From NCBI GenBank assembly GCA_027577595.1, contig JANBRJ010000093.1, forward strand, positions 1 through 64,000: a stretch of DNA of 64,000 bases, read 5' to 3'. A program made the position numbers and the translations under genes. The notes under the pieces were generated by a model. It saw nothing but the letters and a program-made list of their open reading frames with translations. It ran no database searches and had not been told where the DNA came from. How positions within the stretch are numbered: position 1 is the stretch's first letter; each line of letters starts with the position of its first letter. This stretch comes from Coemansia sp. RSA 487. Its lineage: Eukaryota > Kickxellomycota > Kickxellomycetes > Kickxellales > Kickxellaceae. Of the stretch, positions 1-64,000 are shown piece after piece.

Positions 1-756
1 TTGCTAATAGATCTAATACCAATATAACATGCTTTGTCAGTAACATTTTGCTCTATTTTTGACATTGCTCGTTCCAACAGCCTTCGTGTACTTTTGTTAC
101 TGTGCTTCTTTTATTGTCATTTGTAGCAATGGTAACCGCATACCGCACCATTGCAATTAGTAAGCTTTGGACTACAACATGTGTGATATTATTAATGGTC
201 TCGTATTTATGTAGAAGAGAGCCGAGGCACCTTCTAGGTCGTCAATGGACTTGATGGCGTCAAGACAAGCAGTAGATGAGAGCAATTGCAAATATCCGAG
301 ATAAGTATCCACAATTAATGATCTTCAACTGAAAACAAGGTCCAGGGATCATTTGTAATCATCTACTAATAAACAGCAAACCGGCTTTCTATATAATGGT
401 ATTGTCTACGCAATCTGACTATATGCCGATTAGATATCGCTTGCTATGCAAAAATGTTTAAACTAGAGTAATTTCAGTCATTGCAATGTGTAAATACATG
501 TGCCGTACGCCTTTCTATTTCCATTTTCTAATCTTTTGTCTAAAATAATTCGTATACCAAAAAAAAGTTTTATTCTTTCTATGGGCAAAAGCATCCAAAA
601 ATGATATTAATAAATTTAATGTAGATATACAAATGTAAAACATAAAATATTTACCAGTACCAGAGCTTACAACGAATCCAGTGATATGCCACATCTTTAG
701 AAAAATCTAAACTAGCCAAAGGTCTTCAATTTATTAAATTCAAAAAAAAACGTGTA
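1..756. other. Intergenic, AT-rich, no gene seen
   Basis: This stretch lies downstream of the 3' end of the nucleoporin gene. It is AT-rich with short poly-A and poly-T runs and stops in every frame. I see no tRNA-like fold, repeat array or conserved protein fragment. The last 100 bases probably hold the 3' UTR and polyadenylation signals of the minus-strand nucleoporin gene. Confidence 0.5.
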
Positions 757-3700
757 CTAAACAACTAGGCCACTTCCAACAAGACTGTCAAAGCATGTGC
801 GCGCCATTTTGAATGTGCGCAGGATGCGCATGTCTTGCGCCAACGGCAGGAGCGACGATGCAGCTGCTTTCGATCCAAGATCACCACCAATTGCAGCCTC
901 AATCTCCTGAATCAACCTGGTTACCACCGAAGCCATGTCTGAAATGGCGACAGAGCTCTTGACGCGCATATCGCATGCCTCAGACTTAGTGAACCAAAGG
1001 GCCTCGCATCCATCGTAGAAGCCGACAGGAGATTCAAAGCGTGTCGCCAGAGATGGCAGTGCAGCAAGAAGAGAGACCATACGCTGGTAGATGTCGCCAA
1101 TCTCCTCCTGCATGACATCGCCACAATCCTCATCGGACGCCGCAATACGTTCGAGAGCCGCTGGAAGATCCTCGACGGCCGCCAAAAACGACTCGTACAC
1201 CTGGCCGCCAGCCGCCCAGTCGCGCACCCGGGAGGTATCAAAGCCGCCAAGCACTTGCTTCAGAAGCCTGTAGTCACCGCAAAGAACAGCGTCAGGCGCA
1301 ATGCGCTGGAGCATCAGGGTGTGTGCTGCAGTATGCTCGCCAGCACGCAGCAAGCACGACAGATGGTGCATTGTTGCCTCGTCGTTGGCCACCTGGCGGT
1401 CCATGTCGTAACGGCTACGCGTCACATTTGCTTCGTCCAGCCAGTGCTCGGGAATGTGCAGCTCTCCAAGCAAAAATTCGTAGTCATTGGTGTCGTCGTG
1501 CTGAAGTGATCGCTCAAGCAGTGCGCGAATCGAGTGCGTACGATGAGCCTCGCTTGAGAGCTGTTGAAGTACGTAGCATGCCCACTGCCACAGGCCAAGG
1601 ACCTCGAGCTGAAACGCCCAACCTGCCAACAAACGGTCATACGTAAGCGGCTCGTCGAATCCACGCACCTTACGCACAACAAACAAAAGCCAAGCTAGCA
1701 GCGCCGGCATGCGCACGTCACCACGCGAAGGCGAAAAGCTCTGTGGTAAAAGCACATTTTCCAATGACTGTGTCGGGTCGCTGTACAAGCGCAGGAGCTG
1801 AAAGGCTGGGTCCCAAGCACCGCTTGTGCTAGCGTCGCAACCTGCATTCCACTCAGGCAGCGGCTGCGCAACTGAACCGTCCCCACCACCGCCACTGCTA
1901 TTGGCCGCTGTAAAGGCGCGCTGATAGCGAACAACTGCATCCACAACATCGTCAGCAGGCGAGCCCGAATACCACAGACTCAGGCCAAAGGCGCGCTTCC
2001 AGTCAAGGCCTGCCGCAACACGGTCTGGCGCGCCAGACAATAGCTCGTAGACGCGCTTATAGTCGTGCGACGCATCCATGCGGTCAAGCTGTGCGCGTAC
2101 CAGCTCCTGCACTTGGCGGTCATTGCCCCCGCCGCCAACCGCGCCTGCACCGCACTGCGCGACAAGCGTCGCAAGCCTGTAATCCCTGTGCGATGTTGCT
2201 GCTAAGCAAGCAGCTTCGATGCGGTGGCCAGTCAGCAGCGCAAACACCGACGCTGCGGCAGGAGACGACGAGCTGTTTGCCCCAGCATCCAGCAAATCAT
2301 GCTGCACAGAATCGTAGACAGCGCTCATCAGCCAGCGGGTAACTCCCTGGCGGCGCTTGACAGCTCTGACGCGCGGCGGCTGATCCGACGACTCGTCAAA
2401 AAGCAGCGATGCAAGATCTAACACCGCCTTGTCGCTGTCAGGCAGCTGCGCAAGAGATCCGATCACGTCGCCAATATTGGCTGGCCGGGTGCGGTAGGCC
2501 TTGACGGTCTCGAGATGCAGCGCGCGATTCTCTTCCAGAGATTTGTCGGCAGAGTGCACATGGCGTGCAATAGAGTCGACAACGATGGTCTGCTGCATAC
2601 CGCCGCCCTGCAGATAAACAAACTGCCCCTGCGGCCCAAAGGCGACGCGAAAGCTGCGTGCCATCATTAGGCCAGCGTCTGCGCGCATTCCAGAGCGGCC
2701 GTATGCAAGCGACCGCGCATAGGGCTGTGAGTGCTCGACTGACGATGGGTCGCTAGCGCGTAGGTACTTTCCAGGCGGCGGGAGATCAAGAGCAGCTACC
2801 GACGAAGCCACTGAATTGTCTGCAGTGTCAGAGTACGCGCTGCTAGAATCGATGGTTGGGGCAAACCCTCTGCGTACTGGAAACTGGTTGCTGAGCGAAT
2901 GGAAAGGACGCTTGCGCTTTGGACCGCTGGCTGCGGGAAACGAAAACGGAATGGCTGGCGACCTTGACTGGATGCGCGTGGCATTATTGCTTTGAATTGT
3001 AGCATCAGGCTGTGCAGCAGCCGATGTTGTCGAAAATAGCGACGCACGCATAACTGGAGCACGGCGCAGTGACTCTGCACGACGAGCACCAGCAAAGAGT
3101 TGCTTCGGCGGACCACTCACAAGATGGTGCTGTTGCTGCTGGGGTGGAGCCATGTCCTCTTCGTCGGCGCCATCTTCAGAAGGGTCATCCAGGCCGTAGC
3201 GCGAAAAGTGCTCGACCTTAAAGATCCATGCACCGTTGACAAAATCAATGAATTCAGTTTCTGCAATGCGACGTAAACGGCGGATATGCTTACGCACACG
3301 CGGGTCGTCCATGTGTGCGATAGGCGCGCCAGTCGCGCGGTCGATCGGCCAGCAGTCGTGCAGCGAAATGACAGCCGGAACATTGAGCCCCTGGCCGCGT
3401 GGCGGCTTGTTGCTCTCGTCTGGGTAGACAGTGCAGACACGATCATCAAACAGCACAACACCGCCGGCAATTGCGCTTAGCGACCCAACCGTCGTCAGAT
3501 CAACAGCCTTGTTAAAGCTGACCTGTCCGACACCATTGCGCCCAACAGTAAAGTTACGCACCGTGCGCAGCTGCTGCGTCGACATTGCACGCAGCTCGGC
3601 AAGCGATGGTTGCATCCAGTACTCGCCGTAGCCGTCTTCGTCGGCAGCAGGCTCGGTAGCCACATCGCTGGCATCGTCAACTTCCTCCTCATCGACCAGT

Positions 3701-6327
3701 GCATGTGTCGGTGCCGCTGGCTTCGCGGCCCAGGCATCAGAAGCACGAGGTATCGATGGAGGTGGCTGCTCTTTGGGAGCTGGTGTTGGTGCGACGACAG
3801 ACGATGCAAAACTAGGCCTGCGTGTAATAACCAGGCGCTTGACATTTGCATGCGGCAGCTGCATGTCAGCCGAAAGGAACCCGTCGCGCCCAAATATGCC
3901 GACCGTTGTCCCAGTGCGCGACCTGGCTGCTGGCGTTGCAGATACAGCAGGGGCTGGTGCGCGCATCCTAGAAACGGTGCTAGGTGCAGCAAACCCACGT
4001 GCGCGAAGGCGACTGCTGATTGCGGTAGACACGGCTGGCGACGCAGCAACTGCCAAACTCAGTCCGCGCTTCTTGCGCTCCACCTCCTTGTCGGCAATGC
4101 TGTCAGCTGCGGTAGTGCGCAGCGGCGTCGCTGTTAAATGGCTGCTGGCGCCTCCTGTTGCTGCTCTATTGGCAAGATTTGCAGTGTTGAACAGCGCATT
4201 AGCGCCATAAGGCTGTCTATCGATTTGAGTCGTGAATAGTCCTTGCTGTTGCTGCTGCTGCTGTTGTTGTGGTTGCAACGACGCTGCTGCCAAATTCATC
4301 TGCGGCTGCTGTTGTTGTGCTGGCTGCTGCACACCAAACAAACCTCCTCCGGCTGACGAGCCAAATATCCCGCCAGTCCCAGCTGCAGTCGCACCGCCGA
4401 TTGCAGTGCTAGCTGCTGGCTTTGTTCCAAACAGGCCACCGCCAAACCCAGTGTTGCTGCTGCCGCTCGCATTAAACCCAGTGCCGGTCGAGCCGAATAG
4501 ACCGCCGCCAGTAGACCCAGCAGCGTTGGTACCAAACAACCCGCCTCCGCCAGTAGCTCCAGGTGCCGCTACAGTACTAGCTGCTGGCGCAGTGCTTCCA
4601 AACAGGCTACTGCCACCACCAATGCCCATGCCGGTTCCAGCAGCAGGCTTGCTTGCAAAAAGCCCACCACCACCCATGGTCGTAGCAGTGCCACCGGAAG
4701 TCCCAAACAATCCACCTCCAGCAGTATTAGCGGTACCAGTGCTAGTGGCACCAAACAGGCCGCCTCCGCCGCCAGTACTGGCTGCACCGGTATTTGTTGC
4801 ACCAAACAGTCCTCCTCCGGTGGCGCCACCGCTGGCGTTCGTCGCTCCAAATAGACTACTACCAGTTGCTGGTGCGGATGTTGCGGTGCCAAAGAGTCTG
4901 TCGCCGCCCCCGCCGCCGGTGTTAGCACCACTGGCGGTGGTAGTACCAAAGAGCCCGCCACCACCAGTGTTGGTAGTCCCAAAGCCGGTTGTCGGTGCAG
5001 TGCTTGTAGCGCCAAATCCGGTGGTAGCTGCCGGCTTGCTGCCAAATAGTCCACCACTAGGGTTGCCAGTTCCAAATGGTCCGCCGGCACTGGTGGTGTT
5101 TGTGGCGCCAAATCCTGAGGTTGGTGCGGTACTGGTGGCACCAAACCCAGTGGCTGCTGGCTTGGTACCAAATAACCCACTTCCCGTGCTAGCACCGCCA
5201 GTATTACTTGATCCAAATAAGCCGGTATTGGTGCTTGTTCCACCAAAGCCGAACCCGCCACCACCACTACTACCGGCTGCGGTATTTCCTCCGCCAAATC
5301 CGCCTGTAGTTCCAGTCTGGCCAAACGCACCACCACCACCAGTTCCTCCCGTGCTGGCTCCAAAGCCAGTAGACAGGCCAAAGCCGGTTGTGCCTGCCGT
5401 GCTTGTGGTCGGCTGGGAGGTCATTGTCGACCCAAAGGCACCGCCGGTGGTGGTGCTGCCAAAGGCCGATGGCTTGGCACCAAACCCAGTCGTGGCAGAC
5501 GAGGCGCCAAAGCCTGTCGATGCCGGGGTCTGGCCAAACAAGCCAGTGCTAGCTGCTGGCGCAGTGTTGCCAAAGCTTGAAGTACCGCTACCAAACGCAC
5601 CAGTACCGGTGCTGGTGCCTACACCCATACCGCCAAAAGCTGGCTTGGCGCCAAAGCCGGTGGTTCCGGTGGTGCTAGCCTGGCCGAATCCGCCGATTCC
5701 ACTGCCGCTTGCAAAGCCTCCCCCAGATGCTCCAAAGCCAGTGGCAGGCTTGCTTGGTGTTGCCACAGCGCCAAACGCTCCGCCCCCACCTAATCCACTA
5801 GTAGTTGCACCAAAGGCCCCGCTACCCGCACCAGAAGTTGCAGGCTGGCCAAAAATGCTGACACCAGAGTCGGCCTTCTTGCGGCCAGCTTGGTAGTCCT
5901 GGACCCGCAGCTCCTCCGGCGACGCGTCGCTGTACGCGCTCATAAACGAAATATGGTTGTAGATATCCTTCCTCCCGGCCGGACCGCGCTCAGTATATGG
6001 CTCAAATGGTACGCGCGCAGAGCCGGTTGCCTGCTGTTGTTGCTGGGTGGGAGCGCCAAACGCGCCAGTACTGGCAGAACCAAAGGCGCCTGTGGTAGCG
6101 GTGTTGCTGCTACCACCAAACAGACTCGATGTTGCACCTGGAGCGGAGGTGGCGCTTCCAAAGGCACCGCCTGTCGATGACGATGTTCCGAACCTACCAA
6201 ATGCGCCGCCAGTGCCAGTGCCTCCGCTGCTGCTGGCTTGGCCAAAGCCTCCAAAGCCGCTGCTGGTGTTTCCAAACCCACCGCTTCCGGTGCTGTTGGT
6301 GTTTCCAAACCCACCAGAACCAAACAT
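757..6327 (-). CDS. NUP145 (Nup98-96): Nup98-96 type nucleoporin precursor
   Basis: A single 1856-residue frame encodes a nuclear pore precursor of the Nup98-96/Nup145 family. Residues 1 to about 750 are a very dense field of FG, GLFG and GGGLFG repeats in Gly/Thr/Ser/Ala-rich spacers, the cohesive permeability-barrier type. A GLEBS-like segment, where Rae1/Gle2 would bind, interrupts them at about residues 108-150. Poly-Gln tracts follow near residues 670-700. The autoproteolytic domain spans about 895-1045 and ends in HFS, with the predicted cut between Phe1041 and Ser1042. The remaining 815 residues are helical and match the Nup96/Nup145C scaffold of the Y complex. The start ATG directly precedes the first FG repeats. 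The gene is intronless. Cleavage is known for the family and inferred here from the intact HFS site. Family assignment is very secure. Confidence 0.96.
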   Translation of the reverse strand: MFGSGGFGNTNSTGSGGFGNTSSGFGGFGQASSSGGTGTGGAFGRFGTSSSTGGAFGSATSAPGATSSLFGGSSNTATTGAFGSASTGAFGAPTQQQQQATGSARVPFEPYTERGPAGRKDIYNHISFMSAYSDASPEELRVQDYQAGRKKADSGVSIFGQPATSGAGSGAFGATTSGLGGGGAFGAVATPSKPATGFGASGGGFASGSGIGGFGQASTTGTTGFGAKPAFGGMGVGTSTGTGAFGSGTSSFGNTAPAASTGLFGQTPASTGFGASSATTGFGAKPSAFGSTTTGGAFGSTMTSQPTTSTAGTTGFGLSTGFGASTGGTGGGGAFGQTGTTGGFGGGNTAAGSSGGGGFGFGGTSTNTGLFGSSNTGGASTGSGLFGTKPAATGFGATSTAPTSGFGATNTTSAGGPFGTGNPSGGLFGSKPAATTGFGATSTAPTTGFGTTNTGGGGLFGTTTASGANTGGGGGDRLFGTATSAPATGSSLFGATNASGGATGGGLFGATNTGAASTGGGGGLFGATSTGTANTAGGGLFGTSGGTATTMGGGGLFASKPAAGTGMGIGGGSSLFGSTAPAASTVAAPGATGGGGLFGTNAAGSTGGGLFGSTGTGFNASGSSNTGFGGGLFGTKPAASTAIGGATAAGTGGIFGSSAGGGLFGVQQPAQQQQPQMNLAAASLQPQQQQQQQQQGLFTTQIDRQPYGANALFNTANLANRAATGGASSHLTATPLRTTAADSIADKEVERKKRGLSLAVAASPAVSTAISSRLRARGFAAPSTVSRMRAPAPAVSATPAARSRTGTTVGIFGRDGFLSADMQLPHANVKRLVITRRPSFASSVVAPTPAPKEQPPPSIPRASDAWAAKPAAPTHALVDEEEVDDASDVATEPAADEDGYGEYWMQPSLAELRAMSTQQLRTVRNFTVGRNGVGQVSFNKAVDLTTVGSLSAIAGGVVLFDDRVCTVYPDESNKPPRGQGLNVPAVISLHDCWPIDRATGAPIAHMDDPRVRKHIRRLRRIAETEFIDFVNGAWIFKVEHFSRYGLDDPSEDGADEEDMAPPQQQQHHLVSGPPKQLFAGARRAESLRRAPVMRASLFSTTSAAAQPDATIQSNNATRIQSRSPAIPFSFPAASGPKRKRPFHSLSNQFPVRRGFAPTIDSSSAYSDTADNSVASSVAALDLPPPGKYLRASDPSSVEHSQPYARSLAYGRSGMRADAGLMMARSFRVAFGPQGQFVYLQGGGMQQTIVVDSIARHVHSADKSLEENRALHLETVKAYRTRPANIGDVIGSLAQLPDSDKAVLDLASLLFDESSDQPPRVRAVKRRQGVTRWLMSAVYDSVQHDLLDAGANSSSSPAAASVFALLTGHRIEAACLAATSHRDYRLATLVAQCGAGAVGGGGNDRQVQELVRAQLDRMDASHDYKRVYELLSGAPDRVAAGLDWKRAFGLSLWYSGSPADDVVDAVVRYQRAFTAANSSGGGGDGSVAQPLPEWNAGCDASTSGAWDPAFQLLRLYSDPTQSLENVLLPQSFSPSRGDVRMPALLAWLLFVVRKVRGFDEPLTYDRLLAGWAFQLEVLGLWQWACYVLQQLSSEAHRTHSIRALLERSLQHDDTNDYEFLLGELHIPEHWLDEANVTRSRYDMDRQVANDEATMHHLSCLLRAGEHTAAHTLMLQRIAPDAVLCGDYRLLKQVLGGFDTSRVRDWAAGGQVYESFLAAVEDLPAALERIAASDEDCGDVMQEEIGDIYQRMVSLLAALPSLATRFESPVGFYDGCEALWFTKSEACDMRVKSSVAISDMASVVTRLIQEIEAAIGGDLGSKAAASSLLPLAQDMRILRTFKMARTCFDSLVGSGLVV

Positions 6328-6568
6328 AATGAGCTCGTACCTTTAGCAAGATTTATAAAAACGAAAAGGAATAGCCAATCTGTTTTTTTTGGAGGGATTT
6401 TGTTGAAATCCGTGTATATAAAATAAAAGAAAAAAGCTGAATAGAAAAGAAAAAGTAAAAAAATGGCACATTCATCAAAAAATTTATTTAAAAAAAACGC
6501 GTGAATTCTTGGAAATTGTAAACACATTTTTGACCACGTGAGCAAATGGAATATTGATCAGACTACTG

Positions 6569-6763
6569 CTAATCGCTAGATCTCCAAACGTCAGACGACA
6601 GCATAGACGACAGCTGCCGCAGCTGCTGGGCAATACCATTTGGTGCCAGCTGGACGCCAGGCTCGTTGTTTAGGAACTTTGTCATTGCCTTTGCGGCGGA
6701 TGATTCCTTGACGTCTTTGTTCTTCTCCTCGCGGATAACCAGCGGTCTCTGGGTAGCAGACAT
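6569..6763 (-). CDS. Small conserved-looking protein, 64 aa
   Basis: A 64-residue frame begins MSATQRPLVIREE and lies between two same-strand genes with about 200-base spacers on each side. The protein is hydrophilic, with a basic/acidic N-terminal third, a middle segment (SSAAKAMTKFLNN) and a Gln/Leu/Ser-rich end that could form a short helix (IAQQLRQLSSML). There is no signal peptide or membrane segment. GC content and codon use match neighbouring genes better than the AT-rich spacers around it, which is the main reason to call it real. I do not recognise the family. It may be a nuclear or nucleolar small protein, but nothing in the sequence proves that. Confidence 0.5.
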   Translation of the reverse strand: MSATQRPLVIREEKNKDVKESSAAKAMTKFLNNEPGVQLAPNGIAQQLRQLSSMLSSDVWRSSD

Positions 6764-6959
6764 TTGGAGGATCCAATTCGAGTTATAAAGTGTATTAGAG
6801 TTGTGTGGTGGATATAAAGTACAGAGAAAAATGGCGATTCATTCAAAGTGGAAATGAAACGAAAAAAAAAAACTATATTCTAAACGAAGCAAGAAAGGGG
6901 TGAAAAAAAATTCAACCAATCGATCAAAAATAAAAAATAAAAATTTTAGTTACAAAGTC

Positions 6960-9044
6960 TCAATCGTTGTTGGTACTCCGTGTGTACCTCAACACGTCCT
7001 TGCGCGTGACTAAGCCAACAAGCTGGCCGTCATCTTCGCTGGTAACCAGGATGACTCGCGGACCGAGCTTGCGGAAAATCTCTGCAGTGGTCTCTGCGGA
7101 TGTGCGGGGGCGCACCGTCACAGGACTTGTGTTGACGATATGTGCCAGCGACACGGTGGCTGCTTCCGACAGATCGGACAGCTCACGCGCTCCTCCAAAA
7201 GATACAACAGATCGAGACAAGAGAGGGGTCTCGGCCAGCTCGTTGACTATATTGCTGTGCGAGACGTAGCCAACCAGGCGCATATCGTGCAGGTTGTCGA
7301 CGACAGGGAAGCCGCGGATGGCGGTGGCCGACGCAGCATCGAGGATGCGCTGCAACTCACTGGCTGGCAGCCCACTGGCAGGAAGAACATGGGAGTCGTC
7401 GGCGGCATGCATCAGCGCAGCAGCAGGCTTGTCCAGCAGAAGCGGCTGGTTGTCGGCCTCCTCAACAAACGGCAGACCATTGAGAAGCATCAGCTGCTCG
7501 GAGATGCCGCCCTCGACAAGCATATCGCCGACAACCTTTGCTACCATGACGACGATCATGGTAGGCACTATGAAGTTGATAGCGCCAGTCAGCTCGTACA
7601 TGATGACGACAACAGCAACGGTGACCTTTGTGACACCGCTCATTGCTGCAGCAGCGCCCAGGAAGGCGTACGTCGCCGGAGTGATGCACGGCGTGTCTGG
7701 CGCACACTGCGCAAACACGCGCCACTTGGGGTGCGCGTTGTGCGCCATCTGCACGACGGTGCCCAGCATCCGGCCAAAACTCGCGCCAATGGCCATGCTG
7801 GGCACAAAGATGCCGCATGGCACCTTGCAGCCGTACGCAAGCACGGTTCCGGCGCTGCGGATGGCGGTTGCCCAGAAAAGCGCCCATACCACGGACGTCG
7901 CATGCGCAGGCATGCACAGGCGGCTGGACGAGCCGGGCGAGCCGCATTCCTGCAGCAGCTCCGACAGCAGCTCGCCCATGTCCTTGCGCGTGTACGAGTT
8001 GGTGTGTGTGACAGCTGTCGTGGCCAGCGCCAGGATGGCTACCTCGCGCACAGCGCCAAGCGTCGCCGAGTGCCGCTTGCGCAGCGCGGCAACGCGGAGG
8101 TTCAGGCGGATGCACAGCCCGCCGTAGACGCCACCAAACACGCCGAGAAGCACAAAGAACAGGATCTCAAAGAAGTGCCAGTCGCGGTCGTACGTGGCCT
8201 GGAACATGACCAGCTTGCCTGTCCAGAACGGATTCATTGCCTGCAGGCTGACGGTGGCCACCAGCGCACACAAGAAGCTGCGCCAGAGCGTCTTGCGCGG
8301 GAAATGCGAGCTCAGGTCCTCCAGCGAGAAAAGCACCCCGCCGATCGGCGCACCAAACGCAACCGCTACGCCGGCGGCTGCCGATGCCGAGACGATCTCG
8401 CGCCGCCGGGAAGCGCTGGCGCGGTACTTTGCAAAGTTGCGCGAAACGACGTTTCCGACGCAGCAGCCCATATGCACAGCGGGGCCCTCCTTGCCGACGC
8501 TCAGACCAGACGCAACTGCCATCGCCAGACCGATGCTCTTCATCAGCAGCGTCCATCCACCCATGAATCCGCGCACCGAGTATCCGCTCAGCGTCGCCTT
8601 GATCTCTGGCAGCCCCGACCCCGCCGCCATCGGCGCATATGCGCGCACCAGCCACGCACACAGCGTCGCCACGCCGGTCCCAACAGCCACAAACCCTAGC
8701 CACCGCACAACCGCTGCGTGCCTGCCAAGCAGCAGCTGGTCCCATGTCGCCCACTGCGCACAGCTGCTGCCGGGCTCTTCCCAGCAGCAGAACTCCTCGT
8801 TGAGCCACCACCCGGTCGTGCACACGCCCAGCTTCAGGTCGCTCAGCCATTCCGTCACTATCGATATGAACGCTGTGTTGACGCCTATCAACGCTCCCAC
8901 CACAACAACCACCATCCACGACACTGCTGCGTCATACGCAAGGTGCACCCATGCACGAGGTAGCCGTTGCTGTCGCTGCTGCTCTTTGGCGCCATCGTCC
9001 ACCCAATCGACTGTTGTGAATTCGTCAAACCGCGCCGTCGACAT
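6960..9044 (-). CDS. CLC-family chloride channel/antiporter
   Basis: This encodes a CLC chloride transporter of about 694 residues, most like the fungal Gef1 and animal CLC-3/4/5 endomembrane group. Three chloride-site motifs are present: GSGLPEIK at about residue 140, GKEGPAVH at about 183 with the gating glutamate, and GIFVPS at about 408. The C-terminal 150 residues look like a pair of CBS domains. The open frame runs further upstream but opens with TTG; the ATG at 9044 (MSTARFDEF) gives the normal cytosolic N-terminus, so I start there. In the helix that carries the proton glutamate of exchangers, the usual Glu-Glu pair reads Glu-Asp (FSLEDLSSHF, about residue 242). Coupled exchange is therefore likely but not certain. 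Expected location is Golgi, vacuole or endosome. Confidence 0.93.
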   Translation of the reverse strand: MSTARFDEFTTVDWVDDGAKEQQRQQRLPRAWVHLAYDAAVSWMVVVVVGALIGVNTAFISIVTEWLSDLKLGVCTTGWWLNEEFCCWEEPGSSCAQWATWDQLLLGRHAAVVRWLGFVAVGTGVATLCAWLVRAYAPMAAGSGLPEIKATLSGYSVRGFMGGWTLLMKSIGLAMAVASGLSVGKEGPAVHMGCCVGNVVSRNFAKYRASASRRREIVSASAAAGVAVAFGAPIGGVLFSLEDLSSHFPRKTLWRSFLCALVATVSLQAMNPFWTGKLVMFQATYDRDWHFFEILFFVLLGVFGGVYGGLCIRLNLRVAALRKRHSATLGAVREVAILALATTAVTHTNSYTRKDMGELLSELLQECGSPGSSSRLCMPAHATSVVWALFWATAIRSAGTVLAYGCKVPCGIFVPSMAIGASFGRMLGTVVQMAHNAHPKWRVFAQCAPDTPCITPATYAFLGAAAAMSGVTKVTVAVVVIMYELTGAINFIVPTMIVVMVAKVVGDMLVEGGISEQLMLLNGLPFVEEADNQPLLLDKPAAALMHAADDSHVLPASGLPASELQRILDAASATAIRGFPVVDNLHDMRLVGYVSHSNIVNELAETPLLSRSVVSFGGARELSDLSEAATVSLAHIVNTSPVTVRPRTSAETTAEIFRKLGPRVILVTSEDDGQLVGLVTRKDVLRYTRSTNND

Positions 9045-9152
9045 TATTTTCAGAATCTGGAGTAGATTGCATTTAAAGTAGAAAAAAGAACCCTCAAGAA
9101 AAAGCAAGTGATGGGAGAATTGTTTTATTTGGGGCTGATGCATCAATTATTT

Positions 9153-10148
9153 CTAGACATTGTTGTAAACAGGCGCTGCCGCTCTCCTCCTGCTGTCAAT
9201 GAGCTGGGCTGACGACTCGGACTTTTCCTCCTGCTGCTGATTCTGGCTATTCAGCCTGTGCGCATCCTCTGAAGGACTGCTTTGCTCAAGCGCCTCGCCG
9301 CTGCTTCTGCGCGGAAAGTTGGGTCCAATGTACAAAATGATGTAGACCAGGAACGCCAGAAACACAACAATTGTGTCAAACACATAGAACGCCCACTCTG
9401 CGCTGTAGATCTTGCCACCGTAGCCGTCGGCAAACTCGGCAATACGATATATGGACCGAATGTAGAGGAGCACCGTGGTCAATGTGATGTTGATCATAAC
9501 CTTGCGCTTGGCCGCAGTCTGTGAACGATCCCGCGGTCCCTGCTGGACCAGGTACTCGGGCTTGCGCCACACGTAAATAGCAGTCACCAGAAAGCACGCA
9601 AAGAAGAACAGCTGTACCACAAGGCCAATAAGCACAACGGTCTTTCCGGTATCGCGCGTCTTAAACGACGTCATCATCCCGCCACCAGCGCCCTGCATTG
9701 CAATTGAAAACAGGTCGCTCGAAAAGTAGAACCAGTTGACAAACTTGGGTTTGAGCCAGAACCGCCACTTGGATTTGTTCTTAGCGCCCATGCGGCTGTT
9801 GTTCATGCGAATAATCTCGCCTATGGTTTTGTAGTTGAACAATGCAATGGCGTTTGGCGGCAGCAAAAGAAAAAGCGTCATCAAAACATACAACCCGAAT
9901 GTTGTCTTTGTCACGCACACCGTGCGGAACACGTACCCAAGCGCCTCGGCATATGCGGTACCGCTCAGAATGTGCACCCAGCGCTGTGCCCGCGCACGCA
10001 CGCCGAGGATAACCAGAATTGTACCTACTACAAAGTACACTGCTAGCGATACTTCTGGATACACGCCTGCTGGCATGTATGTAAAGTACTTTAGTCGCTC
10101 ATCGACTCCAATACCGTTCCAAATGTCTACAGCACTATCTGCCGCCAT
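9153..10148 (-). CDS. RTA1-like seven-TM lipid exporter
   Basis: A 331-residue polytopic membrane protein of the fungal-specific RTA1/RTM1 (lipid-translocating exporter) family. The family signature is clear in the C-terminal half: an RSIYRIAEFADGYGG segment followed by SAEWAFYVFD and a last hydrophobic helix. I count seven hydrophobic segments, with a short outside N-terminus and a charged Ser/Gln/Glu-rich cytosolic tail of about 50 residues. Known members act at the plasma membrane in resistance to 7-aminocholesterol, sphingoid bases or toxic molasses; the substrate here cannot be read from sequence. The gene is intronless, lies about 110 bases from the CLC start and reads on the same strand. 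Confidence 0.92.
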   Translation of the reverse strand: MAADSAVDIWNGIGVDERLKYFTYMPAGVYPEVSLAVYFVVGTILVILGVRARAQRWVHILSGTAYAEALGYVFRTVCVTKTTFGLYVLMTLFLLLPPNAIALFNYKTIGEIIRMNNSRMGAKNKSKWRFWLKPKFVNWFYFSSDLFSIAMQGAGGGMMTSFKTRDTGKTVVLIGLVVQLFFFACFLVTAIYVWRKPEYLVQQGPRDRSQTAAKRKVMINITLTTVLLYIRSIYRIAEFADGYGGKIYSAEWAFYVFDTIVVFLAFLVYIILYIGPNFPRRSSGEALEQSSPSEDAHRLNSQNQQQEEKSESSAQLIDSRRRAAAPVYNNV

Positions 10149-10519
10149 TTCTAAATATAGCTTGGTTAGAGTTCAAGGGGGATGAATGAAATGGAGAATT
10201 ATTAACAAAAAAAAAAAAAGACACTTTGTTTGAAAATATGCTTTTTGAGAAGACGACAAACGAAACAAACGAAAATAAAATTATTTGATTTTTTTGTTCA
10301 ATTTTCTTGGCACGAAAAACAGTTTCTATTGGAAGAACGCTGTAAAAATTCCAAACAGAATGCTCTTTGATTGTGTGTCATTTTTTTGCCAGAAAGAGCG
10401 AGCTAAAAAAAGAACATTGGATTTTTGCTTTTACAAACAAGCACCGACGATCATGCACGATCGATCTCCCCTTTCGTTAGGGTTTTTTTCGCTCAGCTTT
10501 CGGCTCCGACAAAAAGGCG
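10149..10519. other. Intergenic, promoter side of RTA1-like gene
   Basis: AT-rich spacer with a run of about 13 A near 10208 and several T-rich blocks. It holds the promoter of the minus-strand RTA1-like gene and the 3' end of the upstream phosphodiesterase gene. No further gene or repeat is visible. Confidence 0.5.
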
Positions 10520-11749
10520 CTAATCCGATCCAGTGTCATACTGCGCAAGTATCACCCTTGCCTCGACAATGTTCTCCACAAAGAGATAGTCTGTGCCAAG
10601 CCCGAAAAAGTGCCGCAGCTCCTGGCTCCGGTCTGCTGGACAGAATGAGCCCTTTGTGCACAGATACCCGCGTTCCTGGTGCGAGTCATAGAATGTGTAA
10701 GGCGACACCTCCATGCCACGCGCATGGATTTCGCGCACCAGGTTGCCTGGCGCTATGAACCCACCCATCATGCTAATCTGCTCCGCATTCCACGTAATGT
10801 TCTTTGCCTGGAAAACAGCCTCAGCACCTGAAGCGAAAAAGTCTTTCCATGGCGACACAATGTGCGCATAGCGAGCAACGCGGTCGAGTCCTGCAGGCGT
10901 AAAGAACCACGGATGGTTTTCGTTCAATGCAACCACCGGTACATCCGTGTGTGTCGACAGGTACTCTGCCGTGTCTTGGTCAAAGCTCTGCCACGCAGAG
11001 GCGCCCATAACTGTGCTGTTCAGAATAGGCTCGACAAGTGGCAAGTCCAGATCGCTGTGGCTGCCACCCAGCGGAGCTGTGATGTGCGCCCATCCATAGT
11101 GCGCCAGTGTCAGGATTGCACGATCCTCAAAATACCGCTCATACGGCCGACCTATGTTGTAAAGCTTGGGCGATTTGAGCTCCGGTATCACCCCAAACGG
11201 CTTGCCCAACGCGATGGAGACGCTGCGCACAATCTCCAGGTACTCAACAAACGTAAGCACCTCAAAGATGCCGTCAAAATGGCGTGGCCGCCACGGGTAC
11301 TGTGGGTCCTGTCGGAGCCGGAGCATCTTGACCTGCTTCAGCGTCATGTCGCCGATAAACCACTCGTTCTCCACAGTCATGGGTCGCCCATCATTGTCCC
11401 ACGACTTTGTCGTCCGCAAGTGTGCAAGTTCAGGGATGTCGCGCACATTGGTGTTGTTGCCCACCCATTCGTTGTGGTTGACTACTATGTGCCCGTCTTT
11501 GGTCAGCGCCAAGTCGGGCTCAATGTAGTCTGCGCCTTCGAGTGCTGCCTGCCAGTACGACGCCCGCGAATGCTCTGGCATAAAAGCTTTTTCGCCGCGG
11601 TGGCCGACCAGTCTTGTGCACTTGCCTGAAAGTGTATTCCATGCTCTCTCTGTTTTGCTATGACTGGACGTTGTGGCTGTCGTGTGGAGAAGAAACAGCG
11701 AAAGTGCAATGAATATCAAAAGTCCCAGCGTCATTCGAGCCGACAGCAT
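10520..11749 (-). CDS. Glycerophosphodiester phosphodiesterase family protein
   Basis: A 409-residue protein with the GDPD TIM-barrel signature: GHRGEKAFMPEHS at about residues 49-61 supplies the first catalytic His and a metal-binding Glu, then YIEPDLALTKDGHIVV supplies the metal-binding Glu/Asp, followed by the second catalytic His in NHNEW. The N-terminus (MTLGLLIFIALSLFLLH) is a signal peptide or signal anchor, so the enzyme is secreted or lumenal. It would hydrolyse glycerophosphodiesters to glycerol-3-phosphate and an alcohol. Bacterial GlpQ-like and fungal extracellular GDPDs share this layout. The C-terminal Asp/Tyr-rich part lacks other domains. The start ATG at 11749 is the only one that keeps the signal sequence. 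Substrate is unproven. Confidence 0.9.
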   Translation of the reverse strand: MLSARMTLGLLIFIALSLFLLHTTATTSSHSKTERAWNTLSGKCTRLVGHRGEKAFMPEHSRASYWQAALEGADYIEPDLALTKDGHIVVNHNEWVGNNTNVRDIPELAHLRTTKSWDNDGRPMTVENEWFIGDMTLKQVKMLRLRQDPQYPWRPRHFDGIFEVLTFVEYLEIVRSVSIALGKPFGVIPELKSPKLYNIGRPYERYFEDRAILTLAHYGWAHITAPLGGSHSDLDLPLVEPILNSTVMGASAWQSFDQDTAEYLSTHTDVPVVALNENHPWFFTPAGLDRVARYAHIVSPWKDFFASGAEAVFQAKNITWNAEQISMMGGFIAPGNLVREIHARGMEVSPYTFYDSHQERGYLCTKGSFCPADRSQELRHFFGLGTDYLFVENIVEARVILAQYDTGSD

Positions 11750-11893
11750 TTCCTTCTAAAGCTCAAAATTGCATTCTCTTGTTAAAAAAAGCGGATAAGA
11801 AGCTTAAGAAAAGAGAAAAACGCACCCTCCCCCACATCTTCCAAAGTGGGGGAGGGGAATACTCGTTGGTTGGTTCTACAAACAGTCTATTCA

Positions 11894-12610
11894 TTATTGG
11901 TGGCATTCTTGCATATGAATGTAGTAGTCAAACGCATCCCATGGAACTACTTCGCTGCTGTACTTGTGCGGGACAACGTTGTACTGCTCGATAGTCAGCA
12001 TCTTGCGCTTGTAGTCGACGCTATGGACCCACGCAACATGACCCAGCTTGCTGCGACTGTGCTGAGCAACACATCCGGGTTGCGGTACGTGGTTGATCGT
12101 CACGTTAGGTGAAGCAAGCGCCGCCTCCACCCACGTATTGGCGTTGCCCCAGGCATTGCCTTTGTACCTGTTGGTGAAGTAGATGCGTTGGCGCTCGTTG
12201 ATGCGCTGCGCGACAAACGACACACACTGGCAGATGTAGTAATTCCACGGGTCCACTTCATCGCACTGGTCCTTGTACCTGTAGTCGTCCACCATTGGTC
12301 CGGGGCTGGGTCCATCGTATAGGCAGTAGGGTGCCACGTACTGGGCACTGACGCCGGTGTCGACGTAGTAATCTGTCACGTAGCAGTCGTCTTGCGTCTT
12401 GTCCCATATTGCGTAGTTGTAGACGCGCTCGCTCGATACCTGGCACTTGATGTCGATGGCATCTCCTGTCTTGTACTGCTTGACCACAGGCGCCGAAGTG
12501 TTTGCATCAGCGCGGCAGTTGGCAAAGCTGCTGAGGTTGTTAAGATAGTATCCGCTAGCCTCGGCGGAGAGCACTGCCACAGCAGCACAGAGCATCCCAA
12601 GGGATTTCAT
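11894..12610 (-). CDS. Secreted SH3-like plus CHAP-domain protein
   Basis: This 238-residue protein has a cleavable signal peptide (first 18 residues, ending near AEASG). Residues 30-90 resemble a small SH3-like (SH3b) fold, with paired cysteines. Residues 120-235 match a CHAP (cysteine, histidine-dependent amidohydrolase/peptidase) domain: the candidate nucleophile in CQCVSFVAQRINE, a GNAWGNANTW block, the His in GHVAWVH and the acid in TIEQYN. CHAP enzymes cut peptidoglycan amide or peptide bonds, so in a fungus a secreted member would most plausibly act on bacterial walls. The family is mainly bacterial, and an old horizontal transfer is likely. Base composition matches the neighbours, so any transfer is not recent. 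The catalytic set appears complete. Activity and target are inferences. Confidence 0.85.
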   Translation of the reverse strand: MKSLGMLCAAVAVLSAEASGYYLNNLSSFANCRADANTSAPVVKQYKTGDAIDIKCQVSSERVYNYAIWDKTQDDCYVTDYYVDTGVSAQYVAPYCLYDGPSPGPMVDDYRYKDQCDEVDPWNYYICQCVSFVAQRINERQRIYFTNRYKGNAWGNANTWVEAALASPNVTINHVPQPGCVAQHSRSKLGHVAWVHSVDYKRKMLTIEQYNVVPHKYSSEVVPWDAFDYYIHMQECHQ

Positions 12611-12859
12611 GATTATCTAAACAAACAAACAAGCAAACAAACAAACAGTAATATCGAAAGGAGAGAGATAATGGGAGGAAGACTATTTCAGATTTCAATG
12701 CGTGTGGGTGGTGGTTTCTCTAAATCTTTATGTATGCTGCTTTTTACGGAAATGGTGTTGTCTAGTTTTGACAACCTTTATCAAGGGGATGATAATGATA
12801 ATCGGCCATTTTATAAATACTTTTTTGTTTTCTGCTAAACCAAAACATTTAAAGGTTGT

Positions 12860-13225
12860 TTACTTGGACTTTGAATCTTTGATGCCCTGAGCGCCTTCCT
12901 TAAGAACTTTGGCGATCCCACCGTTATAGTCGACAAATCGATAGAGCTGCACAAGCTGGGCCACCTCGTTGGTCGCGTGGCAGGCAAACAGCAAGTAGTT
13001 GCGCGGGTTGACCATCCATGCAAACCGCATGAACAGCAGACTGTACATGGTTAGGGCTGAAGTCATCTTTCCCGAAATCTTTTCTGGCGATGACGAAAAA
13101 TCCGCAATTGCGCTAAGCGGAATGCCCCAGTTGGCTGCTGGTCCCCAGAAATGCGTCGACATGAGGTAAGACCGGAACTCTTTCGAGCCAAGACGCTGCA
13201 AGAGATTCGAAGCCCACGATGCCAT
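12860..13225 (-). CDS. MPC1: Mitochondrial pyruvate carrier subunit 1
   Basis: A 121-residue protein that fits MPC1 in length and motifs: a short amphipathic start, [19 protein letters not shown], then [19 protein letters not shown] and the [12 protein letters not shown] block. MPC1 pairs with MPC2 in the inner mitochondrial membrane to import pyruvate into the matrix. The open frame continues 35 codons upstream, but the ATG at 13225 ([10 protein letters not shown]) matches the family N-terminus. The partner subunit is not in this window. The gene is intronless. Upstream, 13226-13471 is the shared spacer with the DUF3020 gene. Confidence 0.95.
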
Positions 13226-13471
13226 TTCTCCTTTATATGTTTTGTAAAACGCTTTAAAAATGAGGGGTGTAGAGTAGAGAGCAATAGAGAGAATAAAGAG
13301 GCGGATAATGGTCTGCAAATTTCCGCGCAACTTTTGGAGCTCTTACCAGCTCATCAAAAAATAAAAGCTCAAAGCAAAAAAGACGGACAATTTTCAGCCA
13401 TCTCCGGATCAATAAGATCAGATTATATTAGAGGACTGTTGATACATTAAGAGAAAAAAGGACTTGAAAAA

Positions 13472-14386
13472 TTACTGGTAAGCTGAGGTTGGCGAAGTAG
13501 TAGTAGTGTTTGAAGAAAGTGACATCAGAGAGAACGCAGCTTCGGTGAGCCCATCACCACCACCTGTCGCCTCATCCTCCTCCCACGGTCGGATATGATG
13601 GCCCCTGTGACCGTTTTGCGTGCCCAGTGGATAGGGTGTGCTAGCAGCAGTCATGCCCGCGTGACCGGCTGCAGTAGGAGGAGCCACGTGCTGCCTGTGC
13701 CTGTGCGGAAGATATTCCTCGGGGACAATGCTGCTGAGGGGCGGCAGCCTCAGGCCGGCAGACCCTGGGGCCTGAGTCGGATCCGACTCCTCCAGCGCCT
13801 GCTGGGCCGCAACGCTCTTCCAGAACCCATATGCCGCGCTGACCTGGTGCGGCTGCAGCGCAGCGTACGATCCAAAGCCCTGCGGGATCTTCTCTGGCGC
13901 CTGTGACTGCTGCTGACTTGAAGAAGCAGGAGCAGTAACAGTGGCAGCAGTGCCAGGCGACTTGCTCAGGCCAACGCCGCGCCTGCGTAGCTCCTTGCCT
14001 CTGCGACGCTGCTGGCGGCGCACAAACTCCTCGCCAATCCACTTTTCCTTGTCCTCCGACGGCTGGGCGCCATACAGCTGGTTGGCGCGCTTGTTGACCC
14101 GGCACCGCAAGTCGTTGTCCTTGTTGCGCTCCTCGTTGACCTCGCGCCAGCGCTTCTTGCGCTCGCGGTTCTCGAGACGCATCTTCTCAAGAACTACCTG
14201 CCTTCCCGATACACCACCACCGCCACCGCCGTCCTCGTCATGGCGACCAGTGCTGTTGCTGTTGTTCTGTTGGTCTTTTGCACGTGGCCCGTTGTGCTGG
14301 TTCCGGAGCTGTGACTTTGTCTGCTGCTGTATTTGCGTGCGGTGGTTGAGCACCTGCTTTGAAAAAGAACGTGCTGACGAAAACAT
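13472..14386 (-). CDS. DUF3020-domain nuclear protein
   Basis: A 304-residue protein with one recognisable domain, DUF3020, at about residues 63-130: a strongly basic and acidic block (MRLENRERKKRWREVNEE, then DNDLRCRVNKRANQLYG and WIGEEFVRRQQRR). This domain occurs in fungal proteins thought to be transcription regulators. The rest is low complexity: Gln/Asn/Gly-rich before it, and Ser/Ala/Pro/Gln-rich with His runs after it. A nuclear, DNA- or chromatin-related role is likely from charge and composition but is not demonstrated. The start ATG at 14386 is the only one upstream of the domain in frame. Confidence 0.8.
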   Translation of the reverse strand: MFSSARSFSKQVLNHRTQIQQQTKSQLRNQHNGPRAKDQQNNSNSTGRHDEDGGGGGGVSGRQVVLEKMRLENRERKKRWREVNEERNKDNDLRCRVNKRANQLYGAQPSEDKEKWIGEEFVRRQQRRRGKELRRRGVGLSKSPGTAATVTAPASSSQQQSQAPEKIPQGFGSYAALQPHQVSAAYGFWKSVAAQQALEESDPTQAPGSAGLRLPPLSSIVPEEYLPHRHRQHVAPPTAAGHAGMTAASTPYPLGTQNGHRGHHIRPWEEDEATGGGDGLTEAAFSLMSLSSNTTTTSPTSAYQ

Positions 14387-14796
14387 TTGGGCTAGTTTAT
14401 CGGAGAAATAAAATATGATAAAGGAAAATAAAAGAAAAAAAAGAAATAGAAAATTCTTGTCACCCTAGCCTCTCTTGGCTTGAGCCGTTTTCCTTTGCTT
14501 TTTATACTTTTTCAGCTTGAAAGATGACAGCAAGAAAGTGGTGACATTTGTTGTGTGGGGCCAATCAGTCACCAGAAAGGATGCATCAAGTCTGTTATTG
14601 GCGGTCACAATTGGTCTTGAAAGGTGGAAAAGAATGGAAAGTGAGTTGATCTCCCCCCGTCACACATCGGATCTAATAATCAACACAATAATCTCAAATA
14701 CAGCAAGCTTTGCTTTCTTTGGCTTTTAGCACTTCAAAATATTAATATCTCTTATTCACATCACACCCATTTACCAATCCTGTACAAACAATTGAA
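14387..14796. other. Divergent promoter spacer
   Basis: Spacer between the DUF3020 gene (-) and the deubiquitinase gene (+). It is A-rich near 14400-14450 and has a short T-rich stretch near 14490-14515. No other gene is supported; a 70-residue frame inside has no coding character. Confidence 0.5.
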
Positions 14797-17463
14797 ATGA
14801 CGTCGGTCGCCCCATCAGAGTCGCTGATACCAGCACAGCAACCGACAACAGGTAGCAGCAGAGTGCGCGGTACCCGAGGAGGAGGAGGGGGAGGAGCTGG
14901 TGGAGCCACAGCCAGCGGTGTCGGTGCCTGCGTGCACATGGGCAACAAAGTCAAGGCTATTACAGACAGACTCAAGGTGCTGGTACCGTACGCAAACGTC
15001 TGCCGACACCGCCAGGCGCTGCTGCAAGGACGGCGCGGGGCAGCTACGACCAGCTCTGCAGCAACTGCAGGAGTGGGAGACGGAGGTGGACGCGAGCCAA
15101 CGCCAGCAGCAGGAGCAGCAGGCGACGGCGACCGCAGCCGCAAGCGGCTTGTTGACGAGATGCCGTCAGCAGCTTGCTTCAAGTGCGGAACGCCGGCAGA
15201 CCGGCTGCACGCATGCCTGGGATGCGATTTTTACGGATGCTGGCAGCGCAGCGGGAGCGGACACATCTACAGCCACTTGCAGGAGACAGGCCACGGGTTT
15301 GCGCTGGACATGGCGCACTTGCAGATATTCTGCAGCGCATGCGACGACTATGTTGGCGACGCAACGGTTGCCGGGCCGCTGCTGGCAGCGCAGATCCGGT
15401 GGCACGCAGCGCTGTGCGACGCAGCCGAGCCAGACGCCAAGCGGCCGCGTATCGTGTCGCCTGGAACCGATCTGACACCGGCACAGACGCGGTATGTCCG
15501 CGAGTTTGGAGCGACGCGTGCGTGCGCAGGCGTCCGGGGGCTGCACAACCTCGGCGCGACGTGCTACCTGAATGTCGTTGTGCAGGCGCTGACCCACAAC
15601 CCGCTTGTGCGCGGCTGGGTTCTGAGCGACGCGCATCCCCCGCAGCAATGCGACGTAGCGGAATGCATGGCATGCGAAGTGGGCTCTGCCGTCCAGGCAC
15701 TGCACACGAGTCCAGCGCCGCCGTTTGCGCCAGTGCGTCTGCTGCGCGCGCTCTGGCTGCTGCGTGGCGACCTTGCTGGATACGGCCAGCACGATGCGCA
15801 CGAGTGCCTTATGGCGGTTCTTGACGCGCTGCATGCCGGACTGGCCGCCAGCAGCACGCCCCATACTCCGCGCGCACCATGCGCCTGTCTTGTGCACCAG
15901 GCGTTTGCCGGTGTCTTCCAAAGCGCCGTGACGTGCTCGCGCTGTGGGTCGACGACGCTCGCGCACGACCCGATGCTTGACATTGCGCTTGACATCCCGA
16001 CTTCACCAACGGCACACATGCCAATGCAGGCATCGTCTCCGCAGCTGTCACTGCAGACGGCCAGCCGGTACGGCTTAGGCGCGCGCGCAGCCGATGCTGC
16101 ACTCAACGCATGGATGCAGGCACGCCGCCACCACCGCACGCCGGCGCAAACGTCGCTGAGTGCCGGGCGCCATCCGGTAATTTCGCTGCACGACTGCTTG
16201 GCGCACTACATACGCGGCGAGACGCTTGCTCCGGGAGAGTACACGTGCGGGCGCTGCGGCCCCGCAGCAGGCCCTGCCACCAAGCAGCTGTGTGTCAAGG
16301 AGCTGCCGCCGGTGTTGACCTTCCACCTCAAGCGTTTCGAGCACAGCGGCGGTGGCGGCGGCGGAAATGGCAACGGTGGCGGCAGCAATGGCGGCGGTGT
16401 GCGAGGCTCAAAGGTCGATGCATACGTGCGTCTCCCGCTGCGTCTAGACATGACACCATACACAGCTGCAGCGCTGGCCGCCCACAGCCAGGCAGTCGCC
16501 GGTCTGCGCGCCAGCGCCGGTTGCGCAGCCACCAGCACAGGCAACGCGCTTCCACGCACGGTCGAGGGCATTGCGGTCCACACCGCTGACTCGACGCTCC
16601 CGCGCGACACGCCCGTTCCTGTACTCGACGGCCCTGGCGGAAGCACATCTTTAGGCAAGCGCCGCACCGACGCTACGCACTCCAACCCCGCGTGCCAGTA
16701 CTCGCTGTTTGCCGTTGTGCACCATATCGGCCGCATAGATACTGGTCACTATATTGCGTATGCGCGCCACCGGGGACGCTGGTTCCTGTTTGACGACACC
16801 AAAGTGAGTCCCGCCGATGTCGCTGACGTTGTTGGTTTGGCGCAGGAGGCGCGTGTGCGTTCTGGTCGGCCGGCCAAAGGCACTGCGTACATGGCCTTCT
16901 ACGTCAAGACGGTGCTTGACTACCACGACGGCGCCACCTCCGCCGCTGTGCCTCCCGCCATAGCAGCTGCTGCCATTCCTACCTCCGCCCCCACTGCAGG
17001 CATGGGTGCCGGCAACACGCGCATCAGCGAGACTGGCGAGTGGATCGAAGAAGCCGGCGTTGTTCGGACACGCATCAACCCGAATGGCGATGTGCGTGTC
17101 GAAAGGCGCGGCCGAAAAAAGGGAAGCACCAATGCTGCTCGCCGTCGCACCGCTGCTGCCAACACAACTAACACCACTACCACCACTTCAACGACTCCAG
17201 CTTCGCCCCGCCCCGCCGCAGAGGAGGATGGCGAGCTGCCCGAGGATGGCGAGCTGCCCGAAGAGGAAGAGGAAGATGACGATGAAGAAGAAAACTCTTC
17301 TTCTTCTTCTTCTGATTCCGATGGCGAGGCCCTGTGGGCACGCATCACCAAGGAAAAGGCCGCCTCCGACGATATTGCTCCAGTGGCGATGTCTGTAGAG
17401 CAGCAGCAATATCAGCCCTCGTCACCCGCCAACGACTCGGATACGCCCAGCGATTTTGTCTAG
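14797..17463 (+). CDS. UBP8: Ubiquitin-specific protease, Ubp8/USP22 type
   Basis: An 888-residue deubiquitinase with a zinc-finger UBP domain at about residues 45-215 (ACFKCG, ACLGCDFYGCW, HLQETGHGFALD, FCSACDDYVGD) and a USP catalytic domain at about 248-705. The catalytic Cys lies in NLGATCYLN, the His in DTGHYIAYARH and the acid in FDDTKV. Paired CxxC zinc sites are present (CSRCG, CGRCG). This layout is that of Ubp8/USP22, the histone H2B deubiquitinase of the SAGA complex. The protein is almost twice the yeast length because of Gly-rich and Ala/Thr-rich insertions in the catalytic domain, near FEHSGGG, and a disordered acidic/Ser-rich C-terminal tail of about 150 residues with a repeated EDGELPE unit. 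Intronless and GC-rich. USP51-like or other ZnF-USPs are less likely alternatives. Confidence 0.9.
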   Translation: MTSVAPSESLIPAQQPTTGSSRVRGTRGGGGGGAGGATASGVGACVHMGNKVKAITDRLKVLVPYANVCRHRQALLQGRRGAATTSSAATAGVGDGGGREPTPAAGAAGDGDRSRKRLVDEMPSAACFKCGTPADRLHACLGCDFYGCWQRSGSGHIYSHLQETGHGFALDMAHLQIFCSACDDYVGDATVAGPLLAAQIRWHAALCDAAEPDAKRPRIVSPGTDLTPAQTRYVREFGATRACAGVRGLHNLGATCYLNVVVQALTHNPLVRGWVLSDAHPPQQCDVAECMACEVGSAVQALHTSPAPPFAPVRLLRALWLLRGDLAGYGQHDAHECLMAVLDALHAGLAASSTPHTPRAPCACLVHQAFAGVFQSAVTCSRCGSTTLAHDPMLDIALDIPTSPTAHMPMQASSPQLSLQTASRYGLGARAADAALNAWMQARRHHRTPAQTSLSAGRHPVISLHDCLAHYIRGETLAPGEYTCGRCGPAAGPATKQLCVKELPPVLTFHLKRFEHSGGGGGGNGNGGGSNGGGVRGSKVDAYVRLPLRLDMTPYTAAALAAHSQAVAGLRASAGCAATSTGNALPRTVEGIAVHTADSTLPRDTPVPVLDGPGGSTSLGKRRTDATHSNPACQYSLFAVVHHIGRIDTGHYIAYARHRGRWFLFDDTKVSPADVADVVGLAQEARVRSGRPAKGTAYMAFYVKTVLDYHDGATSAAVPPAIAAAAIPTSAPTAGMGAGNTRISETGEWIEEAGVVRTRINPNGDVRVERRGRKKGSTNAARRRTAAANTTNTTTTTSTTPASPRPAAEEDGELPEDGELPEEEEEDDDEEENSSSSSSDSDGEALWARITKEKAASDDIAPVAMSVEQQQYQPSSPANDSDTPSDFV

Positions 17464-17553
17464 TACGTTATTGTTCAAACATTTTATTCTGGTAATTGTA
17501 ATTTGGGTTCAAGGCAAAACAGGATATTAAATAAGAAAAAAGCGTTTATGAAT

Positions 17554-18369
17554 TTAACGGTAGTTTATCTTGACTCTCTTGTCCTTGTAGCTCTTGTGCC
17601 AGTGGTTCTGTGGTCGGTCTAAACCACAAAAAATGTTTGTGTCGCTAGAGTTCAGTAGAAGCCCAAATGTTATGTCTTCACTAGGATACACATCAGTTAT
17701 ATATGGCATACTCTTGCATGCTGTTTCAAGAATATCTCGTGTAAAAATGTACACCTGTCCAAGTAGCCAGTAGAACGCATAATCCAGTGCTATTCCTCCA
17801 GCTACTTTGCAGTCTGTCGTTGCCATTTTCTTGATAATATTGTCCAGCTTTGAATCTGACATTATCAGGTCCTCATCAGCTTTGGCATAATAGTCCGTTT
17901 TTTGTGGCACCCGGCACATTATATCGAGAGTGTCAAGAAGCTTTAGTGACAATTCGGAGTACGTATAGCTCCTGGGTAAGTGTACGTCACATCCTCCAAC
18001 CGTAGTGTCATTGTCGCAGTATTTGATAGCACGCTTGTGAAGAGTAAATAAATCGTAGAGCGGCTTGCTAACGTCGCCTCGAAACATAAATACAGTTGTT
18101 GTAATATTATTGCTTGAGAGGTGTGCAGATTTTAGAGAGCTCAGCTCTTTGACATGGGACAGCACATACATTCCGCCTATATTTGATAGTATGAATGCCT
18201 GTGTTCTGGAACTGGGAAACACATGGTTAAAATCATCAATTGACAAGCTGCTTGCTTCTGTTTGCTGCTGGAGTTCATAAGGAGAAGGCAATGTGAGGTT
18301 ATACAAGGCTGCAATTGAAAACAAGAACAACAGCACACAGCATGTTCCTATAATCCAAATTGGCGGCAT
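17554..18369 (-). CDS. GT31-like glycosyltransferase (galactosyltransferase family)
   Basis: A 271-residue type II membrane protein with an N-terminal signal anchor (WIIGTCCVLLFLFSIAAL). The lumenal part resembles GT31 beta-1,3-galactosyltransferases: a SLKLLDTLDIMC segment, an acidic metal-binding motif in YYAKADEDLIM (the DxD position), a WLLGQVYIFTRDIL block and an EDITFG motif near the C-terminus. It would act in the Golgi on glycoproteins or glycolipids. At 271 residues it is shorter than typical GT31 enzymes, but the main motifs are in order. Codon use is more AT-rich than in the neighbouring deubiquitinase, which may reflect a newer or lineage-specific gene. Donor and acceptor are unknown. 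Confidence 0.75.
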   Translation of the reverse strand: MPPIWIIGTCCVLLFLFSIAALYNLTLPSPYELQQQTEASSLSIDDFNHVFPSSRTQAFILSNIGGMYVLSHVKELSSLKSAHLSSNNITTTVFMFRGDVSKPLYDLFTLHKRAIKYCDNDTTVGGCDVHLPRSYTYSELSLKLLDTLDIMCRVPQKTDYYAKADEDLIMSDSKLDNIIKKMATTDCKVAGGIALDYAFYWLLGQVYIFTRDILETACKSMPYITDVYPSEDITFGLLLNSSDTNIFCGLDRPQNHWHKSYKDKRVKINYR

Positions 18370-18864
18370 AGTTGTAAAAAAAACATTAATTCTATTAACT
18401 AGTTAGGTAGCAAGTATATGCTTATAAAGAACAATGCTGGAGAACAAACAAAAGTAGAAAATCTATTTAGTCATATCGTCCATTTGCATTTGAATATGCC
18501 TAAGCAAATACATACAATGAATAGCTACGACCAGTATTTTAACACCTATTTACTTATACATAAAGACTATTAAAGCCTTTATAGGTTATATGCACTTGTA
18601 ATTTTAAAAGCTTGTTATTATATAAAGAGCTTGTTTAAGTGAATAATTCGTCAAGAACTACACAAAGCTTCAAAGACCCAGTAGAAGAAAGAACCATATA
18701 CATTTTTTGTGTTGTATGTGGAAAAAACAACATAGAAGAAAAATACAGTTCAGTTAGAGCAATGTAAACGAGAAACATTGCGCTAATTGTAAACTATATT
18801 AACAATGATGGCGACTAGTTTTTTTAATCCTCGAGAGTTAGATGGCGATTTTAGGTCTTCATAA
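18370..18864. other. Intergenic, AT-rich
   Basis: AT-rich spacer upstream of the glycosyltransferase (promoter side) and upstream of tRNA-Glu. I see no coding segment or repeat. Confidence 0.5.
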
Positions 18865-18936
18865 TCCGCAATGGTCCAGTGGCTAGGATTCGACGCTCTC
18901 ACCGTCGCGGCCGGGGTTCGATTCCCCGTTGCGGAA
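18865..18936 (+). tRNA. tRNA-Glu (CTC)
   Basis: The acceptor arms TCCGCAA and TTGCGGA pair over seven bases. The anticodon stem CGACG/CGTCG closes the loop CTCTCAC, giving anticodon CTC, which reads GAG. The T arm contains GGTTCGATTCC. There is no intron. The 3' CCA is absent, as expected for a eukaryotic nuclear tRNA gene, and a T-rich stretch about ten bases downstream fits a Pol III terminator. Confidence 0.96.
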
Positions 18937-18997
18937 AATCCTCTTTTTCTTTTATTTGACGCGCAATCAACGCTAAATAAAAAAATCAAAAAAAGAG

Positions 18998-19096
18998 TCC
19001 GAAAACCCGGATTTGAACCAGGGACCTAGAGATTACAACGCAAGCTGTAAGGCTTTACCACTACAGTCTCCCGCTCTACCGCTGAGCTATTTTCGG
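18998..19096 (-). tRNA. tRNA-Tyr (GTA) with intron
   Basis: Read on the minus strand, the acceptor CCGAAAA pairs with TTTTCGG, followed by discriminator A; C1-G72 and A73 are the eukaryotic Tyr identity set. The D arm is AGCTC/GAGC and the T arm carries GGTTCAAATCC. The anticodon loop gives GTA and is interrupted after position 37 by an intron of about 26-27 bases. The intron contains TACAG, complementary to CTGTA around the anticodon, the usual anticodon-intron pairing of pre-tRNA-Tyr. A T-rich run follows on the transcribed strand. It is convergent with tRNA-Glu, about 60 bases away. Confidence 0.95.
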
Positions 19097-19295
19097 AGTT
19101 TGATTTCGGCGATCTACACATATACCGCCTCTCAATGCTAAAAAAAGCCATATTAACAAACCATGTAAACTATCTTGAAAACATATATTCGTTTCGATAA
19201 AAATGATATTTTTGGGAAAGTAAACAAGAAAAAATAGTACTAGTAAAACAAGAAGCGAATACGCTGAAAGTAAATAGCGAAAACTGACTATTGAG

Positions 19296-21078
19296 TCAGC
19301 GCGTGGAGCCAGGGACGCGAGTACGCATCTGTGGCAATAGTGGGCTGAATGTAGGGGTGTACTTTTCTTTCCAGTCAAACTGTTTGAGATAGTCAGAGCG
19401 GGCGGTTGTTTCCATCGGGCCAACAAACCCAGTGAACCATGGGAGGTGGCGGAAGAGGAAGCGCGATTCGGTGCAATACACAGTCTCTTGGTTCCAAGAG
19501 CCAAGCGAGTCGTGGGGCGTGCGGTACATGAAGCGCTCGAGGCTGGCCTGTAGTTTTTTGTGCCTATCAATGCGACGGCACTCTTCCTCGGCAAGGCGCA
19601 TTCGCTCGGCTTGGCGTCGCAAGAAGAACGAGTACGATGATTTGACGCGGTACACATCAAACATGTTGTTTTCGGCATGCTTGATAAGGTCTGAGTCGCT
19701 GATCCATACGTGGTAGTCCATGAGGATCATGGTTTCGCGCTTGATGCGAACAAGATCTGGTTTTTGGTACCACGAGTCGAGGATGCGCACGATGCTGTCG
19801 AGCTCAAAGACCTCGGGTGTGTTGGTGCAGACGCAGGTGGTGCAGGCCAGCATGAAGACGCCGAGAAACAGGGAGTGTGCGGCTTCGTAGGGTGCATCTT
19901 CGCAGCTGTTTAAAACGCGGCAGATGCGTCGCAGGAGGATGACGCAGGCAATGGCTGTGGCCATATCGACCATGGTGCCGTCCATTAGGCGCCAGATGAA
20001 TTCGTGGAGCTCAGGCAGACGGCGGTCCATCGGGATGATTGCTGAGCACGTGTCGATTTTGTAGATAATGTTCAGATACTCGACGATACTGCCGACAATT
20101 TCCAGGGTTGGAGGGTAGTACTCGCTGGGATCCAGGCCAAAGATCATCGGCAGCTCGCTTATTGTCACGGGGCTCTGGGCGTGGGCCAGGGTGCTGGTCA
20201 GCATAAATACCTGTGTGTCGGGTGTAAAGTAGCAGTTCCAGAACGGCAGTTCCTGGCACATCCGGAAGCGCAGCTGCGATTCGGTTTGGGCAATATAGTT
20301 TTCGTATTCGGCGTCGCTCTCGTCTTCGTTGTCGCTGCTTGTGTCGCTACCGGGATCGTAGCCCGTTTCATGGACGCAAGGGTTTGGGCAGCTGCAGACG
20401 TCGATGATGTCATCAACAATTGGTGGTGGAGGAGTGGGCGGCGGAGGTTTGGGGCGGCGGTAAAAGACACTGCGACGCTTTGCCATTGACACGAGAACCG
20501 GGTGATTGGGAGGCAGAGACCGATGGCGGGGCCAGCTGGCCCGCTGCTGCTGCTGTTCAGACTGAAGGTTGTTGCACATGATAATCGAAAGCAGTGATAT
20601 AAATCAGACATGGGATAGTTAGATATTTCGAAAAAGTGGGAAAAAAGAAGGAAAAGCACTGGTTCATGAAATTTGTTCATGTTTGTTTGGTGTGGGTACT
20701 TACTGTATGGCCCTTTGTACAAGATACAGGCAGACGAGCATATGACCCATTGCTGCTGCTGTTGCTAATAATTTTGTTGTTGTTGCTGTTGTTGTTATTG
20801 CTTCCGCCACCATTGTCTTTTCCGCCATTGGAATTAGGCGGCGCTGCGCCATCGTATCTGGTGTCTGGCTGCAGCATCCCACCATCTGCAACAGCGCCTC
20901 CTTGTCTGGGATTGTCCGTCTGCATGCGAATTGTTGGTTCTGGACGACAATTTGAATGCTGCTGCTGCGCCAGAAACGACGGCCGCGAGAGAGTCGTGGT
21001 AAATGTGCCGGTTGCCGTAACTGGCGACAACTGAAGCGATAATGTGCCAGGCGATTTAATATGACCGGATTTGGACAT
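19296..21078 (-). CDS. Cyclin-like protein, two exons
   Basis: Exon 1 is 21078-20704 and exon 2 is 20561-19296, joined in phase 0 across a 142-base intron with GTAAGT donor, a CTAAC branch-like site and CTTCAG acceptor; the product is 546 residues. Exon 1 encodes a Ser/Thr-rich, Asn-rich disordered N-terminus starting at the ATG of MSKSGHIKS. Exon 2 begins with Gln and Pro runs, then an acidic linker. Residues about 290-400 resemble a cyclin box of the Pcl/Pho80 kind: MATAIACVILLRRICRVL, then HSLFLGVFMLACTT, then VRIKRETMILMDYHVWI. The C-terminal 130 residues are basic and unassigned. It would activate a cyclin-dependent kinase of the Pho85 or Cdk5 class if the assignment holds. The cyclin call is moderate; the splice structure is well supported. 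Confidence 0.65.
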
Positions 21079-22001
21079 CCACAAGACATGTAAACGTATA
21101 ATAGCAAGCGATTTATAAATAATATTTTAAAGAAACATTTTTATTTGATTTTTTGTTATTTGAAAATACGAAATAAAAAAAACTCCGATGGAGGGAACCT
21201 TTCTCTTTATATATTCCCAACGTTGGTAAACTTGAAGGTCAGCTGGTAACAAGCCATCTAACTGGAAAAAAACGAAACAATAGGCAGTAAACGCCGCCCC
21301 TCCCCCTTTTCTCCTTTCTTCAAGGCTGAGCTATTTGCCCGTTTGAGGCGGTCCCACACACTACAGCGGCGTTTGTGAGCATTTGTGAGCGTTTGAACGC
21401 AGCAGCGGCAGTGCAATAGACAGTCGTCGTTTGAAGCAAGTGTTGGGTATAGAAATAAAAGACGCACGTACAAGAAGAAAAGTAGAGGTTAAACGAACAC
21501 AAAGCGCTAGTAACAAGCATATGTTTAAAGAACAGCTATAAAAGCATTACACACTACACAGTCAGAAAGAACTTGCCTCCTTCAGAAAGCTTCATTGGAA
21601 GTAGACAAGGCCAGTTTGGCCACATATAAAAAGCTGCAGCCATGGCAAATAATCCTATAAATGGTTCAGTCACGCTCTGGTGATGTATTGCAAGAGCTAA
21701 ATATCATATACAAATAATTCTCGGTTTATCGTAAAACAGCACTCACATCACCAAAGAGTGGTAATGGTGTTTTTGATATGGAAATATGTCATTGCTAGTT
21801 GAGAGGGTGAATACACCTGCTGTTGGTTCAGCCAAAAGGAATAACATGTCTGCTGATCTGATTAAGCGTGATCCTAATATCAGGAGGGATCAACCAAGCC
21901 ACAACACACTTGATTACGTCGCCATCAATTCTTTCTTTCATTCGCGAAAACTCATTCTATTAACTTTTTCTTTGAAATCATTACTAATTAAATACTTGCA
22001 G
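21079..22001. other. Divergent spacer with possible 5' UTR intron
   Basis: Promoter region between the cyclin-like gene (-) and RPN13 (+). Just before the RPN13 start, TTACTAATTAAATACTTGCAG looks like a branch site plus acceptor, so an intron may end exactly at the ATG of RPN13. I could not fix its donor. No other gene is supported here. Confidence 0.4.
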
Positions 22002-23096
22002 ATGGCTACTCCGTTATTCTCTCAACCCCGTGGAACCAACAGCTCAAGCGGTGGGCGCAAACTGGTGGCAGGGTCGCTTGCGGAATTCAAGGCTGGACGA
22101 CTGTACCGTGACGGCGAAACAAACTGGGTTATGCCTGACAGCCGGCGTGGCATATGCTATGTGAAGAAGGAAGATGACGGGCTCTTGCGGTTCGTGTGGA
22201 AGGAAAAAAAGACACCCAGCGAGATTGACGAGTTGATTGTGTTCCCTGGTGATGTTCGCTTGGAGCGCGTCAAGCAGTCTAGCGGCCGCGTATACGTACT
22301 AAAGTTCCAGTCATCGAGCCAGAGACTGTTCTTTTGGATGCAAGGGTCTGACGAAACAAAAGATGATGCTGTAGTGCGTGAGATGAACCTTGCGCTTAAT
22401 GGTGGCGAGGAAGAAGAGGAAGAAGAAGATGACGATGAGGAGGAAGAGGAGGAAGAGGAGGAGGAGGAAGAAATTGGTGAAGACGACGAAGATGAGCGGG
22501 CGTTGTTGCTGAAACGCAGGAGCTCCCGCGAAGCCGAGGTACTGAGCCGCCACAGGGAGCAGTCAGCGTTGGCACAAGAATCACCGGCGCTCAGCAGCTC
22601 TTTGTCATCAGCACAAGTGGGCGGAGTACCTGGAAACAGCATGCGCAGCGTATCGGACAGAACGGCTGGAGCTGACGTCACTCCGCTGGGAAGCAGCGAA
22701 CTCGAGGGTCTCCGGGACTTGCTGATGCGCACACAGAACGCAAGGGGAGTGCAGACAAGGAGCAGGAGAGTAGCACGCTTGCAGTTGGGTGACGTGTTGA
22801 CCTCGGAGAACCTCGTTTCAGTTCTCAATGATGAGAAGCTGCGTGAGGCGCTGTTTCCTATGCTTCCTGACACCGCACCCCGCTCACGCGAATCACTGGA
22901 CCAGACCGTCAGGAGCCCACAGTTCCAGCAGGCGCTGGATGCACTGACGCACGTGCTTGAGACCGGACAAATGGCTCCGCTAGTCAGCCAGCTTGGACTC
23001 GAGCCCCAGGCGAGCGAGAGCGTCGAAGCATTCCTCAGGGCAATAGCCAAGAAGGTGGAGCAGGATAACGACGAGGACGCCGAGATGCATGGTTGA
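22002..23096 (+). CDS. RPN13: Proteasomal ubiquitin receptor Rpn13/ADRM1
   Basis: A 364-residue protein with both Rpn13 domains. The N-terminal Pru domain (about residues 15-130) has the expected strands: LVAGSLAEFKAGRLY, GICYVKKEDDGLLRFVWKE and YVLKFQSSSQRLFFWMQ. The Pru domain docks on Rpn2 of the 19S particle and binds ubiquitin. A long acidic Glu/Asp run follows (about 131-165). The C-terminal third is a DEUBAD domain (from about 245: LQLGDVLTSENLVSVL, then the QFQQALDALTHVLETG and LGLEPQ segments), which activates the deubiquitinase Uch37/UCHL5 in species that have it. I start at 22002 because the family begins there; the frame extends 72 codons upstream into sequence that looks like intron and UTR. 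Budding yeast Rpn13 lacks the DEUBAD half, so this is the fuller form. Confidence 0.95.
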   Translation: MATPLFSQPRGTNSSSGGRKLVAGSLAEFKAGRLYRDGETNWVMPDSRRGICYVKKEDDGLLRFVWKEKKTPSEIDELIVFPGDVRLERVKQSSGRVYVLKFQSSSQRLFFWMQGSDETKDDAVVREMNLALNGGEEEEEEEDDDEEEEEEEEEEEEIGEDDEDERALLLKRRSSREAEVLSRHREQSALAQESPALSSSLSSAQVGGVPGNSMRSVSDRTAGADVTPLGSSELEGLRDLLMRTQNARGVQTRSRRVARLQLGDVLTSENLVSVLNDEKLREALFPMLPDTAPRSRESLDQTVRSPQFQQALDALTHVLETGQMAPLVSQLGLEPQASESVEAFLRAIAKKVEQDNDEDAEMHG

Positions 23097-23243
23097 GCTG
23101 TAGACGTTAATTGACTTTGAACCCCTCCCCCATAAATGGATGGTGGTTGGTCTTGAGGATAAAGTTGTTTCTTGATCAAACCCCGAAAACCCCCGCTGAA
23201 TAAAAACAAAAGGTTATTGTTCTTCTTACTCTTGCTCTAAATA

Positions 23244-24452
23244 ATGGATAGCTGGAAACACTTGCAAGCATGCTCAGCTGCCACAGCAGCCGCAGCGATA
23301 GTAGCCATCGTTGGGTACCGCCTGCTGCGAACCGACAACGCAGGACTAAAGAAGGAATCAGAGATCAAAAAGGGTGTGACGGAACTGATTGGAAACACAC
23401 CGCTGGTGCGTATTAATAGTCTGTCAGAGGCCACAGGGTGCGAGGTTCTTGGAAAGTGCGAGTTTTTGAACCCGGGCGGGAGCTCAAAGGACCGGATCGC
23501 TTTGTATCTGATCGAGCAGGCTGAGAAACGTGGGGATCTGGAGGCGCACACGGGGAGCTGCATCTTTGAGGGGACATCGGGGTCAACGGGGATATCGCTG
23601 GCGATGGTGGCATGCGCCAAGGGCTACAAATGCCACATCGTCATGCCAAGCGACCAGGCAATCGAGAAATCGCAGTTACTCGAGCGACATGGGGCGCACG
23701 TGGAGCGTGTTGTACCGTGCTCGATAGTCGATGACAACCACTTTGTCAACATTGCGCGCAGGCGTGCACAAGAGTACGGCAAAGACGATCCACCAGGAGG
23801 GTTGAAAAGGCGCGGGTTCTTTGTGGACCAGTTCGAGAACCCGCTGAATTGCGAAGCACACTACCGCACAACGGGACCCGAGATTCTCCGGCAGACAGGC
23901 GGCAAAGTCGATGTGTTTGTGCACGGATCGGGAACCGGCGGCACGATTGCTGGCGTCACGCACTACCTGAAGCGACAAGTGCCTGGAGTGCAATGTTTTC
24001 TGGCGGATCCGCAGGGCTCGGGACTGGCAAACAAGGTCAACTACGGCGTGATGTTTGCGGCAACTGAGCGCGAGGGCACGCGGCGGCGACAGCAAGTCGA
24101 CACACTTGTCGAGGGTGTCGGGCTGAACCGGCTGACACGAAACTTTGCTCGGCTCCTTCTCCCCGAGCGGTGCCTTTTGGATGGCGCAGTCTCTGTAAGC
24201 GATGGCGATGCTGTCTGCATGGCGCGGTGGCTGATGGCTAACGACGGGTTGTTTGTCGGCAGCTCGGCAGCTATCAACTGCGTGGCGGCGCTAGAGATTG
24301 CACGCCGTCTGGGCCCAGGCCACACTATCGTCACAGTGCTTGCCGACAGCGGCCAGCGTCACCTGACAAAGTTCTGGAATGACGACGCCATGGCTGCGCT
24401 GGGCCACTCGGTGGCTGCTCCGTCGGCGCTGGCCGATTTCCCGCGCCTGTAA
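23244..24452 (+). CDS. MCY1: Mcy1-type cysteine synthase-like protein
   Basis: A 402-residue fold-type II PLP enzyme. An N-terminal membrane anchor (AATAAAAIVAIVGYRLL, residues 12-28) precedes the catalytic core, as in yeast Mcy1/YGR012W and fission yeast Cys12, which sit at the mitochondrial outer membrane. The core starts at VTELIGNTPLVRI; the PLP lysine lies in NPGGSSKDRIA (about residue 81). The substrate loop reads EGTSGSTGIS rather than the TSGNTG of true O-acetylserine sulfhydrylases, and GSGTGGTIAGV is the phosphate-binding loop. The altered loop supports the Mcy1 branch rather than cysteine synthase proper or cystathionine beta-synthase, so the exact reaction is uncertain. Same strand as RPN13, about 150 bases downstream. 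Confidence 0.88.
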   Translation: MDSWKHLQACSAATAAAAIVAIVGYRLLRTDNAGLKKESEIKKGVTELIGNTPLVRINSLSEATGCEVLGKCEFLNPGGSSKDRIALYLIEQAEKRGDLEAHTGSCIFEGTSGSTGISLAMVACAKGYKCHIVMPSDQAIEKSQLLERHGAHVERVVPCSIVDDNHFVNIARRRAQEYGKDDPPGGLKRRGFFVDQFENPLNCEAHYRTTGPEILRQTGGKVDVFVHGSGTGGTIAGVTHYLKRQVPGVQCFLADPQGSGLANKVNYGVMFAATEREGTRRRQQVDTLVEGVGLNRLTRNFARLLLPERCLLDGAVSVSDGDAVCMARWLMANDGLFVGSSAAINCVAALEIARRLGPGHTIVTVLADSGQRHLTKFWNDDAMAALGHSVAAPSALADFPRL

Positions 24453-24662
24453 ATCCCTTCACTTATGCGACAAAATTAATCCTTTTGCCTTTGCCAGCAG
24501 CGATTTACATGGCCCGGCTTTTTAGCTCTTGGGAAATGCAATGTTTTTTTTCTCTCCCTGGTTCCAAATATCAATAATATCTTTCCGAGCGGATGTTTTT
24601 TTTTCCTCGTTCATTTTTTGCATGTAAAAAGTAAACCTCCCCTTTCTCTCTTTCGTGCAAAT

Positions 24663-26234
24663 ATGGACACAGTAGACCTCACAACTGCAGACTACCTCGA
24701 GGCATTCTCGACCATCGACCGCAGCATCCGCAACCTCATCGACGGCGGCGGATGCGAGCCGCATAGGCAGCCGAAGAAACCGCCACAGTTGTCAATCCCC
24801 CACTCTGAGGATGACGACGCAACCGTTGCATTTCTGTGTAGCGGACTTCCGCACTACGAGGGCATGTCAGGCGTCGACTACAGCGACCTCAGCGTGCCTC
24901 TTACGGATTCAACACACGACGCCAACAGCAGCGACTTTGAGGAGCCGGTGCCTGACACCGCATGGGGCGAAGAACACGAAGCAGACAACAGTATGGCACC
25001 ACTGGCATCGCCGCAGACGCTGGCAGCAGCGACTGACGAGGAGGACAGCAGACTGGCTGCATACGAGGGATGGATCGACTTTGACGCCCTTGTGAACGCA
25101 GTGCAGGACGCGCTTGCGCCATCGGTGGGCGCCAGAGAAGTCGCCTGCCTGAGCATTGGGCGGCGCACCGAGACCGACTACATGCTCATCTACGCAGTGC
25201 ACTCCACCGAGAGCCAAAGCGTTGAAAGCACGCGGTGGGTTGTGCAAGTACCCAAGCCTGCAGTTCCGGCCTGTGTGTTCGAGAGCGAGATCGTCAGCGT
25301 GTCGTATGTAGCGCAGAGCAGCGACCTGCCTGTTCCAACAGTGGTTGCACACGACTTCTCGCCGTCCAATGCGGCCGGCGTACCGTATGCGGTGCTTACG
25401 CATACGGGGGGGACGCCACTCGGAATGATGTGGCCGGCTCTGGAAGCGCGCCAAAAGCGTCGCATTCTGGACCACATCGCCGACGCAGTGGTGAAGATGA
25501 GTCAAATACGTCTTCCGCTCATCGGGTCGCTTGTTCCCTGTGACGGGGAGCTGATAGTCGGTCCCCTGCTGTGTGCACGCGACACAGAGCCTGGGTACGC
25601 GGGAGCTGGCGGGCCATTCCAGTCGACACGCACGTACCTCGATGCCCTGCTGCAAGCGTCCAGCGACGCCCTCGGCCAGCTGCCGCTGCTTCTGGGCGAC
25701 AATCTAACAGACGATATGAGTTGCACCGAAATAGACACCTACCGTACAAACGTCGACCGCTTCGTTGAGCCCAAATATGATGAAGGACCCTTTGTGCTGA
25801 TGCCCGAGTCCCTGGACATGCACCATTTCCTTATGGATCCCGAAACACTGCGCCTTGTTGGAGTCGTTGACTGGACGTACAGCAGCGTGAGGCCGCTGCA
25901 GTCACTGGTTCAGCCGCCGCCGTTTACCTTTGACGATACGCCGCGATGGGAGCCACATTCCCTTGGTGCGCGTGTGGCCCACCGCCGCAATCTGATCCGG
26001 TACCGTCAGTGGTTTATGCGTGGATTGCAGAAGCGCGCCTGGGCTGTACTGGGAAGCAGCGATGAAGCTGACGAGCTATCGACTCTTGTGCGTTTCGGTT
26101 ACTGGCGCTACAAGTTCGAGCATGAGGCTGCCGAAAGCATCCGCTACTCCAATCCATGGTCCTTCCGTGCACTGTGGGAGCATTTGCATCCAGACCAGGA
26201 GTTTGCAGTTTGGTTGTGTGAGCTTGGTCAGTGA
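24663..26234 (+). CDS. APH-like phosphotransferase fold, probable pseudokinase
   Basis: A 523-residue protein. The first 150 residues are acidic and disordered. From about residue 180 it resembles the fungal aminoglycoside phosphotransferase (APH)-like family: a VVQVPKPAVPACVFESEI N-lobe segment, PYAVLTHTGGTPL as the hinge, and a late FVLMPESLDMHHF then LVGVVDWTY pair that matches the catalytic and metal loops. In active relatives the catalytic loop has an HxD..N pattern; here the aspartate and asparagine positions read Ser and His, while the Asp of VVDW remains. That points to weak or no kinase activity. The start ATG at 24663 is used because the frame further upstream opens with TTG. Role unknown. 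Confidence 0.7.
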   Translation: MDTVDLTTADYLEAFSTIDRSIRNLIDGGGCEPHRQPKKPPQLSIPHSEDDDATVAFLCSGLPHYEGMSGVDYSDLSVPLTDSTHDANSSDFEEPVPDTAWGEEHEADNSMAPLASPQTLAAATDEEDSRLAAYEGWIDFDALVNAVQDALAPSVGAREVACLSIGRRTETDYMLIYAVHSTESQSVESTRWVVQVPKPAVPACVFESEIVSVSYVAQSSDLPVPTVVAHDFSPSNAAGVPYAVLTHTGGTPLGMMWPALEARQKRRILDHIADAVVKMSQIRLPLIGSLVPCDGELIVGPLLCARDTEPGYAGAGGPFQSTRTYLDALLQASSDALGQLPLLLGDNLTDDMSCTEIDTYRTNVDRFVEPKYDEGPFVLMPESLDMHHFLMDPETLRLVGVVDWTYSSVRPLQSLVQPPPFTFDDTPRWEPHSLGARVAHRRNLIRYRQWFMRGLQKRAWAVLGSSDEADELSTLVRFGYWRYKFEHEAAESIRYSNPWSFRALWEHLHPDQEFAVWLCELGQ

Positions 26235-26869
26235 CCCTTTCTTTTCCTTGTTAAGGGAGGTTTGTATAAATATAACCTTTCGTGCTGTATTTGGTTATTT
26301 GGCGAATTTCGGATCAGGGAAGAGTATAAAATTTTCTACAACAAGCCTATTTGAAATAGACATGGGTGTTAAAATTAGAAGAAACAGAAGTCATGTTTAC
26401 AAATCCGAAAACAACAGCAATTATTCCCACTGATAGAAAACGAAAGGCATTGTGCAATAGCATTTTGCTTTGTTATTAGAGGTAGAGCAGACGAGACAAA
26501 TGCCAACTGACGGCTGTTGCAAGCATCGTTCATATGTTCTGTATACAGCAAATTGTTTACAAGGCAACAAACAAGACGAATTCCGTCTTGGTTATCGCTA
26601 ACTCCGCATGGTTGCCATGAGCAGTTCTCCCCCTAGGAGTTGAGATCTCTGTTGACGGCGCTTGAAAACTCTGGTTCTGGAGGTACATTTTTCATCATTG
26701 GTAAATATGTTCTGTTTTAGCTTGGTCTTTTGTATTGACTGCCTTCTCTCATAGACAGCAAACACCCTTGGACTTTTTTCGAAGAAGGGAGGTTTGTGTA
26801 AGACAGCGTCTTCGTGGCGTGTGAAAGCCAACTTTCTTTTCAAGCTAGCTAATATTGGTTTATTAAAAG
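26235..26869. other. Intergenic, AT-rich
   Basis: Spacer downstream of the APH-like gene. Short frames exist but have no coding composition. The left fringe of the decayed receptor copy may reach into its right end; I cannot align anything before about 26.87 kb. Confidence 0.4.
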
Positions 26870-27880
26870 TCATAATATTGTTGGAAATACTGTGCAAAGT
26901 TTTAGCGAAACGTTGTTCTGCTGCTGGTCGAATGAACGTCATCGTGGCAATATGGCTCATTTGTCTGCTTGTCCGTTTGGGGATGCTGCATATCATGCAT
27001 CTGGTGCTCTATCTGCAAGCCACTTTCGCATAACCTAGCTCTCCATTCCTGTAAGTATTTCTGGTGTCTAAACAAGCAATTGAAAATGGGCTTGGCACAG
27101 CCCTACCACAAGACGTTAAGACACGCAGAGCCAAAGAGTGTTGCTATGATACGGTACTTGTGACTGGGTGGATGCATTGGATGGGTTAACTGTATTGCTG
27201 GTTGAGCTATCAATACTGACAATATAACAATACAAGTAAAGTACATTGCCCGCACCTTTCTAAGCGAGTTCCTGATATGATGATAACCCGCAGAATCACA
27301 AAAATCGCAATCTTTAGGGGATTTTCCGCGTTGCACAGATCTAGTGCTGGAATGTATTCAAGTGATTTTGATGGATGAAGTGCAGAAACGACAATTCCAC
27401 AGGCAAGAATGTATATAAATTAAATGCCAATTGGTAGGAAAAGCTGCTAGCTATGCGCCGGGAGACTCTGGATAAATACACAGAACTACGTATAGCACTG
27501 GGTAGTTACCAATGCGGTACTTGTGCAGACTCCCAATATTATGTGCACCTAAAACCAAAATCCACAGCAATCAGTCAGTGCTGAGCCAGCTAACTTCACG
27601 TGCCCGGCTATCTGTAGGTCGCCGATAAGCTAAAACGCAGATGAAATGTACATGGCTACCAGTATCATAGGTGCTGTGGATTTTAGCGGCGGGTACTTGT
27701 GGTTGATTAGAATAAACCGCGCTGAAAGTAGATTTACGGTGTAGATGCACGACAGCAGATATCACTACCACCAGATCCACAGTGTTGTGTGGCTCTAAGT
27801 TCAGCGTGAGGCCTGTAGCCACCACGACTCGTTTCTTTTTCAAGCTCAATATTTGGAAACGCCGTAGTTTTTGGCATCAA
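26870..27880 (-). pseudogene. Decayed 7TM receptor copy
   Basis: Pieces of the local receptor family occur in the right order on the minus strand, in several frames. Near 27850 is AFPNIELEKE, preceded by ACG where paralogues have the start ATG. Near 27790 is LNLEPHNTVDLVVVI (TM1), near 27250 are MYFTCIVILS and AIQLTHPMHPPS (TM6 and the following loop), and near 27060 are KPIFNCLF and HQKYLQEW (end of TM7 and the helix after it). Frame changes, stops and missing blocks separate them, including most of TM3-TM5. This is a dead copy, older than the intact neighbours A to C judging from how much has been lost. Confidence 0.85.
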
Positions 27881-28540
27881 ATAAATAGATGGAAAAGAGA
27901 AAAACATTCGCTCGTCTTCGATATATCTAAAATGGAGAAGGAATTGTGCTGCTGTTAGGAGACAAACCAAACCTAAGGTTTTGGATCTGGAATACTCCTT
28001 TCAGTTTATTAAAAAAAAGGATGTGTAGACCTAATGTGGTGAGATGTTGCAAATCCTCATGAAACGAATAAAAATTAATAAGTGAACCGATCCAGTTCAT
28101 TTTACATTCTATGAATACATGATTTTCCGGTCGGATGAAAAAAAGCTTGTTTGGTTCCACAATTTCATGTTTCCATTGCTAAAAGTAGACGTTAGTCCAC
28201 TTATGTACTTGAAAAAAAAACATTCCTGTAATTGCTCTCTCCTAGATCCTTCTCTGATCGAATCTAGGGATTGACTTTATGACATGTTGAGGACAATTGT
28301 AAAGCTGGGCAATGCACGTATTTTAGTCTAGTAATATTCACCGCGTGTGACCATTTTTCTTGTGCTCCTGTCGCACAATGGGCCAATGTCATTAGGCTAT
28401 AAAAGGAGACGTACGTCTGTGAAATTTGAAAAGCTCACACTTGTAAACGATAAAAATGCATATATTTGCTATTAGTAAACCCAAGGGGGAATACATCGTG
28501 TTAGAAAATCCAAATAAAAAACACGGCTGTTTCTAGTTAA
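27881..28540. other. Intergenic, no gene seen
   Basis: AT-rich spacer between the pseudogene and receptor A, holding the presumed 3' flank of A. No coding signal. Confidence 0.4.
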
Positions 28541-29575
28541 TTAGTCGTATCGAAACGATAATCTGCTGCCAGAGGACTGGTTATCAGCGCCATGGAGCGA
28601 AGAATTCGGTGCTTGCTTGGATGTTTCTAGCGGGTAGCTGTCATCCTCTACGTAGCGGTTTTGATAGCGCGGCATTTCGTACTCTTTCTGGAGATCATCT
28701 TCGTATAACTTGGCCGTCCATTCCTGCAAGTACTTCTGGCGTCTAAATAGGCAGCTGAAAAGAGGCTTGGCCATGATTCCCCACCATATGGCATTTACAG
28801 CAGCGGTGTCAAAGATCGTCGATATTATACGATACGTGCGATTGAGCGGGTATTGGGGGTGTGCAAACTGTATACCAGTGTTGATTGTTAGCGCCGTTAT
28901 CATAATGAAAAGAGAGAAAAACACCTCTCGTACCTCATTAAACGAGCTTCTGATGTTGCGAACCTTCCAAGTGACAAAGCAGGTAAAGGCATCGGTTACC
29001 CAAAGGATCACAAACATTGTCACCTTGAGAGGTTTGTCCATGTTGCACAGATCTAGCCCGGGAACATATTGGACCGATTTTGACGGCTTCAGTGCAGAAA
29101 CGACAATTCCAATAATAAGCAGGCACATAAAGTAGATACCAATGGGAAGGAAAAACCGCCATCCACGGCCAGGAAGATTCTGGTTAAATATACGGTAAAA
29201 GATATAGCAGCGTATGGATATTAACACGGTTATAGTGCAAACTCCCAATATTATGCGCACCCAAAACCCAAATCCACGACAGTCCGTCAAAACGGAGCCA
29301 ACCAGTGTTACATGCCCGTCCACCTGTAGGTCACCAATAAACCAAAACACCGATGAAATATACATCGCCGTCATGAGCAGCGGGCCTTTGGATCTCAGTG
29401 GCGGATACTTGCGGTTGAACAAAGCAAATAGCGTTGCACATAGGTTTATTCCGTAGATGCATGATAGCAGTATCACTATAACCAAATCAGCATTGTTGCG
29501 TGGATCCAGCTTCATGCCTACTGATTCTGCTGCCAACACTCGTTGGTTTTCAATCTCCGTATTTGGAAAGGTCAT
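28541..29575 (-). CDS. 7TM receptor A
   Basis: A 344-residue, intronless 7TM protein of the local receptor family. TM1 starts after LDPRNNADLVIVI, loop 1 is NRKYPPLRSKGP, and TM2 ends at WFIGDLQVDGHV. TM3 opens with Cys in TDCRGFGFW and loop 2 has Cys in LDLCNMD, a likely disulfide pair. Before TM6 lies SSFNEVREV, like the ICL3 motif of class C and plant/fungal RGS-type 7TM receptors. The segment after TM7 is LFRRQKYLQEWTAKLY, and the cytosolic tail is about 65 residues with no known domain. There is no large extracellular domain and no RGS domain. I infer a G-protein-coupled chemosensory role; ligand and G protein are unknown. Confidence 0.85.
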   Translation of the reverse strand: MTFPNTEIENQRVLAAESVGMKLDPRNNADLVIVILLSCIYGINLCATLFALFNRKYPPLRSKGPLLMTAMYISSVFWFIGDLQVDGHVTLVGSVLTDCRGFGFWVRIILGVCTITVLISIRCYIFYRIFNQNLPGRGWRFFLPIGIYFMCLLIIGIVVSALKPSKSVQYVPGLDLCNMDKPLKVTMFVILWVTDAFTCFVTWKVRNIRSSFNEVREVFFSLFIMITALTINTGIQFAHPQYPLNRTYRIISTIFDTAAVNAIWWGIMAKPLFSCLFRRQKYLQEWTAKLYEDDLQKEYEMPRYQNRYVEDDSYPLETSKQAPNSSLHGADNQSSGSRLSFRYD

Positions 29576-30527
29576 AATTTAAAATATTTAGAAAAGTATA
29601 ATGCTTAAATTGGAAAGAATTGTTGTTTTGGGGGGAGTTTGGATCCGCCAGTTGCGGAGAGGAAGGCTTAAAAGAGAAACCTCCATCCAAAAGTTTGGCT
29701 ATTGCTGAACTCCAAGCACGTAAATGGTTCCCTGAAAAGTAAGCAAGGCGGAAATGCGTGGTTGCAGGAACGCATCGTATTTGTATTACTCTTTACTTAA
29801 CTAAAAGTGATAAGTGTACCCCCCACGCGACCTGCAAATCCATAGAATTTGCATAATCTCGCACCCTGTTGATATGTATTGCACACGGAAAGACAGTTTC
29901 AGACAGTAAATCTCTGTTGCCTACAAAGAAAATTTTGGACATGTCTAAAAATTCATGACAACGATTCTGGCTTGCGCACTACACGCAAACAATTGAAAAG
30001 GATTCTCCAAGTACCATTGTTCTTGATGCTTGCATGGTTAATTGCCATTTCCCCATGCATATGTTACGTGGTCTACTTGTGCCATTTCCGTTGTGGATCA
30101 ATTGTAGTACGGTGGTTGTAAATTACGCCTCGGAAATACTTTTCCAGCACAAACTTATTTTAAGCGGCATCCAGTTTACATATGCCCTAAATTCATTGGA
30201 CAGTATCTGGTTGTCTAAGAGCATGGTATTCCTGTATCTGAAATTACTTGGTTCTGTTAAATAAATAATGGGATTGCCCAGCTTGATGGTCAATCATTAT
30301 AATTTATATATTTTAAATTTACAATTTGCATAACCCGTGTAGTAGGCATGGATTCTTTTTCTCATTATTTAATTGAAGCTGAGCAGGACACGGTCGTTGC
30401 TATGTTTCAAAAATTAAAACGTTGCTATTTCAATATGAGGTACTATTCGACCTCTTACAACCGCAATGAAACCGTTTAATTGCAGAAAGTAGGTAGATAC
30501 ACACTCTTATAATAACTAGAAAAAACA
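29576..30527. other. Intergenic; promoter of receptor A
   Basis: The first 45 bases next to receptor A closely match the same place next to receptor B, and a TATA-like element lies near 29655-29674. The remainder, to the 3' end of receptor B, is AT-rich without a recognisable gene. Confidence 0.5.
29655..29674 (-). promoter_or_regulatory. TATA-like element upstream of receptor A
   Basis: On the minus strand this reads CTTTTAAGCCTTCCTCTCC, about 85-100 bases before the start codon. Receptors B and C have a related TTTAAA- or TTAAAT-containing block joined to a CCTCYTCC-type pyrimidine run at the same distance. Confidence 0.4.
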
Positions 30528-31553
30528 TTAGCGAAATGTCAGTCTACTGGTGGAATGGATGTCAGTATCATGATACATATCGTCCGGTGATTGGCTAAAT
30601 GGTTCAAGCGGATGTATTTCTCGCGGTTGGTATTGGTTTTTGTAGTTTGTCATTTTATATTCTTTCTGGAGACCATCATCGTACAATTTAGCTGTCCATT
30701 CCCGCAAGTACTTCTGGCGTCTAAACAGGCAATTGAAAATAGGCTTGGCCATGATTCCCCACCACACAACGTTAACGCAGACCGAGTCAAAGAGCGTTGA
30801 TACTACGCGGAACCTACGGCTGAGCGGGTACCGGGGATGTGCAAACTGCATGGCAGTGTTGGTTGTCATTGACGCCAAGATAACGATACAAGTAAAGCAC
30901 ATTTCCCGCACCTCATTGAACGAGCTCTTGATATTGCGCGTCTTCCAAGTGATAAAGACGGTGAGGCCATAGGTAATCCAAAGAACAATAAACATTGCTA
31001 CTTTAAGAGGTTTATCCATGCTGCACAGATCTAACCCTGGAACGTAAAAGACGGATTTTGATGAATCAAGCACAGAAATAACAATGCCGACAACAACCAG
31101 ACATAAAAAGTAAATTCCGATTGGGAGGAAAAATCGCCATCCACGCGCGGGAAGATTTTGGTTAAATATACGGTAATAGATGTAGCTGCGTATAGCTATT
31201 AATCCCGTGATGGTACATGCCCCCACAAGTATACGTGCCCAAAACCCAAACCCACGGCAATGTTGTAGAACCGAGCCAACCAATGTTACGTGTCCATTGA
31301 TTTGTAGGTCGCCGACAAGCCAAAACGCAGACGAAATAAACATTGCCACCATTATCAGGGGGCCCTTAGATTTGAGCGGCGGATACTTGCGATTAGCTAG
31401 AACGAATAGCGCCGCAAAAAAGTTTATTCCGTAGACACACGACAACAGAATTACTACCGCCAAGTCTGCATTGTTGCGTGATTCCAGTTTCATGTTTGCT
31501 GACGCTGCCGCCAACACCCGTTGGGATTCAAGCTCTGTATTTGGAAAAGTCAT
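30528..31553 (-). CDS. 7TM receptor B
   Basis: A 341-residue paralogue, the closest relative of receptor A in the window. The family features are all intact: the MTFPNTELESQRVLAA start, Cys in HCRGFGFW at TM3, Cys in LDLCSMD in loop 2, KSSFNEVREM before TM6, FAHPRYPLSRRFRV between TM6 and TM7, and LFRRQKYLREWTAKLY after TM7. The tail is short (about 65 residues) and ends in a Ser/Thr-rich stretch STSRLTFR shared with C and H. The 5' flank also matches A, so the two arose by a duplication that carried the promoter. Confidence 0.86.
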   Translation of the reverse strand: MTFPNTELESQRVLAAASANMKLESRNNADLAVVILLSCVYGINFFAALFVLANRKYPPLKSKGPLIMVAMFISSAFWLVGDLQINGHVTLVGSVLQHCRGFGFWARILVGACTITGLIAIRSYIYYRIFNQNLPARGWRFFLPIGIYFLCLVVVGIVISVLDSSKSVFYVPGLDLCSMDKPLKVAMFIVLWITYGLTVFITWKTRNIKSSFNEVREMCFTCIVILASMTTNTAMQFAHPRYPLSRRFRVVSTLFDSVCVNVVWWGIMAKPIFNCLFRRQKYLREWTAKLYDDGLQKEYKMTNYKNQYQPREIHPLEPFSQSPDDMYHDTDIHSTSRLTFR

Positions 31554-32470
31554 GGTTTAAAATATTCAGAAAAGTATAATATTCAAAGTGAAAAATAATT
31601 ATTGTGGTTTGTTTTCGATACGCTCACTGTGGAAGAGGAATGGCTTTTAAAGGACAAAAGCACTTAAAATAGCCATGGCCGAATCTCCAACGGCGATTTT
31701 TCAGAGATATGCAGGACATATGCACTCAAACCACGATATGCGTTGTTGCAGAATTGGTTTGGCTCAGTCTATACGTCTTTTCAAATTAAAAAAGTGGTGA
31801 ATATGCCCCATGTCGTGTAAATCCTAATGAAGCGTGTATCAATAAGACAAGCTTGTAAACTTTGAACGAATTTTCTCGATTCACCTGCTTCTCGGATTAC
31901 ATTGCAATGGCGCTATATATTTGCATCCGGAAAAGATGTTTGCAGATTGTAAGTCACTGTTGCTTTTAAAGGAACATAGATTACGATACCGTTTACGGAA
32001 ACGCAAAACATGTTTTCTGGTCAATTGATAAAACTTGTTTTGATTTATGCTTGGAATGTTCCAATTAAAAGAAAAGAGGATGTCAATGCGACTTGCTCAA
32101 ATTTGGCAGAATAAGTCTTCTTTTAAAAAAAAGCCAGTGCCCTGTTTGTCACCAGGAAGCAGATTGTTTGTATAACTGTATGTCAACGTATGCAACAATT
32201 CCAACTTGTCGTGTTTTAAGTGAAATTGTATGCCAAACACAAAATTACAAACACAATTGCGATTAATCTCCTGATGTTTAATTTTTGCCATATGCGCAGT
32301 TAATCATTGTTGTAGCATGCTTATATCCCTTACCATTATCTTCACGGTTTCTTAATTGATCTATTTGCATTTTGAATCTCCCAGAGCGTCGCGATAAAGC
32401 TCCACTGATAGTTCCAAAATTCTCACATTATATTTGATTTTAATGAAATTTAGCTACCAATTAGCCAATA
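31554..32470. other. Intergenic; promoter of receptor B
   Basis: Contains the A-like leader and TATA-like element of receptor B near its left end. The rest is AT-rich with only short, non-coding frames. Confidence 0.5.
31632..31653 (-). promoter_or_regulatory. TATA-like element upstream of receptor B
   Basis: On the minus strand CCTTTAAAAGCCATTCCTCT lies about 80-100 bases before the start codon of receptor B, matching the element of receptor A in sequence order and distance. Confidence 0.45.
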
Positions 32471-33496
32471 TTAACTAAATGTCAATCTGCTGCTTGTAGA
32501 ATGAGTATTGGCGCCATAATACAAGTCATTCAGTTGCTTGTGTGGTCCCAGTGGATGTGCTTCTTGCTGCTCATATTGGTTTTGATGTCTTGTCATTTCA
32601 TACTCTTTCTGGAGACCGTCCTCATATAATTTAGCCATCCATTCCTGCAAATACTCCTAGCGTCTAAATAGGCAATTGACAATGGGTTTAGCCATGATTC
32701 CCCACCACACTACGTTAACGCACACCGAGTCAAAGAGCGTCGCTACTATACGAAACCTGCGACTGAGCGGGTACTGAGGGTGGGTGAACTGAATTGCGGT
32801 GTTGGTTGTCAATGACGCCAAGATAACAATACATGTAAAGAGCATTTCCTGTACCTCATTAAACGAACTTTTGATGTTGCGCGTCTTCCAAGCAATAAAG
32901 GCCGAAAGAGCACAGGTAACCCAGAGAACAACATAAATTGTTATTTTAAGGGGATTATCCATGTTGCACAGATCTAGCCCTGGAACGTATTCAAGTGATT
33001 TTGACGGATGAAGTACATAAATAACAATTCCACAAGCAACAAGACACGTAAAATATATGCCGATAGGTAGATAGAATTGCCAGCCACGAACCGGGAGATT
33101 CTGGATGAATACACGGTAGAAAGTGTAACAGCGCATAGTAATTAATGAGGTAATAGCACACGCTCCTACCAATATACGCCCCCAAAATCCAAACCCACGG
33201 CAGTATTGTAGAACCGATCCAGCTAACGTTACGTGTCCGTCTACCTGCAGGTCGCCGATAAGCCAAAATACAGATGAAATAGACATTGCAGCCATTATCA
33301 TGGGACCCTTGGATTTAAGCGGCGGGTATTTGCGATTAATTAGAATGTATAGCGTTGCAAATAGGTTTATTCCGTAGATACATGACAACAGAATCACGAC
33401 TACCAAATCCGCAGTGTTGCGTGACTCCAGCTTCATGCTTGCTGATGCTGGCGCTAGCACTCGTCGGTTTTCTAGATTAATATTTGGAAAAGGCAT
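32471..33496 (-). pseudogene. 7TM receptor C with one in-frame TAG
   Basis: The reading frame is intact over 342 codons, the same length as receptor B, except for one TAG at 32657-32659. It falls just after TM7, in LFRR followed by the stop, where receptors A and B have Gln (CAG) in LFRRQKYL. After the stop the frame continues with EYLQEWMAKLYEDGLQ and ends STSSRLTFS, still matching paralogues. The first 279 residues keep all seven TMs, both loop cysteines and KSSFNEVQEM. The gene is therefore either a very young pseudogene, a functional receptor with a shortened tail, or a read-through or edited gene. With only one change it must be recent. Confidence 0.8.
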
Positions 33497-34387
33497 AATT
33501 TAAATTAAGAGATGGTTGAAAACATTGTAAAGGGAGCAAGCCTACTCTGGTCGTTTTTAATGCCTAATGGAGGAGGAAAAGGTATTTAACTACAGAGACC
33601 CAGAGAATTGGTAGCTGCCAAAGCTTGGCTGGCAATCTTTCAGAGTAATATACACATAGTGGATGCTGTTTTTTATTTTGGCTCGGTGATACATTTAACC
33701 TGCTTAAAGAATGGAGAACTCACCCGGTTTTGTTAGTAAATCACACAAAACCTGTTTAAACTCGGAAAGATCGTATCCAGTCAGAGGGTGAATCGGTTCA
33801 CTCACTTTGCATTGTATGGGTTCTATGACTTTTTTATCATCCAGAAGGGTATTTTACGCATGGTAAATCTCACTTATCAGCAAAACAACCAGTTCTTGTG
33901 TTGCAAAGAACACCATGCAGGTTTTCCGATCTAAAGAAAATAGCCTGTAAACTTTACAAGTTGCTCTGATCAGCAATTGCCATTATTGCTGGCGCTTCCA
34001 TTCAGAAGTCTGTTCACCTGCTGCAAAGACACCAACGTTTAATAGCTTGGGTGATTTCGGCCCCACCGCACAGCAAAGCAAAATGAAAATGCCTGCACGA
34101 ATAATACCGCCGCTAGCTTTAAATGAGCGCGCTGGCGATCCGAAAGCTGGACATCAATGTTCCTCTTGGATCGGATCGCAGTCCAGTGATTTTGATCAAA
34201 GTAATTAGCTCAAAAGATGAAGGATTGAACAGCAGCTGTTTTTTTAAAAGTGCATGGATCTCCCCCATCCCACTTCTATTAGCTATTAATTCTTGCATCC
34301 GCGCTAGTTGAAATTAGCTACTCTTGTGCTTTTATATACATTCATTCTTTCTTTATTCACTTATTCATTCAGATTGGGCGATTCAAG
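33497..34387. other. Divergent spacer, receptor C and COG5
   Basis: Holds the promoters of receptor C (-) and COG5 (+). A T/C-rich run with TTCATTC-type repeats at about 34341-34372 precedes COG5. No further gene is seen. Confidence 0.5.
33569..33589 (-). promoter_or_regulatory. TATA-like element upstream of receptor C
   Basis: On the minus strand TTAAATACCTTTTCCTCCTCC lies about 75-95 bases before the start codon, the same order of AT box then pyrimidine run as in receptors A and B. Confidence 0.35.
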
Positions 34388-36970
34388 ATGGACGAGGCAC
34401 GCGTGCATCCTGACCTCGGCCCCGACTACGCCGACTTTCTGGCTGCCGATTTCGACCCGCTTCAGTACGCACGACAAGTAGCACGCGGCGACAACGACAG
34501 CCACAAGGACACCGACAATGATCAAATGGCCCACGCAATGGAGTCTTTGAGCAAGCGCGCCGACGCGCTGGACGGCCTGCTGAAGCAGACAGTTATCGCA
34601 TCACATGCAGATCTGTTGAAGCAGGTCGTTGGAGTCAAAGCGCTGGATGCATCGCTGGCGCAAGTGGAGGACAATGTGCGCGAGATCAAGGTGTACATGC
34701 ATGCACTGCGCACCAAGATCCGCGTTCCATACCAGCAGTCGCTGGCGTATACAAGCCAGGCGTCCAACTTGCACGCCGCGATCCGCCATGTCCGCGCAAC
34801 CGCCAGATTCATGCAGCTCGTGCGTAGGCTGCAGACGCAGATTCCTTCAGACACAGCCAGCGGTTCTCCTGATTTTGCGCTGGGTGCGCTAACGCTGCTG
34901 GACATCGAGCGTGCGGTCGCTGGTGGTGATCTCGAGGGTATTCACATCGTCGACCAGGGGATGGAGTCCATTGTCCGGCCCAGACGTCACCGCACCATTG
35001 CTCAGGCCGAGCAGATGCTCGAGACTGGCATCCGCCTCCGCAACCAGGGCGACATTGCCGGTGGGCTGCAGATTCTATTCAATCTTGGGACACTTGCCAC
35101 CGCTGTTGCAGCCCGGGTTAAACAGTACATAAGTATCTGGGAGTCTACCGTACGTGGGCGGCTGGACCCAAGGGATGTCAGCGCATACGTGCGCGACCAC
35201 AATGCCCGTGCAAAGAGCATCGACGGGAGTGACATGGTGGGAATTACCGGCGTTGTGCTAAACAGGATTGAGGGTCTAGTTGATGACTTGCTTGCGCGCG
35301 GGCTGGAGCTCCGCGTCTTGGAACGCGTCTTGGCACGCAAGCGCGACGTGCTCCCGCGCTTCGACGTCAGCAACTTTTCGTCATCCCTGGCTGTTGACAT
35401 TAGCAGCAGCAATACTGGCGGTAATGGAGCAACGCCATCGTTCTTGGACCTTGTGGCCCGCGAACTTGATAAGAATAGCAACAATGGTGTCCGGGTGGTT
35501 GCGTTCTGGTGGCGCGAGGCGCTGTCGCTGCTAGCGGTTGAGATCAATAGCGCCTGCGAAGAATCTTCGGTTATTAACCAGATGCTGACTAACAGCTATC
35601 CGCGCGTTGTGCAGCTGTTTGTGCCAAAACTCGAGCAGTTGCAGCCGCTCGATTTTTCAATGCTGTGGGACCGGCTGCTGGGCAAGTTTGAGGCCGAGTA
35701 CGTTTCCCGCGCCGCATCGCGTATCGAGGATGCCGTTACACGGTGCTATCCACCGCCACCGCCGCCAGGTCTCATGGAAGCCCAAGAGAAGAGGAATCTC
35801 GCTTTGCCAGGCATGGCGACTGGATCTGAGCTGATCACCGCCGTCAGCGTGGTGCCAAACCGCAAGTTGGTTGCCGGCGTCATACGCAGCATGTCGACCG
35901 AGCTGGAGATGGCAAAATCCGACACACGGTTGTCTGCGGCAGTTGCTGGCGCCGCTTCCTCCGCCGCGCGCACATTTGCAAGCGTTACTGGGACAAAGAT
36001 CGCTGCAGTCACAGTAAATCCGAGTGTACTGAACCCGTTTGGTGTGCCACCACATCCGCTGACAAAATCGCTGGTTGGGTTGTTTAACACTGCTGAATCA
36101 CTGCGTGTTGGTATTGACGAGCTAGACAGCCGCGGTTTTTCAGTTGACGGCAGTGCACTGAGCGCACTTGTCGACAAGCATGTGGCAAGCCTGCTGGATA
36201 CTGCCGATCGTGCGGTTACCGAAGCAATTTACCAGGCAGGAACTGCTGGCGATTCATCTTCATTACCATCGCTCGATCTATTCGACATTGCTGCTCAGTG
36301 GCTGCAAACGCAGGTGCTTGAGCCTCTGAACATCGCAAGCTTCCACTGGAGGGTCGTCGAGATGGTCACAAAGTACCTGTGCATGTACACCAGGGTCGTA
36401 TGTCTGACATTCCCGCTTACTGAGGAAACCAAGCTGTTGCTGACGGGCCATGCCACACAGTTCGAGTTTGCGTGTAGCCAGTTGATTGCCGCCGCATCCA
36501 AAATGGCACCAGGCGGCAATAAGAATGCAAAGGTGCTTTCGGATCTTGGCAGGCCATACAGGGCGCTCCGCATGATGCGACCGCTACTGTTTATGAGCAC
36601 TGGTGAGCTCACTCGGTTGGTTGGCGAAGAAAAGCCCGACAACGATATACTGATGGCTGACTTGGCCGACCACATTGTGTGCCGTGTGGCAACATCCATC
36701 TTGGATAACAGCACATGCACCAACGCGGATGTGCGTCAATTCCTGCCATACCACATCCACCAGTGCAAGTGGAGCAAGTGGGTGTCGTCGCCCGAGTCCG
36801 ATGTGCAGCTACAGCAGCGACACAGCATGCTGGCTGAATCGCTGAAACACTTGGTTGCAAAAGCGATGCAAATAGAGAACGTCCCAGCAAAGCTTGTTTC
36901 TTTGGCACAAGCAACAATTGACAAGCTGCTTTCGCCTGAGCACTCTTTATCCCCTCCACAAGGTCTGTAA
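34388..36970 (+). CDS. COG5: Conserved oligomeric Golgi complex subunit 5
   Basis: An 860-residue protein matching COG5 of the eight-subunit COG tethering complex, which guides retrograde vesicles within the Golgi. The typical N-terminus is clear: YADFLAADFDPLQYARQV, a helical stretch with LLKQTVIASHADLLKQVVGV, and VREIKVYMHALRTKIRVPY, the long-helix region that binds COG7 in known complexes. The remainder is helical with family-like spacing and a Pro run (PPPPPPG) near residue 455. There is no signal peptide or TM, as expected for a peripheral protein. Intronless. It sits inside the receptor array without any evident functional link to it. Confidence 0.92.
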   Translation: MDEARVHPDLGPDYADFLAADFDPLQYARQVARGDNDSHKDTDNDQMAHAMESLSKRADALDGLLKQTVIASHADLLKQVVGVKALDASLAQVEDNVREIKVYMHALRTKIRVPYQQSLAYTSQASNLHAAIRHVRATARFMQLVRRLQTQIPSDTASGSPDFALGALTLLDIERAVAGGDLEGIHIVDQGMESIVRPRRHRTIAQAEQMLETGIRLRNQGDIAGGLQILFNLGTLATAVAARVKQYISIWESTVRGRLDPRDVSAYVRDHNARAKSIDGSDMVGITGVVLNRIEGLVDDLLARGLELRVLERVLARKRDVLPRFDVSNFSSSLAVDISSSNTGGNGATPSFLDLVARELDKNSNNGVRVVAFWWREALSLLAVEINSACEESSVINQMLTNSYPRVVQLFVPKLEQLQPLDFSMLWDRLLGKFEAEYVSRAASRIEDAVTRCYPPPPPPGLMEAQEKRNLALPGMATGSELITAVSVVPNRKLVAGVIRSMSTELEMAKSDTRLSAAVAGAASSAARTFASVTGTKIAAVTVNPSVLNPFGVPPHPLTKSLVGLFNTAESLRVGIDELDSRGFSVDGSALSALVDKHVASLLDTADRAVTEAIYQAGTAGDSSSLPSLDLFDIAAQWLQTQVLEPLNIASFHWRVVEMVTKYLCMYTRVVCLTFPLTEETKLLLTGHATQFEFACSQLIAAASKMAPGGNKNAKVLSDLGRPYRALRMMRPLLFMSTGELTRLVGEEKPDNDILMADLADHIVCRVATSILDNSTCTNADVRQFLPYHIHQCKWSKWVSSPESDVQLQQRHSMLAESLKHLVAKAMQIENVPAKLVSLAQATIDKLLSPEHSLSPPQGL

Positions 36971-37389
36971 CTCCCAGTAAGCTAGAAGGCAAGATCCAGT
37001 TTATCAGGACTAATGTATTATGCATAGCAGATAAAAAAAAATACAGTGGTGAGCCAATGTTTTCTTTACTGTATAACCTTGGTTAATATTTTTGAGGAAC
37101 TCCTCTAAAATGACTTTTGCAACTTTCCTCCCTTAGCATTTGTCCATATTCTTGTAAACTATATTTTTTTATGTGCAAAGTGGCAAATACATTAAAGTGC
37201 AAGAAAAGCTGGAAAATAGCATTAGGTATAACCAAATCAATAAATCGAGTACTGTGTCTGTTGTGGACAGATGATGGATGTTTGGTAAAAAGGATGCCAT
37301 GCTTCTTGGGTACTAGCGCTGTTTGGGTGATATGTGAATCGCAAATTTAGTTCTGCTTGGCATAGCATATAGAGTATTGCTGTAATAGT
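36971..37389. other. Intergenic, no gene seen
   Basis: AT-rich spacer between COG5 and the transposon remnants; no coding signal. Confidence 0.4.
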
Positions 37390-37734
37390 ATGCACCAGAT
37401 GCTCAGAGATCATGGATTTCTAGTACTGCTGATTGGCAAATTTCGAACTTCATCTATTTGTCCTGGTTGCACAATAGACAGATTACAGCACCCCGAGCAG
37501 CGTATTCCTAGCCCCAGGCCCGATCAGAGGAGGAAGTACCCACTTGTTGAATGTCGTGGTCTTCTAGAGTGCACCAACGAACAATGTCAGGAGTATGTAA
37601 CAAACAAGTGTGAGACAGCCTCTTCTGGTGGGAAGCCCACTGCTTGTTTTGGGAACAGATATTTGTTTGCAAGTGATTCTATTTGCTTCAACAATGTGAG
37701 TAAAATGATATTGCAAAGTAAACATATATACTGA
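37390..37734 (+). mobile_element. Fanzor/TnpB-like C-terminal zinc-ribbon remnant
   Basis: A 114-codon frame looks like the C-terminal end of a Fanzor (eukaryotic TnpB-like) protein. It has FRTSSICPGC, a spacer rich in Pro and Arg (PSPRPDQRRK), then CRGLLECTNEQC, which together would form the four-cysteine ribbon. GNRYLFAS further on resembles the NRD segment that carries the last RuvC acid, but with Tyr in the Asp position. No upstream RuvC-like core is joined to it. I read it as a dead fragment of a plain DNA-transposon-associated nuclease. The assignment rests on motif order alone. Confidence 0.45.
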
Positions 37735-37821
37735 CAATAAGAATGCGCTGGCTGGAGTTATTCGAAACCAGCATCAGTCTACTCATTAGGCTGATGATTA
37801 TACAGCGTCAAGACGCCATAA

Positions 37822-38455
37822 TTGGCCTCCATTAAGGATTTTGGAGTCTTCCAAGGGTTTCAGCGGAATATGCTCCATTCCCATTCAGAAGCGGACACGC
37901 CTTTGAGCCAGTCCATGGGCTTCGGCGTTCTATTTAGGTACCGTCCACGGAGAGGCGGAGCTTTGAAGAGGAGTGATTCAGTGGACGATGTAAGGAGGCA
38001 CCATTCTCGTCGACAATGGCGGAGGTAATGGCAATCTTCATAGCGCTGGCAGAGGTTGGCCCACAGAAGATGCTGGAGATCAAGGCAGACTCGCGAGCCG
38101 CGATAGGAGCGCTGAGTGCACTCCACCACAGAGACCCGACGACCGTCATGGTAAGATCTGTACTGCAGCTAGCGTACAGGAGGTGCCTGGCGTGTGTGAG
38201 AGACAGATAGGCAAGAAAGAGAGCTCGAACATCCGTCCAGGACGACGACGATAGCTGATGAAGAAGAAGAAAATAAGGGCAAGCGATGTGGCCGACGGGG
38301 TTCCCCGCTGGCCGCGTACCAAGCTTGGCGAGGCTGGGTTGCGAAAAACAGCCACCGCGGTATACCAGAAAACGACGGGTTTACAGGCCTTGTAAAGGCA
38401 TTTAGTCATGATTTAGTTCATATAGCCATGAGGTTGGCGCAGGCTGCCCTTTAAC
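37822..38455 (+). mobile_element. LINE remnant with RNase H scrap
   Basis: The segment near 38010-38140 encodes MAEVMAIFIALAEVGPQ followed by KADSRAAIGALSAL, the second strand-helix and acidic motif of an RNase H domain as found in Tad- and I-like LINEs. About 200 bases further, in another frame, HRGIPENDGFTGLVK resembles the late HxGxxGN..AD..AK motif. Frames change and stops interrupt, so it is inactive. Reverse transcriptase and endonuclease domains are not seen. Assignment to LINEs rather than another RNase H-bearing element is likely but not certain. Confidence 0.5.
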
Positions 38456-38974
38456 CAGACATAGTGAACGTCTTATAGAGACCATCCAGCATCGTCTTGG
38501 GGTTTTCCCAAATTTTTACTGCCTCACGCGGATATTTAATAAACTCGGTATACCATTGCTTACACTTGCTAACAAAGCAAGCTCATGTTACGTGAGCTAA
38601 ACTATAGTATATCACCCCAGGCGGCTTGGTTTGGTCCACCAAGTGTGCTAAACACCATGCAGGAGCTTTCCCATTTACGCCTCGCTGGCAAATTTCTTGC
38701 CATTTGCAGCAGCAGTGGCAAGGGTACTATTATGCTTGCCAATGACTTGCCAACGATCAACAAATGATCAGCACGTCTCCCCTCCACACTTCAAGGCCCG
38801 CAGCAGCTAGCATTTAAAATAAACAATTACTGCGGCATTTTTTCCAATTCTTTTTTCTTTTCTCTCCAATTCTTTTTTCTTTTCTCTCCACTAGATAGCT
38901 CAGGCGAACTTCTATTCCCTCTGGCTCTTTTCTCTTGCTTAAGACTTCAGCGTTTTTCAGCTTCAATTAACCAG
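38456..38974. other. Spacer upstream of FunK1 gene
   Basis: AT-rich promoter-side spacer, with a CT-rich stretch and tandem repeat at 38846-38889 that may be core promoter for the kinase gene. No further coding signal. Confidence 0.45.
38846..38889 (+). repeat. Two perfect 22-base CT-rich repeats
   Basis: The unit AATTCTTTTTTCTTTTCTCT plus CC occurs twice in tandem without mismatch, about 85 bases before the kinase start codon. CT-rich tracts near start sites are common in fungal promoters, so it may be functional, or a recent slippage duplication. Confidence 0.8.
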
Positions 38975-41573
38975 ATGCAAGACCCAGCTATGGATCAAAT
39001 AGCCCAAGTGCTAAAAAACCTCATTGAGTCTCAAAATGCGCGCGACATAAGACAAGAAGAGCGCGACAGGAGGCAAGAGCGTGACACAAAACACGAAGCA
39101 GAGTTTAGTGAGCTTCGACAGACCAATCAGGAAATCCTAACTAGCTTGAAAAACCTGAATACAGTTCCTGCGGCTCCACGCCAGGGCAACTTCCGCCGCC
39201 TCCAGGTAAAGTGATTGATATTTCCTGCCCTTTTTGACCAACGGTAATGCGTCATTGTGGCCAGGACAAACTAAAATAATGCGTTGCTTCATCTCATATA
39301 CACGCTGCATCTTGTAGGGATCCGATCCTCGTTTTCGCAGCCTGTTTATGAAACTCCAACGAAACGTGGGACTGGATTTACCCGTTCAGGTTCAGAATAT
39401 GTTGAGCAGCTCATAGGGCAAATCACAGGGCAGAGCACAGAGCAGAGCACAGAGCAGAGCACAGGGCAGAGCATAGGTATGTGAGCACTTGAAATGGTAT
39501 ATGTAGTGGTTCCTTTTACTTTTGTGTGGACCGTCTCGCTTTATGTGCTGCTTTCCTTGCAAATACGTCATCAAATTCACTCATCAATGGGCATTTGTTT
39601 TCTTCATCTATTGAATAGACTCTACGCCACATAGTCTTCGAAATCAGATTGGTGGTACAGCAGCGGAGCGGTACAAGACTATTGGACGCCACATTGCCCC
39701 ATATACTTTCAAGTCTGCGGATATATATCAGATTTTGGATCATTACAGGATTGCTTTGCCACAGCTTGGCTCATTGAATGACACCAAAAGCGAGATCAGC
39801 AAGATCCAGAGCAAATTTAGGGATCTATACTCAAAGTCAACTATATTGGAAGGCGATTATTATAAAAATAGCCAACTAAAACCAATGACGACTGAGCGGC
39901 ATGTCCAGAATGCAATGTACTTGCTACTTTTGAGTGTTTACGAGACTATAGCGACTCGCAATGACAAGCCGCGATTGAGGTGCTGCGACACGTCGGCTAG
40001 CCCATTAGACGATGCAAACAAGCCTGATTTTGTGTTCGTTCCGGCAGATACAGACAACGCTGATTGGGAATCGGCCTGTGTGGCCATTGAACTAAAAGCG
40101 ATCAACAGGGTCGGTGAAAGTGCTCTTCACGGACAGATCGGACACTACTTCAATCAGATGTGGAGGTTGTAGCCACGAAAGTACTGTGTTGGACTGGTGT
40201 CGTACAAGGATGAGCTGCACATATTGCTCAATACGCGTGATGCTATCAACCATGCGGTGGTAGGTAAGCTGCCGTTCGTAGACAGCGTAAGAAAGTGCAT
40301 CTACAGAAGCAGAGAGAATGCACATATAACATTCAAGGAAGGAAACGGCGAGTTGGTGGTGCGCGCTTTGGCGATGATATTTGGCATGAGTTTGGAGCAG
40401 TGTGGTTTCCTTGTTCCGCAGCTAGGAGGCGTATATCACCAGTTCGGCTTACTTGTGGAAAAGCCGAGCATAGATCAGGCCGAGGCGGTGCTATCAGCTG
40501 TTGCTGGCAGCACTCCAACCGCAAATTGTCTGATTAATTTGTCTATCGGCGGTTATCTCAGCGGTCGTGTGATGTTTCCAGTTGGAACAACGTCATGGGT
40601 CCACAAAGCCAGTGTTGATGTACGCACCGGAAATAACAGTTTCCAAGGTAGTGCTGTGGTCAAGATCCAGTGGCGCCGCAGCTCGCGTCGGACTGAGAGT
40701 AGCGTGTATAGGGTGCTGCATGATATGAAAATCCCAAACGTTCCGCAGGTTATCTTTAGCGGCTGTATCGGGATGGGAACACTACGCATAGAAAGCAGAT
40801 GTGATGTGCTGGTTTTGGAGCCATGCGGAGTTGGTATCATCCAGTATGTTCAGAAGCTTGCCGCTGGGCATGAAACCAATCACTGGATGCTGCTGGATGT
40901 CGCTTGCGGCTATATTCACACATTGTATGCAGCTTGGTCAGGGACAACATATAAGATTCTACACAGAGACATTTCATCGGGAAATCTCATGGTTGCCAAC
41001 AACTCTGCCCGTGTTATCGACTGGGAGTACGGCCTGTTATTCAACATCAACCGGAGACCGGGAGTAAATGCCGATTCTCTCACAGGAACTATGGTATACG
41101 CGAGTATGGCGGTTTTGAGGGGTGTGACCCTCCGCACACCATTCGATGACATTGAGTCTCTTTTTTACGTGCTTATGCATGCTATCGAAAAAGCCTACAA
41201 CAACCACGGAAAAGGCAGAGGCACTGCCCAGAACAAAACTGCACAAAGGCTCTGGGATGGAAACCTATCGGTAGAAGAGCTGATCAACGAGAGGATAACC
41301 GTGTTCGGCTCCGGGATAGAATACAAGAAACGCCTGGGTGCCAAATGCCCATCCTCCTGGATTGTCTTGGTTGAATCCATGTACAATGCCCTTGCCATTG
41401 GCACTCAGGCCACGCTTTCGGATGTCACCTTTGATATCGACTTTGATGAATGCATGCAGCGGCTGGTTCAAGATCTCCAGCCATTGCTGCAAGAGCGCGA
41501 GATGGATTCCAACCATTACACTGCACTATTGCGGTTTTGCAACACTGTCGGCAAAAGGACATCAGCAGCTTGA
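38975..41573 (+). pseudogene. FunK1-type protein kinase gene with in-frame TAG
   Basis: Three exons fit with consistent phases: 38975-39205, 39341-39476 and 39619-41573, with donors GTAAAG and GTATGT and acceptors CGCAG and AATAG. The joined frame has 774 codons, with one internal TAG at 40170-40172. The N-terminus is charged and coiled-coil-like; exon 2 holds a small GQSTEQS tandem repeat. The C-terminal 350 codons match FunK1 fungal kinases: VVKIQWRR (Lys), LHRDISSGNLM (catalytic loop), VIDWEYGLL (metal Asp). After the stop the frame (PRKYCVGLVSYKDELHILL) continues in register with family-like sequence, so the stop is a single recent change, or is read through. It may be a young pseudogene; kinase residues are all preserved. 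Confidence 0.75.
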
Positions 41574-42112
41574 TTTGTCCTAATTATAGCGGCGTACCAA
41601 TGTTTTTTCCTTTTAATAAAGCGTTTCACAAACCAGCCAAATGGTGCTGGCGCCCAAGATATCAGCTATTCTCCTATCATGCATCCATCGCCTGTGCACA
41701 ACAGACACAGTGCTTGGTCTATTGATTTGGCTATAACGTTAGTTATCTTTTTTCCAATTTTGCTTGCACTATAATGTATTCACCACTGCGCGTAAAAAAA
41801 CACATTTAATAAAGTGGGAAACCAATGCTATTTTACTTTCAATATACAATAAATCTGTAACGTCTGTAGAAACAGCAAGGATGAGCTGTCTTTTATTGTT
41901 TTATAAAATAAAAGAAACTCGAGAGAAAGAACTAATATTTACTTTGGGCTTTCTATCGTTTTCTTGGTCTTTGACTTTACGCAATAACGCTTGCGCTGTT
42001 TCCCATCGCTTGCAACTACGCTGCTTGCTGTGTTTTTCACTGAACCACGATCAAAAACAACATTTGCAACGCCTATACCTCAATAAGCTACTTTGGCCAC
42101 TGTGCTGCAGGT
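41574..42112. other. Intergenic, convergent
   Basis: AT-rich 3' flanks of the kinase gene (+) and receptor D (-). No gene recognised. Confidence 0.4.
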
Positions 42113-43051
42113 TCAAACACGATTTGCACTATACGCAGAAAAAAACATTGGCTCACTGTTGCAGCCATCTTGTTTATTCCACTTGGCCAAATACACGTCG
42201 CGGTACAGCAGACAGCCGTAGATGGCGCGGCCAGCGATGATCCACCAGGCGGTGATACATGAAGCCTGGTCGATGCAAATAACAGCGATACGCCAGCCAA
42301 GCGTGGTCGGGTACTTTGGTCGCTTATAGTAGACGACAGTGTGGAAAGTCAGGGCCACAGCCAGCGCCAAGCACGCAGCCAGCAGATAGTGGCCCTCGCT
42401 GTGTGCGCATGCGACTTTGCAAACAACAAACACCGACGTCAGAAACACGGTGCCCCACAACGCCCATGCCAGAATGACGCCTGTGTTTTTGAACGCCGGT
42501 GTGAACTCGCATACGTCCAGCCCGTCGATGAACCTGACGGTCCGGTCGCTGGGGACTAGTGTGGTGATAGCGGCAATGGCCATGTTGCATGCCAGAATAG
42601 CACCGGCTGCCAGCCACTGGATCCGGCGACTACGGGCCTTCTTCATGTCGGCACTCAAGAATCGGTATCGAAGCATGGCCAGGATGCTATGAAACGATAG
42701 GACGCTGATGACCATGCCTTGACCCAGCGCTGTGCGCAGCCACACTGTGGTGAACAGGCAGTTGGCGGTGATGCCCTTCGGATGGGCCATATTGTTGGTA
42801 AACAAGTCGCCTACAAACCACAGCACACTGGCTGCGTACATCAGTGCCAGCGACGATGGCACGAGTGCGCTAATCGGCCGGTAATTGCGGTTGGCTACGA
42901 CGTATAAGACGGCAGCCAGTTGCGCAAGGTAGATGGATGCGCACGTAATGATGGTTGCTAGGTCGCTGTATCCAATGTGATCCATCCGAATGCCGAGTAA
43001 ACTTGCGAATACTACGCGCACCTTTTCCTTTTCTGTGTATTCAAAACTCAT
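42113..43051 (-). CDS. 7TM receptor D, divergent
   Basis: A 312-residue member, the most divergent in the array. I start at 43051 (MSFEYTEKEKVRV) because receptor E starts MSFEYTADEQ; the frame extends 22 codons further up. TM1 to TM7 are present. The cysteine before TM3 (TANCLFTTVW) and in loop 2 (LDVCEF) are kept. The SFNE motif before TM6 is gone (AHSEGHYLL instead), and the region after TM7 is cut short: LLYRDVYLAKWNKQDGC, then about 15 residues. It lacks the DGLQ..Y segment seen in A to C and E to I. Its G-protein coupling, if any, may differ or be lost. Confidence 0.78.
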   Translation of the reverse strand: MSFEYTEKEKVRVVFASLLGIRMDHIGYSDLATIITCASIYLAQLAAVLYVVANRNYRPISALVPSSLALMYAASVLWFVGDLFTNNMAHPKGITANCLFTTVWLRTALGQGMVISVLSFHSILAMLRYRFLSADMKKARSRRIQWLAAGAILACNMAIAAITTLVPSDRTVRFIDGLDVCEFTPAFKNTGVILAWALWGTVFLTSVFVVCKVACAHSEGHYLLAACLALAVALTFHTVVYYKRPKYPTTLGWRIAVICIDQASCITAWWIIAGRAIYGCLLYRDVYLAKWNKQDGCNSEPMFFSAYSANRV

Positions 43052-43310
43052 ACCCAACAGTTTTTTTGTTTGAAAAATCATAAAATAGGATACACAAGGA
43101 AAAAAACTTAGATACAATTGAATCTCTACACTTCCGCCTTTTGTAAGCCTTACATCTTCATATACAAGTGAGGAGAGAGGGATTTATCTTGTAACTTTTT
43201 TCACCTTGGCCGCCACACGTTTTCTGAATGTCACTTACCCTTGCATATCTTTACCTGCATTGATAAGTAAAAAAAAGGTATTGAATTATGAAGGATAAAA
43301 TTAAAAAATG

Positions 43311-44663
43311 CTATTTTGGAGACAATCCGCGAGTATCGCTGTGCCGACGGGACTCTAAAGTCCCGTCATGGATTGTGGTGGCCGAGCTAATGTTCTCCAA
43401 AGTGTTGAGGGGGCGGACCACAGCACGCTGTGGCGAGAAAAGAATAACGTTATTTGAGGACTCTTCAACAAGAATGTCGTCGGCCAGGTTGTCACCTTCG
43501 CTCAATGCGCTGGCGCGCGGGTTCGACGAGGTGCCGTCCGAGTTGGCCCCACCACACGCGGCTCCTCCCGTCCATAGGCGGCGCTGGCTCGTGTGCTGCG
43601 AGTGTGCTTGGTCGGACTGTTTGTTGACGCTGCTGCGAGAGAACGACATCCGGTGGTGGTAGCCATAGACCTCCGACATATCACGATGCAGCGTGACCAT
43701 TTTGGCCGAATGGTTGCTGTCGACGCTAAGCATGGTGGAGGAAAATGGGTCGGTGCGGCTGATCTGGTACTGCTTTTGCAAGCCATCGCGAACCAGCTTG
43801 TTTTTCCATTCGGCCAAGTACGTTTGGCGACGGAACGCACAATTGTACATGCTGTTGTACATGATGAACCACCAGAGAAAGTTGGCAATGACGTGGCTAG
43901 TCAGGGTCTCTGTGACACGAAGCACCTTGCTGGTTGGATAAAGCGGATGCGTATACAGAATGATGGTGTTGAACGTAAGGAGGACGAAGACGCAGGCGCA
44001 CGCTACGCCCATTTCCAAACTCTCGTTGAACGAGCTTGTTATGTTGCGCAGTCTAAAGTTGATTATCGCAAAGCCAATCCATGTCAGCCACAGAAGGCCC
44101 TGGACCAGGGCGCGGTACATGTAACTCATGTTACACATTTGGATTACCTCGATATACTCGACAGTCTCGGATCGCGGCAACAGGTACGTGACTAGAATGA
44201 ACGTTACCGCCACGAGGACGACCACACCAACAGATACGTAGAGACGCGTGCCCCGGTACGCCCGGTTCCTGCGGAATATGCAGTACAGTGCGTAGCTGCG
44301 GATGGTTATCAGCGCACTGACCATAAAGTTGCCAAACAGGACGCGCATCCATACGCAGAAGAGCATGCAGTCCGAGAGCTGTTTGCCGCGTACGTGCACG
44401 TGCGACTTGAGTACAAGGTCGCCTAGGAACCATACAAACAGCGCAAGCATGCATGAGCTCATTAGGATCGGGTATTTGGACTTTAGTGGCGGGAAATTGC
44501 GGTTCCAGAGCAGGAAGCATACAGCGAGGATGTCGACGAAATATACTATGCTCAGGATGACGACCACGGCGAGGTCTGCGTGGCCAATGGGGTCGAGTTG
44601 GATACCCAGGAACCCGGCAACCTGTACCCGCTCCTGTTCGTCGGCTGTGTACTCAAATGACAT
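43311..44663 (-). CDS. 7TM receptor E, long-tailed
   Basis: A 450-residue member with a full 7TM domain and a cytosolic tail of about 165 residues. Conserved features: RNFPPLKSKYP in loop 1, Cys in SDCMLFCVW at TM3, Cys in IQMCNMS in loop 2, NITSSFNESLEM before TM6, and FRRQTYLAEWKNKLVRDGLQ after TM7. The tail is rich in Ser, Thr, Arg and Asp, with possible phosphorylation sites but no known domain. Start at MSFEYTADEQ. It lies about 260 bases from D; D and E share the MSFEYT start and may be sister genes. Confidence 0.85.
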   Translation of the reverse strand: MSFEYTADEQERVQVAGFLGIQLDPIGHADLAVVVILSIVYFVDILAVCFLLWNRNFPPLKSKYPILMSSCMLALFVWFLGDLVLKSHVHVRGKQLSDCMLFCVWMRVLFGNFMVSALITIRSYALYCIFRRNRAYRGTRLYVSVGVVVLVAVTFILVTYLLPRSETVEYIEVIQMCNMSYMYRALVQGLLWLTWIGFAIINFRLRNITSSFNESLEMGVACACVFVLLTFNTIILYTHPLYPTSKVLRVTETLTSHVIANFLWWFIMYNSMYNCAFRRQTYLAEWKNKLVRDGLQKQYQISRTDPFSSTMLSVDSNHSAKMVTLHRDMSEVYGYHHRMSFSRSSVNKQSDQAHSQHTSQRRLWTGGAACGGANSDGTSSNPRASALSEGDNLADDILVEESSNNVILFSPQRAVVRPLNTLENISSATTIHDGTLESRRHSDTRGLSPK

Positions 44664-45460
44664 CAGAATATAGAATATAATATGAGGTGCGAAATGATGG
44701 TTGCTTTTTGGAATAAGGAATTATACGATCGTACAAAATGCTATAAAAGGTAAATATTTTTGAAAAGAGAAAGAGGAAAAGCAAAAAATAGAGGAGAGGC
44801 TTTGCTAAACACGAAATGTAAACAGAGGACTAGGAACTTTAGTTGTAGGAAAGGGAGAGGAGGAGGATATATTCCAATTTGAGAAGCACCGCGTTTGTGC
44901 GCGCATTCCACATAAATGACGAGCTTGCAATACACAAGCAAAATTTTTACTTTTTTTTCTGGCAATAACAGAGGCTTTGCCATTACATAGTGTTAAAAAG
45001 CCGCATTCCCAGAGTGCCACACTTGTTATCTATTGTTTAGAAACAATTTCCAAACAATCAACTAAAAAACGGAATACTATAATGTAAACAATAAAGACTT
45101 TCTGGCAACAATCGCTTGGTATATATAACTGCGCAAGGTTCCTTACAATGAAAGCCCATTACTGTGTAGACCATGTTTTTTTTATTTGGCCTGGCAATAA
45201 CAATGGAGGTCTTTTTTGGATGTTACTGCTTATTGGAAAGTCCCCCTTTGGCATAACTATGTGGTGGATATGTTGGTTGATCGGGATCAAGCGAATCAGC
45301 CACCAGTTCCACAGATAGCAATTGAAAAAGTCACTGCTGTTGCACAAGCTTGATAACAGGATCCTCTTTGTTCAACAATCAAAAATTTAAAAGAAACCCC
45401 CTTTTTTTTCTCTGTTTATTTATATTTTGGAAACCCGTCCCTTCTTTTATATAAAAAACA
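44664..45460. other. Divergent promoter spacer, receptor E and decarboxylase
   Basis: AT-rich spacer between two divergent genes. TATATAAAAAA at about 45449-45459 lies immediately before the decarboxylase ATG. No additional gene is supported. Confidence 0.5.
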
Positions 45461-47095
45461 ATGGTGGAGTACAAGGCATCGCCAACTAATATGCATGCAA
45501 GCAACACTGCTGCGGCTAGCGAAAGCGAAGAGCTACGTCTTCTGCTCAGCAAGGCAGCCGATGTGTTCAGCGAATACGTAGCAGGGTGCCAAAGAGAAGA
45601 AACGCCGATAGTTGCCGTGGGGATGCAGGAGGCATCGCAGCTGGCCACAGAGTTTGCGGCAAAAATAACGACAACAGGCACCGATGAGGACCAGATCTGG
45701 GACGAGATCAGGCGCGTATGTGTGTTAGCAACCAATACGTGGAGCGACCGGTTCCTGTACAAGCTTTATGCGGCGCCTACACCCATCGGCGTGGTTGGAG
45801 AGACGCTGATGGGAGTGCTGAACAACAATGCGCACGTGTTCAATGCATCGCCAGTGGGAGTTGTGCTGGAGGCGGTGGTTGCGCAGAGACTGGCGGCAAT
45901 GGCCAACTTCCCGCGCGAAACAGCGGGTGGACTGACGTTTCCGGGCGGATCGTACTCCAACATCCATGCGCTGATGGTTGCGCGCAACCGCAGGTTCCCC
46001 GAGATCAAGACCAAGGGCATCGGCGCCCTTGGCGGCAAGCGCCCCGTGGTGTTCACCAGCCAGCACGCACACTATTCGATCGAAAAGGCCGCCGTTGCCG
46101 CAGGCGTCGGGCTGGACAATGTCGTCCATGTGCCTGTGGACGGTAGGGGGAGGATGGACGCTGCAGCACTGCGGCGGCTGGTGGAGCAAGAGAAGGAAAC
46201 AGACGGCGTGCCGTTCTTTGTCAATGCAACGGCTGGCACCACGGTTCTCGGCGCCTTTGATCCGCTGGACGCCATTGCAGACGTGTGCGAGGACCACGGG
46301 CTGTGGCTGCATGTCGACGGGTCGTGGGGCGGACCGCTTGCGCTGTTTGCCGACCGCAGCGTCTTTGCCTACGATATGCCGCATGCACGCATCCACTCGT
46401 TCACTGTCAACCCGCACAAGCTGCTGGGCATTCCGCTGCAATGCTCGGTGCTTCTCGTGCGCGACGGGCTGCGTGTGATGAAGGACGCGCTGGGCCTTTG
46501 CGCCAGCTACCTGTTCCACAGCGAAGACGAAGAAGAGACAGGGAGCGTGTGGCTCGACCGCGTGGGCGGCAGCTGGGATGTTGGCGATGCTACCATGGGC
46601 TGTGGGCGCAGACCCGACGCCATCAAACTATGGATCACATGGCGCTACTACGGGACCCGCTACTTCAGCAGCCGTGTGAACCGCGCGCGCAGCGCAGCCC
46701 TGGCTTTTACGCAGCTCCTGCGCACCAAAAACGAAAGCGCATCGCATGGGCTCTGGCTCCTGGTTGCTGCGCCCGAGAGCACGTGCGTGTGCTTCTGGTT
46801 TGTGCCCAGGAGCCTCTGCAATACTACTAGTGCAAACTTTGAAGAGATGCGGCAGCGCGCTCTGCGCGAGCCAGGCAACGGCATCTTTGGGCAGGAGCAC
46901 GACCAGCGGTGGGGCCACGCAACAAAGGCCATGTTCGGGCGGATGGGCGACGCCAGCAAGGTGCTGGTGGACTATGCACAGCTCCACAGCGTGCCTGCGT
47001 TCTTCCGCCTCCCGTTCAACAGCCCCAGCATCACCGACCAAACAATGGCCAATGTTCTCGACTCCATCGAATCAGCCGCACTAGATCTTTATTAA
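45461..47095 (+). CDS. Group II PLP decarboxylase (GAD/CSAD-like)
   Basis: A 544-residue pyridoxal-phosphate decarboxylase of group II, closest in pattern to glutamate and cysteine-sulfinate decarboxylases. Motifs seen: GVVGETLMGVLNNNAHVF near residue 110, GGLTFPGGSYSNIHAL (phosphate-binding), SQHAHYSIEKAA (the His that stacks on PLP), WLHVDGSWGG (metal/cofactor Asp) and TVNPHKLLGIPLQCS with the PLP lysine at about residue 320. It would convert an acidic amino acid to an amine such as GABA, hypotaurine or beta-alanine; the exact substrate is unclear. Intronless. No signal peptide, so cytosolic. Confidence 0.9.
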   Translation: MVEYKASPTNMHASNTAAASESEELRLLLSKAADVFSEYVAGCQREETPIVAVGMQEASQLATEFAAKITTTGTDEDQIWDEIRRVCVLATNTWSDRFLYKLYAAPTPIGVVGETLMGVLNNNAHVFNASPVGVVLEAVVAQRLAAMANFPRETAGGLTFPGGSYSNIHALMVARNRRFPEIKTKGIGALGGKRPVVFTSQHAHYSIEKAAVAAGVGLDNVVHVPVDGRGRMDAAALRRLVEQEKETDGVPFFVNATAGTTVLGAFDPLDAIADVCEDHGLWLHVDGSWGGPLALFADRSVFAYDMPHARIHSFTVNPHKLLGIPLQCSVLLVRDGLRVMKDALGLCASYLFHSEDEEETGSVWLDRVGGSWDVGDATMGCGRRPDAIKLWITWRYYGTRYFSSRVNRARSAALAFTQLLRTKNESASHGLWLLVAAPESTCVCFWFVPRSLCNTTSANFEEMRQRALREPGNGIFGQEHDQRWGHATKAMFGRMGDASKVLVDYAQLHSVPAFFRLPFNSPSITDQTMANVLDSIESAALDLY

Positions 47096-47112
47096 CCAAC
47101 AAAAAAGTGTCT

Positions 47113-47523
47113 TTAAAAGTCATCAATGTCCGACTCGTCAGACAACCGGCTAGGCACCCCATACTCGTCCACATCGCCGCGAGGGGCACGGCCTCCAGCC
47201 TGCTGCGTGCCAGGCGATTCTTCTCTTCTGTACTCGCGCTCATCAGAGCTACCGTCCTGGTGCAGCCCCTCAAGCTCTCTCTGCTTCGCCTCCTCGCACG
47301 CATCAATCCACTCGCCATACACGTCCACCGCCTCGCTTAGATGGTGTATTGCTGCTTGGTACGTCGCTCCGCATATTTTGCATTTCAAATTGCCCACCTT
47401 GTGCTCCTTGTCCATCGTTACTTGGATTGTCTTTTCGTGATTGCAGAACAGGCAAGGGAAAGCCGTTTCCAGCTTAGGCCGTTCCTTCTTGACTATCTTG
47501 CGCGACGACTTTCTTTTGCCCAT
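47113..47523 (-). CDS. ELF1: Transcription elongation factor Elf1
   Basis: A 136-residue protein with the Elf1 zinc ribbon: the basic start MGKRKSSRKIVKK, then PCLFCNHEKTIQVTMDK, VGNLKCKICGATYQ, and a helix with VDVYGEWIDACEE. Elf1 travels with RNA polymerase II and helps it through nucleosomes. The C-terminal 50 residues are acidic and disordered (DESDIDDF at the end). I start at 47523 because the family begins with MGKRKS; the frame continues upstream without homology. It is convergent with the decarboxylase, only 17 bases between stop codons. Confidence 0.95.
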   Translation of the reverse strand: MGKRKSSRKIVKKERPKLETAFPCLFCNHEKTIQVTMDKEHKVGNLKCKICGATYQAAIHHLSEAVDVYGEWIDACEEAKQRELEGLHQDGSSDEREYRREESPGTQQAGGRAPRGDVDEYGVPSRLSDESDIDDF

Positions 47524-47701
47524 TGCGAAACAAGTATTCCGTCTGACCTTGATTGAATGAATAAATAAATAAATAAAATTAATGTACAAGCAAAATTGAT
47601 TTGTCAAAGAGGAAAAGAGAGCGATTTTTGTATTGGCATCGAACACAAAATACACTAAAGATCCCGTGACACGAAGCACATTAACTGGAACAATCGAAAA
47701 T

Positions 47702-49114
47702 CTAGAGAAGCTGGCGATTGGTGCCATCGAGTGGTGCCAAATGCAGCTCGTTTGCATCGTTCAGCCGCAGCGGTGCTGATGCGTTTTCGGTGTAGCTGAA
47801 TTGAACCGAAGCAAATTTCTGCTGCTGCTGCTTCTGCTTCTGCTGCTGCGGGGCATTTGCACCTGTCAGCCCTGACAGAGACCGGCCTACCAGGCTCGAC
47901 TCGGACGATGCATCCAACGATGGGCTTTCCGGACGCTCCTTGTGCTCAGCGTACCGAGTTCCCACCGCCGCTGACTCCAGATGCGCATTGTACGCATCGT
48001 AAAAGAACCTGCCTCCGCCAAAATTCGCATGCTTCTCGATATCAACATCTCCGCCGCCATTGAAGTAGCAGTACGCCTCCTCGTCGCCACCCATGTACTT
48101 GGGAGCCATGCCGCCATCCAAGTAAGCCGACTCGAGCAACGAGCCATGTACATCTGGCTGCCTGTCGCCAATGCTTGTGCCCCGAAGCGAAGCCGACGCA
48201 ACCTGGTACTCGCGCTGCAGCCCGTCTCTGCGCAGCTTGGCCACCCATCTGTCCAAATACGCTTTTCTATGGAACAAGCACTGGTACATTGGCACGGCCA
48301 TAATGAGCCACCACACGACGTTTGTGGCCAGATGGTCCAGCACCGTGGTCGCTATACGCAGCCCCACGCTAAGCGGGTACCGGGGCCTCGCGTAGTGCAT
48401 GGCTGTTGTGAATATGAGGATGGCAAAGACCGCAATGCAAGCAGCCAGCATCTCGCGGCTCTCATTGAACGAGCTTCGGATCTTGCGGATCCGCCAGTTG
48501 ATCAGCGCAACCAGGATCCAGGTTGCCCAGAGCAGCGCAAACAGCGACGCCTTGTATCCGGCCTCGTAGTAGCAGATGTCGATTATCTGCATATAATGGA
48601 TTGTGATATTGGATGACACCACTTGCGACACAATTCCGTACACCACGATACAGACACAGTAGATAAGGAACGGAAGATACAGACTCACTCCGTTATAAGG
48701 CAAGTTGCGGCAAAACACACGGTACAGACCATACGACCTTAGCGCGATTAGTGCACTGAGCGTGCATACGCCCAGAAGCACCCGCACCCACACGCCAAAC
48801 GCCTTGCAGTTGGTCATGGGCGTGCCGGCCAGCGGCGCATGCCCGTTGACTTGGATGTCGCCAGCAAACCATAGTACTGCAGCCGCCATGAACCCCGCCA
48901 TAATGAATGGACTTTTCGACTTTAGCGGCGGGTACTTGCGGTTCCACAGCATGTAAACTACTGCCAGCGCATCGATGCCGTAGACGACCGAGATTACTAT
49001 CACCATCACAAGGTCCGCCGTCCCGCGTGGATCCACTGTGATGTTGTCCATTGCTCCAGCAAGAACCCGCAGTCGTTCATTTTCGGTTGTACCGAATGAC
49101 ATTGTGTTGCCCAT
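47702..49114 (-). CDS. 7TM receptor F, longest tail
   Basis: A 470-residue member. The start could be 49114 (MGNT) or 49102 (MSFGTTENERLRV), the latter matching the MSF starts of D and E. The 7TM domain is intact: NRKYPPLKSKSP in loop 1, Cys in TNCKAFGVW at TM3, Cys in IDICYYE in loop 2, KIRSSFNESREM before TM6, and LFHRKAYLDRWVAKLRRDGLQ after TM7. The tail of about 180 residues has a Gly/Tyr-rich part, a Ser-rich part and a Gln/Lys run, with no recognised domain. Base composition is GC-richer than A to C, indicating a different age or history. Confidence 0.86.
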   Translation of the reverse strand: MGNTMSFGTTENERLRVLAGAMDNITVDPRGTADLVMVIVISVVYGIDALAVVYMLWNRKYPPLKSKSPFIMAGFMAAAVLWFAGDIQVNGHAPLAGTPMTNCKAFGVWVRVLLGVCTLSALIALRSYGLYRVFCRNLPYNGVSLYLPFLIYCVCIVVYGIVSQVVSSNITIHYMQIIDICYYEAGYKASLFALLWATWILVALINWRIRKIRSSFNESREMLAACIAVFAILIFTTAMHYARPRYPLSVGLRIATTVLDHLATNVVWWLIMAVPMYQCLFHRKAYLDRWVAKLRRDGLQREYQVASASLRGTSIGDRQPDVHGSLLESAYLDGGMAPKYMGGDEEAYCYFNGGGDVDIEKHANFGGGRFFYDAYNAHLESAAVGTRYAEHKERPESPSLDASSESSLVGRSLSGLTGANAPQQQKQKQQQQKFASVQFSYTENASAPLRLNDANELHLAPLDGTNRQLL

Positions 49115-49841
49115 TTTTCTTTATTTATTTACGATAGAAATACAAGAAATAGCAGAAATATCTGTTTGTGTAACTGGTAGATAAGCTAAAAAGAGAAAGG
49201 AGATAGATGGGGGGAGAAAACAAGCATTACTTAAGGCCCGATGCACAGTCTCATGCCAGCTTGTAGTAGCTTGTGTTCCACCATTTCGCCAAATGCTTTT
49301 TCGCTGCATAATTGAAATAATAAAAAGACGAAATTCTGCGCTTGCATGTGCTGATAATTTTGGAAAAAAGGTATTAAAAATTTTTCGGATCACTGTTCAC
49401 CACAAGCACGGATCGACATTCGACATTGTAAAACAATAATCACTTGCAAATTTGGTTCCTGATTAGGAATATTTTTAACAATACCTTGGTCCCCCCTCTA
49501 TCCTCCAATAGGCTCGACAAGGGACAACACTCTCATTTCAAAATGTGGGATGGGCTGTGCGAAAATGCCAGAATATACTCACTTTTGCATTTTTTTATGT
49601 ATTCATATGTCGATCATGAATCCCTGAAAAAGAAATGGCTAATCCTGTTTTCGATCTGTTTGTTGACACTTTAGCCATTCTCGGAAACGACAAGCCAAAT
49701 GTGCTGAGCATAAATTTTGTTTTGGTTGATTTGCATTTCTCATTTGCAACCGAATGGTAAATCAGACAGCGGTGACATCGGGATCACATAGTAAAAACAG
49801 CAGGAAGCTGCTCTTTTTGTCATTGTTGGGTGTAAGGTAAA

Positions 49842-49970
49842 TGCTGTGTTTTACAAAACTAATTGCGCTGAATAAGAAAGATGTATACGCGTCGAATGAT
49901 GGAAGGTTTGCGGTGGCGATAGCGCACTCTGCGTTCCAAGAAAAAGTCGTTTGCACAGGCGTGGGATATG
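49842..49970 (+). repeat. Left arm of inverted repeat
   Basis: This arm matches the reverse complement of 50486-50584. Shared blocks include GGAAGGTTTGCGGTGGCGAT and CGTTCCAAGAAAAAGTCGTT in one orientation here. It has an extra block of about 24 bases near 49869-49890 relative to the other arm. Identity in the core looks high (roughly nine bases in ten by eye). Origin unknown; a remnant of a small transposable element or duplicated gene fragment is possible. Confidence 0.75.
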
Positions 49971-50485
49971 CGTCAGTGCAAAACATGAAAACACAAAACA
50001 ATACAAATGGTTAGCACTGTTGTCGAGTATCCTTCTTTTATGATCAAGTCAAATGGCTTTTCAATATTCCTGTGATGTGTATTTTCTGCAATGTCCTCTA
50101 GTTTTAGGTTTATTTTGTTTGCTTTTGGTTCTTTTCTTGCTCGAGATGTTTATTCTGTTTTTTCTTCTCTGTAACTACTCTTTGGTGGATCAACATCCAT
50201 CAACATACACATGCGCACAAACATGTTCTCTGGTTTCTTATTCGAGGGACAGTTTTCTTCCATGTCTACACCTGGGAAAGAGTGCATGGCTTAGTTGTTA
50301 TTGTTTGAAATAGTGGTATTTCTTCAGACTGTTAGGTTCTATTGGGATCAATGTTAACTAGCCACATTGAAAGCACAAATAGAGACCGAGAAGCCAATCT
50401 ATTTTAGTGTGAAATAACAGGCGTGTAGCGAGCAGCTTTATCCACAAAGCTAGGTTTGTGCCTCTTGCTTCCAAACGCAAACATA

Positions 50486-50584
50486 ACGCCAACCGACGCA
50501 AACGACTTTTTCTTGGAACGCAAATGCGCTATCGCCACCGCAAACCTTCCACTATTCGACGTAATTGGTTTTGCAAAACACAGT
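50486..50584 (-). repeat. Right arm of inverted repeat
   Basis: Inverted counterpart of 49842-49970, about 515 bases away. Both arms can be read as a short similar peptide (CAIATANLP, then KHSI), so the sequence may once have coded for protein, but no start or longer frame supports a gene now. Confidence 0.75.
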
Positions 50585-50671
50585 ATATCAGTACAATTGC
50601 ATTCAGATTTGATTAAATTAAAGCGTTCTTATTTTGACCAGCAAAAGAACACTATCGGCATGAATCTTTTG

Positions 50672-51919
50672 TTACAAAGCACGCTTGCTATGGCTGGATG
50701 TCAAGCGGAAACTATCGTCATCGTGTAAAATAGTCGACGGCTGCCAACTGACTGTTCGCGATCTTTCCTGGTAGGGGTCAATATGAAGGGGTGAGCGTTT
50801 TTTGCCAAGCGTGAGCGTGCCAAGCGCATGCGCAAATCGCCGCTGCAACGAGTGTTTGCCTTCCGACTGCATCGAGCGTATTTCCTGCATACCTCCGTCT
50901 TTCTGAGGTGTCCATAAGCGAACGCCCGCGTTGTTTACAGAGTAGGCGATGTGACTACTGTACTGTAGATTAGCATGACTAAGCGGTTGATCCAAGGGAA
51001 GGCTCTGTTCGTTCTCCAGCTGGTACTGGTGTTGCAATCCGTCTTGCTGCAGCTGAGCGACCCATTTACGAAGATACGTTTCGCGTCGAAACATACAGTT
51101 GAATAGTGGCCACGCCATGAGAGCCCACCATACAGCGTTGGCAGTTACATGGTCAAAGACTGTAGCAGCGATTCTGTACCCTCGACTCAGCGCATAATGC
51201 GGATGCGTAAACTGCACAATCGTGTTGAACAGAATCGACGCAAGCATAATTACACACGCAAATGCCATCTCGCGGGACTCGTCGAACGAGCTCTTTATAT
51301 TGCGAATAAGCCATGTCAACACGATTATCGATATGATTGAAAGCCATGCAAAGACAAACACTGCCTTTTTCAACGGAGTATCCGAGTTACAAACATCCAG
51401 CGCTGGGTCGTATTTAGCCGTATCATTCGTATTTAGAGTAAGTGAGAGAATTCCGAAAATAACCAAGCACGCAAAGTACACGATGATTGGCACACAGAAC
51501 CGCCATCCGCGAGGAGACATGTTCAGGCGAAACACATGGAACAGCATGTACGAGCGAATGCCTAATACCGCAGAAAACAGGCACACGCCTAGCAATAGCT
51601 GGATCCAAAACCCAAACGCCCGGCAATTCGTAAGCACTGACCCAGCAAGTGTCACGTTGCCGTTTACTTGGATATCTCCGACAAACCAAAAGGCTGACCC
51701 GATAAACAAAAACACCATGAGTACTGGGCCCTTTGATTTAAGGGGCGGGTAATTGTAGTTCCATAAAAGAAAAAGCACAGCTAAAAAGTCTATCGAATAA
51801 ACGATGCTAAACAACACCACGATGGCAACATCCGACGAGTTGCGTGGATCCAGTTTGAGTCCGCTCGAGGCTGCCGCTGCGACTCGTTGCTGTTCTAGCT
51901 CTGGGTTTGGAAATGCCAT
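50672..51919 (-). CDS. 7TM receptor G
   Basis: A 415-residue member with start MAFPNPELEQQRVAAA. The TM3 Cys (TNCRAFGFW) and loop 2 Cys (LDVCNSD) are present. The motif before TM6 is KSSFDESREM, with Asp in place of Asn of SFNE. After TM7 the run is MFRRETYLRKWVAQLQQDGLQHQYQ. The tail of about 130 residues is Ser/Gln/His-rich and contains RTVSWQPS, shared in form with RSISWQPS of receptor I, which suggests that G and I are close relatives or that this tail segment is functional. Confidence 0.86.
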   Translation of the reverse strand: MAFPNPELEQQRVAAAASSGLKLDPRNSSDVAIVVLFSIVYSIDFLAVLFLLWNYNYPPLKSKGPVLMVFLFIGSAFWFVGDIQVNGNVTLAGSVLTNCRAFGFWIQLLLGVCLFSAVLGIRSYMLFHVFRLNMSPRGWRFCVPIIVYFACLVIFGILSLTLNTNDTAKYDPALDVCNSDTPLKKAVFVFAWLSIISIIVLTWLIRNIKSSFDESREMAFACVIMLASILFNTIVQFTHPHYALSRGYRIAATVFDHVTANAVWWALMAWPLFNCMFRRETYLRKWVAQLQQDGLQHQYQLENEQSLPLDQPLSHANLQYSSHIAYSVNNAGVRLWTPQKDGGMQEIRSMQSEGKHSLQRRFAHALGTLTLGKKRSPLHIDPYQERSRTVSWQPSTILHDDDSFRLTSSHSKRAL

Positions 51920-54170
51920 TAGTACCTGTTGTGAGAATGTCTAAAGTGTATTAAAATGAAAATAAGGGATTTAAAAAAAAGAAATGTCGTGAAGGAAAGG
52001 AAAAGTATTTACCGAACTCATCAACATACCAGAAAAACATCTATAAAAAGCAACTGAGAAAAATAGGGTGGGCTGGGCGGTCCATTCTTATGCACCTTGT
52101 GCATGTTTGTTTTCCCTCAAACCTTCCCCAAATTTGGGTTGTGTCTGTAGATAAAGTGAAAATGATGGACAACTATTACGTATGCTGTGCAGTTGCACAT
52201 ACACAGAGCCAATAAGGTTCTCGGTTTGAGATCATAAGCACCATGCTTGTTTCTTTAAAGAGCTCGATCAACATTCGTGAATGCGCAATATCACTTTTTT
52301 CAAAACAAGAAACAATTTTTGCATGTGGCTCAGCGAGTAGTATCGTGGTAATGGAATCATTGGGAATACTCCCTTTCATTAAATACCGGCTGGCAGCCCA
52401 CTCGTGTGTCTGTCCATTGATTCCATATGCAATATCATGTTTGTTGTTGTTTGAGGCGGTAGGCACAGTACCAATTGAATTGCCTGAGGACATGATACCA
52501 CAATGGGAGCTTTTATTTATTTGCTGCATGTTAATGCACAAGAACAATATCCAAAAAAATGCTGACTGAAAATGTATATGTTGCCTTGGGCTGCAATTAA
52601 CGACAACAATAAGGGGCCGTATACGGTATCGAAAATCGTGGGTGGTTTGGTGGAAGTTCTACAAATCAGTTGTGCTCGATGTGTATGCAATCTATATTTT
52701 TATCGTTTCTGATTACATAGCATCCAAGAGAGGTACGCTTTTCCTAAAAAATAAAAAAGCTGGCCGGAGATTAAAATTGAAAATAAATAAATAAAAAGCT
52801 AAGCTATCATTTGCTACGCAAATTATGTTTTAGCCGGTATATTCTAGTCCTTTTGTTGTAATATATAATGCTAGTGGACAATGTAGTGCGAAATTATCTA
52901 GTTTGTTTTTTCTAGGGGCTTTCGTTGCTAGCGGATTTCTACTGCCGTTACAGTGGTTCAGGGTGACCATTGATACTTTAAATCCCTTCTTGGCCCGTTT
53001 TCTTTGCAGACTCAATCCTCGTTCATCTACGGGACAAGTTCAGACATGGTGCCAGCCAATCATTACAATACCAACCAGGCATCGGATATGGTCTGCGGCT
53101 GATAGCGGTGAGACCACTGTTTTACGAGTGCAGCATCGGCTCCTGTAGAGTCCTTGGCTGGCAGAAGGAGACATCAAACAGGCTATTAACTAGTACGCAG
53201 GCATTATTTTCGTTTGTGCATTTCCAGCTGATATCTCCCTTTGGCTAAAAAGATCAGCAAGCTTTCAATATCCAAGCAAATAGCAACAATAAAAGAACCA
53301 TCGGTTAGGATCGTTGTTGCATTTTGTATTGCAAATCCTTGATCCCTTTACTGAATCGCTGCATGAGTGGCGAAATTTGACAATAAATATAATTCAACAA
53401 CATTAGCTGCAAGCTGTGCCCTTACGTATACGTGCCTGTATGTCTGTAAAGAGCAAAAAAATTGTCGTCCAACTAAATATTCAAACTAAAATCGAGGATC
53501 AAAATGGGTCGGAGCTTTTTCTCAAAAGGCAACTTATTTCCATTCGCATCATTTCCAGCAGAAATCTCTTGTTCGTCTGGTATCTACACGCATGTGTGCC
53601 ATATTTAATTTGTAGAAAAGCACTATTGGTAGAAATATATTTTATGATTCACATATCAGGAAATCTAACCGAAATGGGTGCCCATGTTACTATTTGTTTT
53701 GTGGTCGTTTGAATCCTAGAAAAGAGATTGCATGATATTGCATCGTTCCGATATGTGATATATACTGTTTAGGCCAATGATTTACAATCCATTCTGTTAT
53801 CTAGGATGCATTTATTATCTAAACGCAAGATATTTGACATCTGAAAAGGAACGATTACATGATGCTTCTTTACCTCTGTATTCACATATGTGTGGAATGA
53901 TTTGCCCAAGTGCACAGCATACTTTAAATCTAAAATATGTTTACAAGTTTTGGTGCATGCTTACAGTAGTTCGTATCCGGCTTGAATGCGCCAAAAACAA
54001 AAAAGTACTTTAATTTGCGCCCAAATAGGACATATCCATCAAGAACCAACATAAAGAGGCCGCTTCCTGAGCTTCTCGAATATAATTATTTTCAACTACA
54101 TCCTTTTTCTTCAGCTTTCTTTATCATATTTCCCTATTTGCTTTATTTGCATATTGAACTACCATCTACC
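51920..54170. other. Large intergenic gap, possible DUF218 scrap
   Basis: A 2.2-kb AT-rich gap between divergent receptors G and H. One segment, described separately at 52190-52529, may be a gene fragment. A TATA-like TTTTTATAGA (minus strand, near 52045) is a candidate promoter for receptor G. Nothing else is recognisable. Confidence 0.4.
52190..52529 (-). pseudogene. Possible fragment of DUF218 (YdcF/SanA-like) protein
   Basis: A 117-codon frame reads SSGNSIGTVP, then GQTHEWAASRYLMKGSIPND, then ILLAEPHAKIVS and HSRMLIELFKE. The order resembles DUF218 proteins: an SGG-type loop, an E..A..RYL helix, a gxP..I.xE strand, an S.NT.EN turn and a final sKxLL helix. Key residues are only partly kept and the frame ends early, so it is likely decayed. 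The match is by eye and weak; it may be chance. Confidence 0.3.
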
Positions 54171-55196
54171 ATGGTCCTTCCGAATACGGAGCTCGAAAAA
54201 CAACGAGTGTTGGTGGCAGAAGCGATGGGGTTGAAGCTAGATCCACGCGGCACTGCCGATTTAGTGGTCGTAATATTGCTTTCGGTCGTTTATTCAATCG
54301 ACTTTATAACAGCCATACTTGTCTTGGTCAACCGCAAGTATCCACCGCTAAAGTCCAAAGGTCCAATTTTTATGGTGTGCGTGTTTATTGGGTCCATTTT
54401 CTGGTTTACCGGCGACATACACAGTAATGGGCTTGTAACAATAAAGGGCTCAACCCTGACTAACTGCAGTGGTTGGGCTATTTGGGTGCGTATTGTGTTG
54501 AGCGTCTGCGGTTACACCGCGTGCTTGGCTATTCGCAGTTACAGCTTTTACCGTGTATTTAGGCAGAATCTTCCGGCCCGAGGGTTATCCTTTCTTCTTC
54601 CCATTGCTGGTTACTTTGTATGTCTTTTAATTTACGGTATCGTCTTTACAGCGTTGGGACCATCTAAATCCGCTTACTATATTCCAGAACTAGACTTGTG
54701 CGAGCTTACTACACCTTTAAAAGCAACACGCTTTGTGTTTCTGTGGTGCACTGGCGCCTTTACCGGCTTCATCTTTTGGAAGATTCGCAACATCAAGAGC
54801 TCGTTTAGGGAGGTGTGTGAGATGCTAAGCGTCCCTCTTGTCATTTTGGCAGGATTGCTAATCAACACAGTCATCTTGTTCAAGTATCCCCTATACCCGC
54901 TTAATCGCAGTTATCGCATTGCGTTAACGCTTGTTGACGCAATGATTATTAATGTCCTGTGGCGGGGGATCATCGCCAAGCCCCTTTTCAATTGCCTGTT
55001 TGGGCGCAATGCCTACTTACAGGAGTGGAAGGATAAGCTATGCAAGGATGGTTTACAGAGAGAATATCAGCTGGCGACCAACCTCAACCAAGCTCAGCAA
55101 TACGAAAGTCGCCCACTCAAAGCGTACAAGCAATTGGATGATCCGTATTACGGCACTGAAAGCCACTCCACCAGCGACAGGATAACGTTTCGCTGA
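54171..55196 (+). CDS. 7TM receptor H, only copy on the plus strand
   Basis: A 341-residue member starting MVLPNTELEKQRVLVA; the frame extends upstream to 53982 but the paralogues support 54171. Features: NRKYPPLKSKGP in loop 1, WFTGDIHSNG at the end of TM2, Cys in TNCSGWAIW at TM3, Cys in LDLCELT in loop 2, and KSSFREVCEM before TM6, where Asn of SFNE is replaced by Arg. The post-TM7 stretch is LFGRNAYLQEWKDKLCKDGLQ. The tail is short and ends STSDRITFR, like B and C. Orientation is opposite to all other members. Confidence 0.85.
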   Translation: MVLPNTELEKQRVLVAEAMGLKLDPRGTADLVVVILLSVVYSIDFITAILVLVNRKYPPLKSKGPIFMVCVFIGSIFWFTGDIHSNGLVTIKGSTLTNCSGWAIWVRIVLSVCGYTACLAIRSYSFYRVFRQNLPARGLSFLLPIAGYFVCLLIYGIVFTALGPSKSAYYIPELDLCELTTPLKATRFVFLWCTGAFTGFIFWKIRNIKSSFREVCEMLSVPLVILAGLLINTVILFKYPLYPLNRSYRIALTLVDAMIINVLWRGIIAKPLFNCLFGRNAYLQEWKDKLCKDGLQREYQLATNLNQAQQYESRPLKAYKQLDDPYYGTESHSTSDRITFR

Positions 55197-55410
55197 GATT
55201 AGGCAATAGGCAATTTTATTTGGACCTTGTTAAAGCAGCCTGTTGCTTACAATGTTTCAGAAAGTGCGATAGCCGAGTTATAGTCGAATTATTCGTTTAA
55301 CGTTCGCAAACTTTTTTGAATGGAAACTTAATCGGAGGAGGCCAAATGGGTACTATCAAACTGTTTTTGCCAAAATTAGATAAAGTAGCAATATATACTT
55401 TTTAGGCAAA

Positions 55411-56706
55411 TTACAGGATCCGCCGTCCGTTATTATCTTCCAAATCATATACACTATCGTGTTGCAGCTCATTTGCCGAGGGCTGCCAGCTAATGGAGCG
55501 TGTGCCGTTTGACAAATGTGGCTGACGCAGCTCTATCCGAGTATCGGTATTTTCGGTCCTGTGCTGACTGTTTGTTTGCATCAAATCAATTGCACCAGTA
55601 AACGACGGATACGCTGGAGCATAATTATCTTCACTTTGCCACATCCTTTCTTCGTGGGTGTCTTTATAGAAAAATTCGTTGGCACTTATTGGCGGTTTCT
55701 TGAGGAACGTCATTCCACTATCCGTGTACTGCATGTTGTTGTAGAGATATGCGTCGTGCGGCTGGATAAGCTCCTGGTCAAGGTACTGGCCATGATCGCT
55801 GCCCACTTGGTACTCTCGCTGCAAACCGTCCTGACGAAGCTTGGATATCCACTCTCGCAAGTACCCCTCGCGTCTAAAGAGACAATTGAAAAGGGGTTTA
55901 GCCAAGACTCCCCACCACAGAGCATTGGCACATGCCATGTCAAACAGCGTGGAAGCTATACGGTACTTGCGCTCCAACGGATAAACAGGATGTGTAAACT
56001 GTATCGCACTATTGAACGTCATCGAACCCAAAACAACAATGCAAGCAAAAAACATCTCCCAGGTCTCCCTGAAGGAACTCTTGATATTGCGGATCATCCA
56101 GGTAAGAAGGGCGACGAACAGAAGCGAAATCCAGACAAATATGAATATTGTTATTTTGAATGGCTCATCTAGACTGCATATGTCGAGGTTCGGGACGTAT
56201 TCTGCCGACTTTGATGGACTAAGGGCCATAGCAACAATTCCAAAGGCAAGAATGCACACAAAGTATACAACAATCGGCAAGAAAAAGCGCCAGCTGCGAA
56301 GAGGTAAGTTTAAGGAAAACACGTGGTAGAAAGCATATGTGCGGATGGCAACAACTGCAGTGACTGTGCAGATGCCCAAGAGCACACGCACCCAGAATCC
56401 AAAGCCTCGACAGTCTGTTAAAACGGAACCAGTCAGCGTCACATGGCCATTGACTTGCATATCACCGACAAACCAAAACACTGACGCGATAAACATAATC
56501 ACCATAAGGATAGGATTTTTGGACTTGAGTGGCGGGTACTTGTGGTTGAATATTAGGAACATCACTGCTATCAGGTTTATTGCGAAAATGCATGACAGCA
56601 GGACCACAACTACAAGATCGGCAGTGCTGCGTGGATCCAGCACTATGCCCATTGATTTTGCCGCCAATACTCGCTGCTGTTCTAGCTCGGGATTTGGAAA
56701 TGGCAT
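55411..56706 (-). CDS. 7TM receptor I
   Basis: A 431-residue member starting MPFPNPELEQQRVLAA. Features: HKYPPLKSKNP in loop 1, WFVGDMQVNGHV at the end of TM2, Cys in TDCRGFGFW at TM3, Cys in LDICSLD in loop 2, KSSFRETWEM before TM6 (Arg at the Asn position, as in H), and LFRREGYLREWISKLRQDGLQREYQ after TM7. The tail of about 145 residues includes RSISWQPS, as in G. It is convergent with receptor H, with about 210 bases between the stop codons. Confidence 0.86.
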   Translation of the reverse strand: MPFPNPELEQQRVLAAKSMGIVLDPRSTADLVVVVLLSCIFAINLIAVMFLIFNHKYPPLKSKNPILMVIMFIASVFWFVGDMQVNGHVTLTGSVLTDCRGFGFWVRVLLGICTVTAVVAIRTYAFYHVFSLNLPLRSWRFFLPIVVYFVCILAFGIVAMALSPSKSAEYVPNLDICSLDEPFKITIFIFVWISLLFVALLTWMIRNIKSSFRETWEMFFACIVVLGSMTFNSAIQFTHPVYPLERKYRIASTLFDMACANALWWGVLAKPLFNCLFRREGYLREWISKLRQDGLQREYQVGSDHGQYLDQELIQPHDAYLYNNMQYTDSGMTFLKKPPISANEFFYKDTHEERMWQSEDNYAPAYPSFTGAIDLMQTNSQHRTENTDTRIELRQPHLSNGTRSISWQPSANELQHDSVYDLEDNNGRRIL

Positions 56707-57540
56707 AGTGTATAGTTTTTAGTTTTTAATTTTTAGTAGTACAAAATAAAAATATAGTAGATGCGGTGGTAAAGAAAAAGAGTAAACTTATTTTATTTGA
56801 ATAATATACAACACCACCCCCGGAGGCAAGTATTTATATTGACAGATACCAAAATATATCTTGTTCCCGCCAAGGCGCAATTTTTTTTGCCAAATATGCA
56901 TTAGAACGGAGACGATATTTGGCTGTACATTAATATTATTTATTTTGATTCCGTGTCCAAATTGAGAAGAGGAGGATGTCTGACGCACCAGCGTGCAAAT
57001 CCTATTGGCTCTATTAACACGAATTGATGTCTGTTTTAAACTCAACGAATCAATTTAATGGACTCCTTCCGTACTGATTCAAGTGCTTTTTATCTATAAC
57101 AGGAAACTATGAATGCATTGAATGCACATCGGAAAGTGAGCAATATTACACGATAATCCTCCTCTTATTAAATATTTTTAATCTGTGTTACATTTGATCG
57201 CAAAAGCAATAGAATTGGGGATAAATGTTCACATGGCTATACAGCAGGACATTGTTTTACGAATTCAGCCGTCTAAAAGGACTCCAGCAACCCTGATTAA
57301 TAAAGTGTTGTCGCACACAGTCAAATGTTGAATGCCTTGTCTAACATCAAGGTAGACAAATAGAAAAGGATTCGAGTTCTTATAAGTGTAGCAAACCCAA
57401 AAGCGAACCGTCTAAAACGTACGCGATACTGCCTGTGTGTGAATAAGTTTCTAATACATCTTTTTTTGACAACGAATGAAATCTACAAATGTTTACATAA
57501 AATACGAAAAGTAAAAAATAATACAAGGAAAATGAAATGC
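56707..57540. other. Intergenic, AT-rich
   Basis: Promoter region of receptor I and 3' flank of the membrane protein gene. No gene seen. Confidence 0.45.
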
Positions 57541-59319
57541 TTAGTCACCTTTGATGTGCGCAGCGCCTGGCTTAGCCGGGTTATGCACAGTGTTTCTGCG
57601 AGCAAGCTCCACAACCAGATCGCCAACCATAGCGACAGCGGCATCCATCGCAACTATCAGCTGTCTGTAAACGTCACGCATGGCAAGGGCTCCATCGTCA
57701 AATCCACGGCACACTAGCGGCCACAAGATAGCCAATGTACGGACGGTATTTGTTTGGAGCCATAAAGAAACAGTACCAGTTGTATCGTACATCCAGAAGA
57801 ACACAGCTCTCGAAATGTCGCTGCTGTATCCATACCATTTACGGAAAAGAATACTCTGAACTTGCAGAGCGTCTTTTATGTTGCTCGATAGAACCGCCAA
57901 TAGGCGTTCCGCCTGCCGCAGACATTGCACAAGTATGTGCGAGACAATGGGCCAGGCGTTGACTTGCAGCCAACGCCATGCAGCCATTGAAAAAGAGCCA
58001 TGCACAACTTTTTGCCACAGAAGCGCACAGCCGCGAGACAATGTTTGCACCACAGGAACAAGCAGTGCGTCCCTGAATCGTGCATATGCGTCCCAGAGCA
58101 TGGTCACAATCCAGGAAGATTGCTGAACCCAAGCACAGAACAAGCGCCACGCATGAGCCGGACTCTGAACAATGACAGGTACTGCGTGTTTGGAAAGCCA
58201 AACACAGGTGTTCACCACTGGCGCGTAAAAGTCGACTCTAGAGAGCAGGTCGAGTATCTCCAGCAAAACAGGCCTGGAAAGCAGAAGACCTTTGTAGATG
58301 TGGACGCCTGCGCCAAGCACTGCCTGTATCACCTGGTCTCCATACCAGGATATGTGGCGCCCAAATGGCAACAGTATATGCATGTACGCTTGCCGAATCA
58401 CCGATAGACAACGCGGCAATATGCCGTCCATCAGCATACGGCAGATTTTCTCCACACGCTCGGCAGATGCAACAACATAATATGAAATGAAATGCATCCA
58501 TCTGGAAGTAAACCACCAGCGCTGGAGGCTAGTAAGCCAGGATACAACAGAGGCAGCCCAGGCGTACGCAATGGCAACGTCGCGGGCAATGTCGTTGGCT
58601 AGTATTGATGCAGCCTGCACACACCGAACTCCCAGCCACAAGGTCCTGGCATAGACAGCGATGAGTGCGCTGGAACACCATCCATACGCAGGAACAATGC
58701 CATTTAAAACCAGATGCTCGATAGCGTCTCTGAGCCACGGGCCGCCGCGCTCAGCCCACCAGCAAGCAAATGCGCGGAGCTGCTGTGCACAGCGGTCACC
58801 AAGCATGCCTATCTTAGGAAACGCCGTGTTGAAAAGCCAAACAACCGTGTTTTCGATAACGGCTATAAGAGCGTCCTGCGCGCGGCGCTTGACATCAAGC
58901 CCAACCAAAATACGCGTAGATTGGGTGTACGCAAAGACAGTCAATGCTTGTGTAGACTGCACTGCGCTGATAGCCGTCTCTCTGGTCCCATCGATAGTGC
59001 AGAACACAAGGAGTTCGAACAAGTCCCACCCGATTCGCACGCACACATATGCGGTTGCCAGGGGCATAAAGGGAAGCGCAGCAACAAACCGCTTCCACTG
59101 GCGGCGGCCATCACGCTTGTCCTTAGGCACTTCTTTGTTGTTGTTGTTGTTGTTATGCTTTAGCCGGGTCTGTGTTCTGACAAGGTGCTTACGAAACACC
59201 CGGCGCTCACGCCAGTCGGACGTGTAGTGCCGTGCAGCACACAGAAACAGAACTGTCAGAAGAGCGACAAATAAAGTTATAGCTTGAAGGTTAAAGTCGG
59301 CTTTTTCTCGCAAGCCCAT
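57541..59319 (-). CDS. Large Trp-rich membrane protein, unknown family
   Basis: A 592-residue protein that I do not recognise. I start at 59319 (MGLREKADF), since the part upstream is AT-rich and unlike coding sequence. A clear TM helix (LQAITLFVALLTVLFLCAA) at about residues 10-28 is followed by a basic, Asn-run linker (six Asn from an AAC/AAT tract). The remaining 500 residues are unusually rich in Trp, Val, Ala and Leu, with many amphipathic or moderately hydrophobic segments such as AYAWAASVVSWL and WLQVNAWPIV, separated by single Arg/Asp residues. This pattern fits a lipid-associated or hairpin membrane protein of the ER or organelle rather than a classical transporter. No catalytic motif was found. 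Intronless. It is divergent from the YTP1-like gene. Confidence 0.75.
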   Translation of the reverse strand: MGLREKADFNLQAITLFVALLTVLFLCAARHYTSDWRERRVFRKHLVRTQTRLKHNNNNNNKEVPKDKRDGRRQWKRFVAALPFMPLATAYVCVRIGWDLFELLVFCTIDGTRETAISAVQSTQALTVFAYTQSTRILVGLDVKRRAQDALIAVIENTVVWLFNTAFPKIGMLGDRCAQQLRAFACWWAERGGPWLRDAIEHLVLNGIVPAYGWCSSALIAVYARTLWLGVRCVQAASILANDIARDVAIAYAWAASVVSWLTSLQRWWFTSRWMHFISYYVVASAERVEKICRMLMDGILPRCLSVIRQAYMHILLPFGRHISWYGDQVIQAVLGAGVHIYKGLLLSRPVLLEILDLLSRVDFYAPVVNTCVWLSKHAVPVIVQSPAHAWRLFCAWVQQSSWIVTMLWDAYARFRDALLVPVVQTLSRGCALLWQKVVHGSFSMAAWRWLQVNAWPIVSHILVQCLRQAERLLAVLSSNIKDALQVQSILFRKWYGYSSDISRAVFFWMYDTTGTVSLWLQTNTVRTLAILWPLVCRGFDDGALAMRDVYRQLIVAMDAAVAMVGDLVVELARRNTVHNPAKPGAAHIKGD

Positions 59320-60289
59320 TTCTGATGTATAATTCAAATAAAAAAGGTTGAAGTGCAAGAAAAAGAAGCAGCTGCTTTTTGTGTGTGCAACCCCTCTAAA
59401 TTGGAATGTATGCCAAGAGTTCTTGGTAATCAAATTGGAAATAATTACAAAAGAGATCAATAGACAACTTGTATTTGATATCGAGGTTAAAGAATAAACG
59501 GATGGAAGGTTGATAAAAAAAGCCCTCATCCTGATCCTCACATCATGTAGAGCGTGGGTAGATGATATCACCAGCATCAGTAGAAACAGAAAAGTGTAGA
59601 AAAAAGACAACTCATACCAGAGATGACAATTGGTGTTTTAACTGAGGATTTACAATTTTTACGATCGAACAGGATTGAGCGGACCTCCGCACCCTGGAAC
59701 CAGAGAGAAAAAGTCCATACTGGAATGGAACATAGCCCCAAAAACAGGCAACCTAGTTTGAAATCCCCCCTTTCGGAATTGTCCCTGCAAAACCGGCCTT
59801 CAGGGCCGGCCGGATATTGCTCGGAATGGTGAATTACAAATCAAATGTTTCCCCCACACAAAAAATATCACACATGCAATCCAGACACGCAAAGTGCGGA
59901 AATAATTATGTGGATAGAAGCAAAGTCTGTCCTATTTGTGCTTCTTTTTTCCTATTAGCTTTGTTTTCTAAATTTTTCATGCTGCGGCTCTGCTGATAGT
60001 AATAGGGGTGGAAAATTTTAAATTTCCACCTTATCTGTAGCACGCATAGGTTGCTGTCACATTCCACCACCATCGCGTTCTTGTTGAAGCGGTTGTGCGG
60101 AATCCACAAATTATAGGGTTGTTAAGAGCAATGTTGGTCGTGTGCGAAGTCGTCACCATCTTCCATCTCTTTTTTTTTCTTCAGTAGTTTCTCTATTATT
60201 ATTTGTGCCAGAATAATTCATTTTCTGTACCTTTATTGCTATAACCAGTTTTTGATGTGAATATACCCCACCATCCACAACAGTGGCAA
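59320..60289. other. Divergent promoter spacer
   Basis: AT-rich spacer between the Trp-rich protein gene (-) and the YTP1-like gene (+), with a GGCCGGCC-containing GC patch near 59795-59815. A T-rich tract at about 60170-60182 lies about 110 bases before the YTP1-like start. No gene seen. Confidence 0.45.
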
Positions 60290-62064
60290 ATGATGCAGCA
60301 ACTATATGTCTCACAGCGCTCGAACGCAACGAGCAATGGCATGCGACACCTTTTACTTAGAACCTTGGCGATTGTGGCGGTTATTGGGTCGATGGCCTCA
60401 GTTGCCAGCGCCCATGGCGACGAACACGAAGCAATGGGAGCCACGGCTGGAACTCTGCCCGACGATGCTCCTTTCTACCGGTGGCCTGAAGAGCCTATGG
60501 ACTGGGCGCTAAAGGTCCATCTGGCGCTCTGCTTGATAGCCTTCGTGCTTGTTCTTCCAACTGGTAAGTTCCTTATTTTGGTTGCCTGACAAACGTTTTC
60601 TTGGCACGACATCTTTCCCCTTGAAGAAGAAAGAAGCACCACCACCATTCCTGTTCCGCTTCTTGCATGTGGCATGACCACATCCCATCCGCACAATCGT
60701 TGTTTGCCCTGCCGCAGATTTTGCTGCATGTCTATTGTGCCAAGGCTTGTCATCCTCTTCCCATCCCAGAGGCACGTGCGCACTATTATGCATTGTTTGC
60801 TGTTTTGTATACACCTGCTGATCCATTTATGATCCTAAAGAAAACCTAAATCAATGTTATTCTTCCATCTACCTTTTTCCTTTTTTGCTTTCCATTAATT
60901 GGTATAGCGCTCGCCATGGAAATGGCCAACAACAAGTTCCATCCGCTTGTACAGATCGGCGGTGCGCTTATCGGATTCCTTGGAATAGTATTTGGATGGG
61001 TACACGGACACCTCCACAACGCATATGCGCGCTTTGGATGGTTTATGCTGGCCTTGCTGGTGGTGCAAACTGCAGCCAACGTCTGCTTTACGCTTGGGAT
61101 TCTTAAAAAGACTTTGGCAAAGCTGCGCATCTCGTACCGTATTCTGGGCTGCCTCCAGCTCTTTTTCACATACATGGCAATGTTGCTCGGCGTCATCCGG
61201 TACCTCAACCTGTGCAGCCAGGGCCACCTGGGCCAGTGCATCTCGCATTTTGCACGCGGTACTGCACTGATATACGGGAGCGTTGCGTTGCTCTTCGCAA
61301 TGCGCTTGTTTGGGGCAACGATGCTCGACATCCGGCGGCCGCCTGAACTCTTTATCAGCATTATCATGATGGTAGTTGGGCTGATTGGGACGTTTACTGA
61401 GCACAACTTCTTCCAGAGCAGCGACGGTCCAGGAGACATGTGGTCGCACAAAGATCTGCAGCACACATTCATTGGCATCTCGTGGTTTGCCGGCGGTGCA
61501 CTTGGCGTTTTCATGTCGTGGAAAGCGCAGCCGAGCAACCGCACACCGGTTCCGTCGCTGATCTTCATCGCCACAGGAATTGCAATGATTATCCACCAGC
61601 AGGATCTGGTCATGTCGTCGCACGCACACTTTCTGTTTGGCGCGTCGCTTGTGACGCTTGGCCTGTCGACAATCTGCGAAATCACAATGCTTGCGTCGGG
61701 AATCGTCAAGGACAGAGACCAGCCCATGGGTATCCAGTATCTCTCGGTGTTCTTTATGTGCGCGTCGGGAATGGCGCTCATGGGTGCAAACCGCGACATG
61801 GTTCTCTTCTTGATCAACTCCAATGTCGATGTCGCTACGTACGGACTCATTCTGATGAGCTTTTGCTTTGTCATTGTCTTCTACTTTTACGTTCTTTTGG
61901 ATGTCTACTTCGCAATGGCTGGGCCTAGAGAGCCCAAATACATGTCTCTGGAAGACGCTCTTGACCAGGACAGCCAGCGCACGTCGACTAGCAGCCAGAC
62001 CTCTACTCTGAACCATGAGGAGGGAAGCAAGTACGGCATGTCTCCCAATCCTCTTACCGCATAG
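60290..62064 (+). CDS. YTP1-like polytopic membrane protein, two exons
   Basis: Exon 1 is 60290-60563 and exon 2 is 60908-62064. Donor GTAAGT and acceptor GGTATAG join in phase 1, giving VLPT then ALAMEMANN. The protein has a signal peptide (RHLLLRTLAIVAVIGSM, cut near VASA before HGDEHE), a first domain with ALKVHLALCLIAFVLVLP and ANNKFHPLVQIGG (DUF2427-like), then about nine further TM helices as in yeast Ytp1. A His-rich segment (EHNFFQ, DLQHTFIG, SHAHFLFGAS) is conserved in the family. Ytp1 is of unknown biochemical role. The ATG could also be the one at 60341, directly before the signal sequence. The intron is 344 bases, long for this window. Confidence 0.85.
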
Positions 62065-63173
62065 CTTATAATTAATATTTTCTTACTAATAGCCTTCTTA
62101 GAAATAATAATCACACTTTAGTACCATCACAAACGAGATATGCACTGGTGATTAGATTGCTTAAAGCTTGGCGCCATGTAAAAAGAAAAAAGAGGACGGG
62201 GCTGTTCAGATTCTCAACAAAATAAAATTGCAACGCCCAAATGCAAATCGTGTTTGTATTGTTTTTCATCTACAGAACATTTTTCCCTTGCAAGGGGTAT
62301 TGTTGGCTCACATCCCCAAGCATTAACCCAAAACATTCAGTGCATTGTCATTGCTTTTGAGCATTCTGATTGGGTTGACGCTCCGGAAAAAAATCGTCTC
62401 CCAGTGAACAATTCTTTCTTTGTTGCTTCATTATGAATGTTTATATAGATGCACTTGTGCATTGCCTGGCTTGTTCATTTGGCCTCCTATCTTTCTTTTC
62501 TTCATCCTATTTCCCCCTATCCTGTTAGCCTTTCTTTTAGAATATCAATTTGGTAAGAAAGGATAATCTGCGACAGGTAAGCGATTTTCTCTTGTAAAAA
62601 CTTTGTTGATTTTTCCTTACTCATTTTTTGTCTGACTGTCCGTTTGTTATTGTGGCTTGTTGATCCGTTTCCGATACAATGCATACAGCCAGGTGCTTTA
62701 TTATCCACAGGTCATTCAACTGCTGGCACTATTCAAGGGTTACAAAAGCCTTACTGTTGTTATGAGACAAAGGGTACGATTTCAACACAAGCGACATTGC
62801 AGCTGATAATTGGACGGTGCAGAGCTGGCCCACCCAATTACCCTAAACCTATCAATGATTTATTATTACTCGGAATACCGCAAGCATTTGTTGGGCTTTA
62901 TCTTGCTTTGGCCAATCCATCACAAGCAGACTTGTGAGTGATGAGCTGTTAGTTGCCCCCTCCAGTAATTCTGCAAGCACATATCACATAAAAACGCAGG
63001 AAACAGCAATCTATGACCCTTCTTTTCTTACTTTCCCTTTCTCCTATTAATAATGTACAGCTTGTCTTTTTTTCTTTTCTGTATACTTTTGTAGCTTAAC
63101 TCTTACCAACTTGTCCATTTTATCATAGTCCCATTACAGCCTTTACTCACTTCCTCCGCATATCATAATAGCC
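62065..63173. other. Intergenic, no gene seen
   Basis: A 1.1-kb spacer before the bZIP gene. An open frame at about 62644-62937 begins at a non-ATG codon and has no recognisable domain. T/C-rich tracts at about 63018-63090 may be core promoter for the bZIP gene. Confidence 0.4.
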
Positions 63174-63854
63174 ATGACTACCAGTGGTGACGGCGATGAC
63201 CGTAGAACTCTAGAGCCCCGGACAAATCAGCAGAACGATATTACATTAGCAGACGGCGTTGCCGATTCAAACAAAAGCCTCAGTAGCGATGACGACGGTG
63301 ATGGCAGGTTAAGCGGGACAGACGATAGTGGCAGCGAATACGAGATCGATTCAGGCGCCAGAGCCACAGACACACAACCCCAGGAAGATGGCCAGGCATC
63401 GACGGGCGTTTCAGAACGTACCAGCAGACAGGGCACAGCAAAGGGTAAAGACGTGCTCTGGAGAGAGGACCTAAGCAATTTGCTCACGCCACAAACTTTT
63501 CTGGAACAAGCACAAGTGCGCCGGCGAAAGCGGAATCGAGAAGCAGCGCGGAGATCGCGGCAGCGGCAAAAGGAGCGCGAGCAAGAGCTCGTCGAACGAC
63601 AAGCACAGCTTTCCGACAGGCTAAGGTTTCTGGAGCGCGAGCTCGAGGAGTGGCGGACAATCAATGCTTCCAACACCAAGTCAAACAAGGTGCTTATTGA
63701 CCCCGAGCTGGTCGCCTCAGACAGCCAAGACGTTGAGCTGGCTGAAAATATCAACAACGTTTATGCTCTCACCATGGACACTCTGCATATCATTGGTGAG
63801 CTCCAACTACAACTCGATGAAATTACAAAGGAACTTAACAGCATGATCGGTTGA
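63174..63854 (+). CDS. bZIP transcription factor
   Basis: A 226-residue protein. The first 95 residues are acidic and disordered. The basic region at about residues 115-135 reads VRRRKRNREAARRSRQRQKE, with the N-x7-R core (NREAARRSR) that contacts DNA. The leucine zipper follows with heptads QLSDRLRFLERELEEW, and the C-terminal 60 residues form a further helical part (LHIIGELQLQLDEITKEL) that may extend the coiled coil. It would act as a dimer in the nucleus. Target genes and stress pathway are not readable from the sequence. Start ATG at 63174 is in good context after an AT-rich leader. Confidence 0.92.
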   Translation: MTTSGDGDDRRTLEPRTNQQNDITLADGVADSNKSLSSDDDGDGRLSGTDDSGSEYEIDSGARATDTQPQEDGQASTGVSERTSRQGTAKGKDVLWREDLSNLLTPQTFLEQAQVRRRKRNREAARRSRQRQKEREQELVERQAQLSDRLRFLERELEEWRTINASNTKSNKVLIDPELVASDSQDVELAENINNVYALTMDTLHIIGELQLQLDEITKELNSMIG

Positions 63855-64000
63855 TCAAATGCAATATATTCTCCTGTTGTATTTTTCTCCTCCACCCCTA
63901 TCATCCAAATTTCCCCCTTAGAACACTCGCGGTGGTTTGTCTTTTGGTACATCTCTTTTATTTAATATAAGTCATCCCTCCTCGTTAGAATATGTCTGAA

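Follow-up and report, generated by a model that had tools for sequence, protein, structure and literature searches.

A tandem array of predicted 7TM receptors in a Coemansia genome raises two questions: do fungi run a chemoreceptor-style birth-and-death repertoire, and how could a class C 7TM protein switch without a flytrap? Coemansia belongs to the Kickxellales, a little-studied group of fungi. We analysed a 64-kb stretch of this genome as a whole (in the following, the window) and additionally searched the complete assembly for members of the family.

Layout of the receptor array

The array covers about 26.9–56.7 kb of the window and consists of ten tandem copies, i.e. nine single-exon 7TM open frames and one decayed copy (Table 1); together with 13 further loci outside the array, the family amounts to 23 loci in the assembly. 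Searching with copy I as the query, we found the other array copies with E-values from 1.3e-138 to 4e-28, far beyond chance. A previous sequence-only reading had described nine genes and one clear pseudogene of a single intronless family within about 30 kb, with dead copies among the living. Family, number, span and absence of introns agree with our analysis, as do the dead copies; the number of intact genes, however, has to be lowered to eight, as copy C is nonsense-interrupted, with the family tail still readable downstream of its in-frame TAG. Neither is the array contiguous: unrelated genes (COG5, a fungal protein kinase, a PLP decarboxylase and Elf1) are interleaved with the receptor copies, and H lies on the opposite strand. 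A and B, previously regarded as near-twins, share only 229 of 341 residues (67.2% amino acid and 73.5% nucleotide identity); the closest pair is B and C (76.0% amino acid identity).

Table 1. Members of the 7TM family in the array (positions in the window)
Feature	Positions	Strand	Description
Decayed copy (pseudogene)	26905..27865	-	two pieces in different frames; 4 TAG + 1 TAA and 1 TAG
Receptor A	28541..29575	-	344 aa, short tail; 7tm_3 38.8 bits
Receptor B	30528..31553	-	341 aa, short tail; 7tm_3 34.2 bits
Receptor C	32657..33496	-	279 aa open frame to TAG just past TM7; 7tm_3 39.2 bits
Receptor D	42113..43051	-	312 aa, ATG start (ORF open from 43117, TTG); most divergent copy; no 7tm_3 match
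Receptor E	43311..44663	-	450 aa; 39% identity to I; no 7tm_3 match
Receptor F	47702..49114	-	470 aa; C-terminus RQLL; 7tm_3 27.9 bits, below cut-off
Receptor G	50672..51919	-	415 aa; C-terminus KRAL; 7tm_3 37.8 bits
Receptor H	54171..55196	+	341 aa from family-conserved Met; ORF opens at 53982; short tail; no 7tm_3 match
Receptor I	55411..56706	-	431 aa; C-terminus RRIL; 7tm_3 33.2 bits, 34.9 in six-frame search

Class C features in sequence and predicted fold

The curated cut-off of the Pfam profile 7tm_3 (PF00003; 33.5 bits) is exceeded by four of the nine window copies (A, B, C and G), and D, E and H gave no match to it in the protein-level search of these nine. In a six-frame search nine family loci, I included, passed the cut-off, and 26 of 45 diverse family members match the profile at E <= 0.001. 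Profile matches in the PDB lead to mGlu/GPR158 and are not significant alone (E 0.038); a narrower family profile (A4) recovered none of the PDB/mGlu matches. For the AlphaFold2 models of two copies (I and D, the latter with a mean pLDDT of 87) the best structural matches are the class C receptors GABA-B, GPR156, GPR158 and mGlu, with GPR156 occupying the top two Foldseek ranks. Class A receptors (rhodopsin, orexin, galanin or motilin receptors) appear lower in the lists (E ~0.0025–0.006), and no transporter is found among the 50 matches listed in each of the two structure searches. For these two copies the models predict a class C 7TM bundle, neither a non-GPCR fold nor a transporter.

Characteristic residues point in the same direction. 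The TM3 cysteine (C99) and the loop 2 cysteine (ECL2, C177), which had been noticed in all array members, do not vary across the 22 open copies of the assembly and would form a class C-type TM3-ECL2 pair with a putative disulfide bond. The ICL3 block RNIxSSFNE (form R-N/G-V/I-x3-F-N-E), which in class C receptors faces the G protein, aligns with mGlu7 and mGlu4, and R206 (20/21) and F212 (21/21) are retained in the copies other than D. Within this block the SFNE-like motif before TM6 was said to be kept in most copies; it is exact in five of nine (A, B, C, E and F) and reads SFRE or SFDE in three (H, I and G). In D, the whole motif is replaced by CKVACAHSE (AHSE at the SFNE position), with R206 and F212 both lost. 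The YL..W..KL..DGLQ block after TM7 likewise persists in most window copies and is broken in D, the copy described earlier as highly divergent. Taken together, 7tm_3 matches, cysteine pair, ICL3 block and predicted bundle bear out the earlier assignment as GPCRs. Conservation within the family is strongest in ICL1 and ICL3. We also considered whether the outer TM halves are hypervariable, as they are when ligands drive selection on receptors, and rejected this: conservation showed no difference between inner and outer halves (P = 0.88), so nothing hints at a hypervariable pocket for ligands.

The N-terminus is short, with 27 residues preceding TM1 in the copy I model, and no match to ANF_receptor (PF01094) at E <= 1 was obtained in the whole assembly, in a search that detected 7 of 14 controls. 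As no Venus-flytrap domain was found, we file the family as an ectodomain-less class C 7TM variant and not as canonical class C receptors; its members are predicted to be class C-type 7TM receptors that lack this domain.

Turnover of copies and their relatives

The live copies are under purifying selection (dN/dS 0.14–0.34; 0.42 for the pair D-E, with three further pairs saturated), where several dS values exceed 1 and the corresponding ratios are therefore rough. In the lineage of the decayed copy we counted 34 nonsynonymous versus 8 synonymous codon changes upstream of the site where C has its stop, and its changes look neutral. In C itself, 5 nonsynonymous and 6 synonymous changes follow the stop and 20 and 24 precede it; the two parts are not clearly different, thus the stop is either young or harmless, and translation might read through it. 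TGG to TAG stops suggested RIP-like mutation of the dead copy, which we rejected: C>T plus G>A changes (42/271) compare with 37/346 for A>G plus T>C, and CpG (17/58) rather than CpA (14/88) is the hottest context, as in ordinary decay. A shared promoter element was rejected as well: a few upstream words do exceed their shuffles (e.g. three 10-mers versus a mean of 0; mononucleotide shuffling only), but these are mostly pyrimidine or A/T runs. A 12-mer occurs upstream of both A and B at equal distance, and is not convincing as a promoter element.

Three protein searches yielded 41 + 25 + 60 = 126 relatives. All of the 122 with a source name come from Coemansia, Kickxella or Martensiomyces, the latter two presumably members of the Kickxellales as well, and none of these 122 lies outside this order; the search requires shared 5-residue words, so that more distant kin are possible. 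A tblastn search of plasmids gave no match to the family. The family appears to have expanded in Kickxellales. Proteins P0002, P0003 and P0031 match the window copies F, I and G, and the automatic annotation has wrongly fused at least two family genes (P0001, P0040); catalogues may therefore under-report the family.

We calculated a smaller tree (12 of 22 assembly copies, 31 of 126 protein matches) and a larger one (22 of 22 copies, 112 of 126 matches; 14 fragments, fusions or duplicates dropped). Both are quick trees with long-branch warnings (both trees: D, C46 and C90; the larger also C127, C171 and E), in which D has no close relative and A is not firmly placed among its relatives. Sister species hold close relatives of single copies, and locus tags that lie side by side likewise support birth-and-death. 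Purifying selection in the live copies, a neutral-looking decayed copy, the young pair B/C and the sister-species relatives of single copies fit the birth-and-death pattern proposed from the sequence.

Possible functions and known systems

A C-terminal tetrapeptide (RRII, RHVL, RQLL) recurs in five subclades with otherwise dissimilar tails. The count included 126 of 148 rows (12 labelled partial, 9 duplicates and copy C were left out), and 75 of the 117 rows of the five clades carry the strict form. It is missing from the array subclade A, B, H and C, and of the 22 copies in the assembly 12 lack the narrow motif form (A, B, C, D, E, H, C8, C90, C127, C171, C1 and C66). Tails of p24-family proteins of the same assembly end in KKLV, KKLI and RGVV, a fourth in RSRL. 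The tetrapeptide resembles the phi-C ER-export signals of p24/COPII and is a candidate signal of this kind; as phi-C is loosely defined (a tail whose last one or two residues are hydrophobic; PMC5464768), the agreement is one of sequence form only. The recurring tetrapeptide in these receptors is new here, and offers an easy way into studies of their trafficking.

Our preferred explanation builds on computed results, namely homology, the fold predicted by the models, the short N-terminus, purifying selection and copy turnover: the array is probably a Kickxellales-expanded set of ectodomain-less class C-type (GABA-B/GPR156/GPR158-like) GPCRs that would serve sensing and G-protein signalling. 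The family looks like environmental or mating sensors, with a presumed chemosensory role. The receptors would be located in the plasma membrane, paired as class C-type dimers, and would detect small diffusible signals (cues from nutrients, mating or neighbours) within the 7TM cavity itself; they may signal via ICL2 and the RNIxSSFNE block of ICL3 to G-alpha subunits, for which the assembly holds two full-length matches. Many members might leave the ER by the p24 phi-C-like hydrophobic signal R-[RHQ]-[IVLM]-[LI]-COOH; tandem duplication, divergence and copy death would diversify what the fungus can sense.

GPR156 is constitutively active, and its Foldseek ranks together with the missing ectodomain would also suit constitutive class C-fold receptors, whose signalling depends on how strongly they are expressed or which partner they choose rather than on a ligand, the array providing dosage and partner variety. 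We consider this unlikely: the copies are strongly divergent (27–59% identity to I) while ICL1 and ICL3 are conserved, so that ligand diversification fits better than dosage. A more speculative version, which we hold rather doubtful, has Kickxellales evolving a chemosensory repertoire out of class C receptors that lost the ligand-binding ectodomain. It assumes a division of labour set by the tails, where long tails carry the conserved ER-export signal, and the short-tailed A, B, H and C with their relatives, which lack it, and D, whose ICL3 coupling motif is lost, serve solely as partner subunits of obligate heterodimers. If true, the GABA-B principle, in which one subunit is responsible for traffic and coupling and the other for tuning, would have been reinvented inside one fungal array. 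That class C-derived 7TM proteins have given up G protein coupling and work as scaffolds, trafficking factors or transporter-like proteins, cycling between ER and Golgi as p24 does, would accord with the p24-like tails and with the loss of the ICL3 residues in D; it seems improbable given the conservation of ICL1 and ICL3 and the structure searches free of listed transporters. A non-GPCR helical family sharing only a common helical arrangement with class C could be read from the weak PDB sequence E-values, but we regard it as most improbable.

The 7TM domains of human GPR156, GPR158 and GABA-B resemble the models of the array family best in structure, with ~9–16% identity in these matches; GABA-B and GPR158 have large ectodomains, and GPR156 is not known to have one. 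In fungi, 7tm_3 receptors constitute GPCR class 16/XVI, 'Glutamate' (PMC12842992; PMC13308352), described as functionally 'uncharacterized' (PMC13308352). This class shares with the array family the Pfam domain, the occurrence in early-diverging fungi and large lineage-specific sets (PMC12842992, PMC3251606); the main texts of these two papers contain neither Kickxell- nor Coemansia, and their supplements may list members. In a search of titles and abstract starts, of partial coverage, we found no paper dealing with arrays of receptors in Kickxellales, and no receptor study of this group was listed. The view that such repertoires are rarely described in fungi is overstated, as large class C sets with big ectodomains are reported for zoosporic fungi, namely 78 receptors in Allomyces (PMC3251606) and 51, 24 and 32 in gut fungi (Neocallimastigomycota; PMC5168858). 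The gut-fungal receptors are likewise class C 7TM proteins, dozens per species, but are described as all having an N-terminal domain of 200–1600 residues, many with putative sugar-binding folds (PMC5168858), which the array family lacks; novel glutamate-family sequences of fungi and other eukaryotes have N-termini of 57–1667 residues, many with binding-protein domains (PMC3251606), compared with 27 in I. The candidate trisporic acid receptors of Rhizopus microsporus are fungal class C receptors too, which cluster with GABA receptors and are induced during mating; they are three genes of a member of the Mucoromycotina, likened to the array family by description only (PMC5705715). Pth11-like receptors (class XIV, Pezizomycotina) are also expanded fungal 7TM sets, partly subtelomeric in one species, but differ in their Pfam definition (CFEM / fungal rhodopsin, PF05730 and PF20684; PMC13308352). 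Fungal class C receptors have been catalogued but are functionally blank; in the array family they are ectodomain-less, numerous, arranged in tandem and turning over.

Array composition, copy number and selection

Eight of the array copies of the intronless 7TM receptor family (A to I) are intact single open frames; copy C is interrupted by a TAG downstream of TM7, past which the tail typical of the family can still be read, and a further, decayed copy has a frame change and six stops. Unrelated genes are interspersed in the array (COG5, a fungal protein kinase, a pyridoxal-dependent decarboxylase and Elf1); a separate ORF ahead of the kinase gene may be its 5' part. Searching the assembly (17.8 Mb, 184 contigs), we found 13 further family members outside the array on 10 contigs, two apiece on C172, C109 and C145, and three distant members used as queries returned no additional locus in the assembly. 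Because such search counts are lower bounds, 23 loci is a minimum.

Nine of 13 pairs gave dN/dS values of 0.14-0.34, with D-E apart at 0.42 and three of the 13 saturated; for the closest pair, B-C, the ratio was 0.17 (NG86) or 0.24 (YN00). In the region ahead of the point where C stops, the decayed copy shows 34:8 nonsynonymous to synonymous lineage changes, and A, B and C show 27:34, 9:21 and 20:24, respectively. In the decayed copy C>T is commonest at CpG (17/58, vs 3/67 at CpC), a sequence bias that may reflect cytosine methylation in this fungus.

Coordinates of features in the window and at two other loci of the assembly
Feature	Position	Remark
Copies A-I and decayed copy	26.9-56.7 kb	receptor array
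Decayed copy	26905-27865	
Parts of B and A	28541-31553	correspond to EV178_005156
12-mer common to A and B	upstream of 29575 and 31553	minus strand
Separate ORF	39735-40172	
Pkinase_fungal-domain gene	40197-41573	inside array
ORF of 689 aa	57541-59610	adjoins I; no Pfam match
7TM protein on C37	L029:334-2034	partial 7tm_3 and C-terminal RGS matches
7TM protein on C58	L030:2001-3791	partial 7tm_3 and C-terminal RGS matches

Relatives and duplication history

The closest protein matches come from Coemansia, and the fungus belongs to the Kickxellales (Kickxellomycota). Among proteins of Coemansia sp. RSA 1646, P0067 has an identical counterpart in this assembly and P0036 a slightly different one, so that the window stems from RSA 1646 or a strain very close to it. 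The RSA 1646 protein EV178_005156 (P0001) looks like a spurious gene fusion that joins pieces of B and A; here automatic annotation concealed the array. In BCRC 34490 (P0040), a stretch similar to the 689-aa ORF is annotated as fused to the beginning of an I-like gene, and the neighbourhood of I therefore seems conserved. A and B also share the 12-mer ATTATACTTTTC, 27 bases before the start codon in both. Besides the two 7TM proteins on C37 and C58 with C-terminal RGS matches, another RGS match lies a few kb off on C37, so that a second small tandem set may exist here.

In the trees, G groups with RSA 1200 (support 100) and H with an RSA 2049/1939 protein (99); B and C are sisters (95 and 88) next to RSA 2399 (97), and A falls somewhere within one group with RSA 2559 and RSA 1939. 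From these species pairings, several array duplications are older than these species and that of B/C is younger. Neighbouring family pairs occur in other species as consecutive locus tags (H4217_006147/006148, H4R99_003158/003159, GGI20_004876/004877, EV175_002605/002606, H4S06_001431/001432 and GGI07_001900/001901). The C66 lineage is mainly a single gene per Coemansia species, whereas Kickxella and Benny D115 carry additional copies.

Signature at the C-terminus

Ten of 22 assembly copies end in [RK][RQ][IAL][IL]. The strict pattern [RK][RKHQN][ILVM][ILV]-COOH, scored with rows labelled partial excluded, occurs in 5/5 sequences of the C172 clade, 29/33 of C109a, 16/20 of C145, 18/35 of the array clade, 7/24 of C66 (19/24 in a looser form) and 1/9 others, counts that are inflated by relatedness; with shuffled tails the number per clade is about 0.01-0.02. 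By eye, tails of different clades align little beyond this pattern, and the tail of I is disordered in its predicted model. The four p24-family proteins of the assembly end in KKLV, KKLI, RGVV and RSRL, and p24 tails terminate in a phi-C COPII export signal, e.g. the Ile-Ile end of Erv25p (PMC5464768). On the likeness to these tail ends, we infer that the signature is a candidate ER-export or coat-binding signal. A, B, H and their relatives P0006, P0007, P0013 and P0016 (all 341-346 residues) have a short tail without the signature, which the tail of C beyond its stop resembles; this short form looks like the result of a single ancestral stop, not of decay.

Predicted function and the short N-terminus

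In the family alignment ICL1 and ICL3 are conserved, and ECL2 and the tail are variable. A six-frame search, which possibly missed intron-containing genes, gave two full-length and seven weaker partial G-alpha matches (two of the partials, with their neighbours, barely above the cut-off) and at least six RGS matches. Loop conservation and this G-alpha and RGS set are consistent with receptors feeding a small set of G proteins. The most divergent copy, D, reads CKVACAHSE instead of RNIKSSFNE in ICL3; its ICL2 changes vary with the alignment used. This copy may serve as a partner that does not couple, or may be in the course of being lost. GPR156 signals constitutively, and by analogy the family may do the same; alternatively, it may sense a ligand within the 7TM cavity. 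The nearest functional lead, again by analogy, is the class C receptors of Rhizopus, which PMC5705715 describes as mating-induced and proposed for trisporic acid.

The family lacks an ectodomain: the predicted structure of I has 27 residues ahead of TM1, and the family N-termini are too short to hold any binding-protein domain. The search covered ANF_receptor, which had zero matches at E <= 1 in the assembly; the identical search was positive in 7/14 control genomes. Published N-termini of fungal class C receptors are large and varied, with 57-1667 residues across novel sequences (PMC3251606) and 200-1600 residues (PMC5168858). Large N-termini there and short ones here are what chiefly sets this family apart from the receptors already known.
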